Shown: positions 1 to 64,000 of the stretch, one piece after another
How the letters are laid out: each line of letters starts with the position of its first letter
How positions within the stretch are numbered: the first letter of the stretch is position 1
Assembly (NCBI GenBank): GCA_913009825.1
Contig: CAJVYQ010000010.1
Span: 43,281 to 107,280, forward strand
Length of the DNA: 64,000 nt
Direction of reading: 5' to 3'
Origin: an uncultured Deferribacteres bacterium
Lineage (GTDB): Bacteria > Zhuqueibacterota > JdFR-76 > DREG01
Translations under genes and position numbers: made by a program
The notes under the pieces: model-generated
What the model was told of the DNA's origin: nothing
Databases searched by the model: none
Seen by the model: the letters and a program-made list of their open reading frames with translations, nothing else

Positions 1-802
1 TTCACCGCGTATGATTAATAAAATTGCCCGGAAAAATAATTGGGATTGCAGTTACCATCCTTTTTCCATTCCCGGAGATAAAATGGCCGATTTTATAAAG
101 GCGGTAAAATTACTGCCCGTTGCCGGGTTTAATGTAACCGTTCCGTACAAACAATCCATCCTTCAATATTGCGACGAACTTTCGGCCGGTGTGCGTGAAA
201 TTGGCGCCGCCAACACAATTATCAACGACCGGGGCAGATTGATTGCCCGGAATACGGATGTTACCGGTTTTAAGTACGGCATGAAAAATTTACTGCCGGA
301 AAATATAAATCTGTCCGGCGCTCTCATTTTAGGCGCCGGCGGCGTTGCCCGGGCGGTAGTTTATGCGCTGAAAAAAATGGACTGCCGTAACTTTTACCTG
401 ACCGATGTGAACCCGGAAAAAGAACGGCAATGGCGGGAAGAGGTGAGCGGTATGTTCAATAATTGTGAGATTCATTTCTTCACGCCGCAAACGGAACGAC
501 TGCGGGAGCTGTTGAGTAGTGTAAATTTAATCATTCAGGCCACGCCGGTTGGCATGTTTCCAAATATAAATGAAGCGGTTCAGTTTCCGTTCGAAAATCT
601 TACGCAGAATCACTATGTTTACGATCTGGTTTATAACCCACTGGAAACAAAATTTGTCCGCCTGGCAAAACAATCCGGCGCGCAAGCGCATAATGGATTG
701 AATATGCTGGCCGCTCAGGCTGCCAAATCGTTGGAGCATTGGGGTTTTTCCGTGGCGGCGGAAGTTTTGTTTAATACTCTTTTAGCAGAAAATCAAAGTT
801 AA
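1..802 (+). CDS. aroE: Shikimate dehydrogenase, 5' end cut by window edge
   Basis: AroE reduces 3-dehydroshikimate to shikimate with NADPH in the cytoplasmic chorismate pathway. The frame is open from the window edge. The codons just before the first ATG (position 11) read S-P-R, so the protein starts as SPRMINKIA, matching the family's SLSPxxHN substrate loop; the true start therefore lies outside the window and the ATG at 11 is internal. Visible motifs are NVTVPYKQ with the catalytic Lys, the GAANTI segment, RNTDVTGF, and the NADP-binding ILGAGGVARA. The C-terminal GLNMLAAQAAKSLEHW helix is also typical. It is followed 16 bp later by aroC and then by aroK-aroB, so this is an aromatic-amino-acid cluster. 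Confidence 0.96.
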   Translation, partial: SPRMINKIARKNNWDCSYHPFSIPGDKMADFIKAVKLLPVAGFNVTVPYKQSILQYCDELSAGVREIGAANTIINDRGRLIARNTDVTGFKYGMKNLLPENINLSGALILGAGGVARAVVYALKKMDCRNFYLTDVNPEKERQWREEVSGMFNNCEIHFFTPQTERLRELLSSVNLIIQATPVGMFPNINEAVQFPFENLTQNHYVYDLVYNPLETKFVRLAKQSGAQAHNGLNMLAAQAAKSLEHWGFSVAAEVLFNTLLAENQS

Positions 803-818
803 AAATCGGGATATTTTC

Positions 819-1943
819 ATGTTGACTTATCACACCGCCGGAGATTCGCACGGTAAAATGCTCCTTGGCGTTTTGACAGGATTTCCGGCACATGTTCCTC
901 TTTCCGTGGAAAAAATCAATGCCGTGTTGGCTCGGCGCCAGGCCGGATACGGACGTAGTAAGCGGCAGCAGATCGAGAAAGATGAGGTGGAAATTGTCGC
1001 CGGTTTCTGGCGGGGAGAATCCACCGGCGCGCCGCTTGGACTTACGGTGAAGAACAAAGCCGGTAAAATACAAAAAACGGTGCGGCCGCGAACCGTTCCC
1101 CGTCCGGGTCATGCGGATTTAGCCGGTGCATGGAAATATGGTTGGGAACATGATTTTAATCCGGTCATCGAAAGGTCCAGCGCCCGGGAAACTGCTATGC
1201 GGGTTGCTATTGGCGCGATTTGTTCTGCGTTTTTACGGGAATTAGGTGTCGAAGTGCTGGGACATGTCCGCCGCATCGGCGACGTGGAAACAGAAATCGG
1301 GGAATTGCCTTTGGGGAAAATGAGGCAGATTATGGAAAAATCCCCTTTCCATTGCTTGGATGCCGGTGTTGAAGAAAAAATGCGTCAACTTGTCGATGAT
1401 ATCCGGGAAGAAGGCGACAGTCTTGGCGGTGAAGTGGAAGTGATTGTGGAGAATGCTCCGCCGGGATTGGGAAATCCGGGCGATGCAGATCAACGGCTGG
1501 ACGCACAATTGGCACAGGCCATGATGAGTATCCCCTCGGTGAAAGCGGTGGAAATCGGTGACGGCATCAGGAACTCCTATTTGCCGGGAAGTTGGGTGCA
1601 TGATAAAATCAGTCTGGCCAATCAACATATTCGGCGGGAGACCAATCGCACCGGCGGTATCGAAGGCGGGATCAGCAATGGGGAACGGATCATTGTGCGT
1701 AATTATCACAAACCGGTTCCTACCATGGTACAGGGAATCGAGAGCGTGAATTTGCAGGACGGCACTTCCCAAAAAGCGCCTTATATTCGCTCGGATGTTG
1801 TAGTGATCCCTGCTGCCTCCGTTGTTGCCGAAGCAATGGCCGCTTTTGTGATTGTCAAAGCGATACTGGAAAAATTTGGTCATGATCATTTAGAGGACAT
1901 TAAAAAAAATATAGAGAATTACAAAAACAGATTGAAATTTTAG
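819..1943 (+). CDS. aroC: Chorismate synthase
   Basis: Converts 5-enolpyruvylshikimate-3-phosphate to chorismate, using reduced FMN, in the last shared step of aromatic biosynthesis. The 374 residues fit the family length. Family signatures are DSHGKMLLGVLTGFPA near the N-terminus, the RPGHADLAGAWKYG region, ERSSARETAMRVAIGA, and GISNGERIIVRNYHKPVPTM, with basic and histidine residues at the usual FMN-binding places. It starts with an ATG 16 bp after aroE and is probably co-transcribed with it. A 196-bp gap separates it from the fused aroK-aroB gene. Confidence 0.97.
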   Translation: MLTYHTAGDSHGKMLLGVLTGFPAHVPLSVEKINAVLARRQAGYGRSKRQQIEKDEVEIVAGFWRGESTGAPLGLTVKNKAGKIQKTVRPRTVPRPGHADLAGAWKYGWEHDFNPVIERSSARETAMRVAIGAICSAFLRELGVEVLGHVRRIGDVETEIGELPLGKMRQIMEKSPFHCLDAGVEEKMRQLVDDIREEGDSLGGEVEVIVENAPPGLGNPGDADQRLDAQLAQAMMSIPSVKAVEIGDGIRNSYLPGSWVHDKISLANQHIRRETNRTGGIEGGISNGERIIVRNYHKPVPTMVQGIESVNLQDGTSQKAPYIRSDVVVIPAASVVAEAMAAFVIVKAILEKFGHDHLEDIKKNIENYKNRLKF

Positions 1944-2139
1944 TTCCGGCGGGGTTCGTCCGGTTTCGTATTGTAACGCTTCGGGCAGGTAGAAAAACAT
2001 TCTCCTGTTTTCTACTTCAAGGGGGGGGATGAGCGGGGCAGATAGATGTAAAACAATTTTTTAGCACAATCAAATCATATCCGTATTGTTGCTCTTTCTT
2101 TGTTGAATTCTGCCTGTTTGATTATCGGAGCTTTTTATA

Positions 2140-3753
2140 ATGGCACAAAATTCATCTTTCTCAATCCAGTTCAAATCTTCCCGCATCGTCCTTGCCGGTA
2201 TGATGGGTTCCGGCAAATCAACCGTGGCAAAAATTCTTGCCGATTACCTGGATTGGGATTTTATCGACACCGATGCTCTCATCGAAAAGAGGCATGGAAA
2301 AACCATCAGGGAAATCTTTGCCGATGAGGGGGAACCTTATTTTCGCAATCTGGAACGGGATTTGGTGAAAGAGCTTCAAGCCCGGAATCACTGTGTTATC
2401 GCTACCGGCGGCGGTATGATTGTTCCCGAAGAAAACAGAAATTTACTTCATCGGGATTCGCTCTTTGTGCATCTGCATTCTTCGGTTCAGGAACTGATGG
2501 AACGGTTAGAAAAAGCTACCAACCGTCCCCTGCTTTTGCGCGGAGAATTGCTGGAGGAGCTGCAAAAAATTTATTGTGACCGGGCCGGAATTTACGAAGG
2601 ATTGCCAATCCAGATTCTTACGGATGATAAAACGCCGGTTCAGATTGCCTGGGAAATTTTGCTGCAGTTGGTACATTCCCATGAGATCATCTCCGGCGGA
2701 AAAGCCGTGGTGCATGTGGGATTAAATCTGACTTCTGTTTTGGCTGACATTCTGGAACAGGGAATTATTTCTACTCCGGTTTTTATTCTGGCGGATGAAT
2801 ATTTCTGGCCGATCGCAGGAAAGTTTTACATGGAGAGAGTCCTGGCAGAAATGGATCGCAGCCCAAATCTCCATTTGATGCTAATTTCCAGTTCAGAGCA
2901 GAACAAATCCATCGAAACGGCCACAGTTATGTGGCGGGAGATGATTGAAGCCGGCGCCGATCGCAACAGTGTATTGGTAGTATTGGGTGGCGGCGTGCCC
3001 GGCGATGTAGGCGGGTTTGTTGCTTCCACCCTGTTTCGCGGCATCCGTTTGATTCAAATCCCGACTACTCTGTTGGCGCAGATCGATTCTTCCATCGGCG
3101 GGAAAACAGGCGTCAATTTGCAGGACACCAAAAATATGGTTGGCACCTTTTATCCCGCTCATCACACGCTGATCGATCCATTGCTATTGCTGACTCTTCC
3201 CGAACGGGAGATGAGCAGCGGCCTGGCGGAGATGATTAAAACGGCGCTGCTGGGGGATTATGAGTTGTTCGGTTTCCTTGAAGAAAACATGCCCAAAATT
3301 TTGCACGAACAATTGCCTCTGTTGCTCCGGGCGGTTACACGAACGGCCAAAATCAAAGTGGAGATTGTGGAAGAAGATCTGTATGAAAAAAGCGGAAGCC
3401 GGATTTTACTGAATCTGGGGCATACCTACGGCCACGCCATCGAAGTTTTGAGCGATTACAAATTGAAACACGGTGAAGCGGTATCTCTCGGGATGGTGCT
3501 GGCAGCAAAACTTGGGGTAAAATTAGGCTATTGTGATGACGCCATACTCAATCGTTTAACAACTTTATTGAAACAGGCTCAACTTCCCGTTAAATTGCCG
3601 GATATGAAGAAAGAAGAAATCCTTGGGAAAATCAAACGCGATAAAAAAAGAACCAATCAGGTTTTGCGTTTTGTTTTTCCCAAAGAGATCGGCCGGGCGA
3701 ATGCAGTACCGCTTGAATCTGAAGAAAAATTGCTGTTGGCTTTTGATGATTAA
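2140..3753 (+). CDS. aroKB: Bifunctional shikimate kinase / 3-dehydroquinate synthase
   Basis: A single 537-residue ORF joins two pathway steps that are normally separate proteins. Residues about 12-175 are shikimate kinase (Walker A GMMGSGKST at 20-28, then DTDALIEKRHGKTIREIF, ATGGGMIV, and a lid region with NRPLL). Residues about 185-537 are 3-dehydroquinate synthase, with the NAD-binding GGGVPGDVGGFVAS, IPTTLLAQIDSSIGGKTG, and the metal ligands in LGHTYGHAIE and KLKHGEAVSLGM. The same order of fusion is known from Thermotoga. Enzymes 2, 4, 5 and 7 of the shikimate pathway are thus encoded side by side here; aroA, aroD/aroQ and aroF/G are not in the window. Confidence 0.96.
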   Translation: MAQNSSFSIQFKSSRIVLAGMMGSGKSTVAKILADYLDWDFIDTDALIEKRHGKTIREIFADEGEPYFRNLERDLVKELQARNHCVIATGGGMIVPEENRNLLHRDSLFVHLHSSVQELMERLEKATNRPLLLRGELLEELQKIYCDRAGIYEGLPIQILTDDKTPVQIAWEILLQLVHSHEIISGGKAVVHVGLNLTSVLADILEQGIISTPVFILADEYFWPIAGKFYMERVLAEMDRSPNLHLMLISSSEQNKSIETATVMWREMIEAGADRNSVLVVLGGGVPGDVGGFVASTLFRGIRLIQIPTTLLAQIDSSIGGKTGVNLQDTKNMVGTFYPAHHTLIDPLLLLTLPEREMSSGLAEMIKTALLGDYELFGFLEENMPKILHEQLPLLLRAVTRTAKIKVEIVEEDLYEKSGSRILLNLGHTYGHAIEVLSDYKLKHGEAVSLGMVLAAKLGVKLGYCDDAILNRLTTLLKQAQLPVKLPDMKKEEILGKIKRDKKRTNQVLRFVFPKEIGRANAVPLESEEKLLLAFDD

Positions 3754-3850
3754 ACAATTCACGTAGTACAATTACTTTACTTGATTTATTTCATCTTGCC
3801 TCATGGTAAAATTATTCTTATCTTTAGGTCAAAATCATGGAGATTCCATT

Positions 3851-4054
3851 ATGGATATGATTAAAAAACAATATATTGTTGATGAGAAAAACAGAAAAAT
3901 CGGAGTTCGGTTAGATATTGGCACTTTCAATAAAATTGAAGAGTTGCTGGAGAATTATGCTCTGGTTCAGTTAATGAAGGAGAATGAAAACGAAGACAAA
4001 TTAGATAGAAAAAATGCAGAGACCTTTTATCGTCAATTGGAAAAAGCAGCTTGA
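3851..4054 (+). CDS. Antitoxin of a type II toxin-antitoxin pair
   Basis: A 67-residue acidic protein starting MDMIKKQYIVDEKNRKIGV, resembling the short antitoxins found beside RelE/ParE toxins (QYIVDEKNRKxxV, then a helix with KIEELLENYALVQLM). I chose the ATG at 3851 because GGAGA lies 8 bases upstream; an earlier in-frame ATG at 3803 has no such site. Its TGA stop overlaps the TTG start of the toxin frame (TTGA), the usual coupling of antitoxin and toxin. The toxin frame itself is interrupted, so this antitoxin may now be an orphan. Confidence 0.7.
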   Translation: MDMIKKQYIVDEKNRKIGVRLDIGTFNKIEELLENYALVQLMKENENEDKLDRKNAETFYRQLEKAA

Positions 4055-4317
4055 AAGTTAAGTATCGAAGAAAATTTTTAATTGAATTGGCGAAGATTCC
4101 TGCAAAGACGAGAAGTCGTATGGAACAATTTGTCTTTAATGATGTCCCCAATGCGATATTCATTTCCGAAATTAGTAAAATGGAAAAGCTCAAGTGATAT
4201 TCAGTGTTTTATAAAGTGCGTTCCGGCTCTTATCGAATCGGGATCAGAATGGAAAATGATGCTATTATTTTTGAGCGAGTTCGTCATCGCAAAGATATTT
4301 ATCGCTGTTTCCCATAA
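4051..4317 (+). pseudogene. RelE/ParE-family toxin broken by one in-frame TGA
   Basis: Starting at TTG 4051, overlapping the antitoxin stop, the frame reads LKVKYRRKFLIELAKIPA and continues to MEKLK. It then meets TGA at 4195-4197 and resumes without any shift as YSVFYKVRSGSYRIGIRMEN, ending IYRCFP at TAA 4315. The joined 88 codons match the length and fold pattern of RelE/ParE toxins (KxLKGY...YRIGI...RKDIY). In homologues the residue at the stop is glycine, so a single GGA to TGA change explains the break. The part after the stop holds the conserved basic and aromatic core, so the truncated 48-residue product should be inactive. Confidence 0.82.
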
Positions 4318-4322
4318 AAGTA

Positions 4323-5624
4323 ATGATTACGAATGATTTTCACTTAGAAAATATGTATTTATCAACAAAGAAGACTGAAGTTGATTTAAAAAGAACACTT
4401 CAAAATTTTTCCCTGCAATCTTCATCTGATCTGTTCAATGGGATATCAAGTTGCAATACCAGTATCGAATATTTGAAAATAGATGATTTAACCTATCCCA
4501 AATTCACCAATGAATTTTGGACTGCCAAACAGCGTCAGGCTTCTTCACTCCATGAAATTGCCTATCGCGCTTGTTTTAAAGGGCAGTTGCCGCGATTTTT
4601 TATCGAATTGCTCACCAATCCGTGCGATACGGTTTACGACCCTTTTTCCGGCCGGGGAACGACTGTCATCGAGGCGGCTCTGCTGGGACGCAACGTCATC
4701 GCCAACGACATTAATCCCCTGAGTGAAATTCTTTCCCGGCCACGATTATCTATCCCGGAAATTCCCGCGGTGCAAAAACATCTTGCACAAATTGAATTCA
4801 GCGAAAATGCCGAAGCGGACATCGATCTGTCCATGTTTTATCATCCCGCAACTCTGTCTGAAATTGTTTCGCTGCGAAATTATTTGCAGGAACGCCGCCT
4901 TACCGGCTCAGAAGATGATCCGGACCGGTGGATTCGCATGGTTGCCACCAATCGCCTTACCGGCCATTCGGCCGGCTTTTTTTCTGTATATTCACTCCCG
5001 CCCAATCAGGCGGTGACGCAGGAAAGCCAAAGGAAAATCAATCTCAAACGGAATCAAAAACCGGCATATCGGGATACTAAAAAACTGATTCTGAAAAAGT
5101 CAAAATCGCTGTTAAGAAATCTGTCCTCTGTCCAGAAAGAAAATCTGAAGAATGCCGCGAAAAGCGCTCTGTTTTTAGCCGAAGATGCAAGAAAAACAAG
5201 CCGGATTCCAAACGATTCAGTTCAACTAACGGTAACCTCTCCTCCCTTCTTAAATATTGTGCAGTACGCCGGTGACAACTGGCTGCGCTGCTGGTTTAAC
5301 GGCATTCATCCGGATGAAGTAGCAGGGAGAATTACGATGTCGCGTACTGTCGATCGATGGTCGAAAGTAATGGGCGATGTGTTCAATGAACTTTTTCGTC
5401 TCACCAAACACAATGGCTGGGTTGCATTCGAAGTGGGAGAGGTGCGAAAGGGCAAGGTAAAGCTTGAAGAAAAAGTGATCCCATTGGGAACCGCTGCGGG
5501 TTTTGCCTGTGAAGCGATTTTGATCAACCGGCAGCAGTTTACAAAAACATCCAATATTTGGGGTATCAAAAACAATGAGCGAGGAACCAACTCAAACCGG
5601 ATCGTCATCTTCCGTAAAACGTAA
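4323..5624 (+). CDS. Type II DNA methyltransferase (N4-cytosine/N6-adenine type)
   Basis: A SAM-dependent DNA modification enzyme of 433 residues. The SAM-binding motif DPFSGRGTTVIEAALLGR lies near residue 106, followed by NDINP; the catalytic motif TSPPF is near residue 306. SPPF/SPPY is the active-site form of enzymes that methylate exocyclic amino groups, more often N4-cytosine. About 190 residues between the two motifs are basic and probably include target recognition. It starts 5 bp after the broken toxin, and its last 50 bp overlap the start of the nuclease gene in another frame, so the two form a restriction-modification pair. The target sequence cannot be inferred from the protein. 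Confidence 0.85.
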   Translation: MITNDFHLENMYLSTKKTEVDLKRTLQNFSLQSSSDLFNGISSCNTSIEYLKIDDLTYPKFTNEFWTAKQRQASSLHEIAYRACFKGQLPRFFIELLTNPCDTVYDPFSGRGTTVIEAALLGRNVIANDINPLSEILSRPRLSIPEIPAVQKHLAQIEFSENAEADIDLSMFYHPATLSEIVSLRNYLQERRLTGSEDDPDRWIRMVATNRLTGHSAGFFSVYSLPPNQAVTQESQRKINLKRNQKPAYRDTKKLILKKSKSLLRNLSSVQKENLKNAAKSALFLAEDARKTSRIPNDSVQLTVTSPPFLNIVQYAGDNWLRCWFNGIHPDEVAGRITMSRTVDRWSKVMGDVFNELFRLTKHNGWVAFEVGEVRKGKVKLEEKVIPLGTAAGFACEAILINRQQFTKTSNIWGIKNNERGTNSNRIVIFRKT

Positions 5625-6162
5625 GTTTAGTAGAAGCTATCCATTTGTGCTGATTGGCGGAGAGATGATTGCGGCGGCGCAGAAGTTGATACCAACCACA
5701 AAAGTTAACCGTACTGTAGCCTCAAAAATCGATACCCTTTCCGGTCATCTGGGTGAATTTGCTTTTGCGCAATATTTTTACGGCGACTGGCGCGAAAACC
5801 GGGTTGGTAAAAACAGGGGGCAGCCGGATTTCCCGGATGTGGAGATCAAAACATCTGCTTTTCCGTTCAGTGAAAATCTGAACTTGTTGGTGCGCGAAGA
5901 TTATGCAAAAAAGCGCAAACCCAGATATTATGTTCAGATTATTCTGAATGTCCCATCGAGATATGCCGAAAAGATCAAACCGAATGTGAAAGCCGTAATT
6001 TGTGGTTATGCCACATCCGGTGAAGTCGACGCAGGGCCCAAAAGAGATTTTGGCTCGAAAATTAGTGGAAAAGGGGGGTACTTGTGTTATTATATTCCGA
6101 TAATAAATTTGCATCCGATCCGGGAATTGAAATCGATTCTACCGCAAGCTATTTCGAAGTGA
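5575..6162 (+). CDS. Probable type II restriction endonuclease, PD-(D/E)XK
   Basis: A 195-residue protein whose start lies inside the methyltransferase gene (50-bp overlap, different frame). I do not recognise a named enzyme, but the segment GQPDFPDVEIKTS places D88, E90 and K92 in the spacing of a PD-(D/E)XK nuclease active site. An upstream helix with GHLGEFAFAQYF resembles the acidic helix before the core in such folds. The small size, the overlap and the position directly after a modification enzyme support a cognate restriction role. It could also be a non-specific nuclease; cleavage specificity is unknown. Confidence 0.72.
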   Translation: MSEEPTQTGSSSSVKRKFSRSYPFVLIGGEMIAAAQKLIPTTKVNRTVASKIDTLSGHLGEFAFAQYFYGDWRENRVGKNRGQPDFPDVEIKTSAFPFSENLNLLVREDYAKKRKPRYYVQIILNVPSRYAEKIKPNVKAVICGYATSGEVDAGPKRDFGSKISGKGGYLCYYIPIINLHPIRELKSILPQAISK

Positions 6163-6641
6163 TCATGCAACGTCTTCCGTGAATTTTTGTGATCAAGTAT
6201 GAAGCTGTATATTTTTCGCCGGGGAATCTGCCCCAATTGGCACCTGACGATTCAATCCGAACTTTAATATTCCACCATTCATCCGAATTTTTTTCATCGT
6301 AACTCCAACACCTTTTTTGCTTCTGTAAGTAGTAATGAAGGAAAAACTCCCTTTTTCTGTCATCCCCGCCGTGCCCGCGGAGTTAAAGAATGATAATGAA
6401 TGAGATTAATAACATCAAAGCCAATCGACTTTTTGTTGATCTTGTCTGTCAAATTGCTATTGTTGTATTCTGAAAAGGTAATCCTGTTTTTTCGGGGAAG
6501 TATCATTCTGAAACAGGACAATTTCTTTTTCTGCTTAAATTTTACCGTTTGCCGTTAATCGCTAAATAATATTTTTTATCTTCCGATACTTTGAGTAACA
6601 ATTTTGGAAATAGAAAAATTAATTCTTTGGAAAGAACAGAG
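6163..6641. other. Gene-free stretch
   Basis: No convincing ORF, RNA or palindromic element is visible in these 479 bp. A GC-rich patch near 6358-6380 (GTCATCCCCGCCGTGCCCG) weakly resembles the GTCATTCCCGC arms of repeats elsewhere in the window and may be a decayed copy. The far end carries the leader of the lipoprotein gene. Confidence 0.5.
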
Positions 6642-8711
6642 ATGAGAAAGCCCAAGTCAGAAAATTCATTACAATCGATCATCTTGTCATTTTTTACCGG
6701 CATCATTTTTTTTCTTATTTTATCCGTTCAATTTTCCTGCTCCTTCAAAGAACCGGTGGCGCCCAAATGGGATGTCAATCTGCCGGTACCGCTGATGAAC
6801 CGGACGATAACCATGCAGGAATTAGTAGATAAGAATGATTTTTTGGTTTCCAACCCGGATGGCCTGGTTTCTATTGATTTCGAGGAAAATTTGGATCGCT
6901 ACGAAGTCGGGGACCAATTGAAGATTGAAGGGGTGAATGAATCGTTTACAGCAAAATTGGGGAAAATTGAAATTCCTTCTCCGGGAACCAAAACCGCCAC
7001 CTTTAATTTAAGTGATATTTATCCGCCATCGCAGATGTTGAACGGGCAAATGGTACCGGTACCTGCGTTCTCTTTCGAGAACCTGACAGCCAACCTGGAA
7101 GGTTTTCAAGATTTTGAATCCATTTTAATCGAATCCGGATTCATAAGAATCACGTTGACCAATCGTCTGCCTATTCCGTTGATGAGTGGAACCAGTCTGC
7201 AGGTTAAAAATCGAAATACCGGCGAACCGGTTTTTTTTGTTGAATTTTCCCGGCAAATTGAACCGGGCGAAAAGGTGACGAAGAATGTCAGTCTGGCCAA
7301 TGTGCGCATCCCGTCTAATCTTTCTTTTGTGATCACAGGCGGCTCGCCGGGCAGCGGCGCGGAACAGGTGGAAATCGATGCTGACAATGACGGAATCGAT
7401 CTGGAAGCGTATATTTCTCCTCTAACTGCTACAGAAGCGACGGCAGTCATCGAGGAACAACAATTTTCCGGTAAAGACAGCCTGTCGCTTGGCGATTCAA
7501 TCGTTGTTACGCAGGCAAAAATTTCTACCGGAAACTTCGCGCTTGAATTTGAAAACCATGTCCCGTTGAATTTGCAGATCGATTTGCAACTGAATGATTT
7601 TTATGATTTGAATGACCAACCGGTCCGGATTTACATTCCGATCCAGGCAGGCGGTACTGTTTCCCGCAATATTGATATCTCCGGATTTGAATTTCGTCCG
7701 GTTCTGAACAATGGGAGTTCGGTGGTTCATTTTTCCTACGATGTGATCGCAGCAGGTTCCAACGGCAATTTTGTGACGGTAACCAGTGAAGACAATTTTT
7801 CCCTGCGCATTAATTTATCGGAGATTCACTTCTCCGAGCTACATGGAATTCTGAACGGAGTCCAGGTAAAGTTAGATTCTACGGAGATTTCTCTCGATAT
7901 GCCGGAAGATTTGGATAGTTTACATTTCGATGCTGCCCGTCTGGAGTTGTTAGTCAATAATGGGATCGGTTTTCCCCTGTTTCCCGATATTAAAATTGTC
8001 GGCCGCAACAATTCAGACGGGGAAGTAGTGGAATTAAAAATCGACCAGAAAATCGAGGCGGCAAACGATCATCCGGTTCAATCGGTTATTACACTGGATG
8101 AAAACAATAGCAATCTGCTTGATTTTCTGAATATCTCTCCCGATAGGTTGACATTGGCAGGCAGTGTTAAACTTGGCGACGGTATTAAGGTAGCTTCAAT
8201 CACAACATCAGATTTTCTGGAAACTTCCGTACATATTACAGCACCGCTCCGATTAAGTTTTCCCTCCCAATCCATCAAAACCGATGTAGATACCATCCAA
8301 ATCGATGAAGATGCCCGGAAAGAATTGCGGGAAAATCTGTTAAGCGGCAAACTTGTAGCAGAGTTAGACAACCATCTCCCTTTTGGCGTCGATCTGACGC
8401 TGCAATTTTCCGCCAAAGATACCGGCGTTTTTAATAATCCAGAATTAACAATCGGTCCGCTATCTTTGCAGCCTGCTCCGGTATCATCCGCAACCGGTAG
8501 AGTTGAAGCGGAGGAACCCAGCCGGATTTTAATAGAGCTGAACCAGGAAGAGATTGCTATTTTCGCCAATAAGGAAGTTTATATGGGTATTGTGGCTTAT
8601 ATCCCCGGCAGTAATGGTCAGAAATACAGTGTTTATAATAGTGACTACTTGCGGGTGAAGGCTTACTGTGAGTTTAAATATCATGTTGATCCTGAAAAAA
8701 TGTCTCAATAA
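6642..8711 (+). CDS. Large outer-surface or periplasmic lipoprotein, unknown function
   Basis: A 689-residue exported protein. I place the start at ATG 6642 (GGAAAG just upstream) instead of TTG 6591, because this puts a basic start and hydrophobic stretch directly before a lipobox (SVQFSC), as expected for signal peptidase II processing. The mature protein is rich in beta-strand-like segments, with repeated patterns such as LNIDLQL-type runs and several NHxP turns (FENHVPLNLQ, LDNHLPFGVD), suggesting tandem beta-sandwich domains. It is followed 12 bp later by a DUF5723-type barrel and is almost certainly in the same operon, so the two may form an envelope complex. No catalytic motif is visible. 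Confidence 0.8.
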   Translation: MRKPKSENSLQSIILSFFTGIIFFLILSVQFSCSFKEPVAPKWDVNLPVPLMNRTITMQELVDKNDFLVSNPDGLVSIDFEENLDRYEVGDQLKIEGVNESFTAKLGKIEIPSPGTKTATFNLSDIYPPSQMLNGQMVPVPAFSFENLTANLEGFQDFESILIESGFIRITLTNRLPIPLMSGTSLQVKNRNTGEPVFFVEFSRQIEPGEKVTKNVSLANVRIPSNLSFVITGGSPGSGAEQVEIDADNDGIDLEAYISPLTATEATAVIEEQQFSGKDSLSLGDSIVVTQAKISTGNFALEFENHVPLNLQIDLQLNDFYDLNDQPVRIYIPIQAGGTVSRNIDISGFEFRPVLNNGSSVVHFSYDVIAAGSNGNFVTVTSEDNFSLRINLSEIHFSELHGILNGVQVKLDSTEISLDMPEDLDSLHFDAARLELLVNNGIGFPLFPDIKIVGRNNSDGEVVELKIDQKIEAANDHPVQSVITLDENNSNLLDFLNISPDRLTLAGSVKLGDGIKVASITTSDFLETSVHITAPLRLSFPSQSIKTDVDTIQIDEDARKELRENLLSGKLVAELDNHLPFGVDLTLQFSAKDTGVFNNPELTIGPLSLQPAPVSSATGRVEAEEPSRILIELNQEEIAIFANKEVYMGIVAYIPGSNGQKYSVYNSDYLRVKAYCEFKYHVDPEKMSQ

Positions 8712-8723
8712 AAAAGGTTCGAA

Positions 8724-9986
8724 ATGAACATTAAAAAACAATTTTTTTCTTTGTCGATCTGTCTGTCGCTGTTAATTCCTTCCCTGCGGGCGCAAACGAA
8801 TTCCAATGCACGCAGCTTATCCATGGCCAGGGCCTTCACCGCGGTTGCCCGGGGCGTTGATGCGGTAATCTGGAATCCTGCCAATCTGGCCATGCCGGAA
8901 CGCCCACCGGTCAGTTTTATGCTGGCAGGAGCAGGTTTTCAAATCGGGAATATGACATTTTCTAAGTCCAGTTACGACAAATACAATGGCAAATATTTGA
9001 CAGATACGGATGTGGCGGATATTCTCTCGGAGGTTCCGGAAGATGGGTTCAAACTTATAGCGGATTCTGATGTCCGGGCAATCGGTTTTTCTATTGGGCC
9101 GTTTGCCATTACAACGAATGCCGTTGCTGTTTCCGACCTGTCTCTCAGCAAAGATTACATGCGGATTTTATTAGAGGGGATTCAAATAAATAAAAATTAT
9201 GACATCGGCAACAATTCCGGCGAAGCCATCGGTTATTCGAGCATTACGGCGTCGTATGCTGTTCCGGTTTCTTTTCCGTTTTTCCGGCGGATTTATATAG
9301 GTACAAACGTGAGTTATCTGATCGGATTAGGCTATGCGGAGGTCATGGAATCTTATGGAAATTTGTACAATTCCGGCTGGGAAGTGAGCGGTTCAGGTGG
9401 TGTCAAAGCTCGTTACGCACAGGGAGGTGCAGGCTTTGCCGTTGATTTAGGTCTGGCGACCATCAAAAACGGCTGGTATTTTGGCCTGATGCTAAGAAAT
9501 GCAACATCAAACATAAAATGGAAATCCAAACCGGAGGAGTTCGAAGCCCAATTTTACACGGTGAATGGACTGAATGCGGATAATTCTTCAGATGAAGACT
9601 CTTTAGATGCTTATTTACAGACTGAAGATGGTAAACGGGAAATTGCCGCTTTTTCCACTTCCTTGCCGGCGGAGATAAGGTTCGGCGCCGCCAAAAAGTG
9701 GCGCTCCTTTCTGCTTGCGGTTGACTATCAGCAGGGTTTCTCCCACCGCCCGGGAATATCAAAGAAACCCTATCTGGCGATGAGTACGGAATGGCAGGGA
9801 ATCGGCTTTTTCCCCATGCGATTAGGTCTCGGATTCGGCGGTGATTATGGTTTAGTTCTGGCAACCGGCTTCGGTTTTAAATTGGGCTTCTTCCGGTTGG
9901 ATTACGGCATTAGTTTTAACGGCGCGCTTACGCCCGGCAAAGCCAATGCTCTGGGAATGGGGTTATCTACTTATTTCAGCTTTTAA
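8724..9986 (+). CDS. DUF5723-like outer-membrane beta-barrel protein
   Basis: A 420-residue protein with a cleavable signal peptide (MNIKKQFFSLSICLSLLIPS, cut near LRAQ). The mature start SNARSLSMARAFTAVARGVD followed by AVIWNPANLA is the typical opening of PorV/FadL-like barrels such as DUF5723: an N-terminal plug, then alternating strands. The C-terminus ends in a strand with a final aromatic residue (GMGLSTYFSF), which suits insertion by the BAM machinery. It is translated 12 bp after the lipoprotein gene and followed by a strong terminator. Members of this group serve as outer-membrane scaffolds or channels; the substrate here is unknown. Confidence 0.8.
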   Translation: MNIKKQFFSLSICLSLLIPSLRAQTNSNARSLSMARAFTAVARGVDAVIWNPANLAMPERPPVSFMLAGAGFQIGNMTFSKSSYDKYNGKYLTDTDVADILSEVPEDGFKLIADSDVRAIGFSIGPFAITTNAVAVSDLSLSKDYMRILLEGIQINKNYDIGNNSGEAIGYSSITASYAVPVSFPFFRRIYIGTNVSYLIGLGYAEVMESYGNLYNSGWEVSGSGGVKARYAQGGAGFAVDLGLATIKNGWYFGLMLRNATSNIKWKSKPEEFEAQFYTVNGLNADNSSDEDSLDAYLQTEDGKREIAAFSTSLPAEIRFGAAKKWRSFLLAVDYQQGFSHRPGISKKPYLAMSTEWQGIGFFPMRLGLGFGGDYGLVLATGFGFKLGFFRLDYGISFNGALTPGKANALGMGLSTYFSF

Positions 9987-10032
9987 ATGCTGTCGCAAAA
10001 ATAATCTTCGACTAACTTCCTCCCTCCCAACG

Positions 10033-10061
10033 AAAGGTCTGCCTTCGGGCAGGCCTTTTTT
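10033..10061 (+). terminator. Rho-independent terminator with UUCG loop
   Basis: The stem GGTCTGCC/GGCAGGCC (one G-U pair) closes a TTCG tetraloop, with flanking A-U pairs and a run of six T. It stands 46 bp after the DUF5723 barrel gene and ends that operon. Confidence 0.9.
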
Positions 10062-10069
10062 ATCTGTTT

Positions 10070-10187
10070 GTAACTACACAGCCATACTGGAGTTGGCAGA
10101 TCAATTATACTTTGACTCCCTGCCTGCAGCTCGAAGGAAGTCGAAGGCTTATGATGTTGGAAATATAAGACAGGGCTGAGTAGTTAC
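10070..10187. repeat. GTAAC-bounded repeat, family A copy 1
   Basis: The left end GTAACTACACAGCC and right end GGGCTGAGTAGTTAC are inverted copies with one mismatch and enclose 118 bp. The interior contains CTGCCTGCAG and TCGAAGGCTT segments that also occur in other gaps. It begins 9 bp after the terminator. Confidence 0.75.
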
Positions 10188-10237
10188 ATCTGTTTTTTGA
10201 TAAGATAACCTGGCCCGGGTTTATAATTCTCACCTGA

Positions 10238-10344
10238 ATTGAGCGATTCTCTTATTTTTAAGCTTATTTTTATTACTAAACGGATTTTCATTTTTGAACT
10301 AAATCCGATTGGCGATTCAGCGAATCGCCCTACAATCGCTCAAT
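10238..10344. repeat. 107-bp family B repeat, copy 1
   Basis: Ends are ATTGAGCGATT and AATCGCTCAAT, an 11-bp perfect inverted repeat. The interior carries an AT-rich half and the small palindrome GGCGATTCAGCGAATCGCC near the right end. The total is exactly 107 bp, the same as copies at 33642 and 58619. The rest of the gap to 10615 shows no gene; an isolated left end (AATTGAGCGATT) lies at about 10494. Confidence 0.85.
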
Positions 10345-10615
10345 GAAGGTCTCACAATTATTCTTTATCCTGATTGTTGTGAGAAACAGACCCAACCATT
10401 TTTTCTTCTTCAAATCCTGCCGTCGGTGGACTTGAAAAAAGGCCAACCAATTTTGTTGATTTTTTCATTTGTATTAGATATATTCATACCTAAATTGAGC
10501 GATTCAGATATTATTTATTCAACAATGAACCTCAAGAATCAAAAAAAATGTTTTCTATGTTTTCTATGTTTTCAATAATCCGTATTAAATTTCTGGAACA
10601 TTTAAAGAGGTGCTT

Positions 10616-11758
10616 ATGATAAACAAAAGTGATGTAACTTCATTAGCCCGATTTAATACACAAGGCTACTATGCCTCGAGTTTGTATTTAAACGTCAATG
10701 GGAAACGGTTCAACAAAAAGGATTATGAAATAAAATTGAAAGCGCTAATCAGAGAGCGCAAGCAGGAAATTAACGGTTTGGGATTAAGCCAGGAAGCCCA
10801 AAATTCTATTCTTGCCGATTTTGATCTGATCCGGAATTTTGTCAGTATGCAGTTTAATGGCAAGGGGGCAAAAAGTTTGGCCATATTCAGTTGCAATGGC
10901 CTGGATTTATGGCAGGTTTATCGTTTGCCTTATGCCATTCATCCCCGTTTGGTTGTGAGTAAACAACCGTACTTACGGCCTCTAATTACCATGCTGGCTG
11001 ATAATAAACGCTATCTTGCCATCATTGTCAGCAGGGACAAAGCCAGACTTTTTGAATATTATTTGGGAACATTGAAGGAGTATTCAAAAATATTGAATGA
11101 GGTTCCCAGCCAGGTTAAAATGTCCGGATGGTACGGCCTGGAAGAACGCCGCATCGAGCGCCACATCGATGATTATGTTCACCGGCATCTTAAAAATGTT
11201 TCCGAAGGTGTATTCGATTATTATCAGAATAGCTATCCCGATTGGCTGATCCTTGGCGGCAGAAAAAGTATTGTGAGCGAGTTTGAACGTCATCTGCATT
11301 CGGATATTCAGGAAAAAATTATCGATCGGATTGTGATTGGAGTGGATTCCATCGCATCCGAAATTGTGGCATCGCTGCAATTGGCAGTGGAAGATTTTGA
11401 AATGAAAGAGCAGAAACGCCTGCTGAAACATTTGTTTGAAGAAAGAGGTCCGGTTGGTTTGGGTATAACCGGGTTAAAAGCAACATTGCGTGCGCTTTGG
11501 CATGGCCAGGTGAACATTTTATTCATCACGGAAGATTATGCACAACCGGGATATTATTGTCCTGAATGCTGGTATATGAGCAATAACGAAGAAGTTTGTA
11601 CTAACGACAAAACACCGATGAAACGGTCCCATGATATCATAGAAGATGCCATAGAAACGGCCATATATCAGAATTGTGAAATTGTCCGGGTAAAAGATAA
11701 AAAAATATTAGCGGGTGAATATGAAAATATTGGCGCCCTGCTCCGTTTTAAAATCTGA
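10616..11758 (+). CDS. eRF1-like protein (bacterial archaeo-eukaryotic release factor family)
   Basis: A 380-residue soluble protein. The start is ATG 10616, with AAGAGG five bases upstream; a GTG six bases earlier is less well placed. The layout follows the bacterial eRF1-like (baeRF) proteins: an N-terminal alpha/beta domain with ARFNTQGYYASSLYLNV, a middle domain with LAIFSCNGLDLWQVYRLP and IVSRDKARLFEY, and a C-terminal L7Ae/Pelota-like domain containing LFITEDYAQPGYYCPECW with a probable metal-binding CPEC. The GGQ peptide-release motif of true release factors is absent. Relatives (eRF1, Pelota, Vms1/ANKZF1) act on stalled or terminating ribosomes; a ribosome-rescue or tRNA-processing role is an inference. 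The next gene, a GalT homologue, starts 12 bp on. Confidence 0.75.
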   Translation: MINKSDVTSLARFNTQGYYASSLYLNVNGKRFNKKDYEIKLKALIRERKQEINGLGLSQEAQNSILADFDLIRNFVSMQFNGKGAKSLAIFSCNGLDLWQVYRLPYAIHPRLVVSKQPYLRPLITMLADNKRYLAIIVSRDKARLFEYYLGTLKEYSKILNEVPSQVKMSGWYGLEERRIERHIDDYVHRHLKNVSEGVFDYYQNSYPDWLILGGRKSIVSEFERHLHSDIQEKIIDRIVIGVDSIASEIVASLQLAVEDFEMKEQKRLLKHLFEERGPVGLGITGLKATLRALWHGQVNILFITEDYAQPGYYCPECWYMSNNEEVCTNDKTPMKRSHDIIEDAIETAIYQNCEIVRVKDKKILAGEYENIGALLRFKI

Positions 11759-11770
11759 ATGGGAGCATGA

Positions 11771-12802
11771 ATGAACGAATTACGGCGCGATCCCATGTCG
11801 GGTCGCTGGGCGATCATTGAACACAGAGATAAAATCGATTTTAAATCCTTGTTGAGTAGAAAGCAGCATCGAAAAGAAGTCAGCAAAAATTGTCCGTTTT
11901 GTGAAGGAAACGAAAGCCGGACCGAACCGGAAATCTATGCTCTGCGCACTCGGGGAAAGATGGAGAACGGCCCGGGATGGCAAGTACGGGTCATTCCGGA
12001 TTTACATCCTGCTTTGCAGACCCGGGGGGCCATGGACGACCGTGGTTATGGAATTTATGATGTGTTGAACGCAATCGGCGTGCATGAAGTAATTGTGGAA
12101 CATCCCAATCATTCGATGGGTTACCCGGATTTTTCAGTGGAGCATGCTCAGCATATCATCGAGGTGATGCAGAAACGGACCATCGAGATTAAAAAAGATG
12201 TTCGTTTCCGGTATGTCCTGATTCATAAAAATTATGGGGAGGCCTCTGCCGCGATTACCGATCATTCCCATTCCCATCTGCTGGCAACTCCTGTAACTCC
12301 CAGGAGAGTAAAAATAGAATTGGATTTCGCGAAGGAATTTTATCTTTATAAAGAACGCTGCATCTATTGTGATATGGTTGATATGGAATTGGAAAAACGG
12401 GAAAGAATTATCCTGGAGGACGGTGATTTTTTAGCGGTTACTCCTTTCCCTTCACGCCGGCCGTTTGAGATATGCATTTTGCCGGAAAAGCATGAAACTT
12501 TTTTTGAACAGAATCAGAATCAAAAACAATTGGCGCAGATGTTGATCACAATCATGTCCAAGATGAGTAAATTGCTGAAAGATCCCGATTATATTCTTAC
12601 CTTTCATAACGGGCCCAATACAACGGCGGCTTACAAACGCGGATACTGGAAAACGATCCATAAAGATTTTCACTGGCATATCGAGCTGGTTCCCCGCCTG
12701 CACAGCCGAACCAGTTTTGAATTAGGTTCAGGCTTTTCCATCAATCCTATTGCGCCGGAAATAGCGGCAAAAATATATAGAGAAGAAGAATTTGACATCT
12801 GA
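11771..12802 (+). CDS. galT: GalT-family nucleotidyltransferase / phosphorylase with HSHSH triad
   Basis: A 343-residue HIT-superfamily protein of the galactose-1-phosphate uridylyltransferase type, which swaps a nucleotide monophosphate between UDP- or ADP-sugars and sugar phosphates through a histidine intermediate. Two zinc-type pairs are visible (CPFCEGNE near residue 40, CIYCDMVD near 197), plus WQVRVIPDLHPAL and the C-terminal FHWHIELVPR. The catalytic segment is DHSHSHLLATP at residues 164-174. H167 aligns with the nucleophile, but H169 replaces the glutamine found in classic GalT (HPHGQ) and in ADP-glucose phosphorylase-like forms (HSHSQ). Histidine at that position is typical of HIT hydrolases, so the reaction may differ. 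It follows the eRF1-like gene by 12 bp. Confidence 0.82.
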   Translation: MNELRRDPMSGRWAIIEHRDKIDFKSLLSRKQHRKEVSKNCPFCEGNESRTEPEIYALRTRGKMENGPGWQVRVIPDLHPALQTRGAMDDRGYGIYDVLNAIGVHEVIVEHPNHSMGYPDFSVEHAQHIIEVMQKRTIEIKKDVRFRYVLIHKNYGEASAAITDHSHSHLLATPVTPRRVKIELDFAKEFYLYKERCIYCDMVDMELEKRERIILEDGDFLAVTPFPSRRPFEICILPEKHETFFEQNQNQKQLAQMLITIMSKMSKLLKDPDYILTFHNGPNTTAAYKRGYWKTIHKDFHWHIELVPRLHSRTSFELGSGFSINPIAPEIAAKIYREEEFDI

Positions 12803-12816
12803 AAAATGAAAAGCCA

Positions 12817-12839
12817 GGTCAGGAGTTCAACTCCCGACC
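12817..12839 (+). terminator. Hairpin after galT
   Basis: GGTCAGGA and TCCCGACC form an 8-bp stem (one G-U) around GTTCAAC, 14 bp past the galT stop. There is no T run, so it may stabilise the transcript or work with Rho instead of terminating alone. Confidence 0.45.
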
Positions 12840-13086
12840 AAGTGAAGATATTCCTACCGGACAAATCATCAGTGAGTCCATATTTACAAGTAAAATCAAT
12901 ATTTTTATTCAATTCAGCATAGAAACCGGAATGGTATTTGATTGATTTTTGTTCCTGCAAATACTATATTACATAGTGTCTGAACGAAAAGTGGAAAACA
13001 TGCATCTTGCTTGTTTTATAAACTGTTTAGTTTCCTGCTCTTCAATAAGATTATAATTCAAACAAGATGTTTGATATAGAATTTAG

Positions 13087-13247
13087 GTAACTATTCAGGT
13101 CGCCTGAGAGTGAACCCTCAGGCTAAGACATGAAAGCATCCTGAAGGATGCTATCGTAAATAGGACGCTTTAGCGCCCTTTCATTTCTTAGCCTTGTCGT
13201 TCACGGCAAGGCGAAAAAGATTGAAAGAAAACACCTGAATAGTTACG
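13087..13247. repeat. GTAAC-bounded repeat, family A copy 2
   Basis: A perfect 14-bp inverted end pair, GTAACTATTCAGGT and ACCTGAATAGTTAC, encloses 161 bp. The interior has its own nested stems (CCTGAG..CTCAGG, GCATCCTGAAGGATGC, GGACGCTTTAGCGCCC, GCCTTGTCGTTCACGGCAAGGC). The surrounding gap 12840-13331 contains no gene. Confidence 0.85.
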
Positions 13248-13331
13248 AATTTAGATACTTTTCGTTCAGCCTTTACATAACAATCATTCAATAAGTAAAT
13301 AACCCTTTATATTGTTTTTCAGAGAGTTTTG

Positions 13332-13892
13332 ATGAACATCATTCACAATAAGAGCGGTTGGATAGAGGTGATTTGCGGGAGTATGTATAGCGGTAAAACG
13401 GAAGAATTAATCCGTCGCCTCCGCCGTTCTCAAATTGCCCGGCAAAATGTAACCATCTTCAAACCGGAAATTGATAACCGGTACAGTGATGACCACATTG
13501 TATCACATAGCGATTTGAAGATTCCATCTATTCCGGTGAATTCTGCTGCGGAAATTTTTAATAAAGCCAAAGATGCAGATGTAGTGGGTATCGATGAGGC
13601 GCAATTTTTTGGTATGGATTTAGTGGACGTTTGTCAAAATTTAGCTGATGCCGGCAAGCGGGTGATTGTGGCCGGCCTGGATCAGGATTATCGTGGTGAG
13701 CCGTTTGAACCGATTCCGCAATTATTGGCAACGGCAGAATATATTACTAAAACGCTGGCCATTTGCATGGTGTGCAGCAACCCGGCAAACCGGACGCAAC
13801 GCATTACCGCGGACGAAGAGCGGGTAATTGTCGGGGGCAGCGAAATTTACGAGGCCCGTTGCCGTAACTGTTTTATGCCGCCGAAGAAATAG
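13332..13892 (+). CDS. tdk: Thymidine kinase
   Basis: Phosphorylates thymidine to dTMP with ATP in pyrimidine salvage. The 186-residue protein shows the P-loop [18 protein letters not shown], the Walker B-like DEAQFF, the [13 protein letters not shown] lasso segment, and two zinc pairs (CMVC and CRNC) of the bacterial/eukaryotic cytosolic TK1 class. It begins the nucleoside-salvage run: the CNT transporter starts 22 bp downstream, then purine nucleoside phosphorylase. A TTG codon sits just before the ATG in frame; the ATG is preferred. Confidence 0.96.
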
Positions 13893-13914
13893 AACGAAAC
13901 CCGGGAGGAGATGA

Positions 13915-15225
13915 ATGCTCTATCGCATGATCAGTTTTGTGGGGATCTTTGTCATTTTGGGGATCGCCTGGTTGATGTCCAACAACAAACGGAACATAAA
14001 TTACCGCACGGTATTTTGGGGCATTGCATTGCAATTGGTCTTTGCTGTTATCATTCTTAAAACCGGACCGGGGAAAGCCCTTTTTTTCTTTGCCCGGGCA
14101 TTCATCGACCGGCTGTTGAGTTTTACGGACGCCGGCGCTTATTTTCTCTTCGGCAAGCTGTACCTGGCAACTTCGGATATCGTTCATACACCGGAAATTG
14201 CCCGGCAAATCGGCCGGAATGTGGGCCCGATGCAGTTGTATGATGCCGGCGCCAAAGGATTTGTCAATATCGGTATCGTGTTTGCCATCCATATTTTACC
14301 CACTATTATTTTCTTCGCTTCCGTGATGTCGGTTCTATATCACCTGGGTGTTATGCAGAAGATTGTGCAATTTATGGCCTGGATTATGAGCAAATTCATG
14401 AACACCAGCGGCTCAGAATCTCTCTCTGCCGCATCCAATATTTTTGTCGGACAGACCGAGGCGCCGTTGGTGATTAAACCGTATGTTAGTATGATGACCA
14501 TGTCCGAACTGATGGCTATTATGACCGGTGGATTTGCCACCATTGCCGGCGGCGTTATGGCAGCATACGTACGTTTTGGCGTAGATGCCGGGCATTTGAT
14601 GGCCGCCAGCGTGATGTCCGCTCCGGCGGCGCTGGTGATGGCGAAAATTATTTTTCCTGAAACCGGGAAATCACAAACCGCCGACGGTAACCTTTTAAAT
14701 ATCGAAAAAAAAACCGCAAACATTGTCGATGCGGCAGCTTCCGGTGCGGCGGACGGTTTGCGACTGGCCGTGAATGTGGGGGCTATGTTGATGGCTTTCA
14801 TCGCTCTCATTGCCATGCTCAATTACGGCCTTGGGCTTGTGGGTGGCCTGTTCGGCTATGCCGATTTAAGCCTGAAAACAATCTTTGGTATCCTTTTCTA
14901 TCCCCTGTCTTTTTTTATGGGTGTGGAATGGAGCGATTTACTTCAGTTCGGCAACCTTTTGGGAACCAAAATATCAATAAATGAAATGGTAGCGTATGTG
15001 GAATTAACCTCACTTAAGGATGTTATTTCACCGCGCTCGTATATTATTGCCACATACGCGTTGTGCGGTTTTGCCAATTTCAGTTCCATCGCCATCCAAA
15101 TTGGCGGAATCAGCAGTATTGCGCCCAACCGCAGACAGGATCTGGCCAAGTTGGGGATCCGTGCCATGTTTGCCGGCGCCCTTGCTTCCTGGTTAACGGC
15201 AACTATCGCCGGTATGTTAATTTAA
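13915..15225 (+). CDS. nupC: Concentrative nucleoside transporter, NupC/CNT family
   Basis: An inner-membrane symporter that brings nucleosides into the cell with Na+ or H+. The 436 residues contain about ten hydrophobic segments. Family signatures are GQTEAPLVIKPYVSMM (the Gln-Glu pair contacts nucleoside in CNT structures), GFATIAGGVMAAYVRFGV, and the C-terminal CGFANFSSIAIQIGG. GGGAGGAG lies just before the ATG. Its place between tdk and pnp fits uptake of nucleosides for kinase and phosphorolysis. Confidence 0.94.
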   Translation: MLYRMISFVGIFVILGIAWLMSNNKRNINYRTVFWGIALQLVFAVIILKTGPGKALFFFARAFIDRLLSFTDAGAYFLFGKLYLATSDIVHTPEIARQIGRNVGPMQLYDAGAKGFVNIGIVFAIHILPTIIFFASVMSVLYHLGVMQKIVQFMAWIMSKFMNTSGSESLSAASNIFVGQTEAPLVIKPYVSMMTMSELMAIMTGGFATIAGGVMAAYVRFGVDAGHLMAASVMSAPAALVMAKIIFPETGKSQTADGNLLNIEKKTANIVDAAASGAADGLRLAVNVGAMLMAFIALIAMLNYGLGLVGGLFGYADLSLKTIFGILFYPLSFFMGVEWSDLLQFGNLLGTKISINEMVAYVELTSLKDVISPRSYIIATYALCGFANFSSIAIQIGGISSIAPNRRQDLAKLGIRAMFAGALASWLTATIAGMLI

Positions 15226-15236
15226 ACATCGGTTTG

Positions 15237-16076
15237 ATGATGGATGATTTGTCCCGTAAAATAGCGGAAGCCCAGCACTTTATTTTGAACCAATTAGGCC
15301 AACTGCCCCCGTTGGCAATCGTTTTGGGATCGGGATTGGGAGGCTTCGCCGATAGATTGGAAAATCCAAACTTTATCTCCACTGCCGATATTCCTCATTA
15401 TCCGCGCTCAACCGTGGCAGGACACGCCGGGTACTGGGTGATGGGAACACTGCACGGTAAAAAAGTAGTGGCCGTGAAAGGACGGGTTCATTTCTATGAA
15501 GGCTATTCGTTAGAGAAAGTCACATTCCCGGTGCGGCTCCTGGGCAGATTGGGCATTCGGTATCTTGTGATAACTAATGCCGCCGGTAGTTTGAATCCTC
15601 TCATCCGTCCCGGAGATCTGATGCTGATCGATGATCATATCAATCTTTTTTTAACCAATCCATTGATCGGAATTGGGGGGAAATCGGAATCGGACCGGTT
15701 TGTTGATATGTCCGCTCCTTATTCGGAAAAATTGGCGTGCATCGCTGAAAAGGCCGCCCTGGATTTACGGATCGAACTAAAAAAAGGCGTACTGATCGGC
15801 AGCAGCGGACCTACCTATGAAACTGCTGCGGAAGTGAACATGATGCGAAAATTGGGCGGCGATGCAGGCACTATGTCCACCATCCCGGAAGTGATTGTTG
15901 CCAATCGATTGAATTTGGAAGTATTGGGCGTCTCGTGCATCACTAATATGACCACCGGCCTGTCCGGGAAAAAATTAGACCACCGGGAAGTGACGGAAGT
16001 TGCGGCTCTGGCAGCGGATCGATTCCAAAAATTAATGGAAGAGACTATTGTACGAATATTGTCTGTGTCTGTGTGA
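15237..16076 (+). CDS. punA: Purine nucleoside phosphorylase
   Basis: Splits purine nucleosides with phosphate into base and ribose-1-phosphate. The start ATG 15237 (or the adjacent ATG 15240) gives 279 residues, matching trimeric PNP. The ORF extends further upstream but would run inside the transporter gene, so I reject that part. Motifs are VLGSGLGGFADRL (phosphate loop), HYPRSTVAGHAGYW, GRVHFYEGYSLEKVTFPVRL, TNAAGSLNP, and SGPTYETAAEVNMMRKLGG, with the purine-site Glu and the Asn/Thr of VLGVSCITNMTTGL. It begins 11 bp after nupC. Confidence 0.95.
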   Translation: MMDDLSRKIAEAQHFILNQLGQLPPLAIVLGSGLGGFADRLENPNFISTADIPHYPRSTVAGHAGYWVMGTLHGKKVVAVKGRVHFYEGYSLEKVTFPVRLLGRLGIRYLVITNAAGSLNPLIRPGDLMLIDDHINLFLTNPLIGIGGKSESDRFVDMSAPYSEKLACIAEKAALDLRIELKKGVLIGSSGPTYETAAEVNMMRKLGGDAGTMSTIPEVIVANRLNLEVLGVSCITNMTTGLSGKKLDHREVTEVAALAADRFQKLMEETIVRILSVSV

Positions 16077-16116
16077 AAATTCTTATTTTCGAACCGTGTA
16101 AAATATGAGGTTGTAA

Positions 16117-17793
16117 ATGGATAAAATTGTGGAATGTGTGCCTAATTTTAGCGAAGGCAGAAACGAAGCGGTTATCAAAGAAATTACAGATGAAATTGAA
16201 AATTGTGACTCCGTAATGTTGTTGGATGTTGACCCCGGCGCGGCGATCAATAGAACGGTGGTTACGTTTATCGGCACACCCGGCGGCGTGAAAGAAGCGG
16301 CTTTCAAAGCTATCAGAAAAGCGGCGGAAGTAATCGATATGAGCAAGCAAAAAGGAGAACATGCCAGAATGGGCGCTACCGATGTTTGTCCGTTTATCCC
16401 GGTCTCCGGCGTTACGATGGAAGATTGTGCCCAAATTGCCCGGGATGTGGGGGAGCGGGTCGGAAATGAATTGAGTATTCCCGTTTATCTGTATGAAATG
16501 GCTGCTGCCCGGCCGGAGCGGCAAAATCTGGCAATAATCCGGCAGGGAGAATATGAAGGATTACCGGAAAAGTTGCAGGATCCGGACTGGCAGCCCGATT
16601 TTGGCACGGCGGAATTTAATCCCAGAGCCGGCGCTACTGTTATCGGGGCCAGAGAATTTTTGATTGCTTACAATATTAATCTGAATACCCGTGACAGAAA
16701 ACTGGCTCACGAAATTGCCCTTAACCTGCGTGAAGCGGGCCGGGCGAAGAGAGATGCGGCAGGTAAAATTGTGCGTGATGAGAACGGCAAAATAGTCAAA
16801 GTTCCGGGACGGTTGAAATCGGTAAAAGGGGTTGGCTGGTTCATCGATGAATACGGTATTGCCCAGGTTTCATACAACCTGACGAATTATAAAATTACTC
16901 CCGTTCATATCGCCTTCGAAGAATCGTGCAAGGAAGCGGAAAAATTGGGCATGCGGGTTAGCGGCAGTGAATTAATCGGTTTGATTCCACTGCAGGCCAT
17001 GCTGGATGCCGGGAATTATTTTCTGAAAAAACAGGGCAGGTCTACCGGCGTCCCGGAAGAAGAGTTGATCCACATTGCCGTAAAATCGCTTGGCTTGGAT
17101 GATCTTGGCGAATTCAACCCGGAAGAGAAGATCATCGAATATCGATTTAAAAAGAGATACGGGAATTTGGTTTCCATGCGGTTATACGAATTTGCCAATG
17201 AGCTTTCCACCGATTCTCCGGCCCCCGGCGGCGGCAGTGTTTCCGCTCTGGCCGGTGTGTTGGCTGCTTCGCTGGCTGCAATGGTGGCAAATTTAACTCA
17301 CGGGCATAAAAACTACAAGGTAAGCTGGGGAGAAATGGAAGATGTGGCCGTCATCGGACAAAAAGTTAAAAAGCAACTTTTAAGTTTGATCGATGAAGAT
17401 ACCGACGCCTTCAACCGGATGATGGATGCCATGCACTTGCCGAAGAAAAAAGAGAAAGACCGCAAAAGAAGGGATGCTGCTATTGAAGAAGCAACCAAAT
17501 CGGCCACGATGGTGCCTTTCCGGGTGATGGAGCAATCGCTGCAGGCCATGAAACTATGCAAAGCTGTGGTCGAAATGGGTAATATAAATGCGGCAAGCGA
17601 CGCCGGTGTGGGTGCGCTGTTAGGGAATGCTGCGGTTAACGGCGCCTTTTTGAATGTTAAAATAAACCTGCCCGGTATTGTCGAAAAATCATTTAGGGAC
17701 GAAATTATGAAGAAAACGGATGCCCTGGCCACCGAAGCTAATATATTGCGGCGTGAAATTCTGGATTTGGTGGAATTGAAATTGGAAAAATAG
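16117..17793 (+). CDS. ftcD: Glutamate formimidoyltransferase / formimino-THF cyclodeaminase fusion
   Basis: A 558-residue bifunctional folate enzyme. Residues 1 to about 330 are the formiminotransferase (MDKIVECVPNFSEGRN opening, KQKGEHARMGATDVCPFIPV with the catalytic His, YGIAQVSYNLTNY). Residues about 355-558 are the helical cyclodeaminase (FANELSTDSPAPGGGSVSAL, AASDAGVGALLGNAAVNGAF). It moves a formimino group to tetrahydrofolate and releases ammonia to give 5,10-methenyl-THF. The usual context is histidine breakdown, but no hut gene is near; neighbours are pnp upstream and purine deaminases downstream. In purine-fermenting bacteria a similar activity uses formiminoglycine, so a purine role is possible. 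It starts 40 bp after pnp. Confidence 0.92.
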   Translation: MDKIVECVPNFSEGRNEAVIKEITDEIENCDSVMLLDVDPGAAINRTVVTFIGTPGGVKEAAFKAIRKAAEVIDMSKQKGEHARMGATDVCPFIPVSGVTMEDCAQIARDVGERVGNELSIPVYLYEMAAARPERQNLAIIRQGEYEGLPEKLQDPDWQPDFGTAEFNPRAGATVIGAREFLIAYNINLNTRDRKLAHEIALNLREAGRAKRDAAGKIVRDENGKIVKVPGRLKSVKGVGWFIDEYGIAQVSYNLTNYKITPVHIAFEESCKEAEKLGMRVSGSELIGLIPLQAMLDAGNYFLKKQGRSTGVPEEELIHIAVKSLGLDDLGEFNPEEKIIEYRFKKRYGNLVSMRLYEFANELSTDSPAPGGGSVSALAGVLAASLAAMVANLTHGHKNYKVSWGEMEDVAVIGQKVKKQLLSLIDEDTDAFNRMMDAMHLPKKKEKDRKRRDAAIEEATKSATMVPFRVMEQSLQAMKLCKAVVEMGNINAASDAGVGALLGNAAVNGAFLNVKINLPGIVEKSFRDEIMKKTDALATEANILRREILDLVELKLEK

Positions 17794-17968
17794 TGAACAG
17801 ACAGTTGTTTGAAACCATTTTTAACCTGAAAAATTCATTCACTACAAAGGTACCCCGCCTGCACGGGCAGGATAAACTCAGTCGAAGGCTTCCTGCCATC
17901 AAACTAATAAGCATACCTGAGTAGTTACAATTGAACTTAAAATAAAAGGGATCGCAAAACAAACCGGG

Positions 17969-18046
17969 TTTAAATTACTGAATTGTCCTAATATAAATAT
18001 TCTTAGTAACTTAGTGCCTTTGTGGCAAAAATTTGTGAATAATGCA
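17969..18046. repeat. Family E repeat copy 1 (GCCACNAAGGCACTAAG type)
   Basis: An approximately 78-bp unit, reverse-oriented relative to the copy at 52659. The conserved core reads TTAGTGCCTTTGTGGCAAAA and continues with ATTTGTGAATAATGCAG. It ends 15 bp before the aminohydrolase start, so it forms part of that gene's leader. A lone family A right end (ACCTGAGTAGTTAC) lies upstream at 17915-17928. Confidence 0.75.
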
Positions 18047-18061
18047 GATTAAGAAAAAGAA

Positions 18062-19402
18062 GTGAAAAAAAATTCTCCAAAAATCCTGATTAAAAACGCT
18101 GTTTTAGCAACCTTCGACAGAGACGAAAAACCGCAGCGCGGCGATATTTTGATCGAAGGGAGCGATATCCGGCAGATTGGGACTTCTCTGCCGGAAGAAA
18201 ATGCGGAAGTTGTCGATGCCTCCGGTTTGGTGGCCATGCCCGGCTTCGTTCAAACACACATCCATCTCTGCCAGACTCTATTCAGAAACCTGGCCAACGA
18301 TCTGGAGCTGCTGGATTGGCTGAGGCAGCGGATCTGGCCGCTGGAAGCAGCCCACAACCGGGCATCCCTGGCTATCTCCGCCCGGCTCGGTCTGTTGGAA
18401 TTGATAAAGAGCGGCACAACCGCCATTCTGGATATGGGTAGTGTACGGGATACGGATATTATTTTGCAGGAGGTTGCCAACAGTGGTTTGCGTGCTTCTG
18501 TGGGCGTCACTTTCATGGATGGGGGTGAAGGGGTGCCGCAGGAACTTTCACGGCCGGCTGCCGAGAGTATCTTCTATTTCAAGCAATTGTTCCCGGTGTG
18601 GCATGGAAAGAAAAATGGAAGGATCCAATTAAATCTGGCGCCCCGTTTTGCGTTGTCGTGCTCGGAAAATGTTTTACAAGATATCGCCGGATTAGCTAAG
18701 GAATACGATCTGCTGATCCACACTCACGCCTCTGAAAACAGAAAAGAGGTGGCTTTCATCAGAGAGATGTATGGTTTGGGAAATGTAGCCTATTACCATA
18801 AATTGGGTTTGACCGGCAAAAACCTTTGCCTGGCACATTGTATCTGGCTGGATGATGAAGAAGTCGACATTTTGGCCGCCACGGGAAGTAATGTTCTCCA
18901 TTGTCCGTCATCGAACTTAAAATTGGCTTCCGGTATTGCCGATATTCCAAGGTTTCTTGATTCGGGCATCAACTGTTCTTTGGGTGCAGACGGCGCGCCG
19001 TGTAACAACAATTTGAATATATTTTGGGAAATGCGGCTGGCCGGTTTGATCCAGAAACCGATTCACGGTCCGGATGCCATGCCGGCTAAAAAAATTATTG
19101 AAATGGCTACTGTAAATGGCGGGCGGACACTTCAATTAAGCGGCCGGATTGGGAGTCTGCAAATAGGTAAAAAGGCGGATATCATTTTGATCGATTTGAA
19201 CAGCGTACACACCGTGCCTGGTGATAACCTGTACACCCAACTGGTGTATGCCGCCAATCAGGAAAATATCCATTCTGTTTTTATCGATGGCAAACCGGTT
19301 ATGCGTAACCGGAAAGTTTTGACAATTAATGAGAAAGAAACCCTGCGCCGGGCGAATGAGGAATATGAAGGGTTGCTTCGGCGGGCAAACATACAAACAT
19401 GA
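18062..19402 (+). CDS. Aminohydrolase, 5'-deoxyadenosine / guanine deaminase-like
   Basis: A 446-residue metal-dependent amidohydrolase of the TRZ/ATZ group, starting at GTG 18062. Metal-ligand motifs of the superfamily are present: GFVQTHIHLCQTLFRNL, HTHASENRKEV, LAHCIWLDDEE, and the aspartate in LGADGAPCNNNLN. The HCPSSNLKLASGIA and GAPCNNNLNIFWEMRLA stretches are most like enzymes annotated as 5'-deoxyadenosine / S-adenosylhomocysteine deaminase; guanine deaminase is the other candidate. The following gene is adenine deaminase, so a purine-ring deamination role is well supported, but the exact substrate is not. Confidence 0.8.
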   Translation: MKKNSPKILIKNAVLATFDRDEKPQRGDILIEGSDIRQIGTSLPEENAEVVDASGLVAMPGFVQTHIHLCQTLFRNLANDLELLDWLRQRIWPLEAAHNRASLAISARLGLLELIKSGTTAILDMGSVRDTDIILQEVANSGLRASVGVTFMDGGEGVPQELSRPAAESIFYFKQLFPVWHGKKNGRIQLNLAPRFALSCSENVLQDIAGLAKEYDLLIHTHASENRKEVAFIREMYGLGNVAYYHKLGLTGKNLCLAHCIWLDDEEVDILAATGSNVLHCPSSNLKLASGIADIPRFLDSGINCSLGADGAPCNNNLNIFWEMRLAGLIQKPIHGPDAMPAKKIIEMATVNGGRTLQLSGRIGSLQIGKKADIILIDLNSVHTVPGDNLYTQLVYAANQENIHSVFIDGKPVMRNRKVLTINEKETLRRANEEYEGLLRRANIQT

Positions 19403-19424
19403 ATTAACGGAGGAGATGGTTAAC

Positions 19425-21143
19425 ATGCCCAAGTTGGAACAGTTGATCCGGGTGGCTCGTAGTGAAGTGGACGGCGATTTACTGCTGAAAAATGCCAAAC
19501 TTGTGAATGTCTATTCCGGTGAAATTCAGGAAACAGACATTGTCGTGTTTGAGGATAAAATTGCCGGCATCGGTTCCGGGTACCAGGCAAAGCAGGTCAT
19601 CGATTTGGATGGGTTATATCTGGCGCCGGGGTTCATCGACGGTCATGTTCATATTGAAAGCTCGATGATGGAGGTGCCGGAATTTGCCCGTGCCGTGGTG
19701 CCGCTGGGGACAACTTCCGTTATTGCCGATCCTCATGAAATTGCCAACGTGTTGGGCTATGAGGGCATTCGTTACATGCTGGGTGCGAGCAAATATAACC
19801 CGCTAAATGTTTTTTTTATGATGCCTTCCTGCGTGCCTGCTACCGAAATGGAGACGGCCGGCTCGACTCTGCGGGCGTTTGATATTTTACCGCTTTTCAA
19901 AGAAAAATGGGTTTTGGGTTTGGCCGAAGTAATGAATTTTAACGGCGTGATCGAACGGGACGAAACGGTTCTGGATAAGATAAAAATTGCCACGGAAAAA
20001 AGAATAGACGGCCATGCTCCCGGGTTGAGCGGCAAGAAATTAAACGCGTACATCGCAGCCGGTATCCGCTCCGATCATGAATGTACGACGGTGAAAGAAG
20101 CCAGAGAAAAACTGCGGTTGGGGATGCACATCATGATTCGGGAAGGTACATTCATAAAAAATCTCATGGATTTGCTGCCGTTAATTACACCGGAAAACAG
20201 CCGGCGCTGTTGTTTTGTAACCGATGATCGCCATCCCAACGATATTTTGCAGGAAGGTCACATCAATTTTATGATCAAAAAGGCCATCGACTTTGGCATC
20301 GATCCGGTTACGGTGATCAGAATGGCTACTTCAAATACGGCGGAGTATTTTGGCTTGCGGGAACTGGGCGGGATCCGGCCCGGAAATTATGCCGATATGG
20401 TCTCTTTTGGTGATTTCGAGCATTTTAATATCAAACACGTTTTTAAAAACGGCGAGCTGGTTGCCCTGGATGGGAAAACCCTTTACAGTCCACCGGTTCG
20501 GCCGGAATCAAAAATACGATCTTCGGTGAATATCAAATGGTTGCAGGGGGATGAATTTACAATTCCGGCCGAGGGCGGCAAGGCACGGGTAATCGGGCTG
20601 GTACCGGATCAGGCTTTAACAGAATCTCTTGTCGCAGAAGCGCCGGTGCGGGACGGCAAAGTTGTTTCCGACCCTGAGCGGGATCTGCTGCGGATTTTTG
20701 TGGTGGAGCGGCACAGGGCTACCGGAAATATCGGCAAGGGCCTGGTAAAAGGGTTCGGCCTGAAGCGCGGCGCCATTGCCTCGTCCATCGCCCACGACTC
20801 CCACAACATCATTGTGGTTGGTGTCGGTGACGATGAAATTATGCACGCTGTGATTCAAATAAATAAAATGGGCGGTGGTCTTGTTGTGGTAGATGGCGGC
20901 CGGGTGCTGGAAAGATTGGAATTACCCATCGCCGGCCTGATGTCCAAAGAATCGCTGGAACTTGTCAGCCGGCATACCGACCGGCTAATTCAGGCAACCC
21001 GGAAATTGGGATGCACCGTGCAGGATCCTCTGATGGCATTAAGTTTTATGGCGCTGCCGGTCATTCCCACCTTGAAATTGTCGGATCAGGGATTGATAGA
21101 TGTGGAAACCTTCTCCTTTGTCGATCTGTTTGTGGATGAATAA
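19425..21143 (+). CDS. ade: Adenine deaminase
   Basis: Converts adenine to hypoxanthine and ammonia. I choose ATG 19425 because GGAGGAG at 19409-19415 lies 9 bases before it; upstream ATGs in frame overlap either the Shine-Dalgarno site or the preceding gene. The 572 residues show the Ade-type motifs GFIDGHVHIESSMMEVPEFA, SVIADPHEIANVLG, GHAPGLSGKKLNAYIAAGI, CFVTDDRHPNDI, and the C-terminal HDSHNIIVVGVGDDEI. It lies 22 bp downstream of the aminohydrolase and completes a set that can turn adenosine into adenine (pnp) and then hypoxanthine. Confidence 0.95.
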   Translation: MPKLEQLIRVARSEVDGDLLLKNAKLVNVYSGEIQETDIVVFEDKIAGIGSGYQAKQVIDLDGLYLAPGFIDGHVHIESSMMEVPEFARAVVPLGTTSVIADPHEIANVLGYEGIRYMLGASKYNPLNVFFMMPSCVPATEMETAGSTLRAFDILPLFKEKWVLGLAEVMNFNGVIERDETVLDKIKIATEKRIDGHAPGLSGKKLNAYIAAGIRSDHECTTVKEAREKLRLGMHIMIREGTFIKNLMDLLPLITPENSRRCCFVTDDRHPNDILQEGHINFMIKKAIDFGIDPVTVIRMATSNTAEYFGLRELGGIRPGNYADMVSFGDFEHFNIKHVFKNGELVALDGKTLYSPPVRPESKIRSSVNIKWLQGDEFTIPAEGGKARVIGLVPDQALTESLVAEAPVRDGKVVSDPERDLLRIFVVERHRATGNIGKGLVKGFGLKRGAIASSIAHDSHNIIVVGVGDDEIMHAVIQINKMGGGLVVVDGGRVLERLELPIAGLMSKESLELVSRHTDRLIQATRKLGCTVQDPLMALSFMALPVIPTLKLSDQGLIDVETFSFVDLFVDE

Positions 21144-21166
21144 ACAAATATTTAAAATGGAGTTCG

Positions 21167-21739
21167 ATGAAAAAATGGCAACTCAGGGCTAAAATTTATT
21201 ATTGGTTCAGAAAAGTATTTCCGATTAATCTTTTTTTTGCCGAAGAAACAGACAACCTTTTAGACCTGCTGAAACGGGTGACCAACCAACCTAAAAATAT
21301 TCTGGACCTGGGTACCGGGATAGGCGACACATTGAAATATCTACCCATAGGAGAGAGGCGTGTTTTACTGGACTTTTCTCCGGCGATGCTGGCTAACGCC
21401 CCTGCGTTTCCCGGCGACCAAAAAATAATAGGAGATATTTTGCAAATGCCGGTAAAACAACAGAAATTTGATCTGATCACCTGCATCGGGGTGAGTGAAT
21501 ATATTTATGAAAAAGCGGTGTTGTTAGAGCAAATTTATGATAGCCTGAACCCGGAAGGATTTGCGATCATCACCTTTTCTCCTAAAAACATGATTACACG
21601 CCTCCGGAAATTATTGGGGAAGAGAATTTATCCTCTTTCCGGTTCTACAGCTCACGATCTGATTGCCGCACGGGGATTTTACCTGGTTTGGGTCTATAAA
21701 TCCGCCATGCAATCACAATATTTAGTGCAAAAGTTGTAA
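21167..21739 (+). CDS. Class I SAM-dependent methyltransferase
   Basis: A 190-residue protein with the Rossmann SAM motif ILDLGTGIGDTLKYLP near residue 45, the acidic LLDFSPAML at the end of strand 2, GDILQMP, and FDLITCIGVSEYIYE as motif IV-like. It belongs to the small-molecule methyltransferase fold (UbiE/MetW-like), but the substrate cannot be told. It follows adenine deaminase by 23 bp and may be part of the same transcript. Confidence 0.75.
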   Translation: MKKWQLRAKIYYWFRKVFPINLFFAEETDNLLDLLKRVTNQPKNILDLGTGIGDTLKYLPIGERRVLLDFSPAMLANAPAFPGDQKIIGDILQMPVKQQKFDLITCIGVSEYIYEKAVLLEQIYDSLNPEGFAIITFSPKNMITRLRKLLGKRIYPLSGSTAHDLIAARGFYLVWVYKSAMQSQYLVQKL

Positions 21740-21843
21740 TTGTTTTTTTTTTGATAAAAGTATCGGGAATTCATCAAGTTGTTTCAAGAAAAGTGTTCCC
21801 GGGTTTGCAAACTTTCGTAAACAATGATTGTTGTTTTTGTTAG

Positions 21844-22160
21844 CAACAGTTATACTTTTTATGCAAGCAGAAAGATTTGGTTGAGATATTAGAGCTAAAT
21901 ATCCAAGAAGATCATGTGCATTTAGTGATAGAGATTCCCCCGAAATATTCAGCAGTTCGATAGTGGGATTTTTAAAGGGGAAGTTATCGCCGCGTCTATT
22001 TCACCTCCGCACAAGATTAGGCAAACAGTATTGGGGACGTCCTTTTTGATCACGTGGTTACTGTGTAAGCACAGCAGGCCTTGATGAAGAACGAATTCGT
22101 AAGTATGTAAAATAGCAAGAGAAAAAAGAAAAAGATAATGAGAAAGACCAATTGAATTAA
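21844..22160 (+). pseudogene. Decayed IS200/IS605-type Y1 transposase (TnpA)
   Basis: Two reading frames recover a typical IS200 transposase C-terminal half. Frame one gives LVEILELNIQEDHVHLVIEI and PPKYSAVR, with the HUH histidines (HVH), up to a TAG at 21961. A frame change near 21955 then gives IVGFLKGKLSPRLF, KQYWGRPF, a TGA where Trp is expected, and SRGYCVSTAGLDEERIRKYV with the catalytic-tyrosine helix. A TAG and the tail QEKKEKDNEKDQLN follow. One frameshift and two nonsense codons show it is dead; the N-terminal part is not recognisable. No clear subterminal hairpins remain. Confidence 0.85.
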
Positions 22161-22225
22161 TAAGAAAAGAGAAATTAATCCAATCACTAAATTATATTAC
22201 AAATTTCTTTCCGTTTAGCAGACAA

Positions 22226-22882
22226 ATGACTGATATACCAACACCCATCATTTCCGTTATACTTCCGGTTTACAATCGCCGTCACGTCATTATGCGCGCT
22301 TTGAATTCCGTTGAACAACAGAGTTTCCGCAACTATGAATTGCTGATTGTAGATGACGGCAGCACCGACGGTCTGGAGACAGTGGTTATCCCCGAAGTGT
22401 TACGATGCCCCCACTGGCGCTATTTAAAACATACGAACCGGAAGGTTGCCTGGTCGCGCAACATCGGTATCCGGGCGGCGCTGGGGGAATTTATCACATT
22501 TTTAGATTCGGATGATGAATATCTGCCGGAGCATTTGCAACTCCGATATGACTATATGCTGGCGCATCCGGAAGTGGATATCATTCATGGCGGTGTAAAG
22601 ATAGACGGCCCGGAAGAAACCCATTGGGTGGTTGATGCCGCGGAGCCAACCCAAAAAATTCATATCAACGACTGTTGTGTCGGAGCGACACTGTTTGCCG
22701 GACGAAAAGTTTTTCTAGAGTCCGGTAGTTTTCCCATTGTTCCTTATTCACCGGAATATCATTTTTTGCAGAAAGCAGCCGGCAGGTACCGCATTGAAAA
22801 AGTGGCTTTCCCAACTTATATTTATCATACTGCAGGCGAGGATAGAATCTGCCGTAACCGGGGAATTTTGAAGAACAGATAA
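22226..22882 (+). CDS. Family 2 glycosyltransferase, possibly frameshifted at the C-terminus
   Basis: A 218-residue GT-A fold enzyme transferring a sugar from a nucleotide donor. Motifs are ISVILPVYNRRHVIMRALNS, LLIVDDGSTDG, RNIGIRAALGEFITFLDSDD (DxD-like metal site), and GGVKIDG. The frame ends GILKNR-stop at 22882. Directly after the stop another frame reads WFGYNEDGKLMEEVVFFRNL and continues to a TGA at 22968. Removing the four bases TAAA would join both parts, so the natural C-terminus may have been lost by a 4-bp insertion. The target glycan is unknown. Confidence 0.75.
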   Translation: MTDIPTPIISVILPVYNRRHVIMRALNSVEQQSFRNYELLIVDDGSTDGLETVVIPEVLRCPHWRYLKHTNRKVAWSRNIGIRAALGEFITFLDSDDEYLPEHLQLRYDYMLAHPEVDIIHGGVKIDGPEETHWVVDAAEPTQKIHINDCCVGATLFAGRKVFLESGSFPIVPYSPEYHFLQKAAGRYRIEKVAFPTYIYHTAGEDRICRNRGILKNR

Positions 22883-22985
22883 ATGGTTTGGCTATAATGA
22901 GGATGGCAAACTAATGGAGGAGGTTGTCTTTTTTAGAAACCTGATTTTTGATGGTTCGTCTTTAATTTGAACTGAAAATTGGTTG

Positions 22986-23453
22986 TTAGTGTAACAACTT
23001 AGAAAGAATAATTCCCAGAATAAGCCAGATGGGAATGGAAATAATCAGAGACCAGTTAACCCCCTTCAAAAAGGAAAGGGATTTGTTCAATCTCATTTTT
23101 TCCAGTCCACGGTCGATCTTCACTTTCAGTTCATCCAGATTGATCGGTTTGGTCAAATAGTCGAAAGCGCCATCTTTCATCGCTTTCACAGCCGTGTCGA
23201 TGGAAGGATACCCTGTTAACAAAATGATGACGGTGTGCGGACTGAGCCGTTTGATCTTTTCCAGGAGAGACAAACCATCCATTTTGGGCATGCGAATGTC
23301 GGACAAAATCAGATCGATGGGGACTTCATTAAATTTTTTCAAAGCATCTTCACCATCTCTGGCAACAATTGGCAGATAACCCCATTTGGAGACTACATCT
23401 GATAATGTATCGAGGATATCTTCTTCGTCGTCAATAATCATGATGTTTTGCAT
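22986..23453 (-). CDS. Response-regulator receiver with a C-terminal membrane helix
   Basis: A 155-residue protein made of one REC domain (residues about 3-118) and a hydrophobic tail. The phosphorylation pocket is complete: D8-D9, D52 in LILSDIRMP, T80 in ILLTGYPS, K102 in YLTKPINLDE. After a short basic link, residues about 133-152 (WSLIISIPIWLILGIILSKL) form a single transmembrane segment, ending KLLH. There is no DNA-binding or enzymatic output domain. Stand-alone receivers are common, but anchoring by a C-terminal tail helix is unusual; it would place the receiver on the inner face of the membrane. No histidine kinase lies next to it. Confidence 0.85.
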   Translation of the reverse strand: MQNIMIIDDEEDILDTLSDVVSKWGYLPIVARDGEDALKKFNEVPIDLILSDIRMPKMDGLSLLEKIKRLSPHTVIILLTGYPSIDTAVKAMKDGAFDYLTKPINLDELKVKIDRGLEKMRLNKSLSFLKGVNWSLIISIPIWLILGIILSKLLH

Positions 23454-23481
23454 AATTGGCTCCTGTTTTTAGGAAAATTAC

Positions 23482-23594
23482 TAACTGTTCAAGCTTTATT
23501 TTTGGATAAGATTCACAGGATTTACCGGCTCAAAAATCAGATTTCAATCCTGTTTATCCGGTTGATTCCGTCAAAAAAAGACCTGAGTAGTTAC
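23482..23594. repeat. Family A repeat, diverged left end
   Basis: The right end CCTGAGTAGTTAC is clear; the left end TAACTGTTCAAG is a diverged match to GTAACTATTCAGG. The interior holds AATCAGATTT and AATCCTGTTTATCC segments. The rest of the gap to 23867 is AT-rich with no visible gene. Confidence 0.5.
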
Positions 23595-23867
23595 AAAAAT
23601 TCTGCATGTTTTCAATTGGTGCAATGATTGTACCATATTTATGCGCAAGAAAAAATAAACAGCTTCATATTCAACTGATAAAATATCAACAGGTTATCGG
23701 AGTGTTGTTTAGTGCAATTTTATGAGCCGGCATGAAAGGATGTGGAAAAATTTGCCAATAGGCAAAAATTGTCCGGCAGTATTTTTCAACTTGATTTTGA
23801 CTATTTTTTATTTAATTTATAATTGTTTCTGAACCGTTTTAATAACACAGAAATTGTTTATTGTTAA

Positions 23868-23985
23868 TTTGTGTCTGTCCGAAAATACCCCATAAAATTG
23901 TCATTCCGGCAATCTTCCAGCCGCCTGTCTGCACAGGCAGGCGGCTGGAAACATGCGGGAATGACCAGTTCGGACAAACACTAAT
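23868..23985. repeat. Family D repeat copy 1, in front of the NSS transporter
   Basis: Outer inverted ends are GTGTCTGTCCGAA and TTCGGACAAACAC. Inside is a nested palindrome (GTCATTCC...GGAATGAC, then TTCCAGCCG...CGGCTGGAA) with the 18-bp module CCTGTCTGCACAGGCAGG at its axis (23924-23941). It lies 31 bp before the transporter start. Confidence 0.8.
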
Positions 23986-24016
23986 TTGTATGTTGGAAGG
24001 CGCAACAGGAGAGAAA

Positions 24017-25474
24017 ATGGAGGTGAAAGAACAGTTTACATCCCGTTGGGGTTTGTTGCTGGCGGCAATTGGAATGGCCATCGGTGCCGGAAATATCTGG
24101 CGGTTCCCTCGTGTAGTAGCACAAAATGGCGGCAGCGCCTTTTTGATTCCGTGGGTGATTTTCTTATTTCTTTGGTCCATTCCCTTATTAATTGCGGAAT
24201 TTGCCATTGGTAAACATACCCGCCGCGGTACTATCGGTTCATTTGCAAAAATAATGGGAGAAAAATATGCCTGGATGGGAGCTTTTGTCGGTTTTGTGAC
24301 CATCGGCATCATGTTTTACTATTCGGTTGTTTCCGGCTGGAGTCTGTCTTATTTTATTCAGGCGGTTTCGGGGAAGTTGGCCGCCAAGGCAGATCAACAG
24401 GTTTACTGGCATCAATTTACCTCGTCCTATTGGCCTTTATTATACCACTTTGTGGCCATATCAATGGCGGGATATGTTATCTATAAAGGGGTTGTCGCCG
24501 GCATTGAAAGGGTCGCAAAAATTTTTATTCCCCTGCTGCTGATACTCATGCTCATTGCCGCCGTGCGGGCTTTGTTCCTGCCCAATGCAGTAGCCGGTTT
24601 GAACTATCTGTTTTATCCAAATGTTGAGAAGCTGCTTGATTTTCGCGTTTGGCTGGAGGCTCTTTCTCAATCGGCGTGGTCTACGGGCGCCGGCTGGGGG
24701 CTGATCCTGACTTATGCGGTGTACATGAAGCAGAAAGAAGATATCAACCTGAACGCTTTCATCACCGGTTTCGGCAATAATTCCGCATCTTTAATTGTGG
24801 CGATTGCCATTATCCCCACGGTTTTTTCGTTACTTAGTCAACCGGACGCGTTAGCTGCCATGGATTCCGGTAATACCGGCCTGACTTTCATTTGGATTCC
24901 CCAGTTGTTCGATGAGATGCCGTTGGGACGCCTGTTCTCTTCGGTGTTTTTTCTGACACTGTTCATCGCTGCCATCTCTTCGCTAATCGCTATGGTAGAG
25001 CTGGCCGCAAGAATTCTGATGGATTTTGGCCTGAACCGGAAAAAAGCCGTGCTGTATGTTTGGCTGAGTTCTTTGCTGTTTGGCATCCCTTCCGCTCTGT
25101 CGCTGGGTTTCTTCAATAATCAGGATTGGACCTGGGGAGTGGGATTGTTGGTGAGCGGTTTTTTCTTTGCCATTGCGGTGAATAAATATGGCGCGGAAAA
25201 CTTCCGTAATAAGCTGGTTAACTCGTCTCCTAATGATATCAGGGTTGGACGCTGGTACAGTTTTTTGCTCCGTTTTGTCATTCCCATCGAATTTGTTGTC
25301 TTAATTAGCTGGTGGTTTTACCAGGCTATCACAACTTATGAACCGCACAGTTGGTGGAATCCATTTTCTACGTACAGTATGGGAACCTGCCTGTTCCAAT
25401 GGGGGATTGCCATGATTTTGTTCATGCTGTTCAACAAAAAAATAGTCGCCAATATCAAACTGGAGGAAGTATGA
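24017..25474 (+). CDS. Sodium:neurotransmitter symporter (NSS) family amino-acid transporter
   Basis: A 485-residue inner-membrane Na+-coupled transporter of the LeuT fold. The start ATG 24017 has AGGAGAG a few bases upstream; the longer frame from 23861 only translates the family D repeat. The opening SRWGLLLAAIGMAIGAGNIW holds the unwound TM1 segment that binds Na+ and substrate, and WRFPRVVAQNGGSAFLIPW is the family signature. About 12 hydrophobic segments follow. Its stop overlaps the start of a MetS-like small protein (ATGA), the known arrangement of MetP-MetS methionine/alanine importers, so small neutral amino acids are the likely cargo. Confidence 0.92.
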   Translation: MEVKEQFTSRWGLLLAAIGMAIGAGNIWRFPRVVAQNGGSAFLIPWVIFLFLWSIPLLIAEFAIGKHTRRGTIGSFAKIMGEKYAWMGAFVGFVTIGIMFYYSVVSGWSLSYFIQAVSGKLAAKADQQVYWHQFTSSYWPLLYHFVAISMAGYVIYKGVVAGIERVAKIFIPLLLILMLIAAVRALFLPNAVAGLNYLFYPNVEKLLDFRVWLEALSQSAWSTGAGWGLILTYAVYMKQKEDINLNAFITGFGNNSASLIVAIAIIPTVFSLLSQPDALAAMDSGNTGLTFIWIPQLFDEMPLGRLFSSVFFLTLFIAAISSLIAMVELAARILMDFGLNRKKAVLYVWLSSLLFGIPSALSLGFFNNQDWTWGVGLLVSGFFFAIAVNKYGAENFRNKLVNSSPNDIRVGRWYSFLLRFVIPIEFVVLISWWFYQAITTYEPHSWWNPFSTYSMGTCLFQWGIAMILFMLFNKKIVANIKLEEV

Positions 25475-25572
25475 AACTTGCTGCCGTGATTTTTATGATC
25501 GTTATGCTGACTATTGTGTGGGGTGGTTTTATTTTTCTTCTGGCGTTTGCCTCCCGGCGCGAAAAAAATTAA
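25471..25572 (+). CDS. MetS-like small membrane subunit of the NSS transporter
   Basis: A 33-residue protein beginning MKLAAVIFMIVMLTIVWGGF, with one membrane helix and a basic tail ending FASRREKN. Its ATG overlaps the TGA of the transporter (ATGA), and GGAGGAAGT precedes it. Size, topology and position match MetS, the small subunit required by MetP-type NSS importers. The W-G-G pattern in the helix and the basic tail are as in MetS-like proteins. Confidence 0.82.
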   Translation: MKLAAVIFMIVMLTIVWGGFIFLLAFASRREKN

Positions 25573-25594
25573 AAGCTTAATCGATCGAGGGTTC

Positions 25595-26599
25595 ATGAAA
25601 TATCAGGACTTTATCAAAGAAATTCTTGCCGGAAAATTTGTTCCGGTCTATTTTTTTTACGGCGATGAAATCTATTTTATCGATGAAGGTGTCGGTAAAA
25701 TCGAATCGAAATTTGTTTCCTCTTCGTCGGCCAATTTCAACCGGGATGTTTTTTACGGGGAGGAAGCTGACGCTGCCCAAATTGTCAATACGGCTTTTTC
25801 CATTCCCATGATGGCGACACAGCGGGTGGTTATTGTTAAAAATTTCCAGCGTCTCTCCCAGTCGGGCAAGGAGTTGATCGTTAAATATTGCAACCGCCCG
25901 TCGCCGCAAACCATTCTTGTCCTGATTGCCGAAAATGTAGATATGAGAAAAAAAGTCTACGTGGCATTGAAAAAAACGGCACAAGTTGTTGAATGCAAAT
26001 CACTTTACGATGCACAGGTTCCTGTTTTTATCCGGCAATATGTTAATGATAAAGGAAAAGATATCCGGCTTTCTGCCATTCATCTGTTACAGGCAAAATT
26101 GGGCAATTCCCTGAATGAATTGATTAATGAAACGGATAAGCTGATGAGTTTTGTCAGCGACAAACAGGTGATCGATGTTACTGACGTTGAGGAATTGGTG
26201 GGCATTTCACGAAATTACAACGTTTTTCAGTTATGGGATGCCCTGGGTGCACGGAACCTGTCAAAAAGCCTTTTGATATTAAGACAAATGTTGGAAACCG
26301 GAGAGAGGTCTGTTGGTATTGTCACTTCATTGACAACTTATTTCTTGCGCCTCTGGCGAATCCGCTCTCTGAAAAGTCAGAATGTTTCGAATAGTGAAGT
26401 CGGTAAAAAACTGCGAATTCACCAATTTTTTCTTCAAGCCAGTATTAAACAGGCTCAACAGTATTCAACCAAGGAAATAAAAAAGATTATGCGTCTTTTG
26501 CTGGATGCCGATATTCATCTTAAATCCAGTTATCAAAGTCAGCGTGTGGTTTTGGAATTGCTTCTTTTGCAGATCGTCACCGGAAAAAAATCAATATGA
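25595..26599 (+). CDS. holA: DNA polymerase III subunit delta
   Basis: A clamp-loader subunit that opens the beta sliding clamp. The start ATG 25595 has GAGG just upstream; the longer frame reads through the MetS-like gene. The 334 residues have the family layout: VYFFYGDEIYFIDEGVGKIE at the N-terminus, FSIPMMATQRVVIVKNFQRL, the LGNSLNELINETDKL AAA+ lid region, and a C-terminal helical collar with ALGARNLSKSLLILRQML. As usual in delta, the ATPase motifs are degenerate. It is 22 bp after the small membrane gene. Confidence 0.9.
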   Translation: MKYQDFIKEILAGKFVPVYFFYGDEIYFIDEGVGKIESKFVSSSSANFNRDVFYGEEADAAQIVNTAFSIPMMATQRVVIVKNFQRLSQSGKELIVKYCNRPSPQTILVLIAENVDMRKKVYVALKKTAQVVECKSLYDAQVPVFIRQYVNDKGKDIRLSAIHLLQAKLGNSLNELINETDKLMSFVSDKQVIDVTDVEELVGISRNYNVFQLWDALGARNLSKSLLILRQMLETGERSVGIVTSLTTYFLRLWRIRSLKSQNVSNSEVGKKLRIHQFFLQASIKQAQQYSTKEIKKIMRLLLDADIHLKSSYQSQRVVLELLLLQIVTGKKSI

Positions 26600-26668
26600 T
26601 GGTCTGGCAGCTAAAACATAAATTGAATTTTTCCGTATATCTTTGAAACGGGAACGTGAATAAAAAAG

Positions 26669-27298
26669 ATGACTGATTTGGACCAAAAAGAACGATATCA
26701 AAAAAGAAAAAAAAGGCAACGGGAACTCAGCAACTTATCCGATGAAGATCTGATCTTTCTTTTCCAGGACGGGGAGTTGCCGGCGTTCGAAGAGATTGTC
26801 AACCGGTACAAAGATCCCCTGATGAATTTTGTGTTCCGTTTTCTGGGTGATAAATCGGAATCGGAAGATGTGGTACAGGAAACCTTTTTGCGGGTGTTCA
26901 GAAATAAACGGGCATACAAAAAGATAGCTAAATTTTCAACCTGGATTTACACTATCGCCGGAAATCTGGCCAAGACTGAATTACGCAAACGGAAGAAACG
27001 TAACCTGGCTTCAGTAAGTGACCTTGGTTACGATGATAAGGATTTTGAAATTTCCGACGAAAGCTCCAACCCGGAGAAAAAGACCAATACGGTGATGTAT
27101 GAAGAGATCATCCAGGAGGAAATTGGAAAGCTTTCTGCCAAATTCCGCGAGGTAATTATATTGCGAGATATTCAGGAACTTTCGTATGAAGAGATAAGTA
27201 AAATCATCAAAGTTCCGCTGGGTACTGTGAAGTCGAGAGTGAATCGTGCCCGATTGCGGTTGCAGGAAAAATTGAGATTTTTATTAGAGAAAAAATGA
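26669..27298 (+). CDS. ECF-type RNA polymerase sigma factor
   Basis: A 209-residue extracytoplasmic-function sigma-70 factor. Region 2 is seen in LPAFEEIVNRYKDPLMNFVF and DVVQETFLRVFRNKRAYK, with the FSTWIYTIAGNLAKTELRKR part that melts the -10 element. Region 4 is SYEEISKIIKVPLGTVKSRV, a helix-turn-helix that reads the -35 element. A zinc-finger anti-sigma factor follows 69 bp later and a secreted HtrA-like protein after that, so it is probably released by envelope stress. Confidence 0.92.
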   Translation: MTDLDQKERYQKRKKRQRELSNLSDEDLIFLFQDGELPAFEEIVNRYKDPLMNFVFRFLGDKSESEDVVQETFLRVFRNKRAYKKIAKFSTWIYTIAGNLAKTELRKRKKRNLASVSDLGYDDKDFEISDESSNPEKKTNTVMYEEIIQEEIGKLSAKFREVIILRDIQELSYEEISKIIKVPLGTVKSRVNRARLRLQEKLRFLLEKK

Positions 27299-27367
27299 CG
27301 ATATTTACAGATAAAAAGTTTTGGAATCTTAGAATTCTGTTTTGGATGTTATTGAAGGAGGAACCGG

Positions 27368-28003
27368 ATGACAAGTTGCGACAAATTTGTACCCCTTTTT
27401 ACAGAGTATCTCGACGGCAATCTTTCAGGTCAGTCAAAATCGGAATTTGAAGAACATATTCAAAGCTGCTCCGATTGTGCACAGACCGTGCAGCACTTGA
27501 AAACGCTGCAGGTTCAATTGAAACAACTCACTCCTGTTAAAACTTCGGATGCGTTCAACGTTATTTTAAGAAGCCGCATCAGGTATGAATTGGAAAAACC
27601 TTCTCTCTGGGACCAGGTTGTCACCTATTTTCTGGTAAATCGCGTCCCTGCCTTTGCTACCGGATTTGCCATGCTACTTCTCGTTTCATTCTTCTCATAT
27701 AGCCTGTTTTTTCGATCGAATGATCGATCGGATGTTTTTGTCCCGGTTGAAGTGGCCAACGAACAGCCGATTGCTCAGACCTTTTATCCCTCTTCAAAAA
27801 AGAGCAATCAACCGGCAAAACAGGATGTTTATTATGTGATCGATCAATTTCGGATCGAAGAAGTTTTGGCAGACCGGCAAAAAGGTGATAACCATCTCCC
27901 GGCTCTAGCAGCTCAGGCCATTCATTTTGACACACTTCATACAATTCAACCGGCGCCCATTAAAATTATTCGGGCTGCTCATCCAACTTCCGTTTGTTTT
28001 TGA
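27368..28003 (+). CDS. Membrane-anchored zinc anti-sigma factor
   Basis: A 211-residue protein with an N-terminal ZAS domain (CDKFVPLFTEYLDG; EHIQSCSDC gives H-x3-C-x2-C) that should bind and block the sigma factor, then a linker and one membrane helix near residues 93-115 (VPAFATGFAMLLLVSFFSYS). The C-terminal 95 residues would be periplasmic. GGAGGAACC lies just before the ATG. It sits between the sigma gene and the HtrA-like gene. Confidence 0.88.
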   Translation: MTSCDKFVPLFTEYLDGNLSGQSKSEFEEHIQSCSDCAQTVQHLKTLQVQLKQLTPVKTSDAFNVILRSRIRYELEKPSLWDQVVTYFLVNRVPAFATGFAMLLLVSFFSYSLFFRSNDRSDVFVPVEVANEQPIAQTFYPSSKKSNQPAKQDVYYVIDQFRIEEVLADRQKGDNHLPALAAQAIHFDTLHTIQPAPIKIIRAAHPTSVCF

Positions 28004-28015
28004 GGTGGTTGATAA

Positions 28016-29203
28016 ATGAGAGAAAAAGGTTTCCAAACGACAGTGTTTCTATCCGTTCTCATTTTGATTTTCAATCTGGTCTCGGTGAGAACGTCCGGTG
28101 CCCAGGTAACGGTGCAAAAATCGTTGAATGATGAATACAACCGGTTGATACAGATTTCTCAGAAATATGTTGTCGGAATTGTTGCCCAGGTTGGGGAAGA
28201 ATATCTGAAAAATCAGTCCCTTTCAGTGCAGGCTCCCTTAAAAAAGATTGCTTCGGGTTGTATTATCGATAGTTCAGGTATTGTTATTACAAGCAGCAGT
28301 GTCATTCAAAACATATCCCGCATTTCTGTGATTTTATACAACGGAGAGCGGCGGGATGCTTCACTTATCGGCATCGACAATAATTTTGCAATTCTTCATA
28401 TTCGTAATCTTCCCTTTGCCAATCCGCAATTTGCACAGATGAATTCTGAAAGAATCGGCAACTTTGTTTTAATCATCGGTAACTCCTTAAATTACCTGCC
28501 TGATGTGTGGATCGGTCAGGTACGCACGGTCTACGAGAATGGAATGCTGCAGATCGCTGCAAAAATATTACCCGGTAGTATCGGTGCACCGGTTTTTAAT
28601 TTACGCGGCCAGATGGTTGGCGTTTTGACGGCAAAATTGATCCAGGGGAAACGAATGCAAAAAGCGGATGATTTGACGGTTGAAGATGACGGTGTGGTTA
28701 TCTCGATGACACAGTTGCTGCCCGGTGTGAAACATCTTCTCGATCAAACGAGAACGGGCGTAGCCTGGATAGGCATGACGGTAACCGGCTATCCCAGGGG
28801 AAACCGGAATGTTTTTTATAAAGTGAGCCAGATTTCCACCAACAGTCCGGCTGAAAAAGCCGGCATCCGGCTTGGTGATGAAATATTGGCTTTTAATAAT
28901 GAGCCTATCCATGATCTTATAAAAATTCAGAACCTTATTAAATCGATGCCGGTTTCACAGCGTGTGGAATTTAGAATCAGAAGGGGAGATTCAACGTTTG
29001 CTATACCCATCCAACTGGACAGAAAGCCGGCACTCTATGCGGCCGGTTCCATTTCAAAAGTGAGGAAACCGCAAAAATCGATGGCGGGGTTGGCAAAATA
29101 TCCATCCTCGCAGGTAACGCGGCTACTAATGCAGAAAAGACTTTCGCAAATAGACATGCAGATTCAGTTGTTAAAAAAACAGATGTTCAATAAAATTCCG
29201 TAA
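28016..29203 (+). CDS. Secreted HtrA-like pseudoprotease with PDZ domain
   Basis: A 395-residue exported protein: signal peptide to about residue 29 (SVRTSGAQ cut region), a trypsin-like domain to about 250, a PDZ domain at about 270-340 (SPAEKAGIRLGDEILAFNNE), and a helical tail. All three HtrA catalytic positions are changed: the histidine of TNNHV is S95 (ITSSSVI), the aspartate of DLAVL is N123 (NNFAIL), and the serine of GNSGGP is I189 (PGSIGAP). The fold elements around them (PVFNLRGQMVGVLTA) are kept, so it is a maintained non-proteolytic homologue and not random decay. It starts 12 bp after the anti-sigma gene; sensing or scaffolding for that pathway is the natural guess. Confidence 0.87.
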   Translation: MREKGFQTTVFLSVLILIFNLVSVRTSGAQVTVQKSLNDEYNRLIQISQKYVVGIVAQVGEEYLKNQSLSVQAPLKKIASGCIIDSSGIVITSSSVIQNISRISVILYNGERRDASLIGIDNNFAILHIRNLPFANPQFAQMNSERIGNFVLIIGNSLNYLPDVWIGQVRTVYENGMLQIAAKILPGSIGAPVFNLRGQMVGVLTAKLIQGKRMQKADDLTVEDDGVVISMTQLLPGVKHLLDQTRTGVAWIGMTVTGYPRGNRNVFYKVSQISTNSPAEKAGIRLGDEILAFNNEPIHDLIKIQNLIKSMPVSQRVEFRIRRGDSTFAIPIQLDRKPALYAAGSISKVRKPQKSMAGLAKYPSSQVTRLLMQKRLSQIDMQIQLLKKQMFNKIP

Positions 29204-29358
29204 ACAAATTCATTCTCAGGGGAAGTCTTTTCATACTATAATTTCTTTTCATTCCTGATCCGGTTTCGTGCCGATGTTCTGTTTAAGAACTTCCCTTTTT
29301 ATGTTGATTTTTGAGATTTATTTACTATATTTAAATTCACTAAAAATGGGAAGCTTAA

Positions 29359-30642
29359 ATGACCGAACAACAAGAATATGCCAATACTTCGCTGTTGCGC
29401 AATATCGATGAGCGTATCTTGTTAGGTTTATTGGCGACTGCTGTGTTGGTCGGCTTTTTCATCTTTGATATTTTCAGTCAATCGATTCTGACACAGTTTG
29501 TGCGTGTCGTTTTGATTGTGGCCGCATTTTTATTAATCTACTTAGTTTGGCCCGGTTCGATTGAGGAGGAGGTAGAGGATCAGACGGATGAACCGGATGA
29601 ACAGGCAGCGGTGCAGCATCTGGTTGATAATACCGATCCTGCAAGTTTCTTCCCCGAAGAAGAAAAAATGGACTTCTATGAGGAGTTGGGTCAGTTCTTT
29701 GGCAATCTAGTGAAAATGGTGCGCGCTACTTTCGTTGCTCATTCCGCCATCATTTTTATGTGGGATGGCGCCGAGGAACGGCTGCGTGTAGACTTTTGTG
29801 AAAGCCAGAGCAATGCCATTCAGCAGGGCGATTTTGTGGATGTTAAGGGTACCTTGCCCGGCAGTGTCCTGGTTAACCAGACCGCTGTTTTGGAACAAAA
29901 TATTCCCGATGAGGGACAATCGATCAATTACTACCATGATTTAAAGGGGATCAAGTCCTTCTTAGCGGTGCCGATCGATATTAAGGATGAAGTTCAGGGC
30001 GTGCTGGCGGTGGACAGCATGGTGGCTCATGATTTCAGCGAAGAAGACCTGGAATTGTTGAAATCGTACGAAAGATTGATTAGCCAGGGGATCGATTTAA
30101 TTGGCGTGAGAGAAAGATCACAGTTGGTTAATCAGTCATTGATGGCGCAGAGAATTTTTTTATCGGAGTTGAATGAAGATCTTTCCTACGAAAGTCTCTA
30201 TTCCTCGGTGGGAAGCGCCTGCCGGGCTGTTTACCAATTCGACCGGCTTACCATCGCTGCCATCGACTCAGAAAGTTCGGAGATGGGGGTGATCACCAAA
30301 GTGATCGGCCAGCGGGACAATATGAGTGAGGGATTTCGGTTTGCGCTGGGCGACGGAATCTCCGGCTGGGTCATCAGAAAAAATCAACCGTTGATGCTTG
30401 GAGACCTGGAAAAAGGCGAGCTGTTCCGTCCTCGTTATTCCGGCAGAGACAAGTCGAATTTCGGTCTGCGTTCTTTTTTGGGAGTTCCTGTGGCGTTTCG
30501 CAACCAGATATTCGGCATGATTAGTTTGGAAAGCAAACAGCCGGAATTTTATACCGAATGGGATCAGAATGTTATGATGTTGTTGGCAGCAAATGTTGGT
30601 TTGGCGTTTCTGTCTTTACGTTTACTGCCAAATAAAGTGTAG
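29359..30642 (+). CDS. Membrane protein with two GAF domains
   Basis: A 427-residue protein with two membrane helices at about 21-40 and 45-64, an acidic linker (EEEVEDQTDEPDEQAAVQHL), and two GAF-type domains at about 95-255 and 270-422 (for example SFLAVPIDIKDEVQGVLAVD and RSFLGVPVAFRNQIFGMISL). No kinase, cyclase or HD output domain is present. GAF domains bind small ligands or mediate dimerisation. It lies 155 bp after the HtrA-like gene, and whether it belongs to the same stress system is unclear. Confidence 0.82.
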   Translation: MTEQQEYANTSLLRNIDERILLGLLATAVLVGFFIFDIFSQSILTQFVRVVLIVAAFLLIYLVWPGSIEEEVEDQTDEPDEQAAVQHLVDNTDPASFFPEEEKMDFYEELGQFFGNLVKMVRATFVAHSAIIFMWDGAEERLRVDFCESQSNAIQQGDFVDVKGTLPGSVLVNQTAVLEQNIPDEGQSINYYHDLKGIKSFLAVPIDIKDEVQGVLAVDSMVAHDFSEEDLELLKSYERLISQGIDLIGVRERSQLVNQSLMAQRIFLSELNEDLSYESLYSSVGSACRAVYQFDRLTIAAIDSESSEMGVITKVIGQRDNMSEGFRFALGDGISGWVIRKNQPLMLGDLEKGELFRPRYSGRDKSNFGLRSFLGVPVAFRNQIFGMISLESKQPEFYTEWDQNVMMLLAANVGLAFLSLRLLPNKV

Positions 30643-30674
30643 AAGTGATGTAACATAATTAATTTGGAGGAAAA

Positions 30675-30878
30675 ATGGCAAAAAAGGGTACATCGTTTGC
30701 AGATAAAGTAAATAAAATGCACAAGGCAAATGTAACCATTTGTCCCGTTTGTAACACCGAGACTCAACGGGTGAAATTGGTAAAATCCATGCGATCGGAA
30801 CACTCAAATGGCTGGCGTTTCAAACAAATGATGGTTGATGTCTGCAAATGTAATGAAAGCGAGGTTTATCCCGCGTAA
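30675..30878 (+). CDS. Small zinc-ribbon-like protein, unknown function
   Basis: A 67-residue basic protein with CPVC near residue 23 and a CKC near 58, spaced for one metal site. TTGGAGGA precedes the ATG. Its TAA shares one base with the ATG of rdgB (TAATG), so the two are translationally coupled. I do not recognise the family. Confidence 0.65.
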   Translation: MAKKGTSFADKVNKMHKANVTICPVCNTETQRVKLVKSMRSEHSNGWRFKQMMVDVCKCNESEVYPA

Positions 30879-31504
30879 TGGCCGGGCCAACGCCACGTAT
30901 GATTTTAGCCACGCGCAATCAGGATAAACTGCGTGAAATCCGGGCGGTTTTAACGGATATGGATCTCCGCATCCTTAGTATGGATGATTTCCGGGATTTT
31001 CCCGAAGTGGAAGAAACCGGCACAACACTCATCGAGAATGCCGTCAAAAAGGCAAAAGAGATTTATCAGTTCACCGGGCTTCCGTCTTTGGCTGATGATA
31101 CCGGTTTGGAAGTAGATGCTCTCGATGGTGAACCGGGGGTTTATTCCAGCAGATATGCCGGTGAAAATGCCACTTATCATGATAATGTGGTAAAATTGCT
31201 GCAGGAATTAAAAGATACGCCCGCCGACGCCCGTTCCGCCAGATTTCGCACCGTGATAGCTTTGGTTCGAAATGAGAAAATTTTTACGGTAGAGGGGATT
31301 CAGAAAGGGGAAATTCTATTTGAACCCAGGGGCAATAGCGGTTTTGGTTACGACCCGGTTTTCTATATTCCGGAATTTAACCAAACTTTTGCCGAAATGT
31401 CGCTGGAATTGAAAAACAGCATCAGCCATCGCGGTAAAGCGCTTATGAGGATGAAGGAAGTACTTGCAACCCATTTCGATGAGGTCTTTCATGCGGAAAA
31501 TTAG
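30878..31504 (+). CDS. rdgB: dITP/XTP pyrophosphatase (RdgB/HAM1)
   Basis: Removes non-canonical purine triphosphates (dITP, XTP) to protect DNA and RNA. The 208 residues contain MILATRNQDKLREIRAVL (the TxNxxK motif), ETGTTLIENAVKKAKE, SLADDTGLEVDALDGEPGVY with catalytic acidic residues, and GFGYDPVFYIPEFNQTFAEM, ending SHRGKAL. The gene overlaps its upstream neighbour by one base and the following lipoprotein gene by 14. Confidence 0.95.
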   Translation: MAGPTPRMILATRNQDKLREIRAVLTDMDLRILSMDDFRDFPEVEETGTTLIENAVKKAKEIYQFTGLPSLADDTGLEVDALDGEPGVYSSRYAGENATYHDNVVKLLQELKDTPADARSARFRTVIALVRNEKIFTVEGIQKGEILFEPRGNSGFGYDPVFYIPEFNQTFAEMSLELKNSISHRGKALMRMKEVLATHFDEVFHAEN

Positions 31505-32249
31505 ATTGATTATTGCTTCTTTGCTGTTATTGGCAATTGTAGTTTTTATCGATTGTGGCAAGAATGATAAAAATCCTGCCGGGCCGGAGGGGGTGGAAGA
31601 AAATTATATTCCTTATAATGTAGGGAACACGTGGACTTACCAGGTGAATCCGGTCGCTGAAGCTCCCTTTCAATCCACATTAACGGTTCTGAACAAAATA
31701 AAAGAGAATAATGTTGAAATGGCTGTAGTCGAAGAGCGATCCACAAAAGCGCCGGAGGATTTCAGTCTGATCTATTATGAGACTACCGCCAACAGTCTTA
31801 TCATGCACAAAATTGCGGATTTCAATCCTGGTTCTTCGGATACATCCGTATATAAATTCTCGCCGCCGGCAACCTGGCTGAAACTGCCTTTTAAAAAAGA
31901 CGATACCTGGCAGGTCTTTACTTACCAGGGGAACCCTTCCAGTATTCCGCTCATCGGTTCCGGACTGGATTTGGATTCGACATACGCCGGTGTGGAAGTG
32001 AAATTGACACTCACCGGTAAAACGATTGGTGAAGAATCAATTCCCGCCGCCGGTCAGGAATTTAAAGCATTTAAAGTTGATTTTAATTATTCCATCGAAA
32101 TCAATTTAAGCGGTGTGCCGGTGAGAATACCGGGGAAATTGGGCTCGTTCTGGATTGTGCCCAAGGTGGGCATTGTGCAAATTATATTCTATGATCTGTA
32201 TCAGAAACCAACTGAAAGAAGAACGCTGATTTCTTATACGGTAAATTAA
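31491..32249 (+). CDS. Lipoprotein, unknown function
   Basis: A 252-residue exported protein starting at ATG 31491 inside the end of rdgB (GAGG upstream). The signal IRLIIASLLLLAIVVFIDC ends in a lipobox-like cysteine at about residue 22. The mature protein opens EENYIPYNVGNTWTYQVNP, a pattern frequent in surface lipoproteins of this group, and appears all-beta. No enzymatic motif is seen. A perfect hairpin follows the stop. Confidence 0.75.
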   Translation: MRKIRLIIASLLLLAIVVFIDCGKNDKNPAGPEGVEENYIPYNVGNTWTYQVNPVAEAPFQSTLTVLNKIKENNVEMAVVEERSTKAPEDFSLIYYETTANSLIMHKIADFNPGSSDTSVYKFSPPATWLKLPFKKDDTWQVFTYQGNPSSIPLIGSGLDLDSTYAGVEVKLTLTGKTIGEESIPAAGQEFKAFKVDFNYSIEINLSGVPVRIPGKLGSFWIVPKVGIVQIIFYDLYQKPTERRTLISYTVN

Positions 32250-32254
32250 ATGTT

Positions 32255-32287
32255 AAACCTTCCAGGTTTTTAAAACCTGGAAGGTTT
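32255..32287 (+). terminator. Perfect 16-bp inverted repeat after the lipoprotein gene
   Basis: AAACCTTCCAGGTTTT and AAAACCTGGAAGGTTT are exact complements with one base between. A partial second copy (GGAAGGTTCGAACTTTCC) follows at about 32300-32317. The arms have terminator-like A and T ends, but similar CCTTCCAGG units occur as dispersed repeats in many genomes, so it may be both. Confidence 0.6.
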
Positions 32288-32341
32288 CATTCTCGCCTGG
32301 AAGGTTCGAACTTTCCGGAAGGTTTATTTAAAAATTGTTGC

Positions 32342-32370
32342 TTGACATTTCCTGTTTATGGCTTTACATT
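32342..32370 (+). promoter_or_regulatory. Sigma-70-type promoter of tRNA-Pro
   Basis: TTGACA (32342-32347) and TACATT (32365-32370) are 17 bp apart. The tRNA begins 19 bp after the -10 box, leaving a short 5' leader. Confidence 0.75.
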
Positions 32371-32389
32371 TAAAGCTCGAATTTTGCTT

Positions 32390-32465
<76 letters not shown>

Positions 32466-32505
32466 CTTTTAATCTTTTACAACTCATGTAACCGGCTTTA
32501 CTGTT

Positions 32506-32751
32506 ATGGCTACTTATGCAGATGTTCTTAAAAAGTATGAAGGTGCAGCAGGAAAATTAACTCGTTTCAGGGGAGATTACTGTCGTTTCCGGGTTGCTTT
32601 TAACGTTGATGATCCTGATTTGGTGAAACACCTGCAAAAAAAAGGTGCGGAGTTATACAAACTTCTTGAAGTCGGTGAAGATTATGTATGTTTTCAATCC
32701 GCCAGCAGCACAATATTTCTGCCCATCCAAACCATCTTGTTGGAAGATTAA
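32506..32751 (+). CDS. Small hypothetical protein
   Basis: An 81-residue soluble protein with a balanced composition (MATYADVLKKYEGAAGKL start, ASSTIFLPIQTILLED end) that looks coding, but I recognise no family. It begins 43 bp after tRNA-Pro without an obvious ribosome site. It could share the tRNA transcript or have its own promoter. Confidence 0.5.
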   Translation: MATYADVLKKYEGAAGKLTRFRGDYCRFRVAFNVDDPDLVKHLQKKGAELYKLLEVGEDYVCFQSASSTIFLPIQTILLED

Positions 32752-32911
32752 TAAAAATGTTTGTTGCATCGTTTGTCGTAACAGTGACTATTTCATTTAT
32801 ATTAAAAGTTGCCGTATTTTTTTATTTTTGAACCTTTCTTCTCTAACGCATATTGTCAATGCAATCGCATTATTTTATTTGATGCAAAAATCAACATAAG
32901 GACCATGTGAA

Positions 32912-33634
32912 ATGAATGCTGTAAATCACGCAAAGATTTTCAGCCGGATTGAAGAGGATGCCGGAGAGATTGCGGGTATTATCGATCATACGTTGCTAAA
33001 GGCGGACGCCACCGCGTCGCAGATAAAAAAAATATGTGTAGAAGCGTTGGAATTCCGGTTTGCTTCCGTTTGTGTGAACGCAACGTATGTAAAATTAGCA
33101 GCCGATGAGTTGGCAGGGAAGAATATTCCGGTTTGTGTTACTGTGGGGTTCCCTCTTGGGGCTCATTTAACGGAAGTGAAAGTTTTGGAAACAAAACTGG
33201 CCATCGCCGATGGTGCGCAGGAAGTGGATATGGTTATTAACATTGGCGCAATGAAAAACCGGGACTATAATTTGGTGCAAAAGGACATTCACTCGGTTGT
33301 GGAAGTCAGCAAAGCAAATAACGCCCTCTGTAAAGTAATTTTCGAAACGGCTGCATTTACGGATGAAGAGATCATTACATTGTGTGCGCTGGCAAAAAAT
33401 GCTCATGCGGATTTCGTCAAAACTTCTACCGGTTTTGGCGCGGGCGGCGCTACTACCAAAGCCGTCGCACTTATGCTGCAAGAGGTTGGAGGCAGCGGTC
33501 TGGGAGTAAAAGCCGCCGGAGGCATCCGCAATTTTGCCGATGCTTTTAAGATGGCTGCCGCCGGCGCCAGCCGCATCGGAACCAGTTCCGGTGTGGCAAT
33601 CGTCCGGGAAGCATTGGCAGAGTCGGAAGATTAA
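32912..33634 (+). CDS. deoC: Deoxyribose-phosphate aldolase
   Basis: Splits 2-deoxyribose-5-phosphate into acetaldehyde and glyceraldehyde-3-phosphate in deoxynucleoside catabolism. The 240 residues show IDHTLLKADATASQIKKICV, VGFPLGAHLTEVKVLE, EVDMVINIGAMKNRDYNLV, CKVIFETAAFTDEE, and the Schiff-base lysine in FVKTSTGFGAGGAT, with KAAGGIRNFADA near the end. It is well away from the tdk-nupC-pnp salvage cluster but completes that route by using the deoxyribose made from deoxynucleosides. Confidence 0.96.
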   Translation: MNAVNHAKIFSRIEEDAGEIAGIIDHTLLKADATASQIKKICVEALEFRFASVCVNATYVKLAADELAGKNIPVCVTVGFPLGAHLTEVKVLETKLAIADGAQEVDMVINIGAMKNRDYNLVQKDIHSVVEVSKANNALCKVIFETAAFTDEEIITLCALAKNAHADFVKTSTGFGAGGATTKAVALMLQEVGGSGLGVKAAGGIRNFADAFKMAAAGASRIGTSSGVAIVREALAESED

Positions 33635-33641
33635 AATTTGA

Positions 33642-33748
33642 ATTGAGCGTTTGCAGGGCGATTTGCTGAATCGCCAAACGGATTCGGATTAAAAATAAAA
33701 ATCCGTTTAGTAATAAAAACAAGCTCAAAAATAAGAGAATCGTTCAAT
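33642..33748. repeat. 107-bp family B repeat, copy 2 (reverse)
   Basis: Ends ATTGAGCGTTT and AATCGTTCAAT; the palindrome GGCGATTTGCTGAATCGCC lies near the left end, so this copy is inverted relative to 10238. It starts 7 bp after the deoC stop and is exactly 107 bp long. Confidence 0.85.
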
Positions 33749-33765
33749 TAAGGTAAATATAATTG

Positions 33766-34005
33766 GTAACATTTTAGTTTTTTGAAATTGTTAATTCAGT
33801 TTCTTACATAAGGTAGATGTTTCTACTCTGTTCCGACAAAAACCATCGGAACTTCATGCCTGCGGCGGACACGCGCTTAACATGACATGTTTAGAGGTTG
33901 TCACCATGAGCGCGTGTTCCGATGGTTTTTACCGGGATAAAGTCGAAGAATCTACTTGTTTCTTCTCGTCACACATAAGTTATTTTAAAAGAACTAAAAT
34001 GTTAC
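33766..34005. repeat. GTAAC-bounded repeat, family C copy 1
   Basis: The left end GTAACATTTTAGTTTTTTGA and right end AGAACTAAAATGTTAC are inverted copies. The 240-bp interior contains a second inverted pair, AAAAACCATCGGAAC and GTTCCGATGGTTTTT, and CATGACATG. It ends 30 bp before the macrodomain gene, whose ribosome site follows directly. Confidence 0.85.
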
Positions 34006-34035
34006 AATAATTGCAGGAAAGGAGTTTTGACAACC

Positions 34036-34584
34036 ATGCAGGTGCAAATTAACAGAAGTATCTTGCAGATTGTTCAAGGCGATATTACCGTCCAGAATAC
34101 GGATGGAATCGTCAATGCGGCCAACAGCTCCCTGATGGGTGGAGGCGGTGTCGACGGCGCTATCCATCGCGCCGGTGGTCCGGAGATTTTAGCGGAATGT
34201 AAAAAGATTGTGGTGAAACAGGGGCGGCTGCCCACCGGTGAGGCGGTTATCACCACTGCCGGGAAAATGCCGTCAAAATATGTTATTCATACGGTGGGGC
34301 CTGTTTATTGCGGCCGCGGAAACGAACCGCAATTGCTCAAAAATACTTATTTCCACAGCCTTTCGCTTGCTGTAGAAAAAAAGCTGGGTAGTTTAAGTTT
34401 CCCTTCCATCAGCACAGGCGTTTACGGTTACCCGGTGGCGGAAGCGGCAAAAATTGCGCTAAGAACGGTTGTGGAATTTCTTCGTGAGATCGAACAGATT
34501 AAATTGGTTCGCTTTGTTCTGTTTGACGACCGGACATTTTCTGCATATCAAAAGGTTCTGAATGAGTTGTTGTCTGAATCATGA
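34036..34584 (+). CDS. Macrodomain protein, ADP-ribose/O-acetyl-ADP-ribose deacetylase type
   Basis: A 182-residue macrodomain that binds ADP-ribose and may remove it or its acetyl ester from targets. Motifs are IVNAANSSLMGGGGVDGAIH (distal ribose loop) and SFPSISTGVYGYPVAEAAKI (phosphate loop), as in YmdB/MacroD-like hydrolases. ATG 34036 lies 11 bases after GGAG; an in-frame TTG at 34027 is too close to it. The next gene (ogt) starts 34 bp later. Confidence 0.92.
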   Translation: MQVQINRSILQIVQGDITVQNTDGIVNAANSSLMGGGGVDGAIHRAGGPEILAECKKIVVKQGRLPTGEAVITTAGKMPSKYVIHTVGPVYCGRGNEPQLLKNTYFHSLSLAVEKKLGSLSFPSISTGVYGYPVAEAAKIALRTVVEFLREIEQIKLVRFVLFDDRTFSAYQKVLNELLSES

Positions 34585-34618
34585 TTGTTCTTTTGCAACT
34601 GAATTGGAGATGAAAAAG

Positions 34619-35137
34619 ATGAAAATTTATTTTACTGAATGGCGGTCGCCGGTTGGCAAGCTTTTTATTGCCTCATCCGAAAAGGGTTTAGTACAGGTGA
34701 ATTTGCGGAACAAAGCGGATTTTTTTTATCAATTGCACAGCTCATTTCCGGATGCGGATTTAGTGGAAAGTGAAGGAAAAAACCAACCGGTCATCCGGCA
34801 GTTGAAAGAATATTTCACCGGCGAACGGAAAACATTTTCTGTTCCCCTTCATCTGAATGGAACTGAGTTTCACAAAAAAGTCTGGCGCGCTTTGTGCGAA
34901 ATTCCTTTTGGTAGAACAGCTTCTTACGGAGAGATCGCCGCGCAAATAGGCAATCCGAAAGCCGTGCGGGCTGTCGGTCAGGCCAATCATCACAATCCTA
35001 TTCCAATCATCATCCCCTGTCACCGCGTAATCGGTGCGAACGGCCATTTAACCGGCTATGGCGGGGGGATGGACATGAAAGAAAAGCTGCTCAGCCATGA
35101 AGGCGTGGCGGTTAACGGTTCGAAAATTGCCCGGTGA
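34619..35137 (+). CDS. ogt: Methylated-DNA-protein-cysteine methyltransferase
   Basis: Repairs O6-alkylguanine by moving the alkyl group to its own cysteine. The 172-residue protein has the active site IIIPCHRVIG, the helix-turn-helix segment GRTASYGEIAAQIGNPKAVR, AVGQANHHNPIP, and LTGYGGGMDMKEKLLSHE. ATG 34619 is 8 bases from GGAGA; ATG 34610 overlaps that site. Next to a macrodomain protein and near mutM, it sits in a loose DNA-damage group. Confidence 0.95.
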   Translation: MKIYFTEWRSPVGKLFIASSEKGLVQVNLRNKADFFYQLHSSFPDADLVESEGKNQPVIRQLKEYFTGERKTFSVPLHLNGTEFHKKVWRALCEIPFGRTASYGEIAAQIGNPKAVRAVGQANHHNPIPIIIPCHRVIGANGHLTGYGGGMDMKEKLLSHEGVAVNGSKIAR

Positions 35138-35267
35138 TAGTACTAAAATATGATGAGACATTTGTTTGAAAAGAGGGGCTTTACACGGTTTGCTGTAAAC
35201 TGTTCTTTTATGTTTGAACCGTTCATGAATACGTGAATTTTGATTTGAGAAATGTCGAAGGAGGAAT

Positions 35268-35474
35268 ATGCAATACGGCACAGTAAAAAAATGGGAAGCC
35301 CCGCGGGGGTTCGGTTTTATCATCTCCGATGATGATGAAGACCTTTTTGTCAATGTCAGTGACCTGGATGTTGCGTTAAGAAGCCGCGGGCTGCGTGAGG
35401 GCGACCGAGTTTCTTTTGATGTCCGCAGTGATCTGAAGGGTGAAAAGGCGATTAATGTGCGCCTGGCTCATTGA
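35268..35474 (+). CDS. Cold-shock-domain protein
   Basis: A 68-residue single-domain OB-fold RNA/ssDNA binder. RNP1-like RGFGFIIS and RNP2-like DLFVNVSDL replace the usual KGFGFI and DVFVHFS, so the domain is clearly CspA-type but diverged. GAAGGAGG precedes the ATG. A role as a general RNA chaperone is likely. Confidence 0.85.
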   Translation: MQYGTVKKWEAPRGFGFIISDDDEDLFVNVSDLDVALRSRGLREGDRVSFDVRSDLKGEKAINVRLAH

Positions 35475-35590
35475 GTTGGAACCAACGCTCCAATCGCAGA
35501 ATGATCCGGTCCGGCTCATTCTTTTCCTTAAAACCATCCCTGCAAAAATGAAGCGAAACAGGACAGACAGAATGAAAGGCAGGAAGAGGG

Positions 35591-36421
35591 TTGCCTGAGC
35601 TGCCGGAAGTGGAGACAGTGAAACGGGGATTACAGCTTACGATTCTGAATCGCCGGATCAGTATGGTAACTGTGAGAAATGCCCTCTTGCGCTATCCCGT
35701 TCCGGAGAAACGTCTGGCCACAGAAGCGAGAGGGGCTGCATTCTCCGCAATTGATCGCCGGGCAAAATATCTCTTGCTTCATCTGAGCAACGGGACAACT
35801 ATTTTAGCACACCTGGGTATGAGCGGCAGCTTGTTAGTGACATCTGAAACCGACGAGCTGGACAAACATGACCACATCATCTTTTCACTGGACTCTCACG
35901 AGCAATTAAGATATCGTGATCCCCGCCGTTTTGGCATGATCGACCTGATTGCCACAAAAGAAGTGCACAACCATCCGCGGATTGTCCGTCTCGGTGTCGA
36001 GCCGGATTCGGATCAATTCAATGTTGAGTACGCTATCGCCGGAGCAGGAAAATCCCGGCGCGCCATCAAAAGTGTTTTACTGGATTCGACCTTTGTTGGC
36101 GGTCTGGGGAATATTTATGTGAATGAATCTTTGTTTGCCGCGAATATCCATCCGGCAAGAGAAGCATATTCGCTCAAAAATATGGAATGGGAAAAACTGA
36201 TTCAATCTATCCGGAAAGTATTGCGCGCTGCCATTGCGTTGGGAGGAACTACTTTGCAGGATGAAAGTTTTCGCGACGTTTTAGGCGCCGGCGGCCGGTT
36301 CCAAATCCAGTTGCAGGTTTACGGCAGGGAAGGAGAAAAATGCTTTCGCTGCGGCGCCGGCATCGAGAGAATCATTCAACAGAGTCGCAGCAGTTATCTG
36401 TGTGAAAATTGTCAGGTGTGA
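35591..36421 (+). CDS. mutM: Formamidopyrimidine-DNA glycosylase
   Basis: Excises oxidised purines (8-oxoguanine, FaPy) and cuts the abasic site. The N-terminal proline that forms the Schiff base fixes the start: only TTG 35591 gives MPELPEVETVKRGL, so this is a non-ATG start. Other motifs are LLHLSNGTTILAHLGMSG, RYRDPRRFGMIDL, GGLGNIYVNESLFAANIHP (helix-two-turn-helix), and a C-terminal zinc finger (CFRCGAGI...CENC). The 276 residues match the family. AGGAAGAGGG abuts the start. Confidence 0.96.
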   Translation: MPELPEVETVKRGLQLTILNRRISMVTVRNALLRYPVPEKRLATEARGAAFSAIDRRAKYLLLHLSNGTTILAHLGMSGSLLVTSETDELDKHDHIIFSLDSHEQLRYRDPRRFGMIDLIATKEVHNHPRIVRLGVEPDSDQFNVEYAIAGAGKSRRAIKSVLLDSTFVGGLGNIYVNESLFAANIHPAREAYSLKNMEWEKLIQSIRKVLRAAIALGGTTLQDESFRDVLGAGGRFQIQLQVYGREGEKCFRCGAGIERIIQQSRSSYLCENCQV

Positions 36422-36711
36422 TGGTTTCACCAGGTTCGAGGAATAAATTTACAAGTACTTCTCTCCGGGCTTTAACCCAAAAAAGCAAGCTAACTACCAT
36501 TCTCGAATTTACGGAGCGAATAGTATCCTTTTTTCTGATTAATTTTCAAAAAACTTAAATGTTATGAAAATCATCTGTTTTGGAAAAAGAACTTGCGGGA
36601 AAAGGAAGCGTTTGTTATTTTGGTTTAGAAAATGATTTTGTGAATTATTTATTCCGGCGGCCTATTTGAAGCTTTATCCCGGAACAAAACAGAAGATTTA
36701 ATAGTAAATAG
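36422..36711. other. Gene-free stretch
   Basis: I see no ORF of merit, RNA or palindrome in these 290 bp; it is AT-rich spacer before a family A repeat. Confidence 0.5.
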
Positions 36712-36813
36712 GTAACTATTCAGCATTGTGTTCTTTTATGCAGGGCGATTCGCTGAATCGCCTTAGCGAGACAACGTCTCGCTCTACAAGGAATACTGAG
36801 CCTGAATAGTTAC
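36712..36813. repeat. GTAAC-bounded repeat, family A copy 3, with family B core inside
   Basis: The ends GTAACTATTCAG and CTGAATAGTTAC are exact inverted copies 102 bp apart. The interior includes GGGCGATTCGCTGAATCGCC, the palindrome of family B, followed by GCGAGACAACGTCTCGC. One repeat family thus carries the core of another. Confidence 0.85.
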
Positions 36814-36898
36814 GTAAATAGTTTAATTAATTTTAATTTAAGGTTACCCATTTATCCGTAAAATCACTAAAATATTCTATCCTGTTTTAGGCTAAAGA

Positions 36899-38050
36899 AT
36901 GAAGAAAACCATCTTCGCCATTTTTTTTACAGTGCTTTTGTTCTCCTTTTTTGGCTGCCAAGATAAAGAATATTGGCATTATTTTCTGCGCGGTTCAATA
37001 TTAACTTCCGTTAAAGAATCAAAATCGCTTATTTCCACGGACACCGCTCCGCGTAGTGTGTACTGTTTTGATAAAGACAAGGACGGGGATCAGGATCTTT
37101 TTGTAATTGCCGATGACGATCTAATCTATGATTTTGAAAATGTAGCGGGCGGTAGATTTGCCACGCCGCCGCCGGCCTATATTGTTGAGAGTACGCCACA
37201 AAGAATGGCCATCGCCGATTTCAACGGGGATCATTTTTTAGATATGGCGGTTACCAACCAGACTTCCAACGATTTCGCTTTGCTGCTAAACTCCTATTCC
37301 GGGAATTATAATAATATGGTTTACCAGCAAACGGGGAATGAGCCTTTTGCCATTACAGCCGATGATTTAGATAAAAACGGCACTCAGGATCTGATCATTG
37401 CCAACCTTGCCGACAATTCCATCACTATATATTCTAATGAAAAGAACAAAGAATTTACGTTAAAAATTGTAAAACCGGTTGGCGAAATGCCTTTTGGTGT
37501 TGTTACATCAGACATTGATAAAAACGGTTATCCCGATATTTTGACGATTAATTACGAATCCAACGATCTGTCCGTCATTCGCAATGCCGGCGATTTTTAT
37601 TTTCACGATGAAGATATTTATCCGGTCACCGGTAATCCGTCCGATATCGTTTCCCTTGATTTTAATGGCGACAAATATTACGATGTGGCCATTACCCAGT
37701 TCGAATCGGATTCGGTGACGATTCTACTCAATAATAAAAAAGGTGGGTTTGATCAATCCATTCAATTTCCAACCGGTGTTTCACCCACTTCCCTCATTGC
37801 GGTTGACATGGATTATAATGGTTGGGAAGATTTGATTGTGGCAAACGCCGATGAAGATTCGCTCTCCTTTTTTATGAACGGAGCGGAATATCTGGACCGG
37901 TTCAAATACGGTCTTACCCCAAATTTTAGAGCGAACCACTTAAATGTCGGTTTGCTCAATGATAACCAGTTTTATGATCTGGTTCTGTGCGATTACAAAA
38001 ATAAAAAAATCCTTATTTTATTCGATGTGATCGCGCCGCATTCTTTTTAG
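36899..38050 (+). CDS. FG-GAP/VCBS-repeat beta-propeller lipoprotein
   Basis: A 383-residue exported lipoprotein (TVLLFSFFGC lipobox). The mature part has about seven repeats with the calcium-type pattern DxDxDGxxD or DFNGDxxxD: DKDKDGDQDLFV, DFNGDHFLDMAV, DLDKNGTQDLII, DIDKNGYPDILT, DFNGDKYYDVAI, DMDYNGWEDLIV. This matches the FG-GAP/VCBS propeller found in integrin-like surface proteins. It is probably a cell-surface binding protein; the partner is unknown. Confidence 0.87.
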   Translation: MKKTIFAIFFTVLLFSFFGCQDKEYWHYFLRGSILTSVKESKSLISTDTAPRSVYCFDKDKDGDQDLFVIADDDLIYDFENVAGGRFATPPPAYIVESTPQRMAIADFNGDHFLDMAVTNQTSNDFALLLNSYSGNYNNMVYQQTGNEPFAITADDLDKNGTQDLIIANLADNSITIYSNEKNKEFTLKIVKPVGEMPFGVVTSDIDKNGYPDILTINYESNDLSVIRNAGDFYFHDEDIYPVTGNPSDIVSLDFNGDKYYDVAITQFESDSVTILLNNKKGGFDQSIQFPTGVSPTSLIAVDMDYNGWEDLIVANADEDSLSFFMNGAEYLDRFKYGLTPNFRANHLNVGLLNDNQFYDLVLCDYKNKKILILFDVIAPHSF

Positions 38051-38344
38051 CTGTTCTCTTTTTCTGCCGAAATATCCTTCTGCTTTTTCTCTTTACATGA
38101 ATCTGTCTGTTGATTTTAAACTTCCCGCAGGTTTTTTCCCGATAATAATTTTAAACAGTCGAATTCAAATTAATCAACTCCAGATAATCTCCGGAAGACT
38201 TTTCCGACTAAATCAACAGAATCACGGCAAGAAATAGAAACCCCGCATGATTTATAAAAATCCCTTTATCTTCCGATAATATAATGTGCTTATTCGATTT
38301 TCAGAACAGAACGGTTCAAATAATATTTATGGAGGGATTGAAAG

Positions 38345-41300
38345 ATGAAATTGTTACGAAAACTGTTTATTTTATGGCTCTGCTCAATTATTGCAGCACC
38401 TCTTGCCGGGCAGGTTATGTTTCCGGGGAAACCGGATGTTACCGGCAGTGAAGAGATTGTTTTTGATTACAGTTCCGATGCGTGTTCTACGGAAGATATT
38501 CCCGACGGTCCCGCGCAGGCTTTCCGTGATGCCGACGGGAAAATACAGATCATTGCCGCCCATAAAATAGCTTACCGAATGATCGGAGACGACTTTAACT
38601 CCCTTCTTCGGGATTGCACCAACGGGCCGGTTTTCGAATCCGACGAAAGTGGTGTGGCATCAACTTACAATAATCAGGAGTGGCTTGCCGGAATTTACAC
38701 ACTGGACGGTAAGACCATTTACTCGATTGTTCACAATGAATATAAACCGGAGGGGGATGTTAACTGGTTTTATGCGTGGTACAATACGTTGACTTTTGCG
38801 GTGTCCAACGATACCGGGCGCAGTTATTCACATGCCACGCCGCCGGAACATTATCTTGCCGGTATTCCGTACAAATACAAAGCCGGAAAACCGATGGGGA
38901 TTTTCGGCGGCAGTAAACCGGTATATAATCCCAATGACGGGTATTATTATGTGTTGGTTCATCTGGAGAGATACCGGCTGCAGGATTGGGGTGCCGGTGT
39001 TATCCGAACCCAAACGCTGGATAATCCGGATAGCTGGCGCGGCTGGGATGGAAACGGGTTTACCGTTCATTTTGTCGATCCTTACAACGAAACGGTGGAT
39101 GATCCGGCCGATCATATTTTAGCCCCGGTATCCAGAGACAATATCGGCAAAATGAGTGAAAGCCTGACCTACAATACTTATTTCCAAAAATTTATGGTTG
39201 TCGGGTTTCACAACAAATATGATGCACAGCTCGATAAAAAGGTGTACGGATTCTACTATTCTTTGTCGGATGATCTGATCGATTGGAGTTCGCCTGTTCT
39301 TATTTATGAATCTCCCAAAAACGGCTGGGAAGTCGGAGGAATCTATTATCCGGCAATTATTGATCACGGGGATACCACCCGGAATTTTGAACGGCCGGGA
39401 CAGGAAGTCTATCTCTATTTTACCCGATGGAATTCCGGCAGTTTTGACCGGGATTTAATCCGGGTGCCGGTACGGTTCAATAAAAATGTGGTTTCCGGAT
39501 TTACGGTAAATTCGACGGGAGACCGGGATGCAAAAAATCCCGGCGACGGCACCGGACATACGGGATACACCAATTCCATCGGCGATCCGGAGGTTACTCT
39601 GCGTTCCGCATTAATCGAGGTGAATTTGAGCCCGGAGCCCAATTATGTATTCACGATCAGTTTTGAGATCCCGGGTGCGGGTTTACATACCATCCCGGCC
39701 AATAAATATCTGCCGGAAATGGGTCGTCCTGTCATTATTGACGGGTACAGTCAACCGGGGGCTCAGGAAAACACGCTGTCTTTCGCTGAAGGAAACAATG
39801 CGGCGATCAAAGTAGAAATAGACGGCAGTGGTTCGGGGGGTGCTGTTGGCCTGGCATTTTATGGCGGCGGCGCAATTGTGAAAGGGCTTGCGCTGTATAA
39901 TTTCGGCGGCGGTATCGATATTGCCGATGTGGGCAATAATACGATTCAGGGGTGTTTCTTCGGTTTGGATGCCGGCGGGCAGGCGCGTGGCGACGGTCTT
40001 GGCATCACCATCACAAATTCGGCTAACAATATCATTGGCGGTGAAAATCCGGCGGCGATGAATGTAATCACCGGGCAGGTAACCATCAAAGGCGCGGTTT
40101 CACGCAATAATCATGTTTGGGGTAATTATATCGGCACCGACATTACCGGCGCTGCGACGGTGGGTCCCGGCACTATATCCATACAAAACGGCGCCCGCGC
40201 CAACCGGATCGGTAAAGCAGGAGCGCCCAATCTGGTATCCGGCACATACCGGGCGGTTGAACTGATCGGCAGTGAGACGGACAGTAACCTGGTGTTCAAT
40301 AATTATTTTGGTGTTGATAAAACCGGAACCATTCCGCTGCATACCGGATTGCTCGGTGTATTCATTTCCGACGGACCACAGTACAACCAAATTGGCGATG
40401 CCGGTAATGGTAATGTTATCGGTTCCTGGGGAGGCGCCGGCGTGTTGATTTTTGGCACGGGCACCGAATATAATACAGTGCGCGGGAATTTTATCGGTAC
40501 GGACACTTCCGGTACGTTGCAGCTTGGCAACGGCCAGCCGGCTGTACAAATATTTGACCGGGCCGCGAACAACACTATTGGCGGCATCAACACGGGTGAA
40601 GGTAATGTGATCGCGTTCAATTCCGGTATTGCGGTGGGTTTGGAAGGCGATGCCGGCACCGGCAATGCGCTGCTGGGAAATTCGATTTATGAAAACGGTT
40701 TCGGCATCGATCTTTTCCCGTGGGGAGTAACCGAAAACGACAGTCTGGATGAAGATTCCGGCCCCAATGATTACCAGAATTATCCTCATCTGACCGGCAC
40801 AAAAAGTGATAACGGAGAAACCCGTATACAAGGAGATTTTTTCAGCCGGGTAAATACAACTTATCGACTGGAATTTTTCAGTAATTCGCGGGAAGACAAT
40901 TCCGGATTTGGGCAGGGAGAATTGTTCCTCGGTTTCAAAGAGGTTCAGACCGATGAAAACGGCAATGCCGGTCTTGATGTTACATTACCGGTAACGGTGG
41001 CTTCCGGCAGACTGATCACCGCAACGGCAACCGATCCGCAAAATAACACATCGGAGTTTTCCAATTCGGTGATGGTTAACAGCGATAACTATTATCCCGA
41101 TATTGATGTGTCGCCGGAAACAATCGGTTTTGAATTGAATCCGTTTCAGATGCTGACGGATTCCATCACTGTACGGAATACCGGCAATATCACGTTAAAC
41201 TGGTCGGCCGCTGCCACGGAACCCTGGATGCGACTGAGTATGGAAAGTGATACCACTGCGCCGGGCGGTCGGGATATCATTGAGGTGACGGTTGACCCGG

Positions 41301-42976
41301 CGGGGTTTCCCGGCGGTACTGTCGCCGGTTCGGTAATCATCAGTTCCAACGATGCGGATGAACCCGTCGTTGTGGTTTCTGTAAGTATGACCATCAATGG
41401 TTCCGCCCACATTGCGGTGAACCCCGAACAGTTTAACTTTGTCATACCACGGGCATCGGTGGATTACGACACCCTTTTCATTTCCAATACGGGCAACACG
41501 CTTCTTACTTATCATTTAATCCCGGAAGTGGGTTGGATCGGCGTTTCCCCGGACAGCGGAACGATCCTTAACGGCGGCACGGATACCGTTTTGGTAACCA
41601 TTGACGGTTCAAATTTAACGTATGGCTCTTATTCACAATGGATCAGAGTGGAACACAATGATCCCGACCGGCAGCCGTTGACGATTCCGGTGGATGTTTC
41701 CGTCGCCATCACCGGCCCGGTATTTCAGATAAATCAGGATTCGGTGGAAGCAACAGTGCCGGTGAATGGCAGCGTCATAAAAAAAATAGTTATTCAAAAT
41801 CCCGGTACCGGGTTGTTGACTTGGTCGGGTTACATCCCCGATTCCTGGGCGGTTCCTGTGCCGGATACCGGCGCGGTTGAACCGGCCGGCAGCGATACGG
41901 TGACCATTCGTTACGATGTCACCGGCGTGGCAGCAGGTGATTTTGAAACCGGCTTCAATATTACTACTAATGATCCTGACCATGAGCAGTTTCGTGTTTC
42001 GGTGCGGGTTCATATTTTACAGCCCGTGCCCCGATTGAGTTTTGCGCCGGATTCATTTACAGTGGTTCTCCCGGCAGACAGTACCGGGTTCGATACGCTG
42101 AGAATCTCAAATTCGGGAATTTCCAATTTAAATTGGTCCATTGAAAACGGCCCGAATTGGCTATCGTTTGCAAAAACTTCAGGAACGACATTGCCGGATA
42201 GCGCTCAAAAAATTGTACTGACCTTTAATCCCAACGGGTTTCTTCCCGGAATTTATATTGGTAATTTTGTCGTAAAGTCCAATGATCCGGATAAATCACA
42301 GGTGCCGGTTCCCGTCCGGCTTTCGGTTACCGGACCGCCTGTGTCACCGCAAATAGTTGTCTTTCCGGAATTTATCACAAGACAACTCCCGGTCGGTCAA
42401 ACGATAAAAGATACGGTGAGGATCATCAATGCAGGAAATGCACCACTGAACTGGAGTGTGTCAAACCCGGCGCCCTGGCTGACACACAATCTGACAGACG
42501 GGACAACGCAGCCGCAGGATACAAGTTTTGTCATTGTGAGGATCGAAAGTAGTAAAATAAACGGCGCTTCAGATTCCGACACTCTTTTTGTTCGTTCCAA
42601 TGATCCGGCCCGTCCCGTGTTTAAAATTCCCGTCAACGTGGATTTGCTCTCCGAAGTGGCCGCGGAAGTACTTTCCGTGATCCCCGGCGAATATAAACTG
42701 TTCCAAAACAATCCGAACCCTTTTAATCCCGGCACGTCTGTCCGGTACTACCTGCCGCAGCTGAGTATGGTCGAGATTAAAGTATTCGATTTCCGGGGAA
42801 GCGAGGTAAAAACACTGGTCAAAAGCCGTCAGGCCGCGAACCTGTATCGTATTCAATGGGATGGAACCGATGACCGGAATTTACCGGCGCCCAGCGGGGT
42901 CTATTTTCTCCGGATGATTGCAATCTCCGGGCAAAAACAGTTTGCACAAACAAAGAAAATGATTCTGTTGCATTGA
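38345..42976 (+). CDS. Secreted multidomain beta-helix protein with T9SS sorting domain
   Basis: A 1543-residue exported protein. In order: signal peptide (FILWLCSIIAAPLAGQ); residues about 30-380, a beta-propeller-like region with glycosidase-type features (YFTRWNSGSFDRDLI); about 385-430, a CSLREA-like start (FTVNSTGDRDAKNPGDGTGH then VTLRSALIEVN); about 440-800, a right-handed parallel beta-helix with repeated NTIxGCxxGxD and NVI-type turns; about 918-1425, five tandem Ig-like repeats of roughly 100 residues, each with a NTGN/NxG-LNWS core and an SNDPD end; and a type A sorting domain (FQNNPNPFNPGTSVRYYLP ... GVYFLRM). It should be exported and surface-attached by T9SS. A polysaccharide-binding or lyase role is possible but no active site is evident. 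Confidence 0.88.
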   Translation: MKLLRKLFILWLCSIIAAPLAGQVMFPGKPDVTGSEEIVFDYSSDACSTEDIPDGPAQAFRDADGKIQIIAAHKIAYRMIGDDFNSLLRDCTNGPVFESDESGVASTYNNQEWLAGIYTLDGKTIYSIVHNEYKPEGDVNWFYAWYNTLTFAVSNDTGRSYSHATPPEHYLAGIPYKYKAGKPMGIFGGSKPVYNPNDGYYYVLVHLERYRLQDWGAGVIRTQTLDNPDSWRGWDGNGFTVHFVDPYNETVDDPADHILAPVSRDNIGKMSESLTYNTYFQKFMVVGFHNKYDAQLDKKVYGFYYSLSDDLIDWSSPVLIYESPKNGWEVGGIYYPAIIDHGDTTRNFERPGQEVYLYFTRWNSGSFDRDLIRVPVRFNKNVVSGFTVNSTGDRDAKNPGDGTGHTGYTNSIGDPEVTLRSALIEVNLSPEPNYVFTISFEIPGAGLHTIPANKYLPEMGRPVIIDGYSQPGAQENTLSFAEGNNAAIKVEIDGSGSGGAVGLAFYGGGAIVKGLALYNFGGGIDIADVGNNTIQGCFFGLDAGGQARGDGLGITITNSANNIIGGENPAAMNVITGQVTIKGAVSRNNHVWGNYIGTDITGAATVGPGTISIQNGARANRIGKAGAPNLVSGTYRAVELIGSETDSNLVFNNYFGVDKTGTIPLHTGLLGVFISDGPQYNQIGDAGNGNVIGSWGGAGVLIFGTGTEYNTVRGNFIGTDTSGTLQLGNGQPAVQIFDRAANNTIGGINTGEGNVIAFNSGIAVGLEGDAGTGNALLGNSIYENGFGIDLFPWGVTENDSLDEDSGPNDYQNYPHLTGTKSDNGETRIQGDFFSRVNTTYRLEFFSNSREDNSGFGQGELFLGFKEVQTDENGNAGLDVTLPVTVASGRLITATATDPQNNTSEFSNSVMVNSDNYYPDIDVSPETIGFELNPFQMLTDSITVRNTGNITLNWSAAATEPWMRLSMESDTTAPGGRDIIEVTVDPAGFPGGTVAGSVIISSNDADEPVVVVSVSMTINGSAHIAVNPEQFNFVIPRASVDYDTLFISNTGNTLLTYHLIPEVGWIGVSPDSGTILNGGTDTVLVTIDGSNLTYGSYSQWIRVEHNDPDRQPLTIPVDVSVAITGPVFQINQDSVEATVPVNGSVIKKIVIQNPGTGLLTWSGYIPDSWAVPVPDTGAVEPAGSDTVTIRYDVTGVAAGDFETGFNITTNDPDHEQFRVSVRVHILQPVPRLSFAPDSFTVVLPADSTGFDTLRISNSGISNLNWSIENGPNWLSFAKTSGTTLPDSAQKIVLTFNPNGFLPGIYIGNFVVKSNDPDKSQVPVPVRLSVTGPPVSPQIVVFPEFITRQLPVGQTIKDTVRIINAGNAPLNWSVSNPAPWLTHNLTDGTTQPQDTSFVIVRIESSKINGASDSDTLFVRSNDPARPVFKIPVNVDLLSEVAAEVLSVIPGEYKLFQNNPNPFNPGTSVRYYLPQLSMVEIKVFDFRGSEVKTLVKSRQAANLYRIQWDGTDDRNLPAPSGVYFLRMIAISGQKQFAQTKKMILLH

Positions 42977-43008
42977 GGGGATTGAGGATAGATTAAATTT
43001 ATACTTGA

Positions 43009-43133
43009 ATTGAGCGCTTGCAGAGCAATTCGCCTGTCTGCACAGGCAGGCTGAATCGCCAACCGGATTTACACAAAAAATGAAAACCCGTTTGGTGACA
43101 GAATTAAGCTAAAAAATAGGGGAATCGCTCAAT
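43009..43133. repeat. Family B repeat copy 3 with an 18-bp insertion (125 bp)
   Basis: Ends ATTGAGCGCTT and AATCGCTCAAT, reverse orientation. It is 125 bp long instead of 107. The extra 18 bp (CTGTCTGCACAGGCAGGC) split the small palindrome of the family, giving ATTCGC, insert, TGAATCGCC. The unsplit form is seen at 33656. Confidence 0.88.
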
Positions 43134-43163
43134 TCCGGATTTAGTATTTAGACAGAATAAGAG

Positions 43164-43223
43164 AACATCCCCCGTACCACCCTCAAGGGAGGACTTTTAT
43201 AGTCCCGGGGGATACGGGGGATG
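43164..43223. repeat. Inverted repeat between surface-protein genes
   Basis: ACATCCCCCGTA and TACGGGGGATGT are a perfect 12-bp inverted pair 36 bp apart. Similar CCCCC..GGGGG material lies at 46185-46245 and 56615-56640 inside other repeats. Confidence 0.65.
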
Positions 43224-43299
43224 TAAAAAACTTTCCCAATTCCTTTTATACTTATCTTTCAATTTCTGCGGCCGAATTTAATATTTCCGAACAATCAAA

Positions 43300-43353
43300 T
43301 TGGTGATTCAGCCTGCCTGTGCAGACAGGCGAATCGCCCTACAATCGCTCAAT
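43300..43353. repeat. Partial family B repeat copy 4 with the same insertion
   Basis: Right part only: TGGTGATTCAGC, then CTGCCTGTGCAGACAGGC, then GAATCGCCCTACAATCGCTC and AAT. The 18-bp insertion is at the same place as in copy 3. The left end is not recognisable. Confidence 0.8.
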
Positions 43354-43453
43354 TGTGTATGAATTATTCAATCAAAAATGAAAACCGATAAATTGGATGA
43401 AATTGATGCGATAATTTGTTACATTAAAAAAAATTATCGGAAAGGAAAAAGTC

Positions 43454-46138
43454 ATGCGTAAAACCGGGTTCGTTTCTCTGCTTATTTTGTTCTCATTTAC
43501 TTCCCTTTTTGCCCAGTTGGAGTCGTCAGAAAACGATAAAGAACAGTTGGCGCAGATGGAGGCGGATCGCTTTGCCAAGCTTCAATATGCAAATTTGCAG
43601 ATTACGGACAACCAGACAAATTATGATGTACGTTATTATGATATCAACATTCAGGTGCTTCCCGAAATGACCATGCTGGCGGGAAATGTTGCCTTGAATG
43701 CGGATGTAGTGAATAGCCCTGTCAGTCAGATAGAGGTTAATTTTCTGGATGATATGCAGGTGGATAGTGTGAGGGTTGCCGGCCGGGATGCCTCATTTAC
43801 GCACAGCGATGATCTGATCCGGGTTCAATTAGATAAAACATACCAACCCGGTGAAAAAGTAACGGTACGCATCTTTTACCACGGCACTCCGTCGCAATCC
43901 GGGTACGGCGCTTTCGGGTTTGATTATTACGCCGGCCAGCCTATGATCTGGAGTTTGAGCGAACCGTTCGGGGCAAGAAACTGGTGGCCGTGCAAAGATA
44001 TTCCGGCCGATAAAGCAGATTCGGTGGACATGAGACTTACAGTGCCGCAAAACCTGGTTGCAGTTTCCAACGGACTGCTGTTCTCCGTAACATCCTCCGG
44101 AGATAAAAAAATCTATTGGTGGCATGAAAAATATCCGATTGCGTCCTATCTGGTTTCCGTGGCCATTCACCCTTACGCACATTTCAGTGATTCTGTATCG
44201 GTAGTTCCCGGCAGCAAAATGCCCATCGATTATTATGTTTATCCCTCGGAATTGAACAATGCCAAATCAGCTTACGCAAAAACAAAAAGAATGATAGAAA
44301 TTTTCTCCGATCTCTTTGGTCCCTATCCTTTTTATGAAGAAAAATACGGACACGCGCAATTCCTGGGCGGTGCCAACATGGAACATCAAACCATCACCAG
44401 TTTACGAACCTACAGCGAATCAACCATCGCGCATGAGTTATCTCACCAATGGTGGGGAGATAATATCACCTGCCATGATTTCGGTCACATCTGGCTGAAC
44501 GAAGGGTTCGCCACTTATTCGGAAGCTCTTTGGAAAGAATTTTATTATGGTAAACTGGATTATCGTTTGAACATGAATGCTAAAATGTATTTCGGTGACG
44601 GCACTATCTTTGTCTCCGATATGAGTGTCGGGAATATTTTTAATTACAACCGAAGTTATCGCAAAGGTTCCTGGGTGCTGCACATGCTGCGCCACGTTGT
44701 CGGGGATAGTATTTTTTTCGATATCTTAAAAGCATACAAGTCCGATCCCCGTTACAAATACGGCACTGCAACTACGGAACAATTCGAGCAGGTATGTGAA
44801 GCCGTATCCGGCAAAGATTTACACGATTTTTTCCACCAATGGATTTACGAAGAATATTATCCGCAGTATGTTTTCAATTCTTCGGTAAAGGATAGCAGCG
44901 GCAAATTTGTAACGACGGTAAATATTTATCAGAAACAAACCAATACAATTCTGTTTCACATGCCTGTCGATCTGCTGTTCCGGTTTGCCGGCGGTGATAC
45001 TGTCATTGCTGTGGATAATTTCCTCGCTGAACAAAAGTATCGGTTCGTATTTGAACAAAAACCGGTTGCCCTGCAGTTAGACCCGGAGAACTGGATTTTA
45101 AAAACGGTTCGTGAAGAATTGTTACAGCCAAAATTTGATAGAGGAATTTTATTGGTAAACGGTGTGGATTGGCAAACTTACGGCAATGAAATACAATCTC
45201 TTTACTTAGACAGTACGCTGTGGAGTGATTTTCCCATCTCTTTTTGGGATTGTTTTCAGGAACCCGGTGATGGTTATCCTTCATCTTTGCCGCAACCCGA
45301 AGGAACAGGCAGAGTGCCGTCGGATATTTTAGGGCAATATTCCACGGTGATTTGGGTTGGCAACGATTACAAAGGGGACCTCGACGCCTGGAAAAATACC
45401 AATATTTCCGGTTACCTGAAGGCGGGCGGCAACGTTTTGCTTTTTGGCCGCCACGGTCGCAGTTTTATTGATCAGGAATTGGAAGACTATTTGGGTATCC
45501 AATGGCGGGAAAGCAGTAATAACACGCTTGCCAATTGTCAGTCTTCTTTTGCCGGACTGAGCGATGTGAGTTTTACCGGCAATCAAAATAACAACGCAGT
45601 GTTCGATACAAGTTTTACCCAGGCGGAAACTGTGCTGCTTTTTAAGGATACAAAAGCGTTCTCCGAACCGCGCGGTCTGGGCGCTTGGCGTAAACCTGCA
45701 GCCGGCGGGACTTTGCGTAACAACGGCGGCCGGTTTATTTTCATCAGCGGCAGGCCATACCGTTTTGACCATACACAATTGAGAAAGAACGCGGCCTACA
45801 TTTTAGGCACTTTTTTTGAAGAAAACAAAACACCCGGCACCGGCGCATCTTCTCAACCGGAGGCATTTACGCTGGTTAGTAATTACCCCAATCCTTTCAA
45901 AGGGAAAACGGACATCACCTTTCAATTGATCCGTTCTGCCGATATTTCCGTTTCCATCTATAATTTGCTTGGCCGGAAAATTAAAACACTTCATCGGGGG
46001 AAATTGCGTATCGGTAAATATCATTTTCTCTGGAACGGCGACGATGAACAATCGATGAAAATAGCCCCCGGTATCTATTTTTTGCGCATTCGGCAGAATG
46101 GTTTTATTAAAAGTATTAAGTTGGTTAAGTTAAAATAA
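43454..46138 (+). CDS. Secreted M1-family metallopeptidase with T9SS sorting domain
   Basis: An 894-residue exported aminopeptidase-like protein. After the signal peptide (ILFSFTSLFAQ) comes the beta-saddle domain with DVRYYDINIQVLP, then the gluzincin core with zinc ligands H327, H331 and E350 (HELSHQWWGD, NEGFATYSE), and the substrate-binding GGANMEHQTITS in place of GxMEN. Residues about 560-790 form an extra domain resembling a glutamine-amidotransferase-like fold (ILLVNGVDWQTYG, GGNVLLFGRHGR). The end is a type A T9SS sorting domain (LVSNYPNPFKGKTDITFQLI to the C-terminus). It would act outside the cell on peptides. Confidence 0.93.
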   Translation: MRKTGFVSLLILFSFTSLFAQLESSENDKEQLAQMEADRFAKLQYANLQITDNQTNYDVRYYDINIQVLPEMTMLAGNVALNADVVNSPVSQIEVNFLDDMQVDSVRVAGRDASFTHSDDLIRVQLDKTYQPGEKVTVRIFYHGTPSQSGYGAFGFDYYAGQPMIWSLSEPFGARNWWPCKDIPADKADSVDMRLTVPQNLVAVSNGLLFSVTSSGDKKIYWWHEKYPIASYLVSVAIHPYAHFSDSVSVVPGSKMPIDYYVYPSELNNAKSAYAKTKRMIEIFSDLFGPYPFYEEKYGHAQFLGGANMEHQTITSLRTYSESTIAHELSHQWWGDNITCHDFGHIWLNEGFATYSEALWKEFYYGKLDYRLNMNAKMYFGDGTIFVSDMSVGNIFNYNRSYRKGSWVLHMLRHVVGDSIFFDILKAYKSDPRYKYGTATTEQFEQVCEAVSGKDLHDFFHQWIYEEYYPQYVFNSSVKDSSGKFVTTVNIYQKQTNTILFHMPVDLLFRFAGGDTVIAVDNFLAEQKYRFVFEQKPVALQLDPENWILKTVREELLQPKFDRGILLVNGVDWQTYGNEIQSLYLDSTLWSDFPISFWDCFQEPGDGYPSSLPQPEGTGRVPSDILGQYSTVIWVGNDYKGDLDAWKNTNISGYLKAGGNVLLFGRHGRSFIDQELEDYLGIQWRESSNNTLANCQSSFAGLSDVSFTGNQNNNAVFDTSFTQAETVLLFKDTKAFSEPRGLGAWRKPAAGGTLRNNGGRFIFISGRPYRFDHTQLRKNAAYILGTFFEENKTPGTGASSQPEAFTLVSNYPNPFKGKTDITFQLIRSADISVSIYNLLGRKIKTLHRGKLRIGKYHFLWNGDDEQSMKIAPGIYFLRIRQNGFIKSIKLVKLK

Positions 46139-46140
46139 AG

Positions 46141-46315
46141 GTAACACTTCAGTTTTTTGAATAATGTGATATAATCCCTCCTATTACTTCCCCCTGGTAA
46201 GGGGAGGTATTTCCCCTCCTTTAAAGAGGAACCGGGGGAGGTTGCATCCTCCCAACTATGGATCCGGCGCTTTAAACGGGAGTTTGGTAAAATTTTTCAA
46301 AAAACTAAAATGTTA
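46141..46315. repeat. GTAAC-bounded repeat, family C copy 2
   Basis: The ends GTAACACTTCAGTTTTTTGA and TCAAAAAACTAAAATGTTAC enclose 175 bp. The interior has CCTCCTATTACTTCCCCC and CCCGTTTAAAGCGCC-like stems unrelated to copy 1. It begins two bases after the peptidase stop codon. Confidence 0.85.
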
Positions 46316-46771
46316 CAAATGAAGTTTTTTCGCTTTGTCCACAGAAAAGAGCTGCCATAGACTTTATTTTACTGATCTGATGTGGTTTGGCAAGAATGTC
46401 ACTCTATCTTTAAATTTAGCGCAGCTTTCGCCAACATTTAGTGGTTTGTAAAGCGACGAGATTCGTCGCTCTACAAGAGACAAATCGGGTTTTAACCGGG
46501 AAATATCACAAAAAGTAAATAGCAACTCTTTTAAAAATAGGTTGTCGATTCAGCGAATCGACCTACAATCACTCAACCGTAGACTTGATTTTAATGTCTG
46601 TGGCATCTTACTTCTGCGGCTTGATTTAATATTTAAAGCGATGATTGTTTTTCTTCACCGGATAACAAACCCTGTTTCCTTCTCTCATTTTCCTCTTGCA
46701 TTTCTGCGAGACTCTTTGTTATTTAATTGCATGCAATCCCACAATTTCATCTTAACATGAAAGGATACCAC
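46316..46771. other. Gene-free stretch with a partial family B repeat
   Basis: No supported gene. GACGAGATTCGTCGCTCTAC lies near 46456, and the right part of a family B element (GTCGATTCAGCGAATCGACC then TACAATCACTCAAC) lies at about 46543-46578. The remainder is the leader of the next peptidase gene. Confidence 0.6.
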
Positions 46772-48838
46772 ATGAAACGATTCCATTTCATTTTTCTGTT
46801 GTTTCTTATTTTCTCCTGTACGGCTTTGGCGCAGCAATCTACTCTGGAAAATCGGCCGGTGCTGTTTTCCCAACCGCTGAGTCCGCGGATTGCCGGTTAT
46901 GACATACGGGTCAGGCTGGATACAGAAAAACGGCTGCTGCACGGCAAGGAAATTTTGCACTGGCGCAACGATTCCAAAGATGTGATCCGTGATTTACAGT
47001 TTCATCTGTATCTCAATGCGTTCCGCAATAGCGAATCCACATTTATGAAAGAATCCGGCGGCGTGAGCCGGGGCAACAAAATCGATAAAGACGGGTGGGG
47101 GTTCAGCAAAATCAATTCGGTTACGCTCCCCAACGGCGAAGAACTGATTAAAAATATGGAATTTATCCATCCGGATGATGACAATGAACATGACAAGACC
47201 GTTGTCCGTATCGAATTGAATAAACCGCTGCCGCCGGGGAAAACCATCGATCTGAATATTGATTTCACGGCCAAACTGCCCAGTCCTCCATTTGCACGAA
47301 CCGGCGCCCAAAAGGAGTATTTTTTTGCCGGGCAGTGGTTTCCTAAAATCGGCGTCTACCAGGATGGGGGGTGGAATTGTCATCAATTCCATGCTAATTC
47401 CGAGTTTTTTGCCGATTACGGCAACTACAACGTTTGGATTACGGTACCAAATAAAAATATTGTCGGCGCCACCGGGCTGGAAGTGAATGTGAAGCAAAAT
47501 GACGACGGCACCGCTACCCACTATTATCATGCCGAAGATGTGCACGATTTCGCCTGGACAACCAGTCCGGAATTTAAGGAATTCACCGGCGAGGCGCAGG
47601 GGGTGAAAATCCGTTTACTGATGCAGCCGGATCATGCCTATCAGGCGGAACGGCATCTGGCCGCGGCAAAAGTGGCGCTGGATTATTTTCATAAATGGTA
47701 CGGGACATATCCGTTTCCCAATTTAACGATTGTAGATCCGCGCCGCGGGGCGGCGGGTTCGGGCGGCATGGAGTATCCCACTCTGATCACCGCCGGAACC
47801 GCGTACGGTATTCCCAAAGGTCTGCGCATGGTCGAAATGGTGATCATTCATGAATTTGGTCACAACTACTGGTATCACCTGATTGCTTCCAATGAATTCG
47901 AGGAACCCTGGATGGACGAAGGGATCAATTCTTATTCAGAATCTCAAATCATCGATGATTACTACGGGCCCGCAGGCTCTGCAATCGATTTGTTCGGCAT
48001 CAAGATGAACGATCTGCAGGTGCACAGAATGCGCTATCTGACGGCACCCGACGTGGACAAAATGGTGGAAACCTCCTGGGGTTTTTATTCAGGCAACAGT
48101 TATGGTACAAACTCCTATTCCAAACCGGCGGTAGTGCTGACCACACTGCAAAATTATCTGGGCAAGGAGAAGATGCTGCAGGTGATGCACGCCTATTTTG
48201 AACGCTGGAAATTTAAACACCCCAAAACTCAGGATTTTATCGATGTGGTCGATCAAGTTTCCGGCCGGAACCTGGACTGGTATTTCAATCAGGCTTTCTT
48301 TTCCAACGCCGAACTGGATTACAGTGTGGACCGGGTTTCCACACGCAAGCTGGCGGAAGATAAAGGCTTCGATTACAATCTTTCTGTTGAAAAAGAACTT
48401 GCCGGAAAGGATTCTACGTCAGATAGCACGGCAGCCGGTTCCGGGGATTTGGATTCAACCGCCGGCGCTTCCACCGATTCAACCGAAGAATCTTCTCTCT
48501 ACGTCAGTCGGGTAAATATTCGCCGGTTGGGCGATTTCATCTTCCCCGTCGAATTGCAGGTCGTTTTTGATAACGGCGATACTCTTCGTGAAAATTGGGA
48601 CGGAAAGAATTTGTGGAAAAAATACCGCTACGTCAAACCGGCTAAATTGGTTTCGGCAACCGTAGATCCGGATTACAAAATCCCGTTAGACATCAATTAC
48701 ACCAACAACAGTAAAATGGTGAAGAAACCTAAAATGGGTGTCAACAAACTGGCCATTCGTTTCTTATTCTGGATGCAATTCTTAATGGATCAGCCTGAAT
48801 TTTTAAATCTGTTCTCCGGTTTAAAAAGGGGCGCCTGA
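46772..48838 (+). CDS. M1-family metallopeptidase without a sorting domain
   Basis: A 688-residue exported protein beginning MKRFHFIFLLFLIFSCTALA; ATG 46772 has AAAGGAT six bases upstream. The zinc site is H360-E361-x2-H364 and E383 (HEFGHNYWYH, MDEGINSYSE), with GGMEYPTLITAGT as the substrate motif. An Asp/Ser/Thr-rich linker (DSTSDSTAAGSGDLDSTAGA) occurs near residue 550. Unlike the neighbour at 43454 there is no T9SS domain, so it may stay in the periplasm or outer membrane. The C-terminal segment KLAIRFLFWMQFLMDQPEFL is hydrophobic. The cysteine at residue 16 might also allow lipidation. Confidence 0.9.
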   Translation: MKRFHFIFLLFLIFSCTALAQQSTLENRPVLFSQPLSPRIAGYDIRVRLDTEKRLLHGKEILHWRNDSKDVIRDLQFHLYLNAFRNSESTFMKESGGVSRGNKIDKDGWGFSKINSVTLPNGEELIKNMEFIHPDDDNEHDKTVVRIELNKPLPPGKTIDLNIDFTAKLPSPPFARTGAQKEYFFAGQWFPKIGVYQDGGWNCHQFHANSEFFADYGNYNVWITVPNKNIVGATGLEVNVKQNDDGTATHYYHAEDVHDFAWTTSPEFKEFTGEAQGVKIRLLMQPDHAYQAERHLAAAKVALDYFHKWYGTYPFPNLTIVDPRRGAAGSGGMEYPTLITAGTAYGIPKGLRMVEMVIIHEFGHNYWYHLIASNEFEEPWMDEGINSYSESQIIDDYYGPAGSAIDLFGIKMNDLQVHRMRYLTAPDVDKMVETSWGFYSGNSYGTNSYSKPAVVLTTLQNYLGKEKMLQVMHAYFERWKFKHPKTQDFIDVVDQVSGRNLDWYFNQAFFSNAELDYSVDRVSTRKLAEDKGFDYNLSVEKELAGKDSTSDSTAAGSGDLDSTAGASTDSTEESSLYVSRVNIRRLGDFIFPVELQVVFDNGDTLRENWDGKNLWKKYRYVKPAKLVSATVDPDYKIPLDINYTNNSKMVKKPKMGVNKLAIRFLFWMQFLMDQPEFLNLFSGLKRGA

Positions 48839-49029
48839 TTTTTCAGAATCAAGCATAATGCAGGGCGACGAGATTTATCATGATGAAACAAACTGCCAAA
48901 GTTTATTTTTGGATTCCCATCAACATTGCGTATGCTCTGAAAATAATAACTGCGTTTTTTGGGATTGAATAAAAAGTTTGGCAGTTTATTTACAGTATAT
49001 CGACAAACATATTATAAAGGAACAAAAAA

Positions 49030-49956
49030 ATGGTATTGAATAGCATTAAATCCGGCATCCGCCAGGTTCTGCAAACCAAACGAATGATCATGGTGTTTTT
49101 CCTGACAAACTTTTTCTTTGCGCTGCTCATCATGCTTCCGTTCCGGGGCGCGCTCAGCCATTATATCGACGGCAGTATGATGGGGGAAACCCTTGGCGGC
49201 CGTTTGAACATGGACTTCTTGTACGAATTTATTCTTCACCAGGGTGGGGCGCTTCCGGCAATCAAAAGTTTGATTCTTGTTGTCCCGCTTGTATATTGGC
49301 TGATGAATCTGTTCCTGTCCGGCGGCGCTTTTTCTGTTTTTGCCGGCGGTGAAAAATATCAACCGGTGCAATTTTGGGGCGGCGCTGCCGCTTACTTCGG
49401 CCGTTTTTTCCGCCTGTTTTTATGGGCAATTCCGGTTTTTGCCGTTTTATTTTGTTTGCAATTTTTGATAACCGCCGGTGTGAAAATTTTCTTTGGCAGT
49501 GATCCGTACCAAAATATCACTTTCTGGGCCGGTTGGCTCAAGGTCGGTTTTCGCTATCTCAGCATTCTGTTGTTCTGGCTGGTGCTGGATTATGCCCGGA
49601 TTTATACCGTCATCCATGATGAACGAAAAATGCGCAAATCCATTTGGCACGGAATTCGCCTCACATTTGGCAATTTGGCAAAAACTTTTGGTTTGGCCTT
49701 TTTGTTATTTGTGGTGGGCGTCATTGTCCTGATCATTTATAATCCGCTGGCGAATCTGTTTTCAGCACCAAATTCACTGGTTATTCTGCTGCTTTTTATT
49801 TTACAGCAGGTATATATGGTTTTCAGAATGGTTTTGCGGTTGACACTTTATGGCGGACAGATGCAGTTGTTCCGGCAGATATCTGAACAAAAAAACAGCA
49901 CCGGGGACGATTTTCAGCCGGATACGGGATTGGAAGATGCGCAAATCGCTACCTGA
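49030..49956 (+). CDS. Polytopic membrane protein, unknown function
   Basis: A 308-residue inner-membrane protein with about six hydrophobic segments (for example IMVFFLTNFFFALLIMLPF, LILVVPLVYWLMNLFLSGGA, LAFLLFVVGVIVLIIY). A conserved-looking cytoplasmic patch has DYARIYTVIHDERKMRKSIW. The overall form resembles the membrane part of GDPD-associated and DUF4013-like proteins, but I cannot assign a function. Confidence 0.7.
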   Translation: MVLNSIKSGIRQVLQTKRMIMVFFLTNFFFALLIMLPFRGALSHYIDGSMMGETLGGRLNMDFLYEFILHQGGALPAIKSLILVVPLVYWLMNLFLSGGAFSVFAGGEKYQPVQFWGGAAAYFGRFFRLFLWAIPVFAVLFCLQFLITAGVKIFFGSDPYQNITFWAGWLKVGFRYLSILLFWLVLDYARIYTVIHDERKMRKSIWHGIRLTFGNLAKTFGLAFLLFVVGVIVLIIYNPLANLFSAPNSLVILLLFILQQVYMVFRMVLRLTLYGGQMQLFRQISEQKNSTGDDFQPDTGLEDAQIAT

Positions 49957-50050
49957 TTTTTTGTATCGTCATGCTTTTACGCTTCGGCCGAAGACCGGGA
50001 AATGTAAATCGTTTCCCGTTGTCCGTTCAATGTAATGCAGAGGATTAACA

Positions 50051-50398
50051 ATGGATTTTCAAATAAAATATGAACCTAATGAAAACGTCACCATTGTAGA
50101 AATTCCGGAAAGATTGGATTTGAACAATTCAGGTGAATTACGAAAATTGTTTAGTGATCTGGTTAAACAGGGACAATTCAGATGGGTGATGAATCTGGAA
50201 AATACGGAATATATCGATTCCAGCGGTCTGGGAGCTTTTGTTTCCCAGATCGCTGCCTGTCGCGCGAACCGGGGAGATATTCATATTGCGGCACCGTCTG
50301 AATTTGTTTCGTCTCTGTTAGAAGTAACTCATTTGAAAAAGGTGCTCAAGTCTTTCGATCATGTCCGGTCTGCGGTGGAGGATTTTCCGGGAAGCTAA
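50051..50398 (+). CDS. STAS-domain anti-sigma factor antagonist-like protein
   Basis: A 115-residue single STAS domain of the SpoIIAA/RsbV type. The phosphorylatable serine lies in NTEYIDSSGLGAFVSQ (S57/S58). Such proteins release a sigma factor or a phosphatase by partner switching with a HATPase kinase. No RsbW-like kinase or PP2C gene is in the window, so the partner is elsewhere. The stop codon is inside a 10-bp hairpin. Confidence 0.88.
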   Translation: MDFQIKYEPNENVTIVEIPERLDLNNSGELRKLFSDLVKQGQFRWVMNLENTEYIDSSGLGAFVSQIAACRANRGDIHIAAPSEFVSSLLEVTHLKKVLKSFDHVRSAVEDFPGS

Positions 50399-50421
50399 CC
50401 TTCTCAAGGCAGGTTAGCTTC
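50391..50421 (+). terminator. Hairpin at the end of the STAS gene
   Basis: GAAGCTAACC and GGTTAGCTTC pair perfectly around an 11-base loop and include the TAA stop. A short T-rich tail is lacking, so termination strength is uncertain. Confidence 0.5.
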
Positions 50422-50476
50422 TGCTGTCCATTATTGTCTGTTTGCAGACCAAGCCGGATTGAAAAGATAAAAAATC

Positions 50477-50622
50477 GTAACACTTTAGTTCTTTGAAAAA
50501 CAGCAGTCAATTATGGGGTTATCATTCCCGCATGCCCCTATCGGCCTGTCTGCACAGGCAGGCCGATAGGGGCATGCGGGAATGATAACTTAGTGTGTCG
50601 CTTCAAAAAACTAAAGTGTTAC
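50477..50622. repeat. GTAAC-bounded repeat, family C copy 3, with 31-bp perfect hairpin
   Basis: The outer ends GTAACACTTTAGTTCTTTGA and TCAAAAAACTAAAGTGTTAC enclose 146 bp. Inside, positions 50518-50548 and 50559-50589 are exact inverted copies (31 bp), with the 18-bp module CCTGTCTGCACAGGCAGG centred on the axis (50545-50562). The element ends 38 bp before the prenyltransferase start. Confidence 0.9.
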
Positions 50623-50660
50623 AAAAAATCTTTTGCCGGAATTGTGATTTGGTAACTGCT

Positions 50661-51539
50661 ATGTCGACTCTGAAATATTTTTCCCTCTCGTTACGACCGC
50701 ACCAGTGGAGCAAAAACCTGCTTGTCTTTGCCGCTTTAATTTTTAGCGGCGAGTTGATTCACCCGGATCATCTGCTCAAGTCGTTGTTTACCTTCTTTCT
50801 GTTTTCGTTTGTGGCCGGCTGTATTTATGTGTGGAATGACCTGAAAGATATTGCCGGAGACCGGCTGCATCCTGCAAAAAAATACCGGCCTATTGCTGCC
50901 GGGAAAATAAAACCGCGACAGGCATTACTTTTTTCCATTATTCTCCTGGCCTTTTCTTATCTCGCTTCCTGTTTTGTTTCAATCCATTTGACGTATGTTC
51001 TGATTCTTTACAGTATTCTGAATTTTCTTTATTCCAGCTATTTGAAATATATAGTGATACTGGATATTTTAATTGTGGCGGTTGGTTATGTATTGCGGGC
51101 GGTTGCCGGAGCTGTGGCAATACAGGTCGCAATTTCTCCCTGGCTGTTGGTCTGCACCTTCTTTTTAGCGCTGTTTTTAGTGATCGGCAAGAGGAGAGCC
51201 GAACTGGTCCGGTGGGGAGAAAATTCTATTGAATACCGTCCTATTCTTTTCGAATATAATGCCGGCATACTGGATCAAATGATCGGCGTGGTTACCGCAG
51301 CCACCATTTTAGGTTATGCACTCTATACGCTGGATGTACAGACGGTTCAAAAATTCGGCACCTACAATCTTATTTATACTGTACCGTTTGTCGTTTACGG
51401 TATTTTTCGTTATTTTTACCTCATTTACAAAAAAGATTTGGGCGGAACACCGGAGATGATTTTAATTCAGGACCGGCCTATTCTCATTAATATTTTCTTT
51501 TGGGTACTAAGCGTGTTTTTCATCATATATTTGAAATAA
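50661..51539 (+). CDS. UbiA-family prenyltransferase, decaprenyl-phosphate phosphoribosyltransferase-like
   Basis: A 292-residue polytopic membrane enzyme. The first aspartate-rich site is YVWNDLKDIAGDRLHPAKKY, followed by RPIAAGKI. The NDxxDxxxDxxHPxKxxRPIA pattern is typical of the group that moves phosphoribose onto polyprenyl phosphate for arabinose-type glycan precursors (Rv3806c-like), more so than quinone prenyltransferases. The second site is less clear (VIGKRRAEL). ATG 50661 is preferred; the longer frame only translates the end of a family C repeat. The DUF362 gene starts 11 bp after it. Confidence 0.82.
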   Translation: MSTLKYFSLSLRPHQWSKNLLVFAALIFSGELIHPDHLLKSLFTFFLFSFVAGCIYVWNDLKDIAGDRLHPAKKYRPIAAGKIKPRQALLFSIILLAFSYLASCFVSIHLTYVLILYSILNFLYSSYLKYIVILDILIVAVGYVLRAVAGAVAIQVAISPWLLVCTFFLALFLVIGKRRAELVRWGENSIEYRPILFEYNAGILDQMIGVVTAATILGYALYTLDVQTVQKFGTYNLIYTVPFVVYGIFRYFYLIYKKDLGGTPEMILIQDRPILINIFFWVLSVFFIIYLK

Positions 51540-51550
51540 CGGGACAAACC

Positions 51551-52636
51551 ATGCAAAAATCGAAAGTCGCGGTGATAAAAACCAAACCGGAAACGGTGCA
51601 GCAGGACATCGTTACCGCTTGTGAAATGGCTGGAATAGAGGAAGCATTGGCTGCGGAAAAAACAACTATTCTGAAAGACAACATTTCCTGGCATCTCCCC
51701 ATGCCGGCGGCAAACAGCACACCCTGGCAATTGGAAGGAGTGATACGGGCGCTGCGGAAACATCATTTTTCCGAAATTGTTGCCGTGGAAAACAAAACCG
51801 TCGTCACCCGCCCCAAACACGGGGAGAAATTGAACAAATATGACCGTATCTATGAAAAATACAACATTCCGGTGAAGTTCAATTTTGTGGCACAGGATAT
51901 GAAATGGGTCGGGTATGAACCTAAAGCGGAATTGAACGTACTGCATAAAATTTATAAAAATGGGATTTACATTCCCGATTATTTTTTTGATAAAAATATC
52001 ATCCATTTACCGACGGTAAAATGTCATATTTACACCACAACCACCGGCGCCATGAAAAATGCATTTGGCGGTTTACTGGCAACCCATCGTCACTACACCC
52101 ATAGCTGGATTCACGAAACCCTGGTGGATTTACTGAAAATTCAACAGGAAATTCACTCCGGTGTTTTCGCGGTAATGGACGGCACCACCCTGGGCAACGG
52201 ACCGGGACCGCGTACGCTGAAACCGGTGTTGGGTAATCTGATTTTGGCCTCGGCAGATCAGGTAGCCATCGATGCCGTGGCGGCAAAAATTATGGGTTTC
52301 AATCCCATGACCGATCTGAAATATGTGCGCATGGCTTCGGAACAGGGTCTGGGCACCGGCAGAATCGAAGAGATTGAAATTGCCGGGGAAGATTTGGCGC
52401 AATTTCAGTATAAATTCAAAGTTGGCGATAATCTGGCCAGCCGATTCGGTGACCTTCTTTGGTTTGGTTCGCTCAAATGGGCGCAGAAATTCTTTTTTCA
52501 CACACCGATGGTCAATGTTTTTGTCGTCGCATCGGATCTGTATCATGACAAAATCTGGTGGAATCTGAAAGGCAAACGGGTTTTTAAAGATTGGCAGCAA
52601 AACAGCCCCTGGGGACAACTGTTTGCACGGTACTGA
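51551..52636 (+). CDS. DUF362 domain protein
   Basis: A 361-residue soluble protein of the DUF362 group (SKVAVIKTKPETV start; IIHLPTVKCHIYTTTTGAMK; FAVMDGTTLGNGPGPRTLKP; ASADQVAIDAVAAKIMGFNP). Some relatives carry a C-terminal ferredoxin domain; this one has none, and its C-terminus is short and basic. Function is unknown. It starts 11 bp after the prenyltransferase, suggesting co-transcription and perhaps a shared envelope role. Confidence 0.82.
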   Translation: MQKSKVAVIKTKPETVQQDIVTACEMAGIEEALAAEKTTILKDNISWHLPMPAANSTPWQLEGVIRALRKHHFSEIVAVENKTVVTRPKHGEKLNKYDRIYEKYNIPVKFNFVAQDMKWVGYEPKAELNVLHKIYKNGIYIPDYFFDKNIIHLPTVKCHIYTTTTGAMKNAFGGLLATHRHYTHSWIHETLVDLLKIQQEIHSGVFAVMDGTTLGNGPGPRTLKPVLGNLILASADQVAIDAVAAKIMGFNPMTDLKYVRMASEQGLGTGRIEEIEIAGEDLAQFQYKFKVGDNLASRFGDLLWFGSLKWAQKFFFHTPMVNVFVVASDLYHDKIWWNLKGKRVFKDWQQNSPWGQLFARY

Positions 52637-52658
52637 AAGAGGGAGTTTGGTTGTAACC

Positions 52659-52737
52659 TGCATTATTCACAAATTTTTGCCACGAAGGCACTAAGTCACT
52701 AAGAATATTTAAGTAAAGGCAATTTAGTAATTTTAAC
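52659..52737. repeat. Family E repeat copy 2
   Basis: CTGCATTATTCACAAATTTT continues into TGCCACGAAGGCACTAAG and AATTTAGTAATTTT, inverted relative to the copy at 17969. It lies between DUF362 and the minus-strand DtxR gene. Confidence 0.75.
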
Positions 52738-52898
52738 TCTGTTTCTCTCTGCCTGGCACGATGGATTGGTCTTGCCGCAATCAACATCCTGACGTAGTCT
52801 GTTTGTTCGGAGGTAAAACCGGTATCTTTAAGTACGGTATCGGGATTATATTTCTCCATCCGACTGGAAACCACGCTTGTAGATAGAATAATACTTTT

Positions 52899-53564
52899 CT
52901 ACCCGTTTTGGACAAATATCTCTGCGGCAATGCTGCTTTCCAGCGCAATATTTGTTTCATCGATCTGAATGATAAAAGACGGTTTTTTCTGATGCAGTTT
53001 GATGCGATTCCCCGGAATGACGCCCAGTGAGCTCAACCGGTCCAGCCGTCTGTGGTGCAGCGTAGCGATATAAATGATGGTGCCGGTTTCACCAACGTTC
53101 AAATTCGCCAGCGATCGCACCAGCGGTTGAATTTCCTTCTTGAAGGTGCGGCAGCATTCTCCCCTGGGAATCGGTTTTCCGTGCGGGCAGGTTGTGGGAT
53201 GGCCTAAAAATGTGCAGATACTATCGGTGACGGTCGGGTTCCAGATATGCTCGAATTCACAGGCTATTTTTTCATATTGTTCCGGTTCCATCTGAAACAG
53301 GTCTTTCAGCAGCCGCTCTGCAATGCGGTGCCTGCGGATGATTGTCTCTGCCGCTTTTTCTCCGCTCGTTGTCAGATAAATTCCCGCGCCGCGCCTGCTG
53401 ATTAAATATTCGCTTTCCATTTCCGGTAATGCACGGCCAACGCCTCTCTCTTCACAGGATTCAATAATATCTCTCCGATGATGTTTGTCCTGCTCGTTTA
53501 ACGTCCAGATGGTTTCCAGAATTTCTTCAATTTTTTTCTTCAATTTTTCCCTCTTTTTTACCAA
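52899..53564 (-). CDS. DtxR/MntR-family metal-dependent repressor with FeoA-like domain
   Basis: A 221-residue transcription factor. Residues about 8-70 are the winged helix (IEEILETIWTLNEQDK; EYLISRRGAGIYLTTSGEKA), 70-140 the dimerisation and metal region (RRHRIAERLLKDLF, CEFEHIWNPTVTDSICTFLG, HPTTCPHGKPIP), and 150-221 an SH3/FeoA-like domain. Metal (Fe2+ or Mn2+) promotes DNA binding in this family. The start overlaps the small zinc-protein gene by 38 bp. The locus has no separate feoA; the FeoA-like fold occurs only as this domain. With Fur at the other end, two iron regulators enclose feoB. Confidence 0.9.
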   Translation of the reverse strand: MVKKREKLKKKIEEILETIWTLNEQDKHHRRDIIESCEERGVGRALPEMESEYLISRRGAGIYLTTSGEKAAETIIRRHRIAERLLKDLFQMEPEQYEKIACEFEHIWNPTVTDSICTFLGHPTTCPHGKPIPRGECCRTFKKEIQPLVRSLANLNVGETGTIIYIATLHHRRLDRLSSLGVIPGNRIKLHQKKPSFIIQIDETNIALESSIAAEIFVQNG

Positions 53565-53745
53565 ACCACTGTTTTAATTTGGCTATTATCTTCGATTCAT
53601 CGGTCCATTGGTAACCGCAATTGGGGCAACACAACAGATTACAGGTTTTTGCCCCTAAAGGACAGGCTGCGCATGTGGAATTTTCACTCTCTTCAAATTG
53701 AAACCCGCACAGCGGGCAGCTTGTTTTTGTTTGGGAATCTATCAT
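53527..53745 (-). CDS. Small cysteine-rich protein of the feo locus
   Basis: A 72-residue protein with CPLCGF, CAACPLGAKTC and CCPNCGYQ, nine cysteines able to hold one or two metal sites. The C-terminus is basic (KLKQWFGKKEGKIEEKN) and overlaps the start of the DtxR gene. Similar cysteine-rich proteins are found beside feoB in some anaerobes, so an accessory role in Fe2+ uptake is likely but unproven. Confidence 0.72.
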   Translation of the reverse strand: MIDSQTKTSCPLCGFQFEESENSTCAACPLGAKTCNLLCCPNCGYQWTDESKIIAKLKQWFGKKEGKIEEKN

Positions 53746-53815
53746 AAAAATACAATCTCGTTTTTAATTGCTTTGAAATTATTATCTTCGGTTATTTTTT
53801 TCATTGTCAATTTAC

Positions 53816-53985
53816 TAAGTTGAGTCTGTCCGGAAACTATGAAAATAGTAAAAAACGTCACTCCTGCGAAAGCAGCCTGCCCGCCGCAGGCAGGGAATTT
53901 AAAGAAAACAAGAGGTTATGGATTCCAGCTTTCGCGGGAATGACAGAAAAAGGGAATTTTCGGACAGACACTAAGTTGTCATTCA
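53816..53985. repeat. Family D repeat copy 2, inside the feo locus
   Basis: The ends AAGTTGAGTCTGTCCGGAAA and TTTTCGGACAGACACTAA are inverted relatives of copy 1. The interior holds GTCACTCCTGCGAAAGC...GCTTTCGCGGGAATGAC, with a variant module CCTGCCCGCCGCAGGCAGG. It separates feoB from the downstream genes of the same strand. Confidence 0.8.
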
Positions 53986-54050
53986 GCTTCGTTGTCATTA
54001 GATTGTGCCGTTATTAATTGTTATTTGTTGCGGCCATCCTGTTATTCTCT

Positions 54051-56057
54051 TTAAAGGCCGGTTATTCTCAGTGTAAAGTTAACTATGCCGCCAATCAAAA
54101 AAGCAAAAGGAATGATGAACCCCACAATAACCATGGCGGTTTTCCAGCCCCGTTCTTTGATGATAATGAAAAAATTGGCGATACACGGAACAAACAGGGT
54201 GATGGTGACCAAACTGACAATGATCTGCACCGTCGATAATTCTCCGGCCTGCGCCATGGTGAATAAGCCGGCCACACCATAATCCCGGCGCAAAAATCCA
54301 ACGATAAATGCTTCGGTGGTTTTGGGCGGCAGTTGTAGAAATTTTTGCACAACCGGCGCGGAAAAATCCTGAATGACACCGAGCAGATTCAGCTTGTCCA
54401 TAAAAAACAGAACCAGCGTGCCAAGCACAAACAGAGGGATGGCTTCCTTTAAATACCACTCCATTCTCGCCAGGGTTTTGCTGATAATATTCAGTAAACC
54501 GGGGATGCGCAGCGGCGGCAGTTCCAGAATAAAATCGGAACTTTCCCCCGGAATAATTTTAGATGAAAGATAACCAACCAGGATGAGCACGATAAAAACA
54601 GTGCCGGCCCAAATAATCAGAGCGATTGGCGACACGCCGCCTAACATGCCCAGGATTACTCCCAACTGGGCGGAACAAGGGATCCCCAGCGCCAGCAAAA
54701 GCGTGACAATGATTTTTTCCTTTTTGCTGTCCAGAATTCGTGTTGTCAGGGTAGCCATGGTATCACATCCCAAACCCAAAACCATGGGCAGCACTGCCTT
54801 CCCATTGAGACCCATCGCGTGAAACAGCTTGTTGACGATGATGGACAATCTGGGCAAGTACCCGGAATCTTCCAAAATAGAAAAAGCAAGAAAAAAAGTG
54901 GCGATAATGGGTAATACGATAGCGATGGCATAAGTAAATGCCATGCTGATAATGCCGTAATCACCCACTAAAAAATCCCGGGCAATCTGCCACGGCAGCA
55001 GCCATTGGACAAATGAGATGACCGGCGGCATCAGCCATTTGTTAAATAACGTTTTTTCGAAAAAATCAACCAATGTTCCGGCGCCGAACACGCCCACGAA
55101 TTCATATATCAGAAACAAAGCGAGCAGTACAAAACCATATCCCCAAATGGGGTGAACCATTTCATTTTCAAGCCAGAGAACAAATTTCGGTTTTTCTCTT
55201 TGCTCTTCTCTCAATACGTCCCGGATAATGTCCCTGATATGATTCATACGTTGCTGCATAATTTCCTGACTGAGCCGGTTGGAGATTTTTTTCTGTGTGA
55301 TGTTGCAGATCTGATCGACTTCGTGAATCTGCTGCTCCGAAAGATGCTGAAACAACCAATCGTTGAGAGATGTGTCTTTGGCAAGAATCATCAAAGCCAG
55401 GGAACGTTTGCTAATTGTGGCCTGCGGCAGAAACGTTTCGATTTTCTGAACTGCGTTTTCTATCTCCGGCGAATAGGTAATCCGGTATCCGGATTTTTGC
55501 GGCGAATCGCTGATGGAATTGATCAACCCGGAAAGTCCCTGTTTACGCGTGGCCACGGTTTTTAGTACCGGGATAGACAATTTTTCCGCCAGTTTCTTAT
55601 CGTCGATGCGAATCCCCCTCGCTTTTGCTTCATCAACCATATTGATGTCAAAAATTACCGGCAATCCCATTTCGATCAGCTGCAGGGTGATGAACAGAGA
55701 GCGGCGTATGTTTTTTGCATCCGCAACGTGAACCACGGCATGCGGCCGATCTTTTAGTATGATGTTGCGAGTGACAATTTCATCTTCGGACATGGGGATC
55801 AAATTATTCACGCCGGGCGTATCGACAATCTGCGTGTTTTTACCGTTGAAGGCAGCATTTCCGGTAGTAACTTCGACGGTAGTTCCCGGATAGTTGGAAA
55901 CGGTAACGTACGTGCCGGTCAGGTGGCCAAAGATAACGCTTTTTCCCACGTTGGGATTGCCGATAAGGACCACTTTCTTTTTTTGGTTTGAACCCTTAGC
56001 CGCTGGAGTTTCCACCGGGCTCGAAACGGGTGTGTTCAATTCTCTTTTTTCCGGCAT
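54051..56057 (-). CDS. feoB: Ferrous iron transporter FeoB
   Basis: A 668-residue inner-membrane Fe2+ importer. The N-terminal GTPase has G1 GNPNVGKS (33-40), the Switch I NYPGTTVE, G3 DTPGVNNL and G4 NMVDEAKA. The membrane part contains the two inverted gate cores, with FFLAFSILEDSGYLPRLSII, GLGCDTMATLTTRIL and LGIPCSAQLGVILGMLGG. The N-terminus has a roughly 27-residue Pro/Ser-rich extension before the GTPase, and the 22-bp overlap with fur shows coupled translation. FeoC is absent. Confidence 0.96.
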   Translation of the reverse strand: MPEKRELNTPVSSPVETPAAKGSNQKKKVVLIGNPNVGKSVIFGHLTGTYVTVSNYPGTTVEVTTGNAAFNGKNTQIVDTPGVNNLIPMSEDEIVTRNIILKDRPHAVVHVADAKNIRRSLFITLQLIEMGLPVIFDINMVDEAKARGIRIDDKKLAEKLSIPVLKTVATRKQGLSGLINSISDSPQKSGYRITYSPEIENAVQKIETFLPQATISKRSLALMILAKDTSLNDWLFQHLSEQQIHEVDQICNITQKKISNRLSQEIMQQRMNHIRDIIRDVLREEQREKPKFVLWLENEMVHPIWGYGFVLLALFLIYEFVGVFGAGTLVDFFEKTLFNKWLMPPVISFVQWLLPWQIARDFLVGDYGIISMAFTYAIAIVLPIIATFFLAFSILEDSGYLPRLSIIVNKLFHAMGLNGKAVLPMVLGLGCDTMATLTTRILDSKKEKIIVTLLLALGIPCSAQLGVILGMLGGVSPIALIIWAGTVFIVLILVGYLSSKIIPGESSDFILELPPLRIPGLLNIISKTLARMEWYLKEAIPLFVLGTLVLFFMDKLNLLGVIQDFSAPVVQKFLQLPPKTTEAFIVGFLRRDYGVAGLFTMAQAGELSTVQIIVSLVTITLFVPCIANFFIIIKERGWKTAMVIVGFIIPFAFLIGGIVNFTLRITGL

Positions 56058-56500
56058 TTGGCACAGACTCCATAAATTTCCACGGTTCGTTTAACCGGCA
56101 GGCACCGATATTCCCGGCAAATCCGGGCTTGCAGTTCCTCGAGTTCCTGATCATCAAATTCTATAATTGTACCGCATTTAACACAAACCAGATGTGCATG
56201 ATGCGAATTTTTGGGGTGCAATTCGTAATGAAAATGGTTTTCATCGAAGCGGAATTTGCGCAGAATATTGCTTTCTTCCAGGAGGGAAAGCGTGCGATAA
56301 ACCGTCGCTCTGGAAACGATGATTTTTTCCCTTTGCAGGTGCAGGATCAAATCATCCGCTTCAAAATGGCGATCTATTTTTTTTATCTCCGTAAGAATTT
56401 TGAACCGTTCCGGCGTGCGGCGCAATTTTTTTTCTTGTAAAAACCGGTCAAATTCCTGAACAAAAGAATTCTGCATCGTTGAATCCCGTGTTCTAAACAT
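56036..56500 (-). CDS. fur: Fur-family transcriptional repressor
   Basis: A 154-residue metal-dependent regulator. The DNA-binding half has LRRTPERFKILTEI and VSRATVYRTLSLLEES; the metal sites are in HYELHPKNSHHAHLVCVKCG (H-H-x-H plus CxxC) and a C-terminal CAKC. I keep the start at 56500, where AAGG lies eight bases upstream; ATG 56476 is an alternative. Its promoter and a palindromic operator lie directly upstream, suggesting self-repression. Zur or PerR activity cannot be excluded, but coupling to feoB favours iron. Confidence 0.93.
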   Translation of the reverse strand: MFRTRDSTMQNSFVQEFDRFLQEKKLRRTPERFKILTEIKKIDRHFEADDLILHLQREKIIVSRATVYRTLSLLEESNILRKFRFDENHFHYELHPKNSHHAHLVCVKCGTIIEFDDQELEELQARICREYRCLPVKRTVEIYGVCAKCRKKEN

Positions 56501-56502
56501 TA

Positions 56503-56551
56503 TTGAGACCTTATCTCAAATTAATGTATGAAAATAGCAAGTAGTATGCAA
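56503..56551 (-). promoter_or_regulatory. fur-feoB promoter with palindromic operator
   Basis: Read on the minus strand: TTGCAT (56551-56546), 17 bp, TACATT (56528-56523), then the perfect inverted repeat TTGAGA-TAAGG-TCTCAA (56519-56503) over the expected transcription start and ribosome site. An operator at this position would block both RNA polymerase and the leader. That Fur itself binds it is inferred. Confidence 0.7.
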
Positions 56552-57033
56552 CAGAAAAGTGACAAAACCGGATTTTTAATATTTTGGTAACTATTCAGGT
56601 AAATTGAAGGGACACACCCCGTACTCTCCTCAAGGGGCAAGCGGAATATATCGGTCAGCGCCGGTATAACCGGCTCGAAGCCCGATGAGTCTTGATGCCA
56701 AAACCGTGCCACGGGCTAAAGCTCGCAGCAATGAAAAGAAAAAATTCATTGCTATGATCTTCAGATCGTGGATTTATATAGATATCCAACTTTCAAGTGG
56801 CTTTAGCCTAATTCTATGTAAGTTAACGCGCCAAGTTCTTATTTCCGTTTAAATTAGACGCTGATAACAAACAGACTTTTTTCAAAGAACTAAATTGTGT
56901 GTATTTTTACTCAAGTTTCGCAGTTAGTTAACCAGTTTAAAAATAAGGGAAACCGGCATAAAAAAAGCAGCATACAACCTCACAACTTATTAAATTATAA
57001 TACGTTAATACATAATTCCAAAACAGAGGTTAT
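56552..57033. other. Gene-free stretch with repeat debris
   Basis: A single family A left end (GTAACTATTCAGGT at 56587) without its partner, a CCCCGTACTCTCCTCAAGG patch like that at 43170, and a 14-bp inverted pair, CAGCATACAACCTC (56969) and GAGGTTATATGCTG (57026), one mismatch. No supported gene. Confidence 0.55.
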
Positions 57034-57147
57034 ATGCTGTATATCACAAAATTGTACGAATTAAAAGGATTTTTTACCCAACCTGAAAAAGCCGGTGATA
57101 CTCTTTTAGATATCAAAGGGTGTTTAAACAGAGCTTTTGCAAATTAA
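57034..57147 (+). pseudogene. Short ORF running into a MITE, probably a truncated gene
   Basis: ATG 57034 opens 27 codons (MLYITKLYELKGFFTQPEKA then GDTLLDI) that look coding. The MITE begins exactly at codon 28 and ends the frame ten codons later. The ATG lies in the right arm of an inverted repeat. I do not recognise the family; the start of a transposase-like or small regulatory gene is possible. Confidence 0.4.
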
Positions 57148-57327
57148 CAAATGACAATTTAAAATGTTAAAAATCCTAATATTCTTAGTAAAATACACTA
57201 ATTGGTGAAAATATTTTTATAAATATTAGCCCCAACTAATGGAAACTATTGGAAAACACCTTCTGATTTATGACAACGTAACCTATTATTTATTAACTAA
57301 TAAGGTTGTTTTGTTTAAACACCCTTT
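57115..57327. mobile_element. 213-bp MITE, copy 1
   Basis: Perfect 16-bp terminal inverted repeats AAAGGGTGTTTAAACA and TGTTTAAACACCCTTT enclose an AT-rich, non-coding interior. A second copy at 63798 differs at only two of 203 comparable bases, so movement was recent. No target-site duplication is clear. The remaining sequence to 57623 has TCGAAGGCTTACC- and GGGCTCAGG-type repeat debris and no gene. Confidence 0.9.
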
Positions 57328-57623
57328 AATCTATTCCCAACGACTTAATTTTATGAATCTGAATAATATGCGAAACTTGAATACGGTAAGCCTTCGATTA
57401 GTTTATCCTGAGTGTCTCTCTGGCGTAAGCAAGGTCGAAAGCTTGTAGAAGGGCTCAGGCCGGTTTGAAGAGCCATATTGAGTGCCTGCCCGACACAGGC
57501 GGGGAGTCGAACTGTGGCAGGCTTGAAACAAAAATCGAAGGTATTTCAACCGGTCATTCATTTTCGCTATCTTTCGGGTAAAAATGAAATCCGTTTTCCA
57601 CGATAAAATTCCAATTCCGATGT

Positions 57624-58538
57624 TCAACTTTTATTACCGGAAAGTTGATGCATGATTCGATTAACCCGTGATATGGTATCATCGATCTGATGCTTGTTTT
57701 CAAAGCCGATGGTCATGGCATCCACATTCCCGCTGCCCAGAACATAGCGCAATGATTTTTCCCTTTCCGGTTCGGCAGTCAATTGACCGCAGCCAAAGAT
57801 TTTCATGCCCAACACGCCTTTACCGTTTTTCCGTGCCTGCCGCAATACCGGCATCACTTTTGCTGGTTTGTCATCCATCCTGATCCCAAGGGGATTAATT
57901 CTCGCCAAAAGCACATCCACCCAATCATAGTCGGCGGCGGTTTGCAGTGCTTCCGGACTGTGGCAGGAAACACCGTGAGCTCTGATGATGCCTTTTTCTT
58001 TTGCCGCGGCCAAATCATCGCGCATTTTTTTATGGATTTCCGGCCAATCAGCGGCGGTCTGGCAATGCAGCAGGACAATATCGATATAATCTGTCCCCAA
58101 TTCTCTACGAAACCGGTCCAATGAATCCGGGACATTCTGCGGCGTCAGCCAATCGTTCGGTTCGGTCCAGATTTTTGACATGATCACCATGTTTTCCCTG
58201 GAGATATGCCCGAGCAACCTGCGTACATACTGATGGGAACCATAGATATCGGCAGCATCAAAAAATGTGATTCCGGAATTGTAAGCATGGTAGGCAAGAT
58301 CGATAAACTCTTTCTCCCCAAGCCTGGTCTGACTGGATTTGAATTTCCAGCCGTTGGTGCCGGTGCCAAATGCAATCCGGGAGATTTTTACGCCGGATTT
58401 TCCCAAAACGACCCGGTCAATCTTTTTTTCAGTGCGTAACCCATCATCCAAAGCGAACAGATTGTTTGTATTCGCGGCAATAACTGCGCTGCCGGCTACG
58501 GATTGCTGCAGAAATTTTCGCCGGGATATTTTTTTCAC
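57624..58538 (-). CDS. Aldo/keto reductase with Tat-type signal
   Basis: A 304-residue oxidoreductase. The N-terminus MKKISRRKFLQQSVAGSAV has a twin-arginine motif followed by a hydrophobic stretch, so the folded enzyme is probably exported with bound cofactor. The AKR barrel shows GITFFDAADIYGSHQYVRR (catalytic Asp and Tyr), VIMSKIWTEP (Lys), DYIDIVLLHCQTA (His), and a C-terminal NADPH-type region. It closes a minus-strand run of exported enzymes, suggesting redox processing of an imported or surface sugar or alcohol. Confidence 0.87.
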   Translation of the reverse strand: MKKISRRKFLQQSVAGSAVIAANTNNLFALDDGLRTEKKIDRVVLGKSGVKISRIAFGTGTNGWKFKSSQTRLGEKEFIDLAYHAYNSGITFFDAADIYGSHQYVRRLLGHISRENMVIMSKIWTEPNDWLTPQNVPDSLDRFRRELGTDYIDIVLLHCQTAADWPEIHKKMRDDLAAAKEKGIIRAHGVSCHSPEALQTAADYDWVDVLLARINPLGIRMDDKPAKVMPVLRQARKNGKGVLGMKIFGCGQLTAEPEREKSLRYVLGSGNVDAMTIGFENKHQIDDTISRVNRIMHQLSGNKS

Positions 58539-58618
58539 GGTTTCACCTCAAATAAAATTTTCGCGTTTTTTAGCATCATTAGCGGGCAACCTGAATAGTA
58601 CAAAATTACTGCACTTGA

Positions 58619-58725
58619 ATTGAGCGATTCTCTTTTTTTAAACTCGTTGCCGTTGCCAAATGGATTTTCATTTTTTATTGTAAATTGAGTTGGCAATTCA
58701 GCGAATCGCCCTACAATTGCTCAAT
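58619..58725. repeat. 107-bp family B repeat, copy 5
   Basis: Ends ATTGAGCGATT and AATTGCTCAAT, interior palindrome GGCAATTCAGCGAATCGCC. Exactly 107 bp, same orientation as copy 1. It separates the reductase from the ceramidase-like gene. Confidence 0.85.
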
Positions 58726-58736
58726 TTAGATAATAT

Positions 58737-60320
58737 TTATTCAACTTTCCATTGAACCATCTTAGCAATGATCTCTTTCGCCTCTTTGTACAAGGTTGGC
58801 CCCGTTTCCGGCCCCAGCGAATTAACCTCGCCGTAAAACGCTTTTTCCCTGCCGTAGGTGAAGGGCGCCTCTGTATCCCAGTGGGTTTTGGGCATGATGT
58901 AGCCCACCTCATCATTTGCCAGGCCGATGACAAAATTATATTTTCCCCGCATCAAACTGCGCAGCGGCGGTGATTCAATGATTTCACCGGGATAATCCGC
59001 GCCTTCCGGCTGCTCCACACCGCCGTTGACAATTTCCGGATTGATTTCACCGGGAATGGTCAGTATCCAGGCGGGGCCGATGGTCAGCAAATCAATTTCA
59101 CTGCGCAGGTATTTGAATTTGATGAACCCGCGGTGAAAAATTCCCAGCGCTCCGCCAAGTTTGAAAAGTTTGTTCTGCAGGGGAAATAAAAAGGTCTTTG
59201 CCAGAAGATGAATCTGCGGCTGCGTCACGGTCTGCCAGGTGCCATTTTCTACACGGTTCAACACTAATTCCGCCAGGCGGTAACCCTGGGCGCGCGCCTT
59301 TGCGAAACCGGCTTTTCTAAATTTTTGCTTCAGCCACGGATCATAAACGTTACAATGCAGCGAAGTCATCAAACCGCCGATAGCGCCATTGGCAAAAATA
59401 GCGGTGCCGCCCATACCGGGTCGTTTCATATCGCCGTCATAAATAATCCCTTTTTCGATTCCTTCCAGCCAGTAGTGACAAAAATCTGCGGTGATTTGCA
59501 GATTACGACTGCCCAGGGTTTCCGGATGGTCGCCCCAATTCAGGAACAGGCCGAATACCGAATCCGTTTTCGCATCGCAAAACTGCATGAGGCGAATGGC
59601 ATCATCGTAAACAATCGGCGGACGGGAATCATCAACCAGGTCGCCGGCGGTTGAATCAATTCCGGCTAATTTTATATAAGCCGGTCTGATCCCCTCTACC
59701 GCCCGGCCAATTGCTTTTACCGCCTGATTCTGCACAAATTTCAGATAATCTTCATTCACACCGCTTTTGTAAAATTTGGCGCCCCACAACCCCATCAGAT
59801 CGGGGACTTCATGATCATGGATCGACGCGACGATGACATGATCGATATGCCAGTTTTTTTTGGCCACCATCTCCCGTACCTGAATGACGTCATCGTGAAA
59901 AAATCCGATGGCATCCAAAACCACCAGGGCAATACGGAGACTGCCGTCATCCCAGACAACAGCGCGCGCCCAAATATCGTCATGCACACCGGCAGCGGGA
60001 CGGTTGTTGCCAAAACCGGCGATATAAAACGCATCAAATTTCCCATTTCCATTGTTATCAACATAAGTGTCGCCTTTCCCCGGTTCATACTTTGCATTGC
60101 TGTCGGCGTCCACCCAGGTGTCTTCAATTTTGGGCGTAATGGGGATTTTTGCCACACCGATTCTTAGCTGCCCGGCTGCCGCTTCCGTCCCGCTTGCAGG
60201 CAACTGCAGATTCAGCATATAGCCGGGATGGCGATCGCGGACATTATGCCAAACCATACCGGTAAGCACAAGGATAACAACCAATAGAATTGACAAAATT
60301 ATTAAAATGATCCGTTTCAT
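58737..60320 (-). CDS. Neutral/alkaline ceramidase-like exported enzyme
   Basis: A 527-residue protein with an N-terminal membrane anchor or signal (IILIILSILLVVILVLTGMV). The opening RIGVAKIPITPK, the HDDIWARAVVWDDG segment and VIVASIHDHEVPDLMGLWG match the neutral ceramidase N-terminal domain, which uses a zinc site to cut N-acyl bonds in sphingolipids. An inserted calcium-type loop is seen (DADSNAKYEPGKGD, DNNGNGKFD). The ceramidase C-terminal Ig-like domain is not evident. The lipid target is uncertain, since most bacteria lack ceramide; some FCB-group bacteria do make sphingolipids. Confidence 0.8.
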   Translation of the reverse strand: MKRIILIILSILLVVILVLTGMVWHNVRDRHPGYMLNLQLPASGTEAAAGQLRIGVAKIPITPKIEDTWVDADSNAKYEPGKGDTYVDNNGNGKFDAFYIAGFGNNRPAAGVHDDIWARAVVWDDGSLRIALVVLDAIGFFHDDVIQVREMVAKKNWHIDHVIVASIHDHEVPDLMGLWGAKFYKSGVNEDYLKFVQNQAVKAIGRAVEGIRPAYIKLAGIDSTAGDLVDDSRPPIVYDDAIRLMQFCDAKTDSVFGLFLNWGDHPETLGSRNLQITADFCHYWLEGIEKGIIYDGDMKRPGMGGTAIFANGAIGGLMTSLHCNVYDPWLKQKFRKAGFAKARAQGYRLAELVLNRVENGTWQTVTQPQIHLLAKTFLFPLQNKLFKLGGALGIFHRGFIKFKYLRSEIDLLTIGPAWILTIPGEINPEIVNGGVEQPEGADYPGEIIESPPLRSLMRGKYNFVIGLANDEVGYIMPKTHWDTEAPFTYGREKAFYGEVNSLGPETGPTLYKEAKEIIAKMVQWKVE

Positions 60321-60588
60321 TTTCTGTTACCTCCAATATTTATTCAACAAACATTTCTCACATCAATCGATAATGACTGTGCAAAAAAAGCAAAACTTTT
60401 TCATTTGTCTTAACAATCATCATTCCTGTCGGTTGTGAAGTGAGAAATGCTGGTGATCAATCAGTAAGTCGAGTTGGCAACTCTAGTTACAATCGCTCAA
60501 TTTAGAACTCATTTTGTTGTTCCGAAGCTTTTTACGCTTCTTTCGCGTCATCCGTGTGTTTCGCAGGCAGAACAAAAAAAGGTTTCTT
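60321..60588. other. Spacer with a partial family B end
   Basis: A right-end fragment (AGTTACAATCGCTCAATTTA) lies at 60486-60505. No gene is seen in these 268 bp. Confidence 0.5.
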
Positions 60589-61797
60589 TCACTCACCCAC
60601 AAACGGATTTTCCCACGCCGCCGGTAAAAAAGCAATACAGACATCGGGATTGCCTCTTTTGTGTGAAGTAAATTCCACGCTTTTGCTGTCCGGCGCCCAA
60701 CCGACATGAGGATGTTCGGTTTTCACATTGCCGTAGGGGCGGTGGCCTTTGGTCAGCAGACGAAGATGAGACGTCCGTGCGTCGATAATGGCAATGTGCC
60801 CGTGCCAGTTATCCGTGGCAACCCAGCGTCCGTCGCGGGAGCCGGACGCATGCCACCAGTTATACCTGGAAAGCTCGAACGGAGCGCCTCCTTCCCACCA
60901 GCTACCGGCGCCCAAAATTCTGGTTATTCCGGTATGAATATCGATGACTTTCACATGCGATTGCTCTTTGCGATATCCGCCGCAAAAGGTCATCTGATCA
61001 TTTACCCACCAGTCTTCATGAGTCACCAATTCTCCCGGCTCCTGTTGATGGAGTTTTTTGGCAGCGCCCGGTTTGCGAATATCGATATACCACATCCGGT
61101 GTGAAAAATGGGAGAAACGCAGCAGATTTGGATTATATTTATTAAACTGAACATGGGAAATACCGTTTTTTGTCAGTAATGTTTTCATCTTTCCGGTTTT
61201 AATTTCCACAATAACAATCTGATCTAATTTTTTACCGCCGGGTTTCATGCCCACAGAAAGATACCTGCCGTCGGCGCTCTGCGTCAATCCCATAAAAAAT
61301 GCGGCGCTCTCCGGAGCGACGGCAATTTTGCGCTCGCTTATTTTCACCATGCTTTTCTGCAACGAATCCCCCTGTATCCGGAGCTCACAATGCCACTGAT
61401 AGATGACATTCTCCCTCACCGCATAAATATCGCGGGTCAGGAAATCCACGGTAGCCTGACCGGCAACGGCATGCTGCGGAGATTGCAAGCGGACAATCTC
61501 GCCGGTTTGGGGCAGGTAGCCGAAGAGTTCATTTCTTCCGGTGCGGTTGGAATAGAATACCATCATGGAAAGATCGGCAAACCAGCAGTTCAGATCAAAA
61601 TAGAGGTTCACATCGCGACCGGTATCGGTGGTTACAAAAATCACCTTTGCGCCGGTTTCCGCATCCTGTGTAATCCGGTGTTCAGCCGGATAAACTTCAC
61701 ATTGCCGGGTATCATCCCACCGGATATCGGACTGACGATTACAGGCAAAAGAGATGAAAAGAGAGAAGAAAAAGAAAATTTGAATAGTTTTTTTCAT
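60589..61797 (-). CDS. Oligogalacturonate-lyase-like beta-propeller lipoprotein
   Basis: A 402-residue exported lipoprotein (FFFFSLFISFAC lipobox) starting at ATG 61797, with GGAAAAG upstream; a longer frame overlaps the previous gene. The seven-blade propeller resembles oligogalacturonate lyase, with paired His/Trp-rich motifs (GELVTHEDWWVNDQMTFCGG; KTEHPHVGWAPDSKSVEFTS; DGRWVATDNWHGHIAI) that hold the metal and substrate in that family. It starts 17 bp after the GH-like gene. The role is probably uronate-oligosaccharide cleavage, but a non-catalytic propeller is possible. Confidence 0.78.
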   Translation of the reverse strand: MKKTIQIFFFFSLFISFACNRQSDIRWDDTRQCEVYPAEHRITQDAETGAKVIFVTTDTGRDVNLYFDLNCWFADLSMMVFYSNRTGRNELFGYLPQTGEIVRLQSPQHAVAGQATVDFLTRDIYAVRENVIYQWHCELRIQGDSLQKSMVKISERKIAVAPESAAFFMGLTQSADGRYLSVGMKPGGKKLDQIVIVEIKTGKMKTLLTKNGISHVQFNKYNPNLLRFSHFSHRMWYIDIRKPGAAKKLHQQEPGELVTHEDWWVNDQMTFCGGYRKEQSHVKVIDIHTGITRILGAGSWWEGGAPFELSRYNWWHASGSRDGRWVATDNWHGHIAIIDARTSHLRLLTKGHRPYGNVKTEHPHVGWAPDSKSVEFTSHKRGNPDVCIAFLPAAWENPFVGE

Positions 61798-61814
61798 GAC
61801 TTTTCCAATTTGAT

Positions 61815-63674
61815 TTATAAACCGGACACCGATTGTTTCAACCAAAATAGTTGTCTCCTGCCAATGGAAAGATGGATTTGATTACCGGAAGGAATTATTT
61901 TCTCACCGGTTGAACCGTTTATGAAAACAGAATTTTTATTTGGCGCCAAACTTTTTTTCAGCACCAAATCCACTTCCACCGGTTGATCATTAAAATTACA
62001 GATCACCCACTGATCTTCTCCGTAAGGATGAAGAGAAATCCGGCCGGGTGCCAGGAGATAGAATCCCAGCGGTGCAGAGAGTGATTTTCGTATCTCATCA
62101 AGCCATGTTTCCGGAAGATCAAGCCAGGGAACGGGAGCGGGAGATAACAGTACTTCATGAACCGCCTTGAAATCGCGCTCTGAGAATGTGCAAATATTCA
62201 ACAGAAAAACACTGCCGCCGGAGTCAAGTCTATGCTGAGTTAGAAACGGAAGCTGCCGGCCATCCGATTGAACCGAAAGTAAAACCGAAGCATCGACCGG
62301 TTTGATAACCGCCGGTAATTTTAGTTCAGTTTCGGAAGAAGACAATTTAATTTTAACCGGTGTCCGCAGAAAACTCATTTTTATGCCGGCTAATTTCAGC
62401 ATTCTATTTTTTTCCGGTACCGCTTGTAAAAATCCCGGCGTTATAATGATTGTTTTCCCCCTGGATAACAACTGTTCCACCTGCGCTGTTATTTGCGTAT
62501 CGGCCGCAGCTTGGGTTGGTAGAAACAGCACATCGGCAGCAGCCGGAAATTGCCCGACCGGCAGCAGCGGCAGACCGATCATGCCCAGAAAATCAAAAAT
62601 GTAGTGATCACTACCGGCATCGCTGTAAGGCGGTTTGTAAGCGTAGATTCCCCGTAACGGCTTTTTGTGCACCATTTTGGCCAATTTAACTAATCTGGAA
62701 AATTGCCGGCGCAGCAGATGATGACCCGAATGGCCGTTCATTAGGTTGAAATAGTTGAAAAGGATGATCTCCCTGGCGCCGGCCAATACGGCCTGGTTAG
62801 CCTGATCGATGAAATCATACGCATTGCAATCGATATGATCAAACCAGGCGCCGCCGACCTTGCCGGGTGCAAACGAGCTGAGCCAGCGAAAATTGACAAA
62901 TCCCTCATATTGGGGTACAAACCCCATACGGCGTGTGTCGGGACCGCGGCTTTCCGTGCCGATCCACACCTGGTCAAACAATTTTGGTTCCCGCACCACA
63001 TCGTAACCGAACAGATGGAATCGATCGTACCACTGGGGAAATTTGATGATTACAAATGCAGCCGGATTTTCTGTTTTTATTGGGTCGATAAAAACACGCT
63101 TTGTCACACCGGTCATCAGGTTCATGCGATACTGCGCCCAACTTTGCCCGCCGCGCGCACGTACGGACATCCGACCGGTATCTGCGGTACAGAGAAAATC
63201 ATCGATGATAATCTGATCAAATATTTTAGCAGTCATGCGGGCAATGTTTTCAAGATCCGTCCGGGTTTTGGCATGCTGAAAATTGAACCAGCCCAATCGG
63301 CCTTCCTGTTTAACGCCGACATTTTTGCCGGGCGTGGTTGCGATTCCGCCCGCCGTGGCAAATCCGTTGGCGTTCAAATAATCCCGTAGCTGCTGCAATT
63401 GCCGCACATCTGCGCTGCGGCCGCCGCGGTAAGTTTCGATATAGGCTTTGGTAATTCCCAAACTCCGCAGCACCGAAACGGCCTCGCGGCGACCGTCGGC
63501 ATCATCCAGCGCATTTTTAACCGCGCCAACGGTTATGTAGACGCTCAGGCGCAGATCGGTTTCATGATTTTGGGCAAAATGGTACAGATCATCGATTTTG
63601 GCTTTATTTTGGGCAAAAGACGGCGCCGCCCAAACAAGCAGATAAAAAAGGATATTTAACAAAAGTGGTTTCAG
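61815..63674 (-). CDS. Secreted TIM-barrel, glycoside-hydrolase-like protein; CTG start
   Basis: A 619-residue exported protein. The frame is closed by TAA at 63677-63675. The next codon, CTG at 63674, has GGAG six bases before it and gives the better signal peptide (MKPLLLNILFYLLVWAAPSF); TTG 63662 lacks a site at the right distance and the lysine. The barrel-like region has IIIDDFLCTADTG with adjacent aspartates, typical of catalytic strands, and QVWIGTESRGPDTRRMGFVP. A middle flavodoxin-like or beta-galactosidase trimerisation-like region (ADVLFLPTQAAADTQITAQV) and a C-terminal beta domain follow. Family not certain. Confidence 0.72.
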   Translation of the reverse strand: MKPLLLNILFYLLVWAAPSFAQNKAKIDDLYHFAQNHETDLRLSVYITVGAVKNALDDADGRREAVSVLRSLGITKAYIETYRGGRSADVRQLQQLRDYLNANGFATAGGIATTPGKNVGVKQEGRLGWFNFQHAKTRTDLENIARMTAKIFDQIIIDDFLCTADTGRMSVRARGGQSWAQYRMNLMTGVTKRVFIDPIKTENPAAFVIIKFPQWYDRFHLFGYDVVREPKLFDQVWIGTESRGPDTRRMGFVPQYEGFVNFRWLSSFAPGKVGGAWFDHIDCNAYDFIDQANQAVLAGAREIILFNYFNLMNGHSGHHLLRRQFSRLVKLAKMVHKKPLRGIYAYKPPYSDAGSDHYIFDFLGMIGLPLLPVGQFPAAADVLFLPTQAAADTQITAQVEQLLSRGKTIIITPGFLQAVPEKNRMLKLAGIKMSFLRTPVKIKLSSSETELKLPAVIKPVDASVLLSVQSDGRQLPFLTQHRLDSGGSVFLLNICTFSERDFKAVHEVLLSPAPVPWLDLPETWLDEIRKSLSAPLGFYLLAPGRISLHPYGEDQWVICNFNDQPVEVDLVLKKSLAPNKNSVFINGSTGEKIIPSGNQIHLSIGRRQLFWLKQSVSGL

Positions 63675-63797
63675 TTACGGCTCCAAAAATAAGTTGGATT
63701 TTAATTGTTGTCTTTTCGGAAACGACACAAGAATGATGGTAAATAAATTCCAATAAAAAATATTAGATTTTTAAATTTTAAATATCTTAACTATATT

Positions 63798-64000
63798 AAA
63801 GGGTGTTTAAACAGAGCTTTTGCAAATTAACAAATGACAATTTAAAATGTTAACAATCCTAATATTCTTAGTCAAATACACTAATTGGTGAAAATATTTT
63901 TATAAATATTAGCCCCAACTAATGGAAACTATTGGAAAACACCTTCTGATTTATGACAACGTAACCTATTATTTATTAACTAATAAGGTTGTTTTGTTTA
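63798..64000. mobile_element. 213-bp MITE, copy 2 (last 10 bp beyond the window)
   Basis: Begins AAAGGGTGTTTAAACA in the same orientation as copy 1 and matches it over all 203 visible bases with two differences. The expected right end TGTTTAAACACCCTTT is cut by the window edge after six bases. The preceding 63675-63797 is AT-rich leader of the GH-like gene. Confidence 0.9.

Follow-up and report, generated by a model that had tools for sequence, protein, structure and literature searches.

A dispersed 18–20 bp module inserted without target duplication into repeats and genes of an uncultured Deferribacteres bacterium, a likely very small mobile element

The window analyzed here, the whole stretch of 64,000 nucleotides from contig CAJVYQ010000010.1 of an uncultured Deferribacteres bacterium (assembly GCA_913009825.1), contains copies of a short sequence module embedded in longer repeats, as well as empty copies of one of these repeats. 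Rfam returned one tRNA as its sole result for the window. The hosts (B, C, and D) and the modules are located as follows.

10233–10349, minus strand: empty copy of host B, with the tip GATTCGCTGAATC and no module
17854–17871, plus strand: module variant CCCGCCTGCACGGGCAGG in a CACTACAAAGGTAC-type repeat
23869–23983, plus strand: host D, MITE-like, with terminal repeats TTGTGTCTGTCCGAA/TTCGGACAAACACTA and an apparently collapsed inverted REP pair inside
23924–23941, plus strand: exact 18-mer at the axis of a palindrome with 9-bp arms (host D)
33637–33753, plus strand: empty copy of host B
43004–43138, plus strand: host B, MITE-like, about 117 bp without the module, with ends CTTGAATTGAGCGC../..AATCGCTCAATTCCGG
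43033–43050, plus strand: exact 18-mer in the tip of host B, between GATTCG and CTGAATC
43302–43358, minus strand: truncated copy of host B
43312–43329, minus strand: exact 18-mer inside the truncated copy of host B
50477–50622, plus strand: host C, MITE-like, with terminal repeats GTAACACTTTAGTT/AACTAAAGTGTTAC and an inverted REP pair, apparently collapsed and symmetrized
50545–50562, plus strand: exact 18-mer at the axis of the near-perfect palindrome 50518–50589 (host C)
53820–53973, plus strand: host with D-type terminal repeats enclosing the REP pair that bears the module at 53876
53876–53894, plus strand: module variant CCTGCCCGCCGCAGGCAGG within the stem of a CGTC-like REP, off the tip, between GCGAAAGCAG and GAAT
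57485–57503, plus strand: module variant CCTGCCCGACACAGGCGGG in a repeat, between TTGAGTG and GAGTCGAA
58614–58730, minus strand: empty copy of host B

All four exact 18-mers reported by the initial annotation (23924–23941, 43033–43050, 50545–50562, and, on the minus strand, 43312–43329) are present, and the two variants it placed near 53877 and 17850 are real, spanning 53876–53894 and 17854–17871. A search of the window permitting up to three mismatches gave five matches, against 0.03 expected from shuffling. Genome-wide, the exact 18-mer occurs 40 times (26 + 14), and the same pattern reversed, as a control, zero times. It is the most frequent type in a family of 18–20 bp modules that has 153 members in a sample of 2,056,200 bases (about 2.06 Mb, 40% of the genome), again with none for the reversed control; under a search pattern that permitted 17–20 nt, 50 members are 18 nt long, 85 are 19 nt, and 18 are 20 nt. 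A literature search with the letters of the module returned nothing relevant.

The 18-mer had been said to lie each time exactly at the symmetry center of a palindrome. This is fully true at 23924, where the 9-bp arms are flush with the module, and at 50545. At 43312 it is only approximate, the GATTC/GAATC arms being offset by 1 and 2 nt; at 43033 it is weak, with ATTC/GAAT arms of 4 bp followed by a mismatch. The arm of host C, earlier given as 31 bp, measures 27 bp outside the module, or 35 bp with half of the module counted. The description of the hosts as three unrelated families is half right: B differs, whereas C and D enclose REP pairs of one kind within terminal repeats that are not the same. 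A plasmid similarity search with host C as the query gave no match.

The module itself is not a simple palindrome or hairpin repeat. Its tetramers pair in the interleaved order 1-2-1'-2', with 6.97 of 8 compared to 6.44 in shuffled modules, a value reached by 0 of 2000 shuffles, which ignore kinship among the modules. Nested pairing lies below all 2000 shuffles, and perfect nested pairing occurs in 8 of 153 members; the compensatory pattern is interleaved, with no nested stem. A simple palindrome with conserved wobble was given up for this scheme, and an intramolecular pseudoknot derived from it was set aside on the reasoning that almost no linker nucleotides would be left.

On removal of the module, an empty relative (a paralogous site in the same genome) was found for 110 of 153 copies, compared to 21 of 278 control deletions placed 40 bp away (Fisher p = 1e-44); a looser junction filter gave 86/107, the figure of 110/153 coming from the stricter set. 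The other 43 modules have no empty counterpart within the sample. Empty sites match at two or fewer mismatches in 36 bases in 29 cases and at none in eight, and one filled/empty pair (L174:11435 and L225:15323) agrees at every one of its 60 flanking bases. When deletion boundaries are compared by taking extra bases off one side only, no deletion matches better than exact excision of the module in 94 of the 110 cases (in 93 of them exact excision is the unique best), and another deletion fits better in 16. Neither this exact-removal test nor the two gene insertions described below revealed a target duplication. A model with a 2-bp GC duplication and a 16-bp core had been suggested by host B and a single D site but does not hold for other hosts or for either of the genes.

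The first gene insertion is in the ORF of a DDE_Tnp_1_4 transposase that has one DNA match in the genome. Here, the exact 18-mer constitutes six extra residues, in frame, all of which are missing from 119/119 other homologues among the matches listed (120 of 1231). In the second, an integrase ORF has a 19-bp module close to its end; the residues that the module encodes there, LSATGR, occur in 0/120 homologues among the matches listed (string test), and the nearest of these (98% identical over 83%) runs on without the module. Since 119/119 and 120/120 homologues among the matches listed lack it, the module was gained in both genes.

Sites that exist both empty and filled, together with the two gene insertions, thus lend strong support to the proposal of a small sequence entering other repeats. 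Being a clean extra insert in many repeats, and in two genes whose relatives are without it, the module is likely to be among the smallest mobile DNA elements known. We consider it probable that these clean inserts without target duplication are copies of a very small, non-autonomous mobile element. Its copying is predicted to occur in trans, probably via a single-stranded intermediate, into preferred 5'-ATTCC-3' sites, between ATTC and C.

The host B copies in the sample comprise 60 empty and 10 filled ones (70 in total). Just two different inserts are seen in the filled copies (eight of one, two of the other), the identical junction being occupied by two different module types, and all eight 18-mers sampled in this host have a single orientation. 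The inserts have no private mutations, while 55 of 460 flanking positions (12%) are off consensus. On a tree of all 70 sampled copies, whose resolution is poor (45 of the 67 inner branches are open) and in which nine rows have long end branches, the 10 filled copies require nine changes, at least five of them forced by starred branches. As few changes as observed were needed in 192 of 500 label shuffles, so the tree shows no clustering of filled copies. Part of this patchy pattern could be due to gene conversion between repeats.

The dispersal of filled sites over the tree would also agree with a module that was ancestral to its hosts and that replication slippage has since deleted many times, precisely, as a small hairpin, without any mobility; the G before and the C after the host B junction would give slippage about 2 bp of microhomology to work with. 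Ancestry with loss is already strongly disfavored, and we regard it as extremely improbable: it conflicts with the gains in two genes, with the 60/70 empty copies of host B, with inserts free of private mutations between diverged flanks, and with hosts lacking microhomology, e.g., the one with TGTCTTT before and GTGCC after the junction.

As to the target, ATTC directly precedes the junction in 0.33 of 31 clusters, which are not fully independent since many REP-type hosts have GATTC arms in common, compared to 0.019 at slid positions (p = 5e-5). The rule is not absolute, as about two thirds of the clusters and both gene sites deviate from it. A G or C is present on both sides of the junction in 0.74 of clusters, compared to 0.23.

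The initial annotation had suggested insertion by something that recognizes hairpin tips. The junction indeed tends to be in a loop in host B (loop probability 0.67) and in part of the TGTCATTC..GAATC family (0.47, partly tips), and 15 of 39 exact copies (of 40) are on the axis, a raw count made up of 13 host B copies and the C and D copies of the window. As a general target, hairpin tips did not withstand folding: over the 31 junction clusters, the loop probability is 0.27, equal to the neighbor average of 0.27 (permutation p = 0.45), and in four of the six largest clusters it is 0.03–0.11, two of these being in stems adjoining GAATC. The initial annotation named copies lying mostly outside palindromes as a refuting outcome, and in the genome-wide axis test the other 24 of the 39 exact copies do so under a strict definition (exact arms of 5 bp or longer, no more than 3 nt away from the module), which misses imperfect palindromes (L007, L019, L028). 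Insertion guided by tips appears very improbable. A strict-stem test yielded a mean of 0.19 versus 0.09 expected for 35 clusters (3.7 versus 2.4 when restricted to 25 clusters with empties); with this test and the folding, tip targeting was rejected as a general rule.

The flush palindromes of hosts C and D fit better with the collapse of a REP pair carrying two modules than with insertion at a tip. In a survey of 81 rows, several of which are other repeats, REP-pair hosts were seen with 0, 1, or 2 modules plus the spacer, and also with one module and no spacer; rows L164, L179, and L231, counted as one module, show the REP hairpin itself. Fourteen collapsed forms were read from 16 spacer-less single-module rows, L015 and L310:13435 being left out. 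The starting point would be an inverted REP pair bearing a module in each half. Recombination between the modules would delete the spacer and place one module at the axis, and the quasi-palindromic arms, sometimes with the module, would then be copied into near-perfect symmetry. We infer this origin for the C- and D-type axis palindromes; such a collapse of REP pairs is a concrete suggested route to long near-perfect palindromes.

The collapsed forms, which suggest module-module recombination, also speak for a purely passive spread, in which gene conversion and recombination between repeats would follow a small number of rare first insertions, and so do the abundance of many of the host repeats and the fact that module types in part follow their hosts. 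Passive spread alone is nevertheless unlikely, given that one and the same 18-mer occupies hosts whose flanks are unrelated, and also a gene matched once at the DNA level in the genome, and given the two types at the identical host B junction. Judging from the sequences, the module itself probably moves and is not spread only by recombination between repeats. Alternatively, error-prone repair using short GC-rich homology might copy the modules into breaks as filler, with no dedicated mobile element, in agreement with the absence of a duplication and of a linked enzyme and with the G or C on both sides of the junction. Against this quite improbable source stand full-length modules with fixed rather than variable ends (exact-module removal best in 94/110) and the conserved interleaved complementarity.

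The module has neither the terminal inverted repeats nor the target-site duplication of MITEs, exact removal being best in 94/110 and the gene inserts being exactly 18 and 19 bp long. By analogy, the best reading is that it may work like the SDR elements of Nostoc and the hairpin elements of organelles. The former, in Nostoc and its relatives, were reportedly described by Elhai et al. in 2008 as dispersed units of about 20 nt in minitransposons and other repeats; they are said to be 21–27 nt long and to insert precisely into other repeats or a fixed octamer, and SDR4–6 reportedly have a common secondary structure with compensatory changes. By this description, the module is likewise small, dispersed, and located inside other repeats, with precise insertion there (110/153 with an empty counterpart, 94/110 best at exact removal), and it differs in its length of 18–20 nt versus 21–27 nt, slightly smaller but of a similar order, its ATTC-type target, and its interleaved complementarity.

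For SDR5, the excerpt of PMC4390886 describes units within units. The organellar hairpin elements, comprising the GC clusters of yeast mitochondria (excerpt of PMC4478555), Volvox palindromes (excerpt of PMC2670323), and sponge RHEs (excerpt of PMC2800124), are short units that form hairpins or are rich in GC; GC42, one of the yeast clusters, is optional at its sites with a putative AG target duplication (PMC4478555), and the Volvox palindromes are inserted into one another. As these excerpts present them, they resemble the module, also a short unit optional at its sites; they differ in the putative AG duplication of GC42, which the module lacks, and in that the module resides in a bacterial chromosome. 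By the excerpts of PMC3116915 and PMC3733652 on REPINs and CGTC-tagged REPs, the hosts in C, D, and 53820–53973 look like CGTC-like REPs in inverted pairs; CGTC-tagged REPs are reported without association to transposase genes in the excerpt of PMC3733652, and IS608 is mentioned in that of PMC3116915. The module differs in that it sits inside REPs, with neither a conserved GTAG tag (GTAG or CTAC in 5/153 modules, at no fixed place) nor a link to a Y1 gene.

Elements of the IS200/IS605 type (Y1/HUH) insert without duplication beside a short preferred sequence and have a subterminal hairpin plus guide sequences. The module is similar in its lack of duplication, in the one orientation of the eight host B 18-mers, and partly in its position beside a short preferred sequence (ATTC strongly enriched, but in only a third of the clusters); at 18–20 bp it would be too short for a subterminal hairpin and guide, and it has no linked transposase. 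Nine Y1_Tnp matches were found in the genome, four of them with module-like sequence within about 1.5 kb (three distinct modules, two loci overlapping), which is not clearly above the approximately 1.7 estimated from density for seven gene places. The two longest Y1_Tnp open frames, L216 and L218, have no module-like sequence within about 1.5 kb, and genome-wide nothing clear links Y1 transposases to the modules. We infer a putative inserting enzyme and a single-stranded intermediate: the module would be copied in trans by this enzyme, probably via such an intermediate, next to ATTC.

More tentatively, and with some doubt, the modules might constitute an undescribed class of 18–20 bp transposing unit, whose two 4-bp complementarities are interleaved (1-2-1'-2') and spaced by about one helical turn, inserted in a fixed orientation next to ATTC by a putative trans-acting enzyme, present in scattered phyla, and remodeling REP pairs and genes. 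If true, no smaller mobile DNA would be known outside the cyanobacteria, and the unit would move by a mechanism not yet described. What moves a unit too short for the recognition ends of a known transposase becomes testable here, since the genome provides dozens of pairs of empty and filled sites, two insertions in genes, a target preference, and a module architecture that is conserved internally.

In a search of genome contigs, the exact 18-mer was found in 40 stretches, single in most assemblies, and most of these single matches, judged by eye, were taken for chance; the named carriers include no cyanobacterium. Two stretches each are present in the Chloroflexi K_DeepCast, Bacillota CSMAG_528, and Nitrospinota UBA9963 assemblies, and one Anaerolineae assembly has five stretches with six copies. 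Seven viral contigs were also noted.

The 18–20 bp module sits at its sites as a clean insert. For each module, 30 + 30 flanking bases were joined and the sample was searched for an uninterrupted copy; such an empty counterpart was found for 110 of 153 modules vs. 21 of 278 control deletions of equal length placed 40 bp away from the module (Fisher p 1e-44). When exact removal of the module was compared with removal of 1–8 bases more (on one side) or 1–3 fewer, it was among the best fits at 94 of the 110 sites and the sole best at 93; therefore, the ends of the module are fixed and its insertion does not duplicate the target. All 36 of 36 bases matched at 8 empty sites, and one filled/empty pair of host B repeats has identical 60 flanking bases. 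Insertion of an 18–20 bp unit with fixed ends is thus well supported.

The commonest type, the 18-mer CCTGTCTGCACAGGCAGG, is present at all four window positions reported in the initial annotation (23924–23941, 43033–43050, 43312–43329, and 50545–50562) and in 40 exact copies in the 5.1-Mb genome (reversed-pattern control, 0); the relatives search covered 59 genomes including this one, and the exact 18-mer was found in no other. The 153 modules are members of a looser family (CCYG[TC]CYG, 1–4 nt, CRG[GA]CRGG; at most one substitution) in 2,056,200 sampled bases of the same genome, with none in the reversed control. A gapped pattern yielded 149 forward and 156 reverse matches there, counts that overlap since many modules match both strands. 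It has 13 + 7 matches in the family mate G001, no match in the other family mate, G002, and at least one match in 49 of 147 genomes.

Comparison with the homologues listed shows that two genes gained the module rather than the homologues having lost it. The exact 18-mer lies in frame within a 467-codon transposase ORF (Pfam DDE_Tnp_1_4), two homologues of which, among the matches listed, bear the name IS1380 family; the six module residues are absent from all 119 of 119 other homologues listed, with both flanks present. A 19-bp module is situated close to the end of an integrase-like ORF, whose nearest homologue among the matches listed (98% identical over 83%) continues without it; module-encoded residues were found in 0 of 120 homologues listed.

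Most modules in this genome are located within other repeats:

Host B: MITE-like, about 117 bp, with CCTGAATTGAGCGATT at one end and its complement at the other
Hosts C and D: MITE-like, ends differing, interior of the same kind, namely two inverted REP hairpins of the type GTCATTCC..GGAATC
Further host repeat: TGTCATTCTG before and AAAGAATC after the junction
Further host repeat: GCGAAAGCAG before and GAATC after the junction
Further host repeat: GTGTCTTT before and GTGCC after the junction
Further host repeat: GCTGAGCG before and GAGTCG after the junction

Host B is itself likely the MITE of some transposase, because apparent 5-bp target duplications (TAGCA, AATAA, and TTAGA, by eye) flank the copies L116, L118, and L119. 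The REPs inside hosts C and D resemble the CGTC-tagged REPs described in PMC3733652.

The sample holds 60 empty and 10 filled copies of host B, the latter with the 18-mer in eight cases, CCTGTCCGACTCAGGCGGG in two, and no third insert sequence, even though the flanks of filled copies depart from consensus at 55 of 460 positions (0.099 per position in empty copies). In a tree of the 70 copies, the filled ones require nine changes, of which branches with good support force at least five, and filled and empty copies are mixed within two supported groups of related copies (2/7 and 2/11 filled); the tree, of about 118 columns, is poorly resolved, and gene conversion could add changes.

Junctions have a preferred sequence. 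ATTC immediately before the junction, on either strand, has a frequency of 0.33 averaged over 31 junction clusters vs. 0.019 at slid positions, and YTC 0.48 vs. 0.06 (p 5e-5 for each, an optimistic value, as the clusters are partly of common REP ancestry). The proposal that hairpin tips are the general target did not hold: the hairpin-loop probability at the junction, 0.27, equals that of its neighborhood (31 clusters, p 0.45), high values being limited to some hosts, including B.

The position of some modules on palindrome axes may have another origin. C/D elements are found in several forms: lacking a module, carrying one or two modules and the inter-REP spacer, or carrying one module and no spacer; the last form has 14 copies in our reading, both flush window palindromes among them. 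From this series we infer collapse of a two-module REP pair: recombination or slippage between its two modules would remove the spacer, so that a single module remains, flanked by inverted REP arms, and hairpin-templated correction could then symmetrize the arms and sometimes the module. Arm symmetry is 0.94 in L011 (the window copy at 50545) and 0.97 in L095, the center of which (C6:80061–80207) is a nearly perfect 68-bp palindrome whose module is symmetric too (CCTGTCTGCACAGACAGG), suggesting such correction. Host B, where the junction coincides with a short hairpin's tip, needs no collapse route.

Despite its palindromic look, the module is not a simple nested palindrome: perfect nested pairing occurs in just 8 of 153 modules, and every one of 2000 shuffles gave more nested pairing. 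Interleaved pairing (tetramers 1 + 3 and 2 + 4) scores 6.97 of 8, a value that none of 2000 shuffles reached (mean 6.44), and in the 86 distinct modules 6.78 vs. 6.33 (again reached by 0/2000). In a composition-matched check of the four variable bases, the interleaved classes (T,A,C,G; C,G,T,A) account for 54/153 modules and the nested class for 1/153. Two modules of this genome, each folded by itself as DNA, gave on both strands one half-stem at the 3′ side. The interleaved reading is limited to this genome and, by hand count among the matches listed, G001 (9 interleaved vs. 0 nested), because the 20-mer from other phyla adopts a nested hairpin when folded; the same hand count among the matches listed gave 12 vs. 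9 in other genomes, where many may be chance. The arrangement may serve to form alternative half-hairpins, or may hold two protein half-sites that interleave at a distance of about one helical turn.

In its behavior, the module matches very small mobile elements. Elhai, in 2008, reportedly described the SDRs of Nostoc as such elements. SDR5 inserts precisely in HIP1 (PMC4390886), SDRs are also mentioned in PMC3116915, and the module resembles organellar elements in the same respect (PMC4478555, PMC2670323, PMC2800124). Assignment of the module to REPs or to MITEs was rejected, the tests for both being negative. We looked for a link to an IS200/IS605-type enzyme and found none. None of the papers listed in literature searches that took in few subscription papers describes the module, which is weak evidence of novelty. 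We infer that the module moves by its own mechanism, probably via a single strand and with a trans-acting enzyme.

Outside the phylum, small homogeneous module sets occur, e.g., a same-scaffold 20-mer with nine copies in genome G135 and four in G128. In G135 it is CCTGTCTGCCGACAGGCAGG, and all six copies fetched (L264, L267, L272, L275, L280, L283) follow the host flank AAACAAATT; hence the set sits in one repeat family. The Anaerolineae genome S014_14_esom (Chloroflexi) has the exact 18-mer at six places (L045, L048, L064, L042, L074), between a flank ending in GG and CA(C/T)ACCAC(A/G)GC, with an extra CAGG in one copy: a separate set in another phylum. In Ca. Lloydbacteria (L069), the exact 18-mer lies within an apparent transcription-terminator hairpin, between AAAACCCCG and CATTGCGGGGTTTT.

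Modules of different sequence abut in tandem at L182:14211–14246, L189:1675–1711, and L276 (in the family mate G001).

Other features of the window are:

21859–22118 (C10:65139–65398): Y1_Tnp (PF01797) remnants, decayed and interrupted by several stops
32390–32463: a tRNA gene, the sole Rfam match in the window at the gathering threshold
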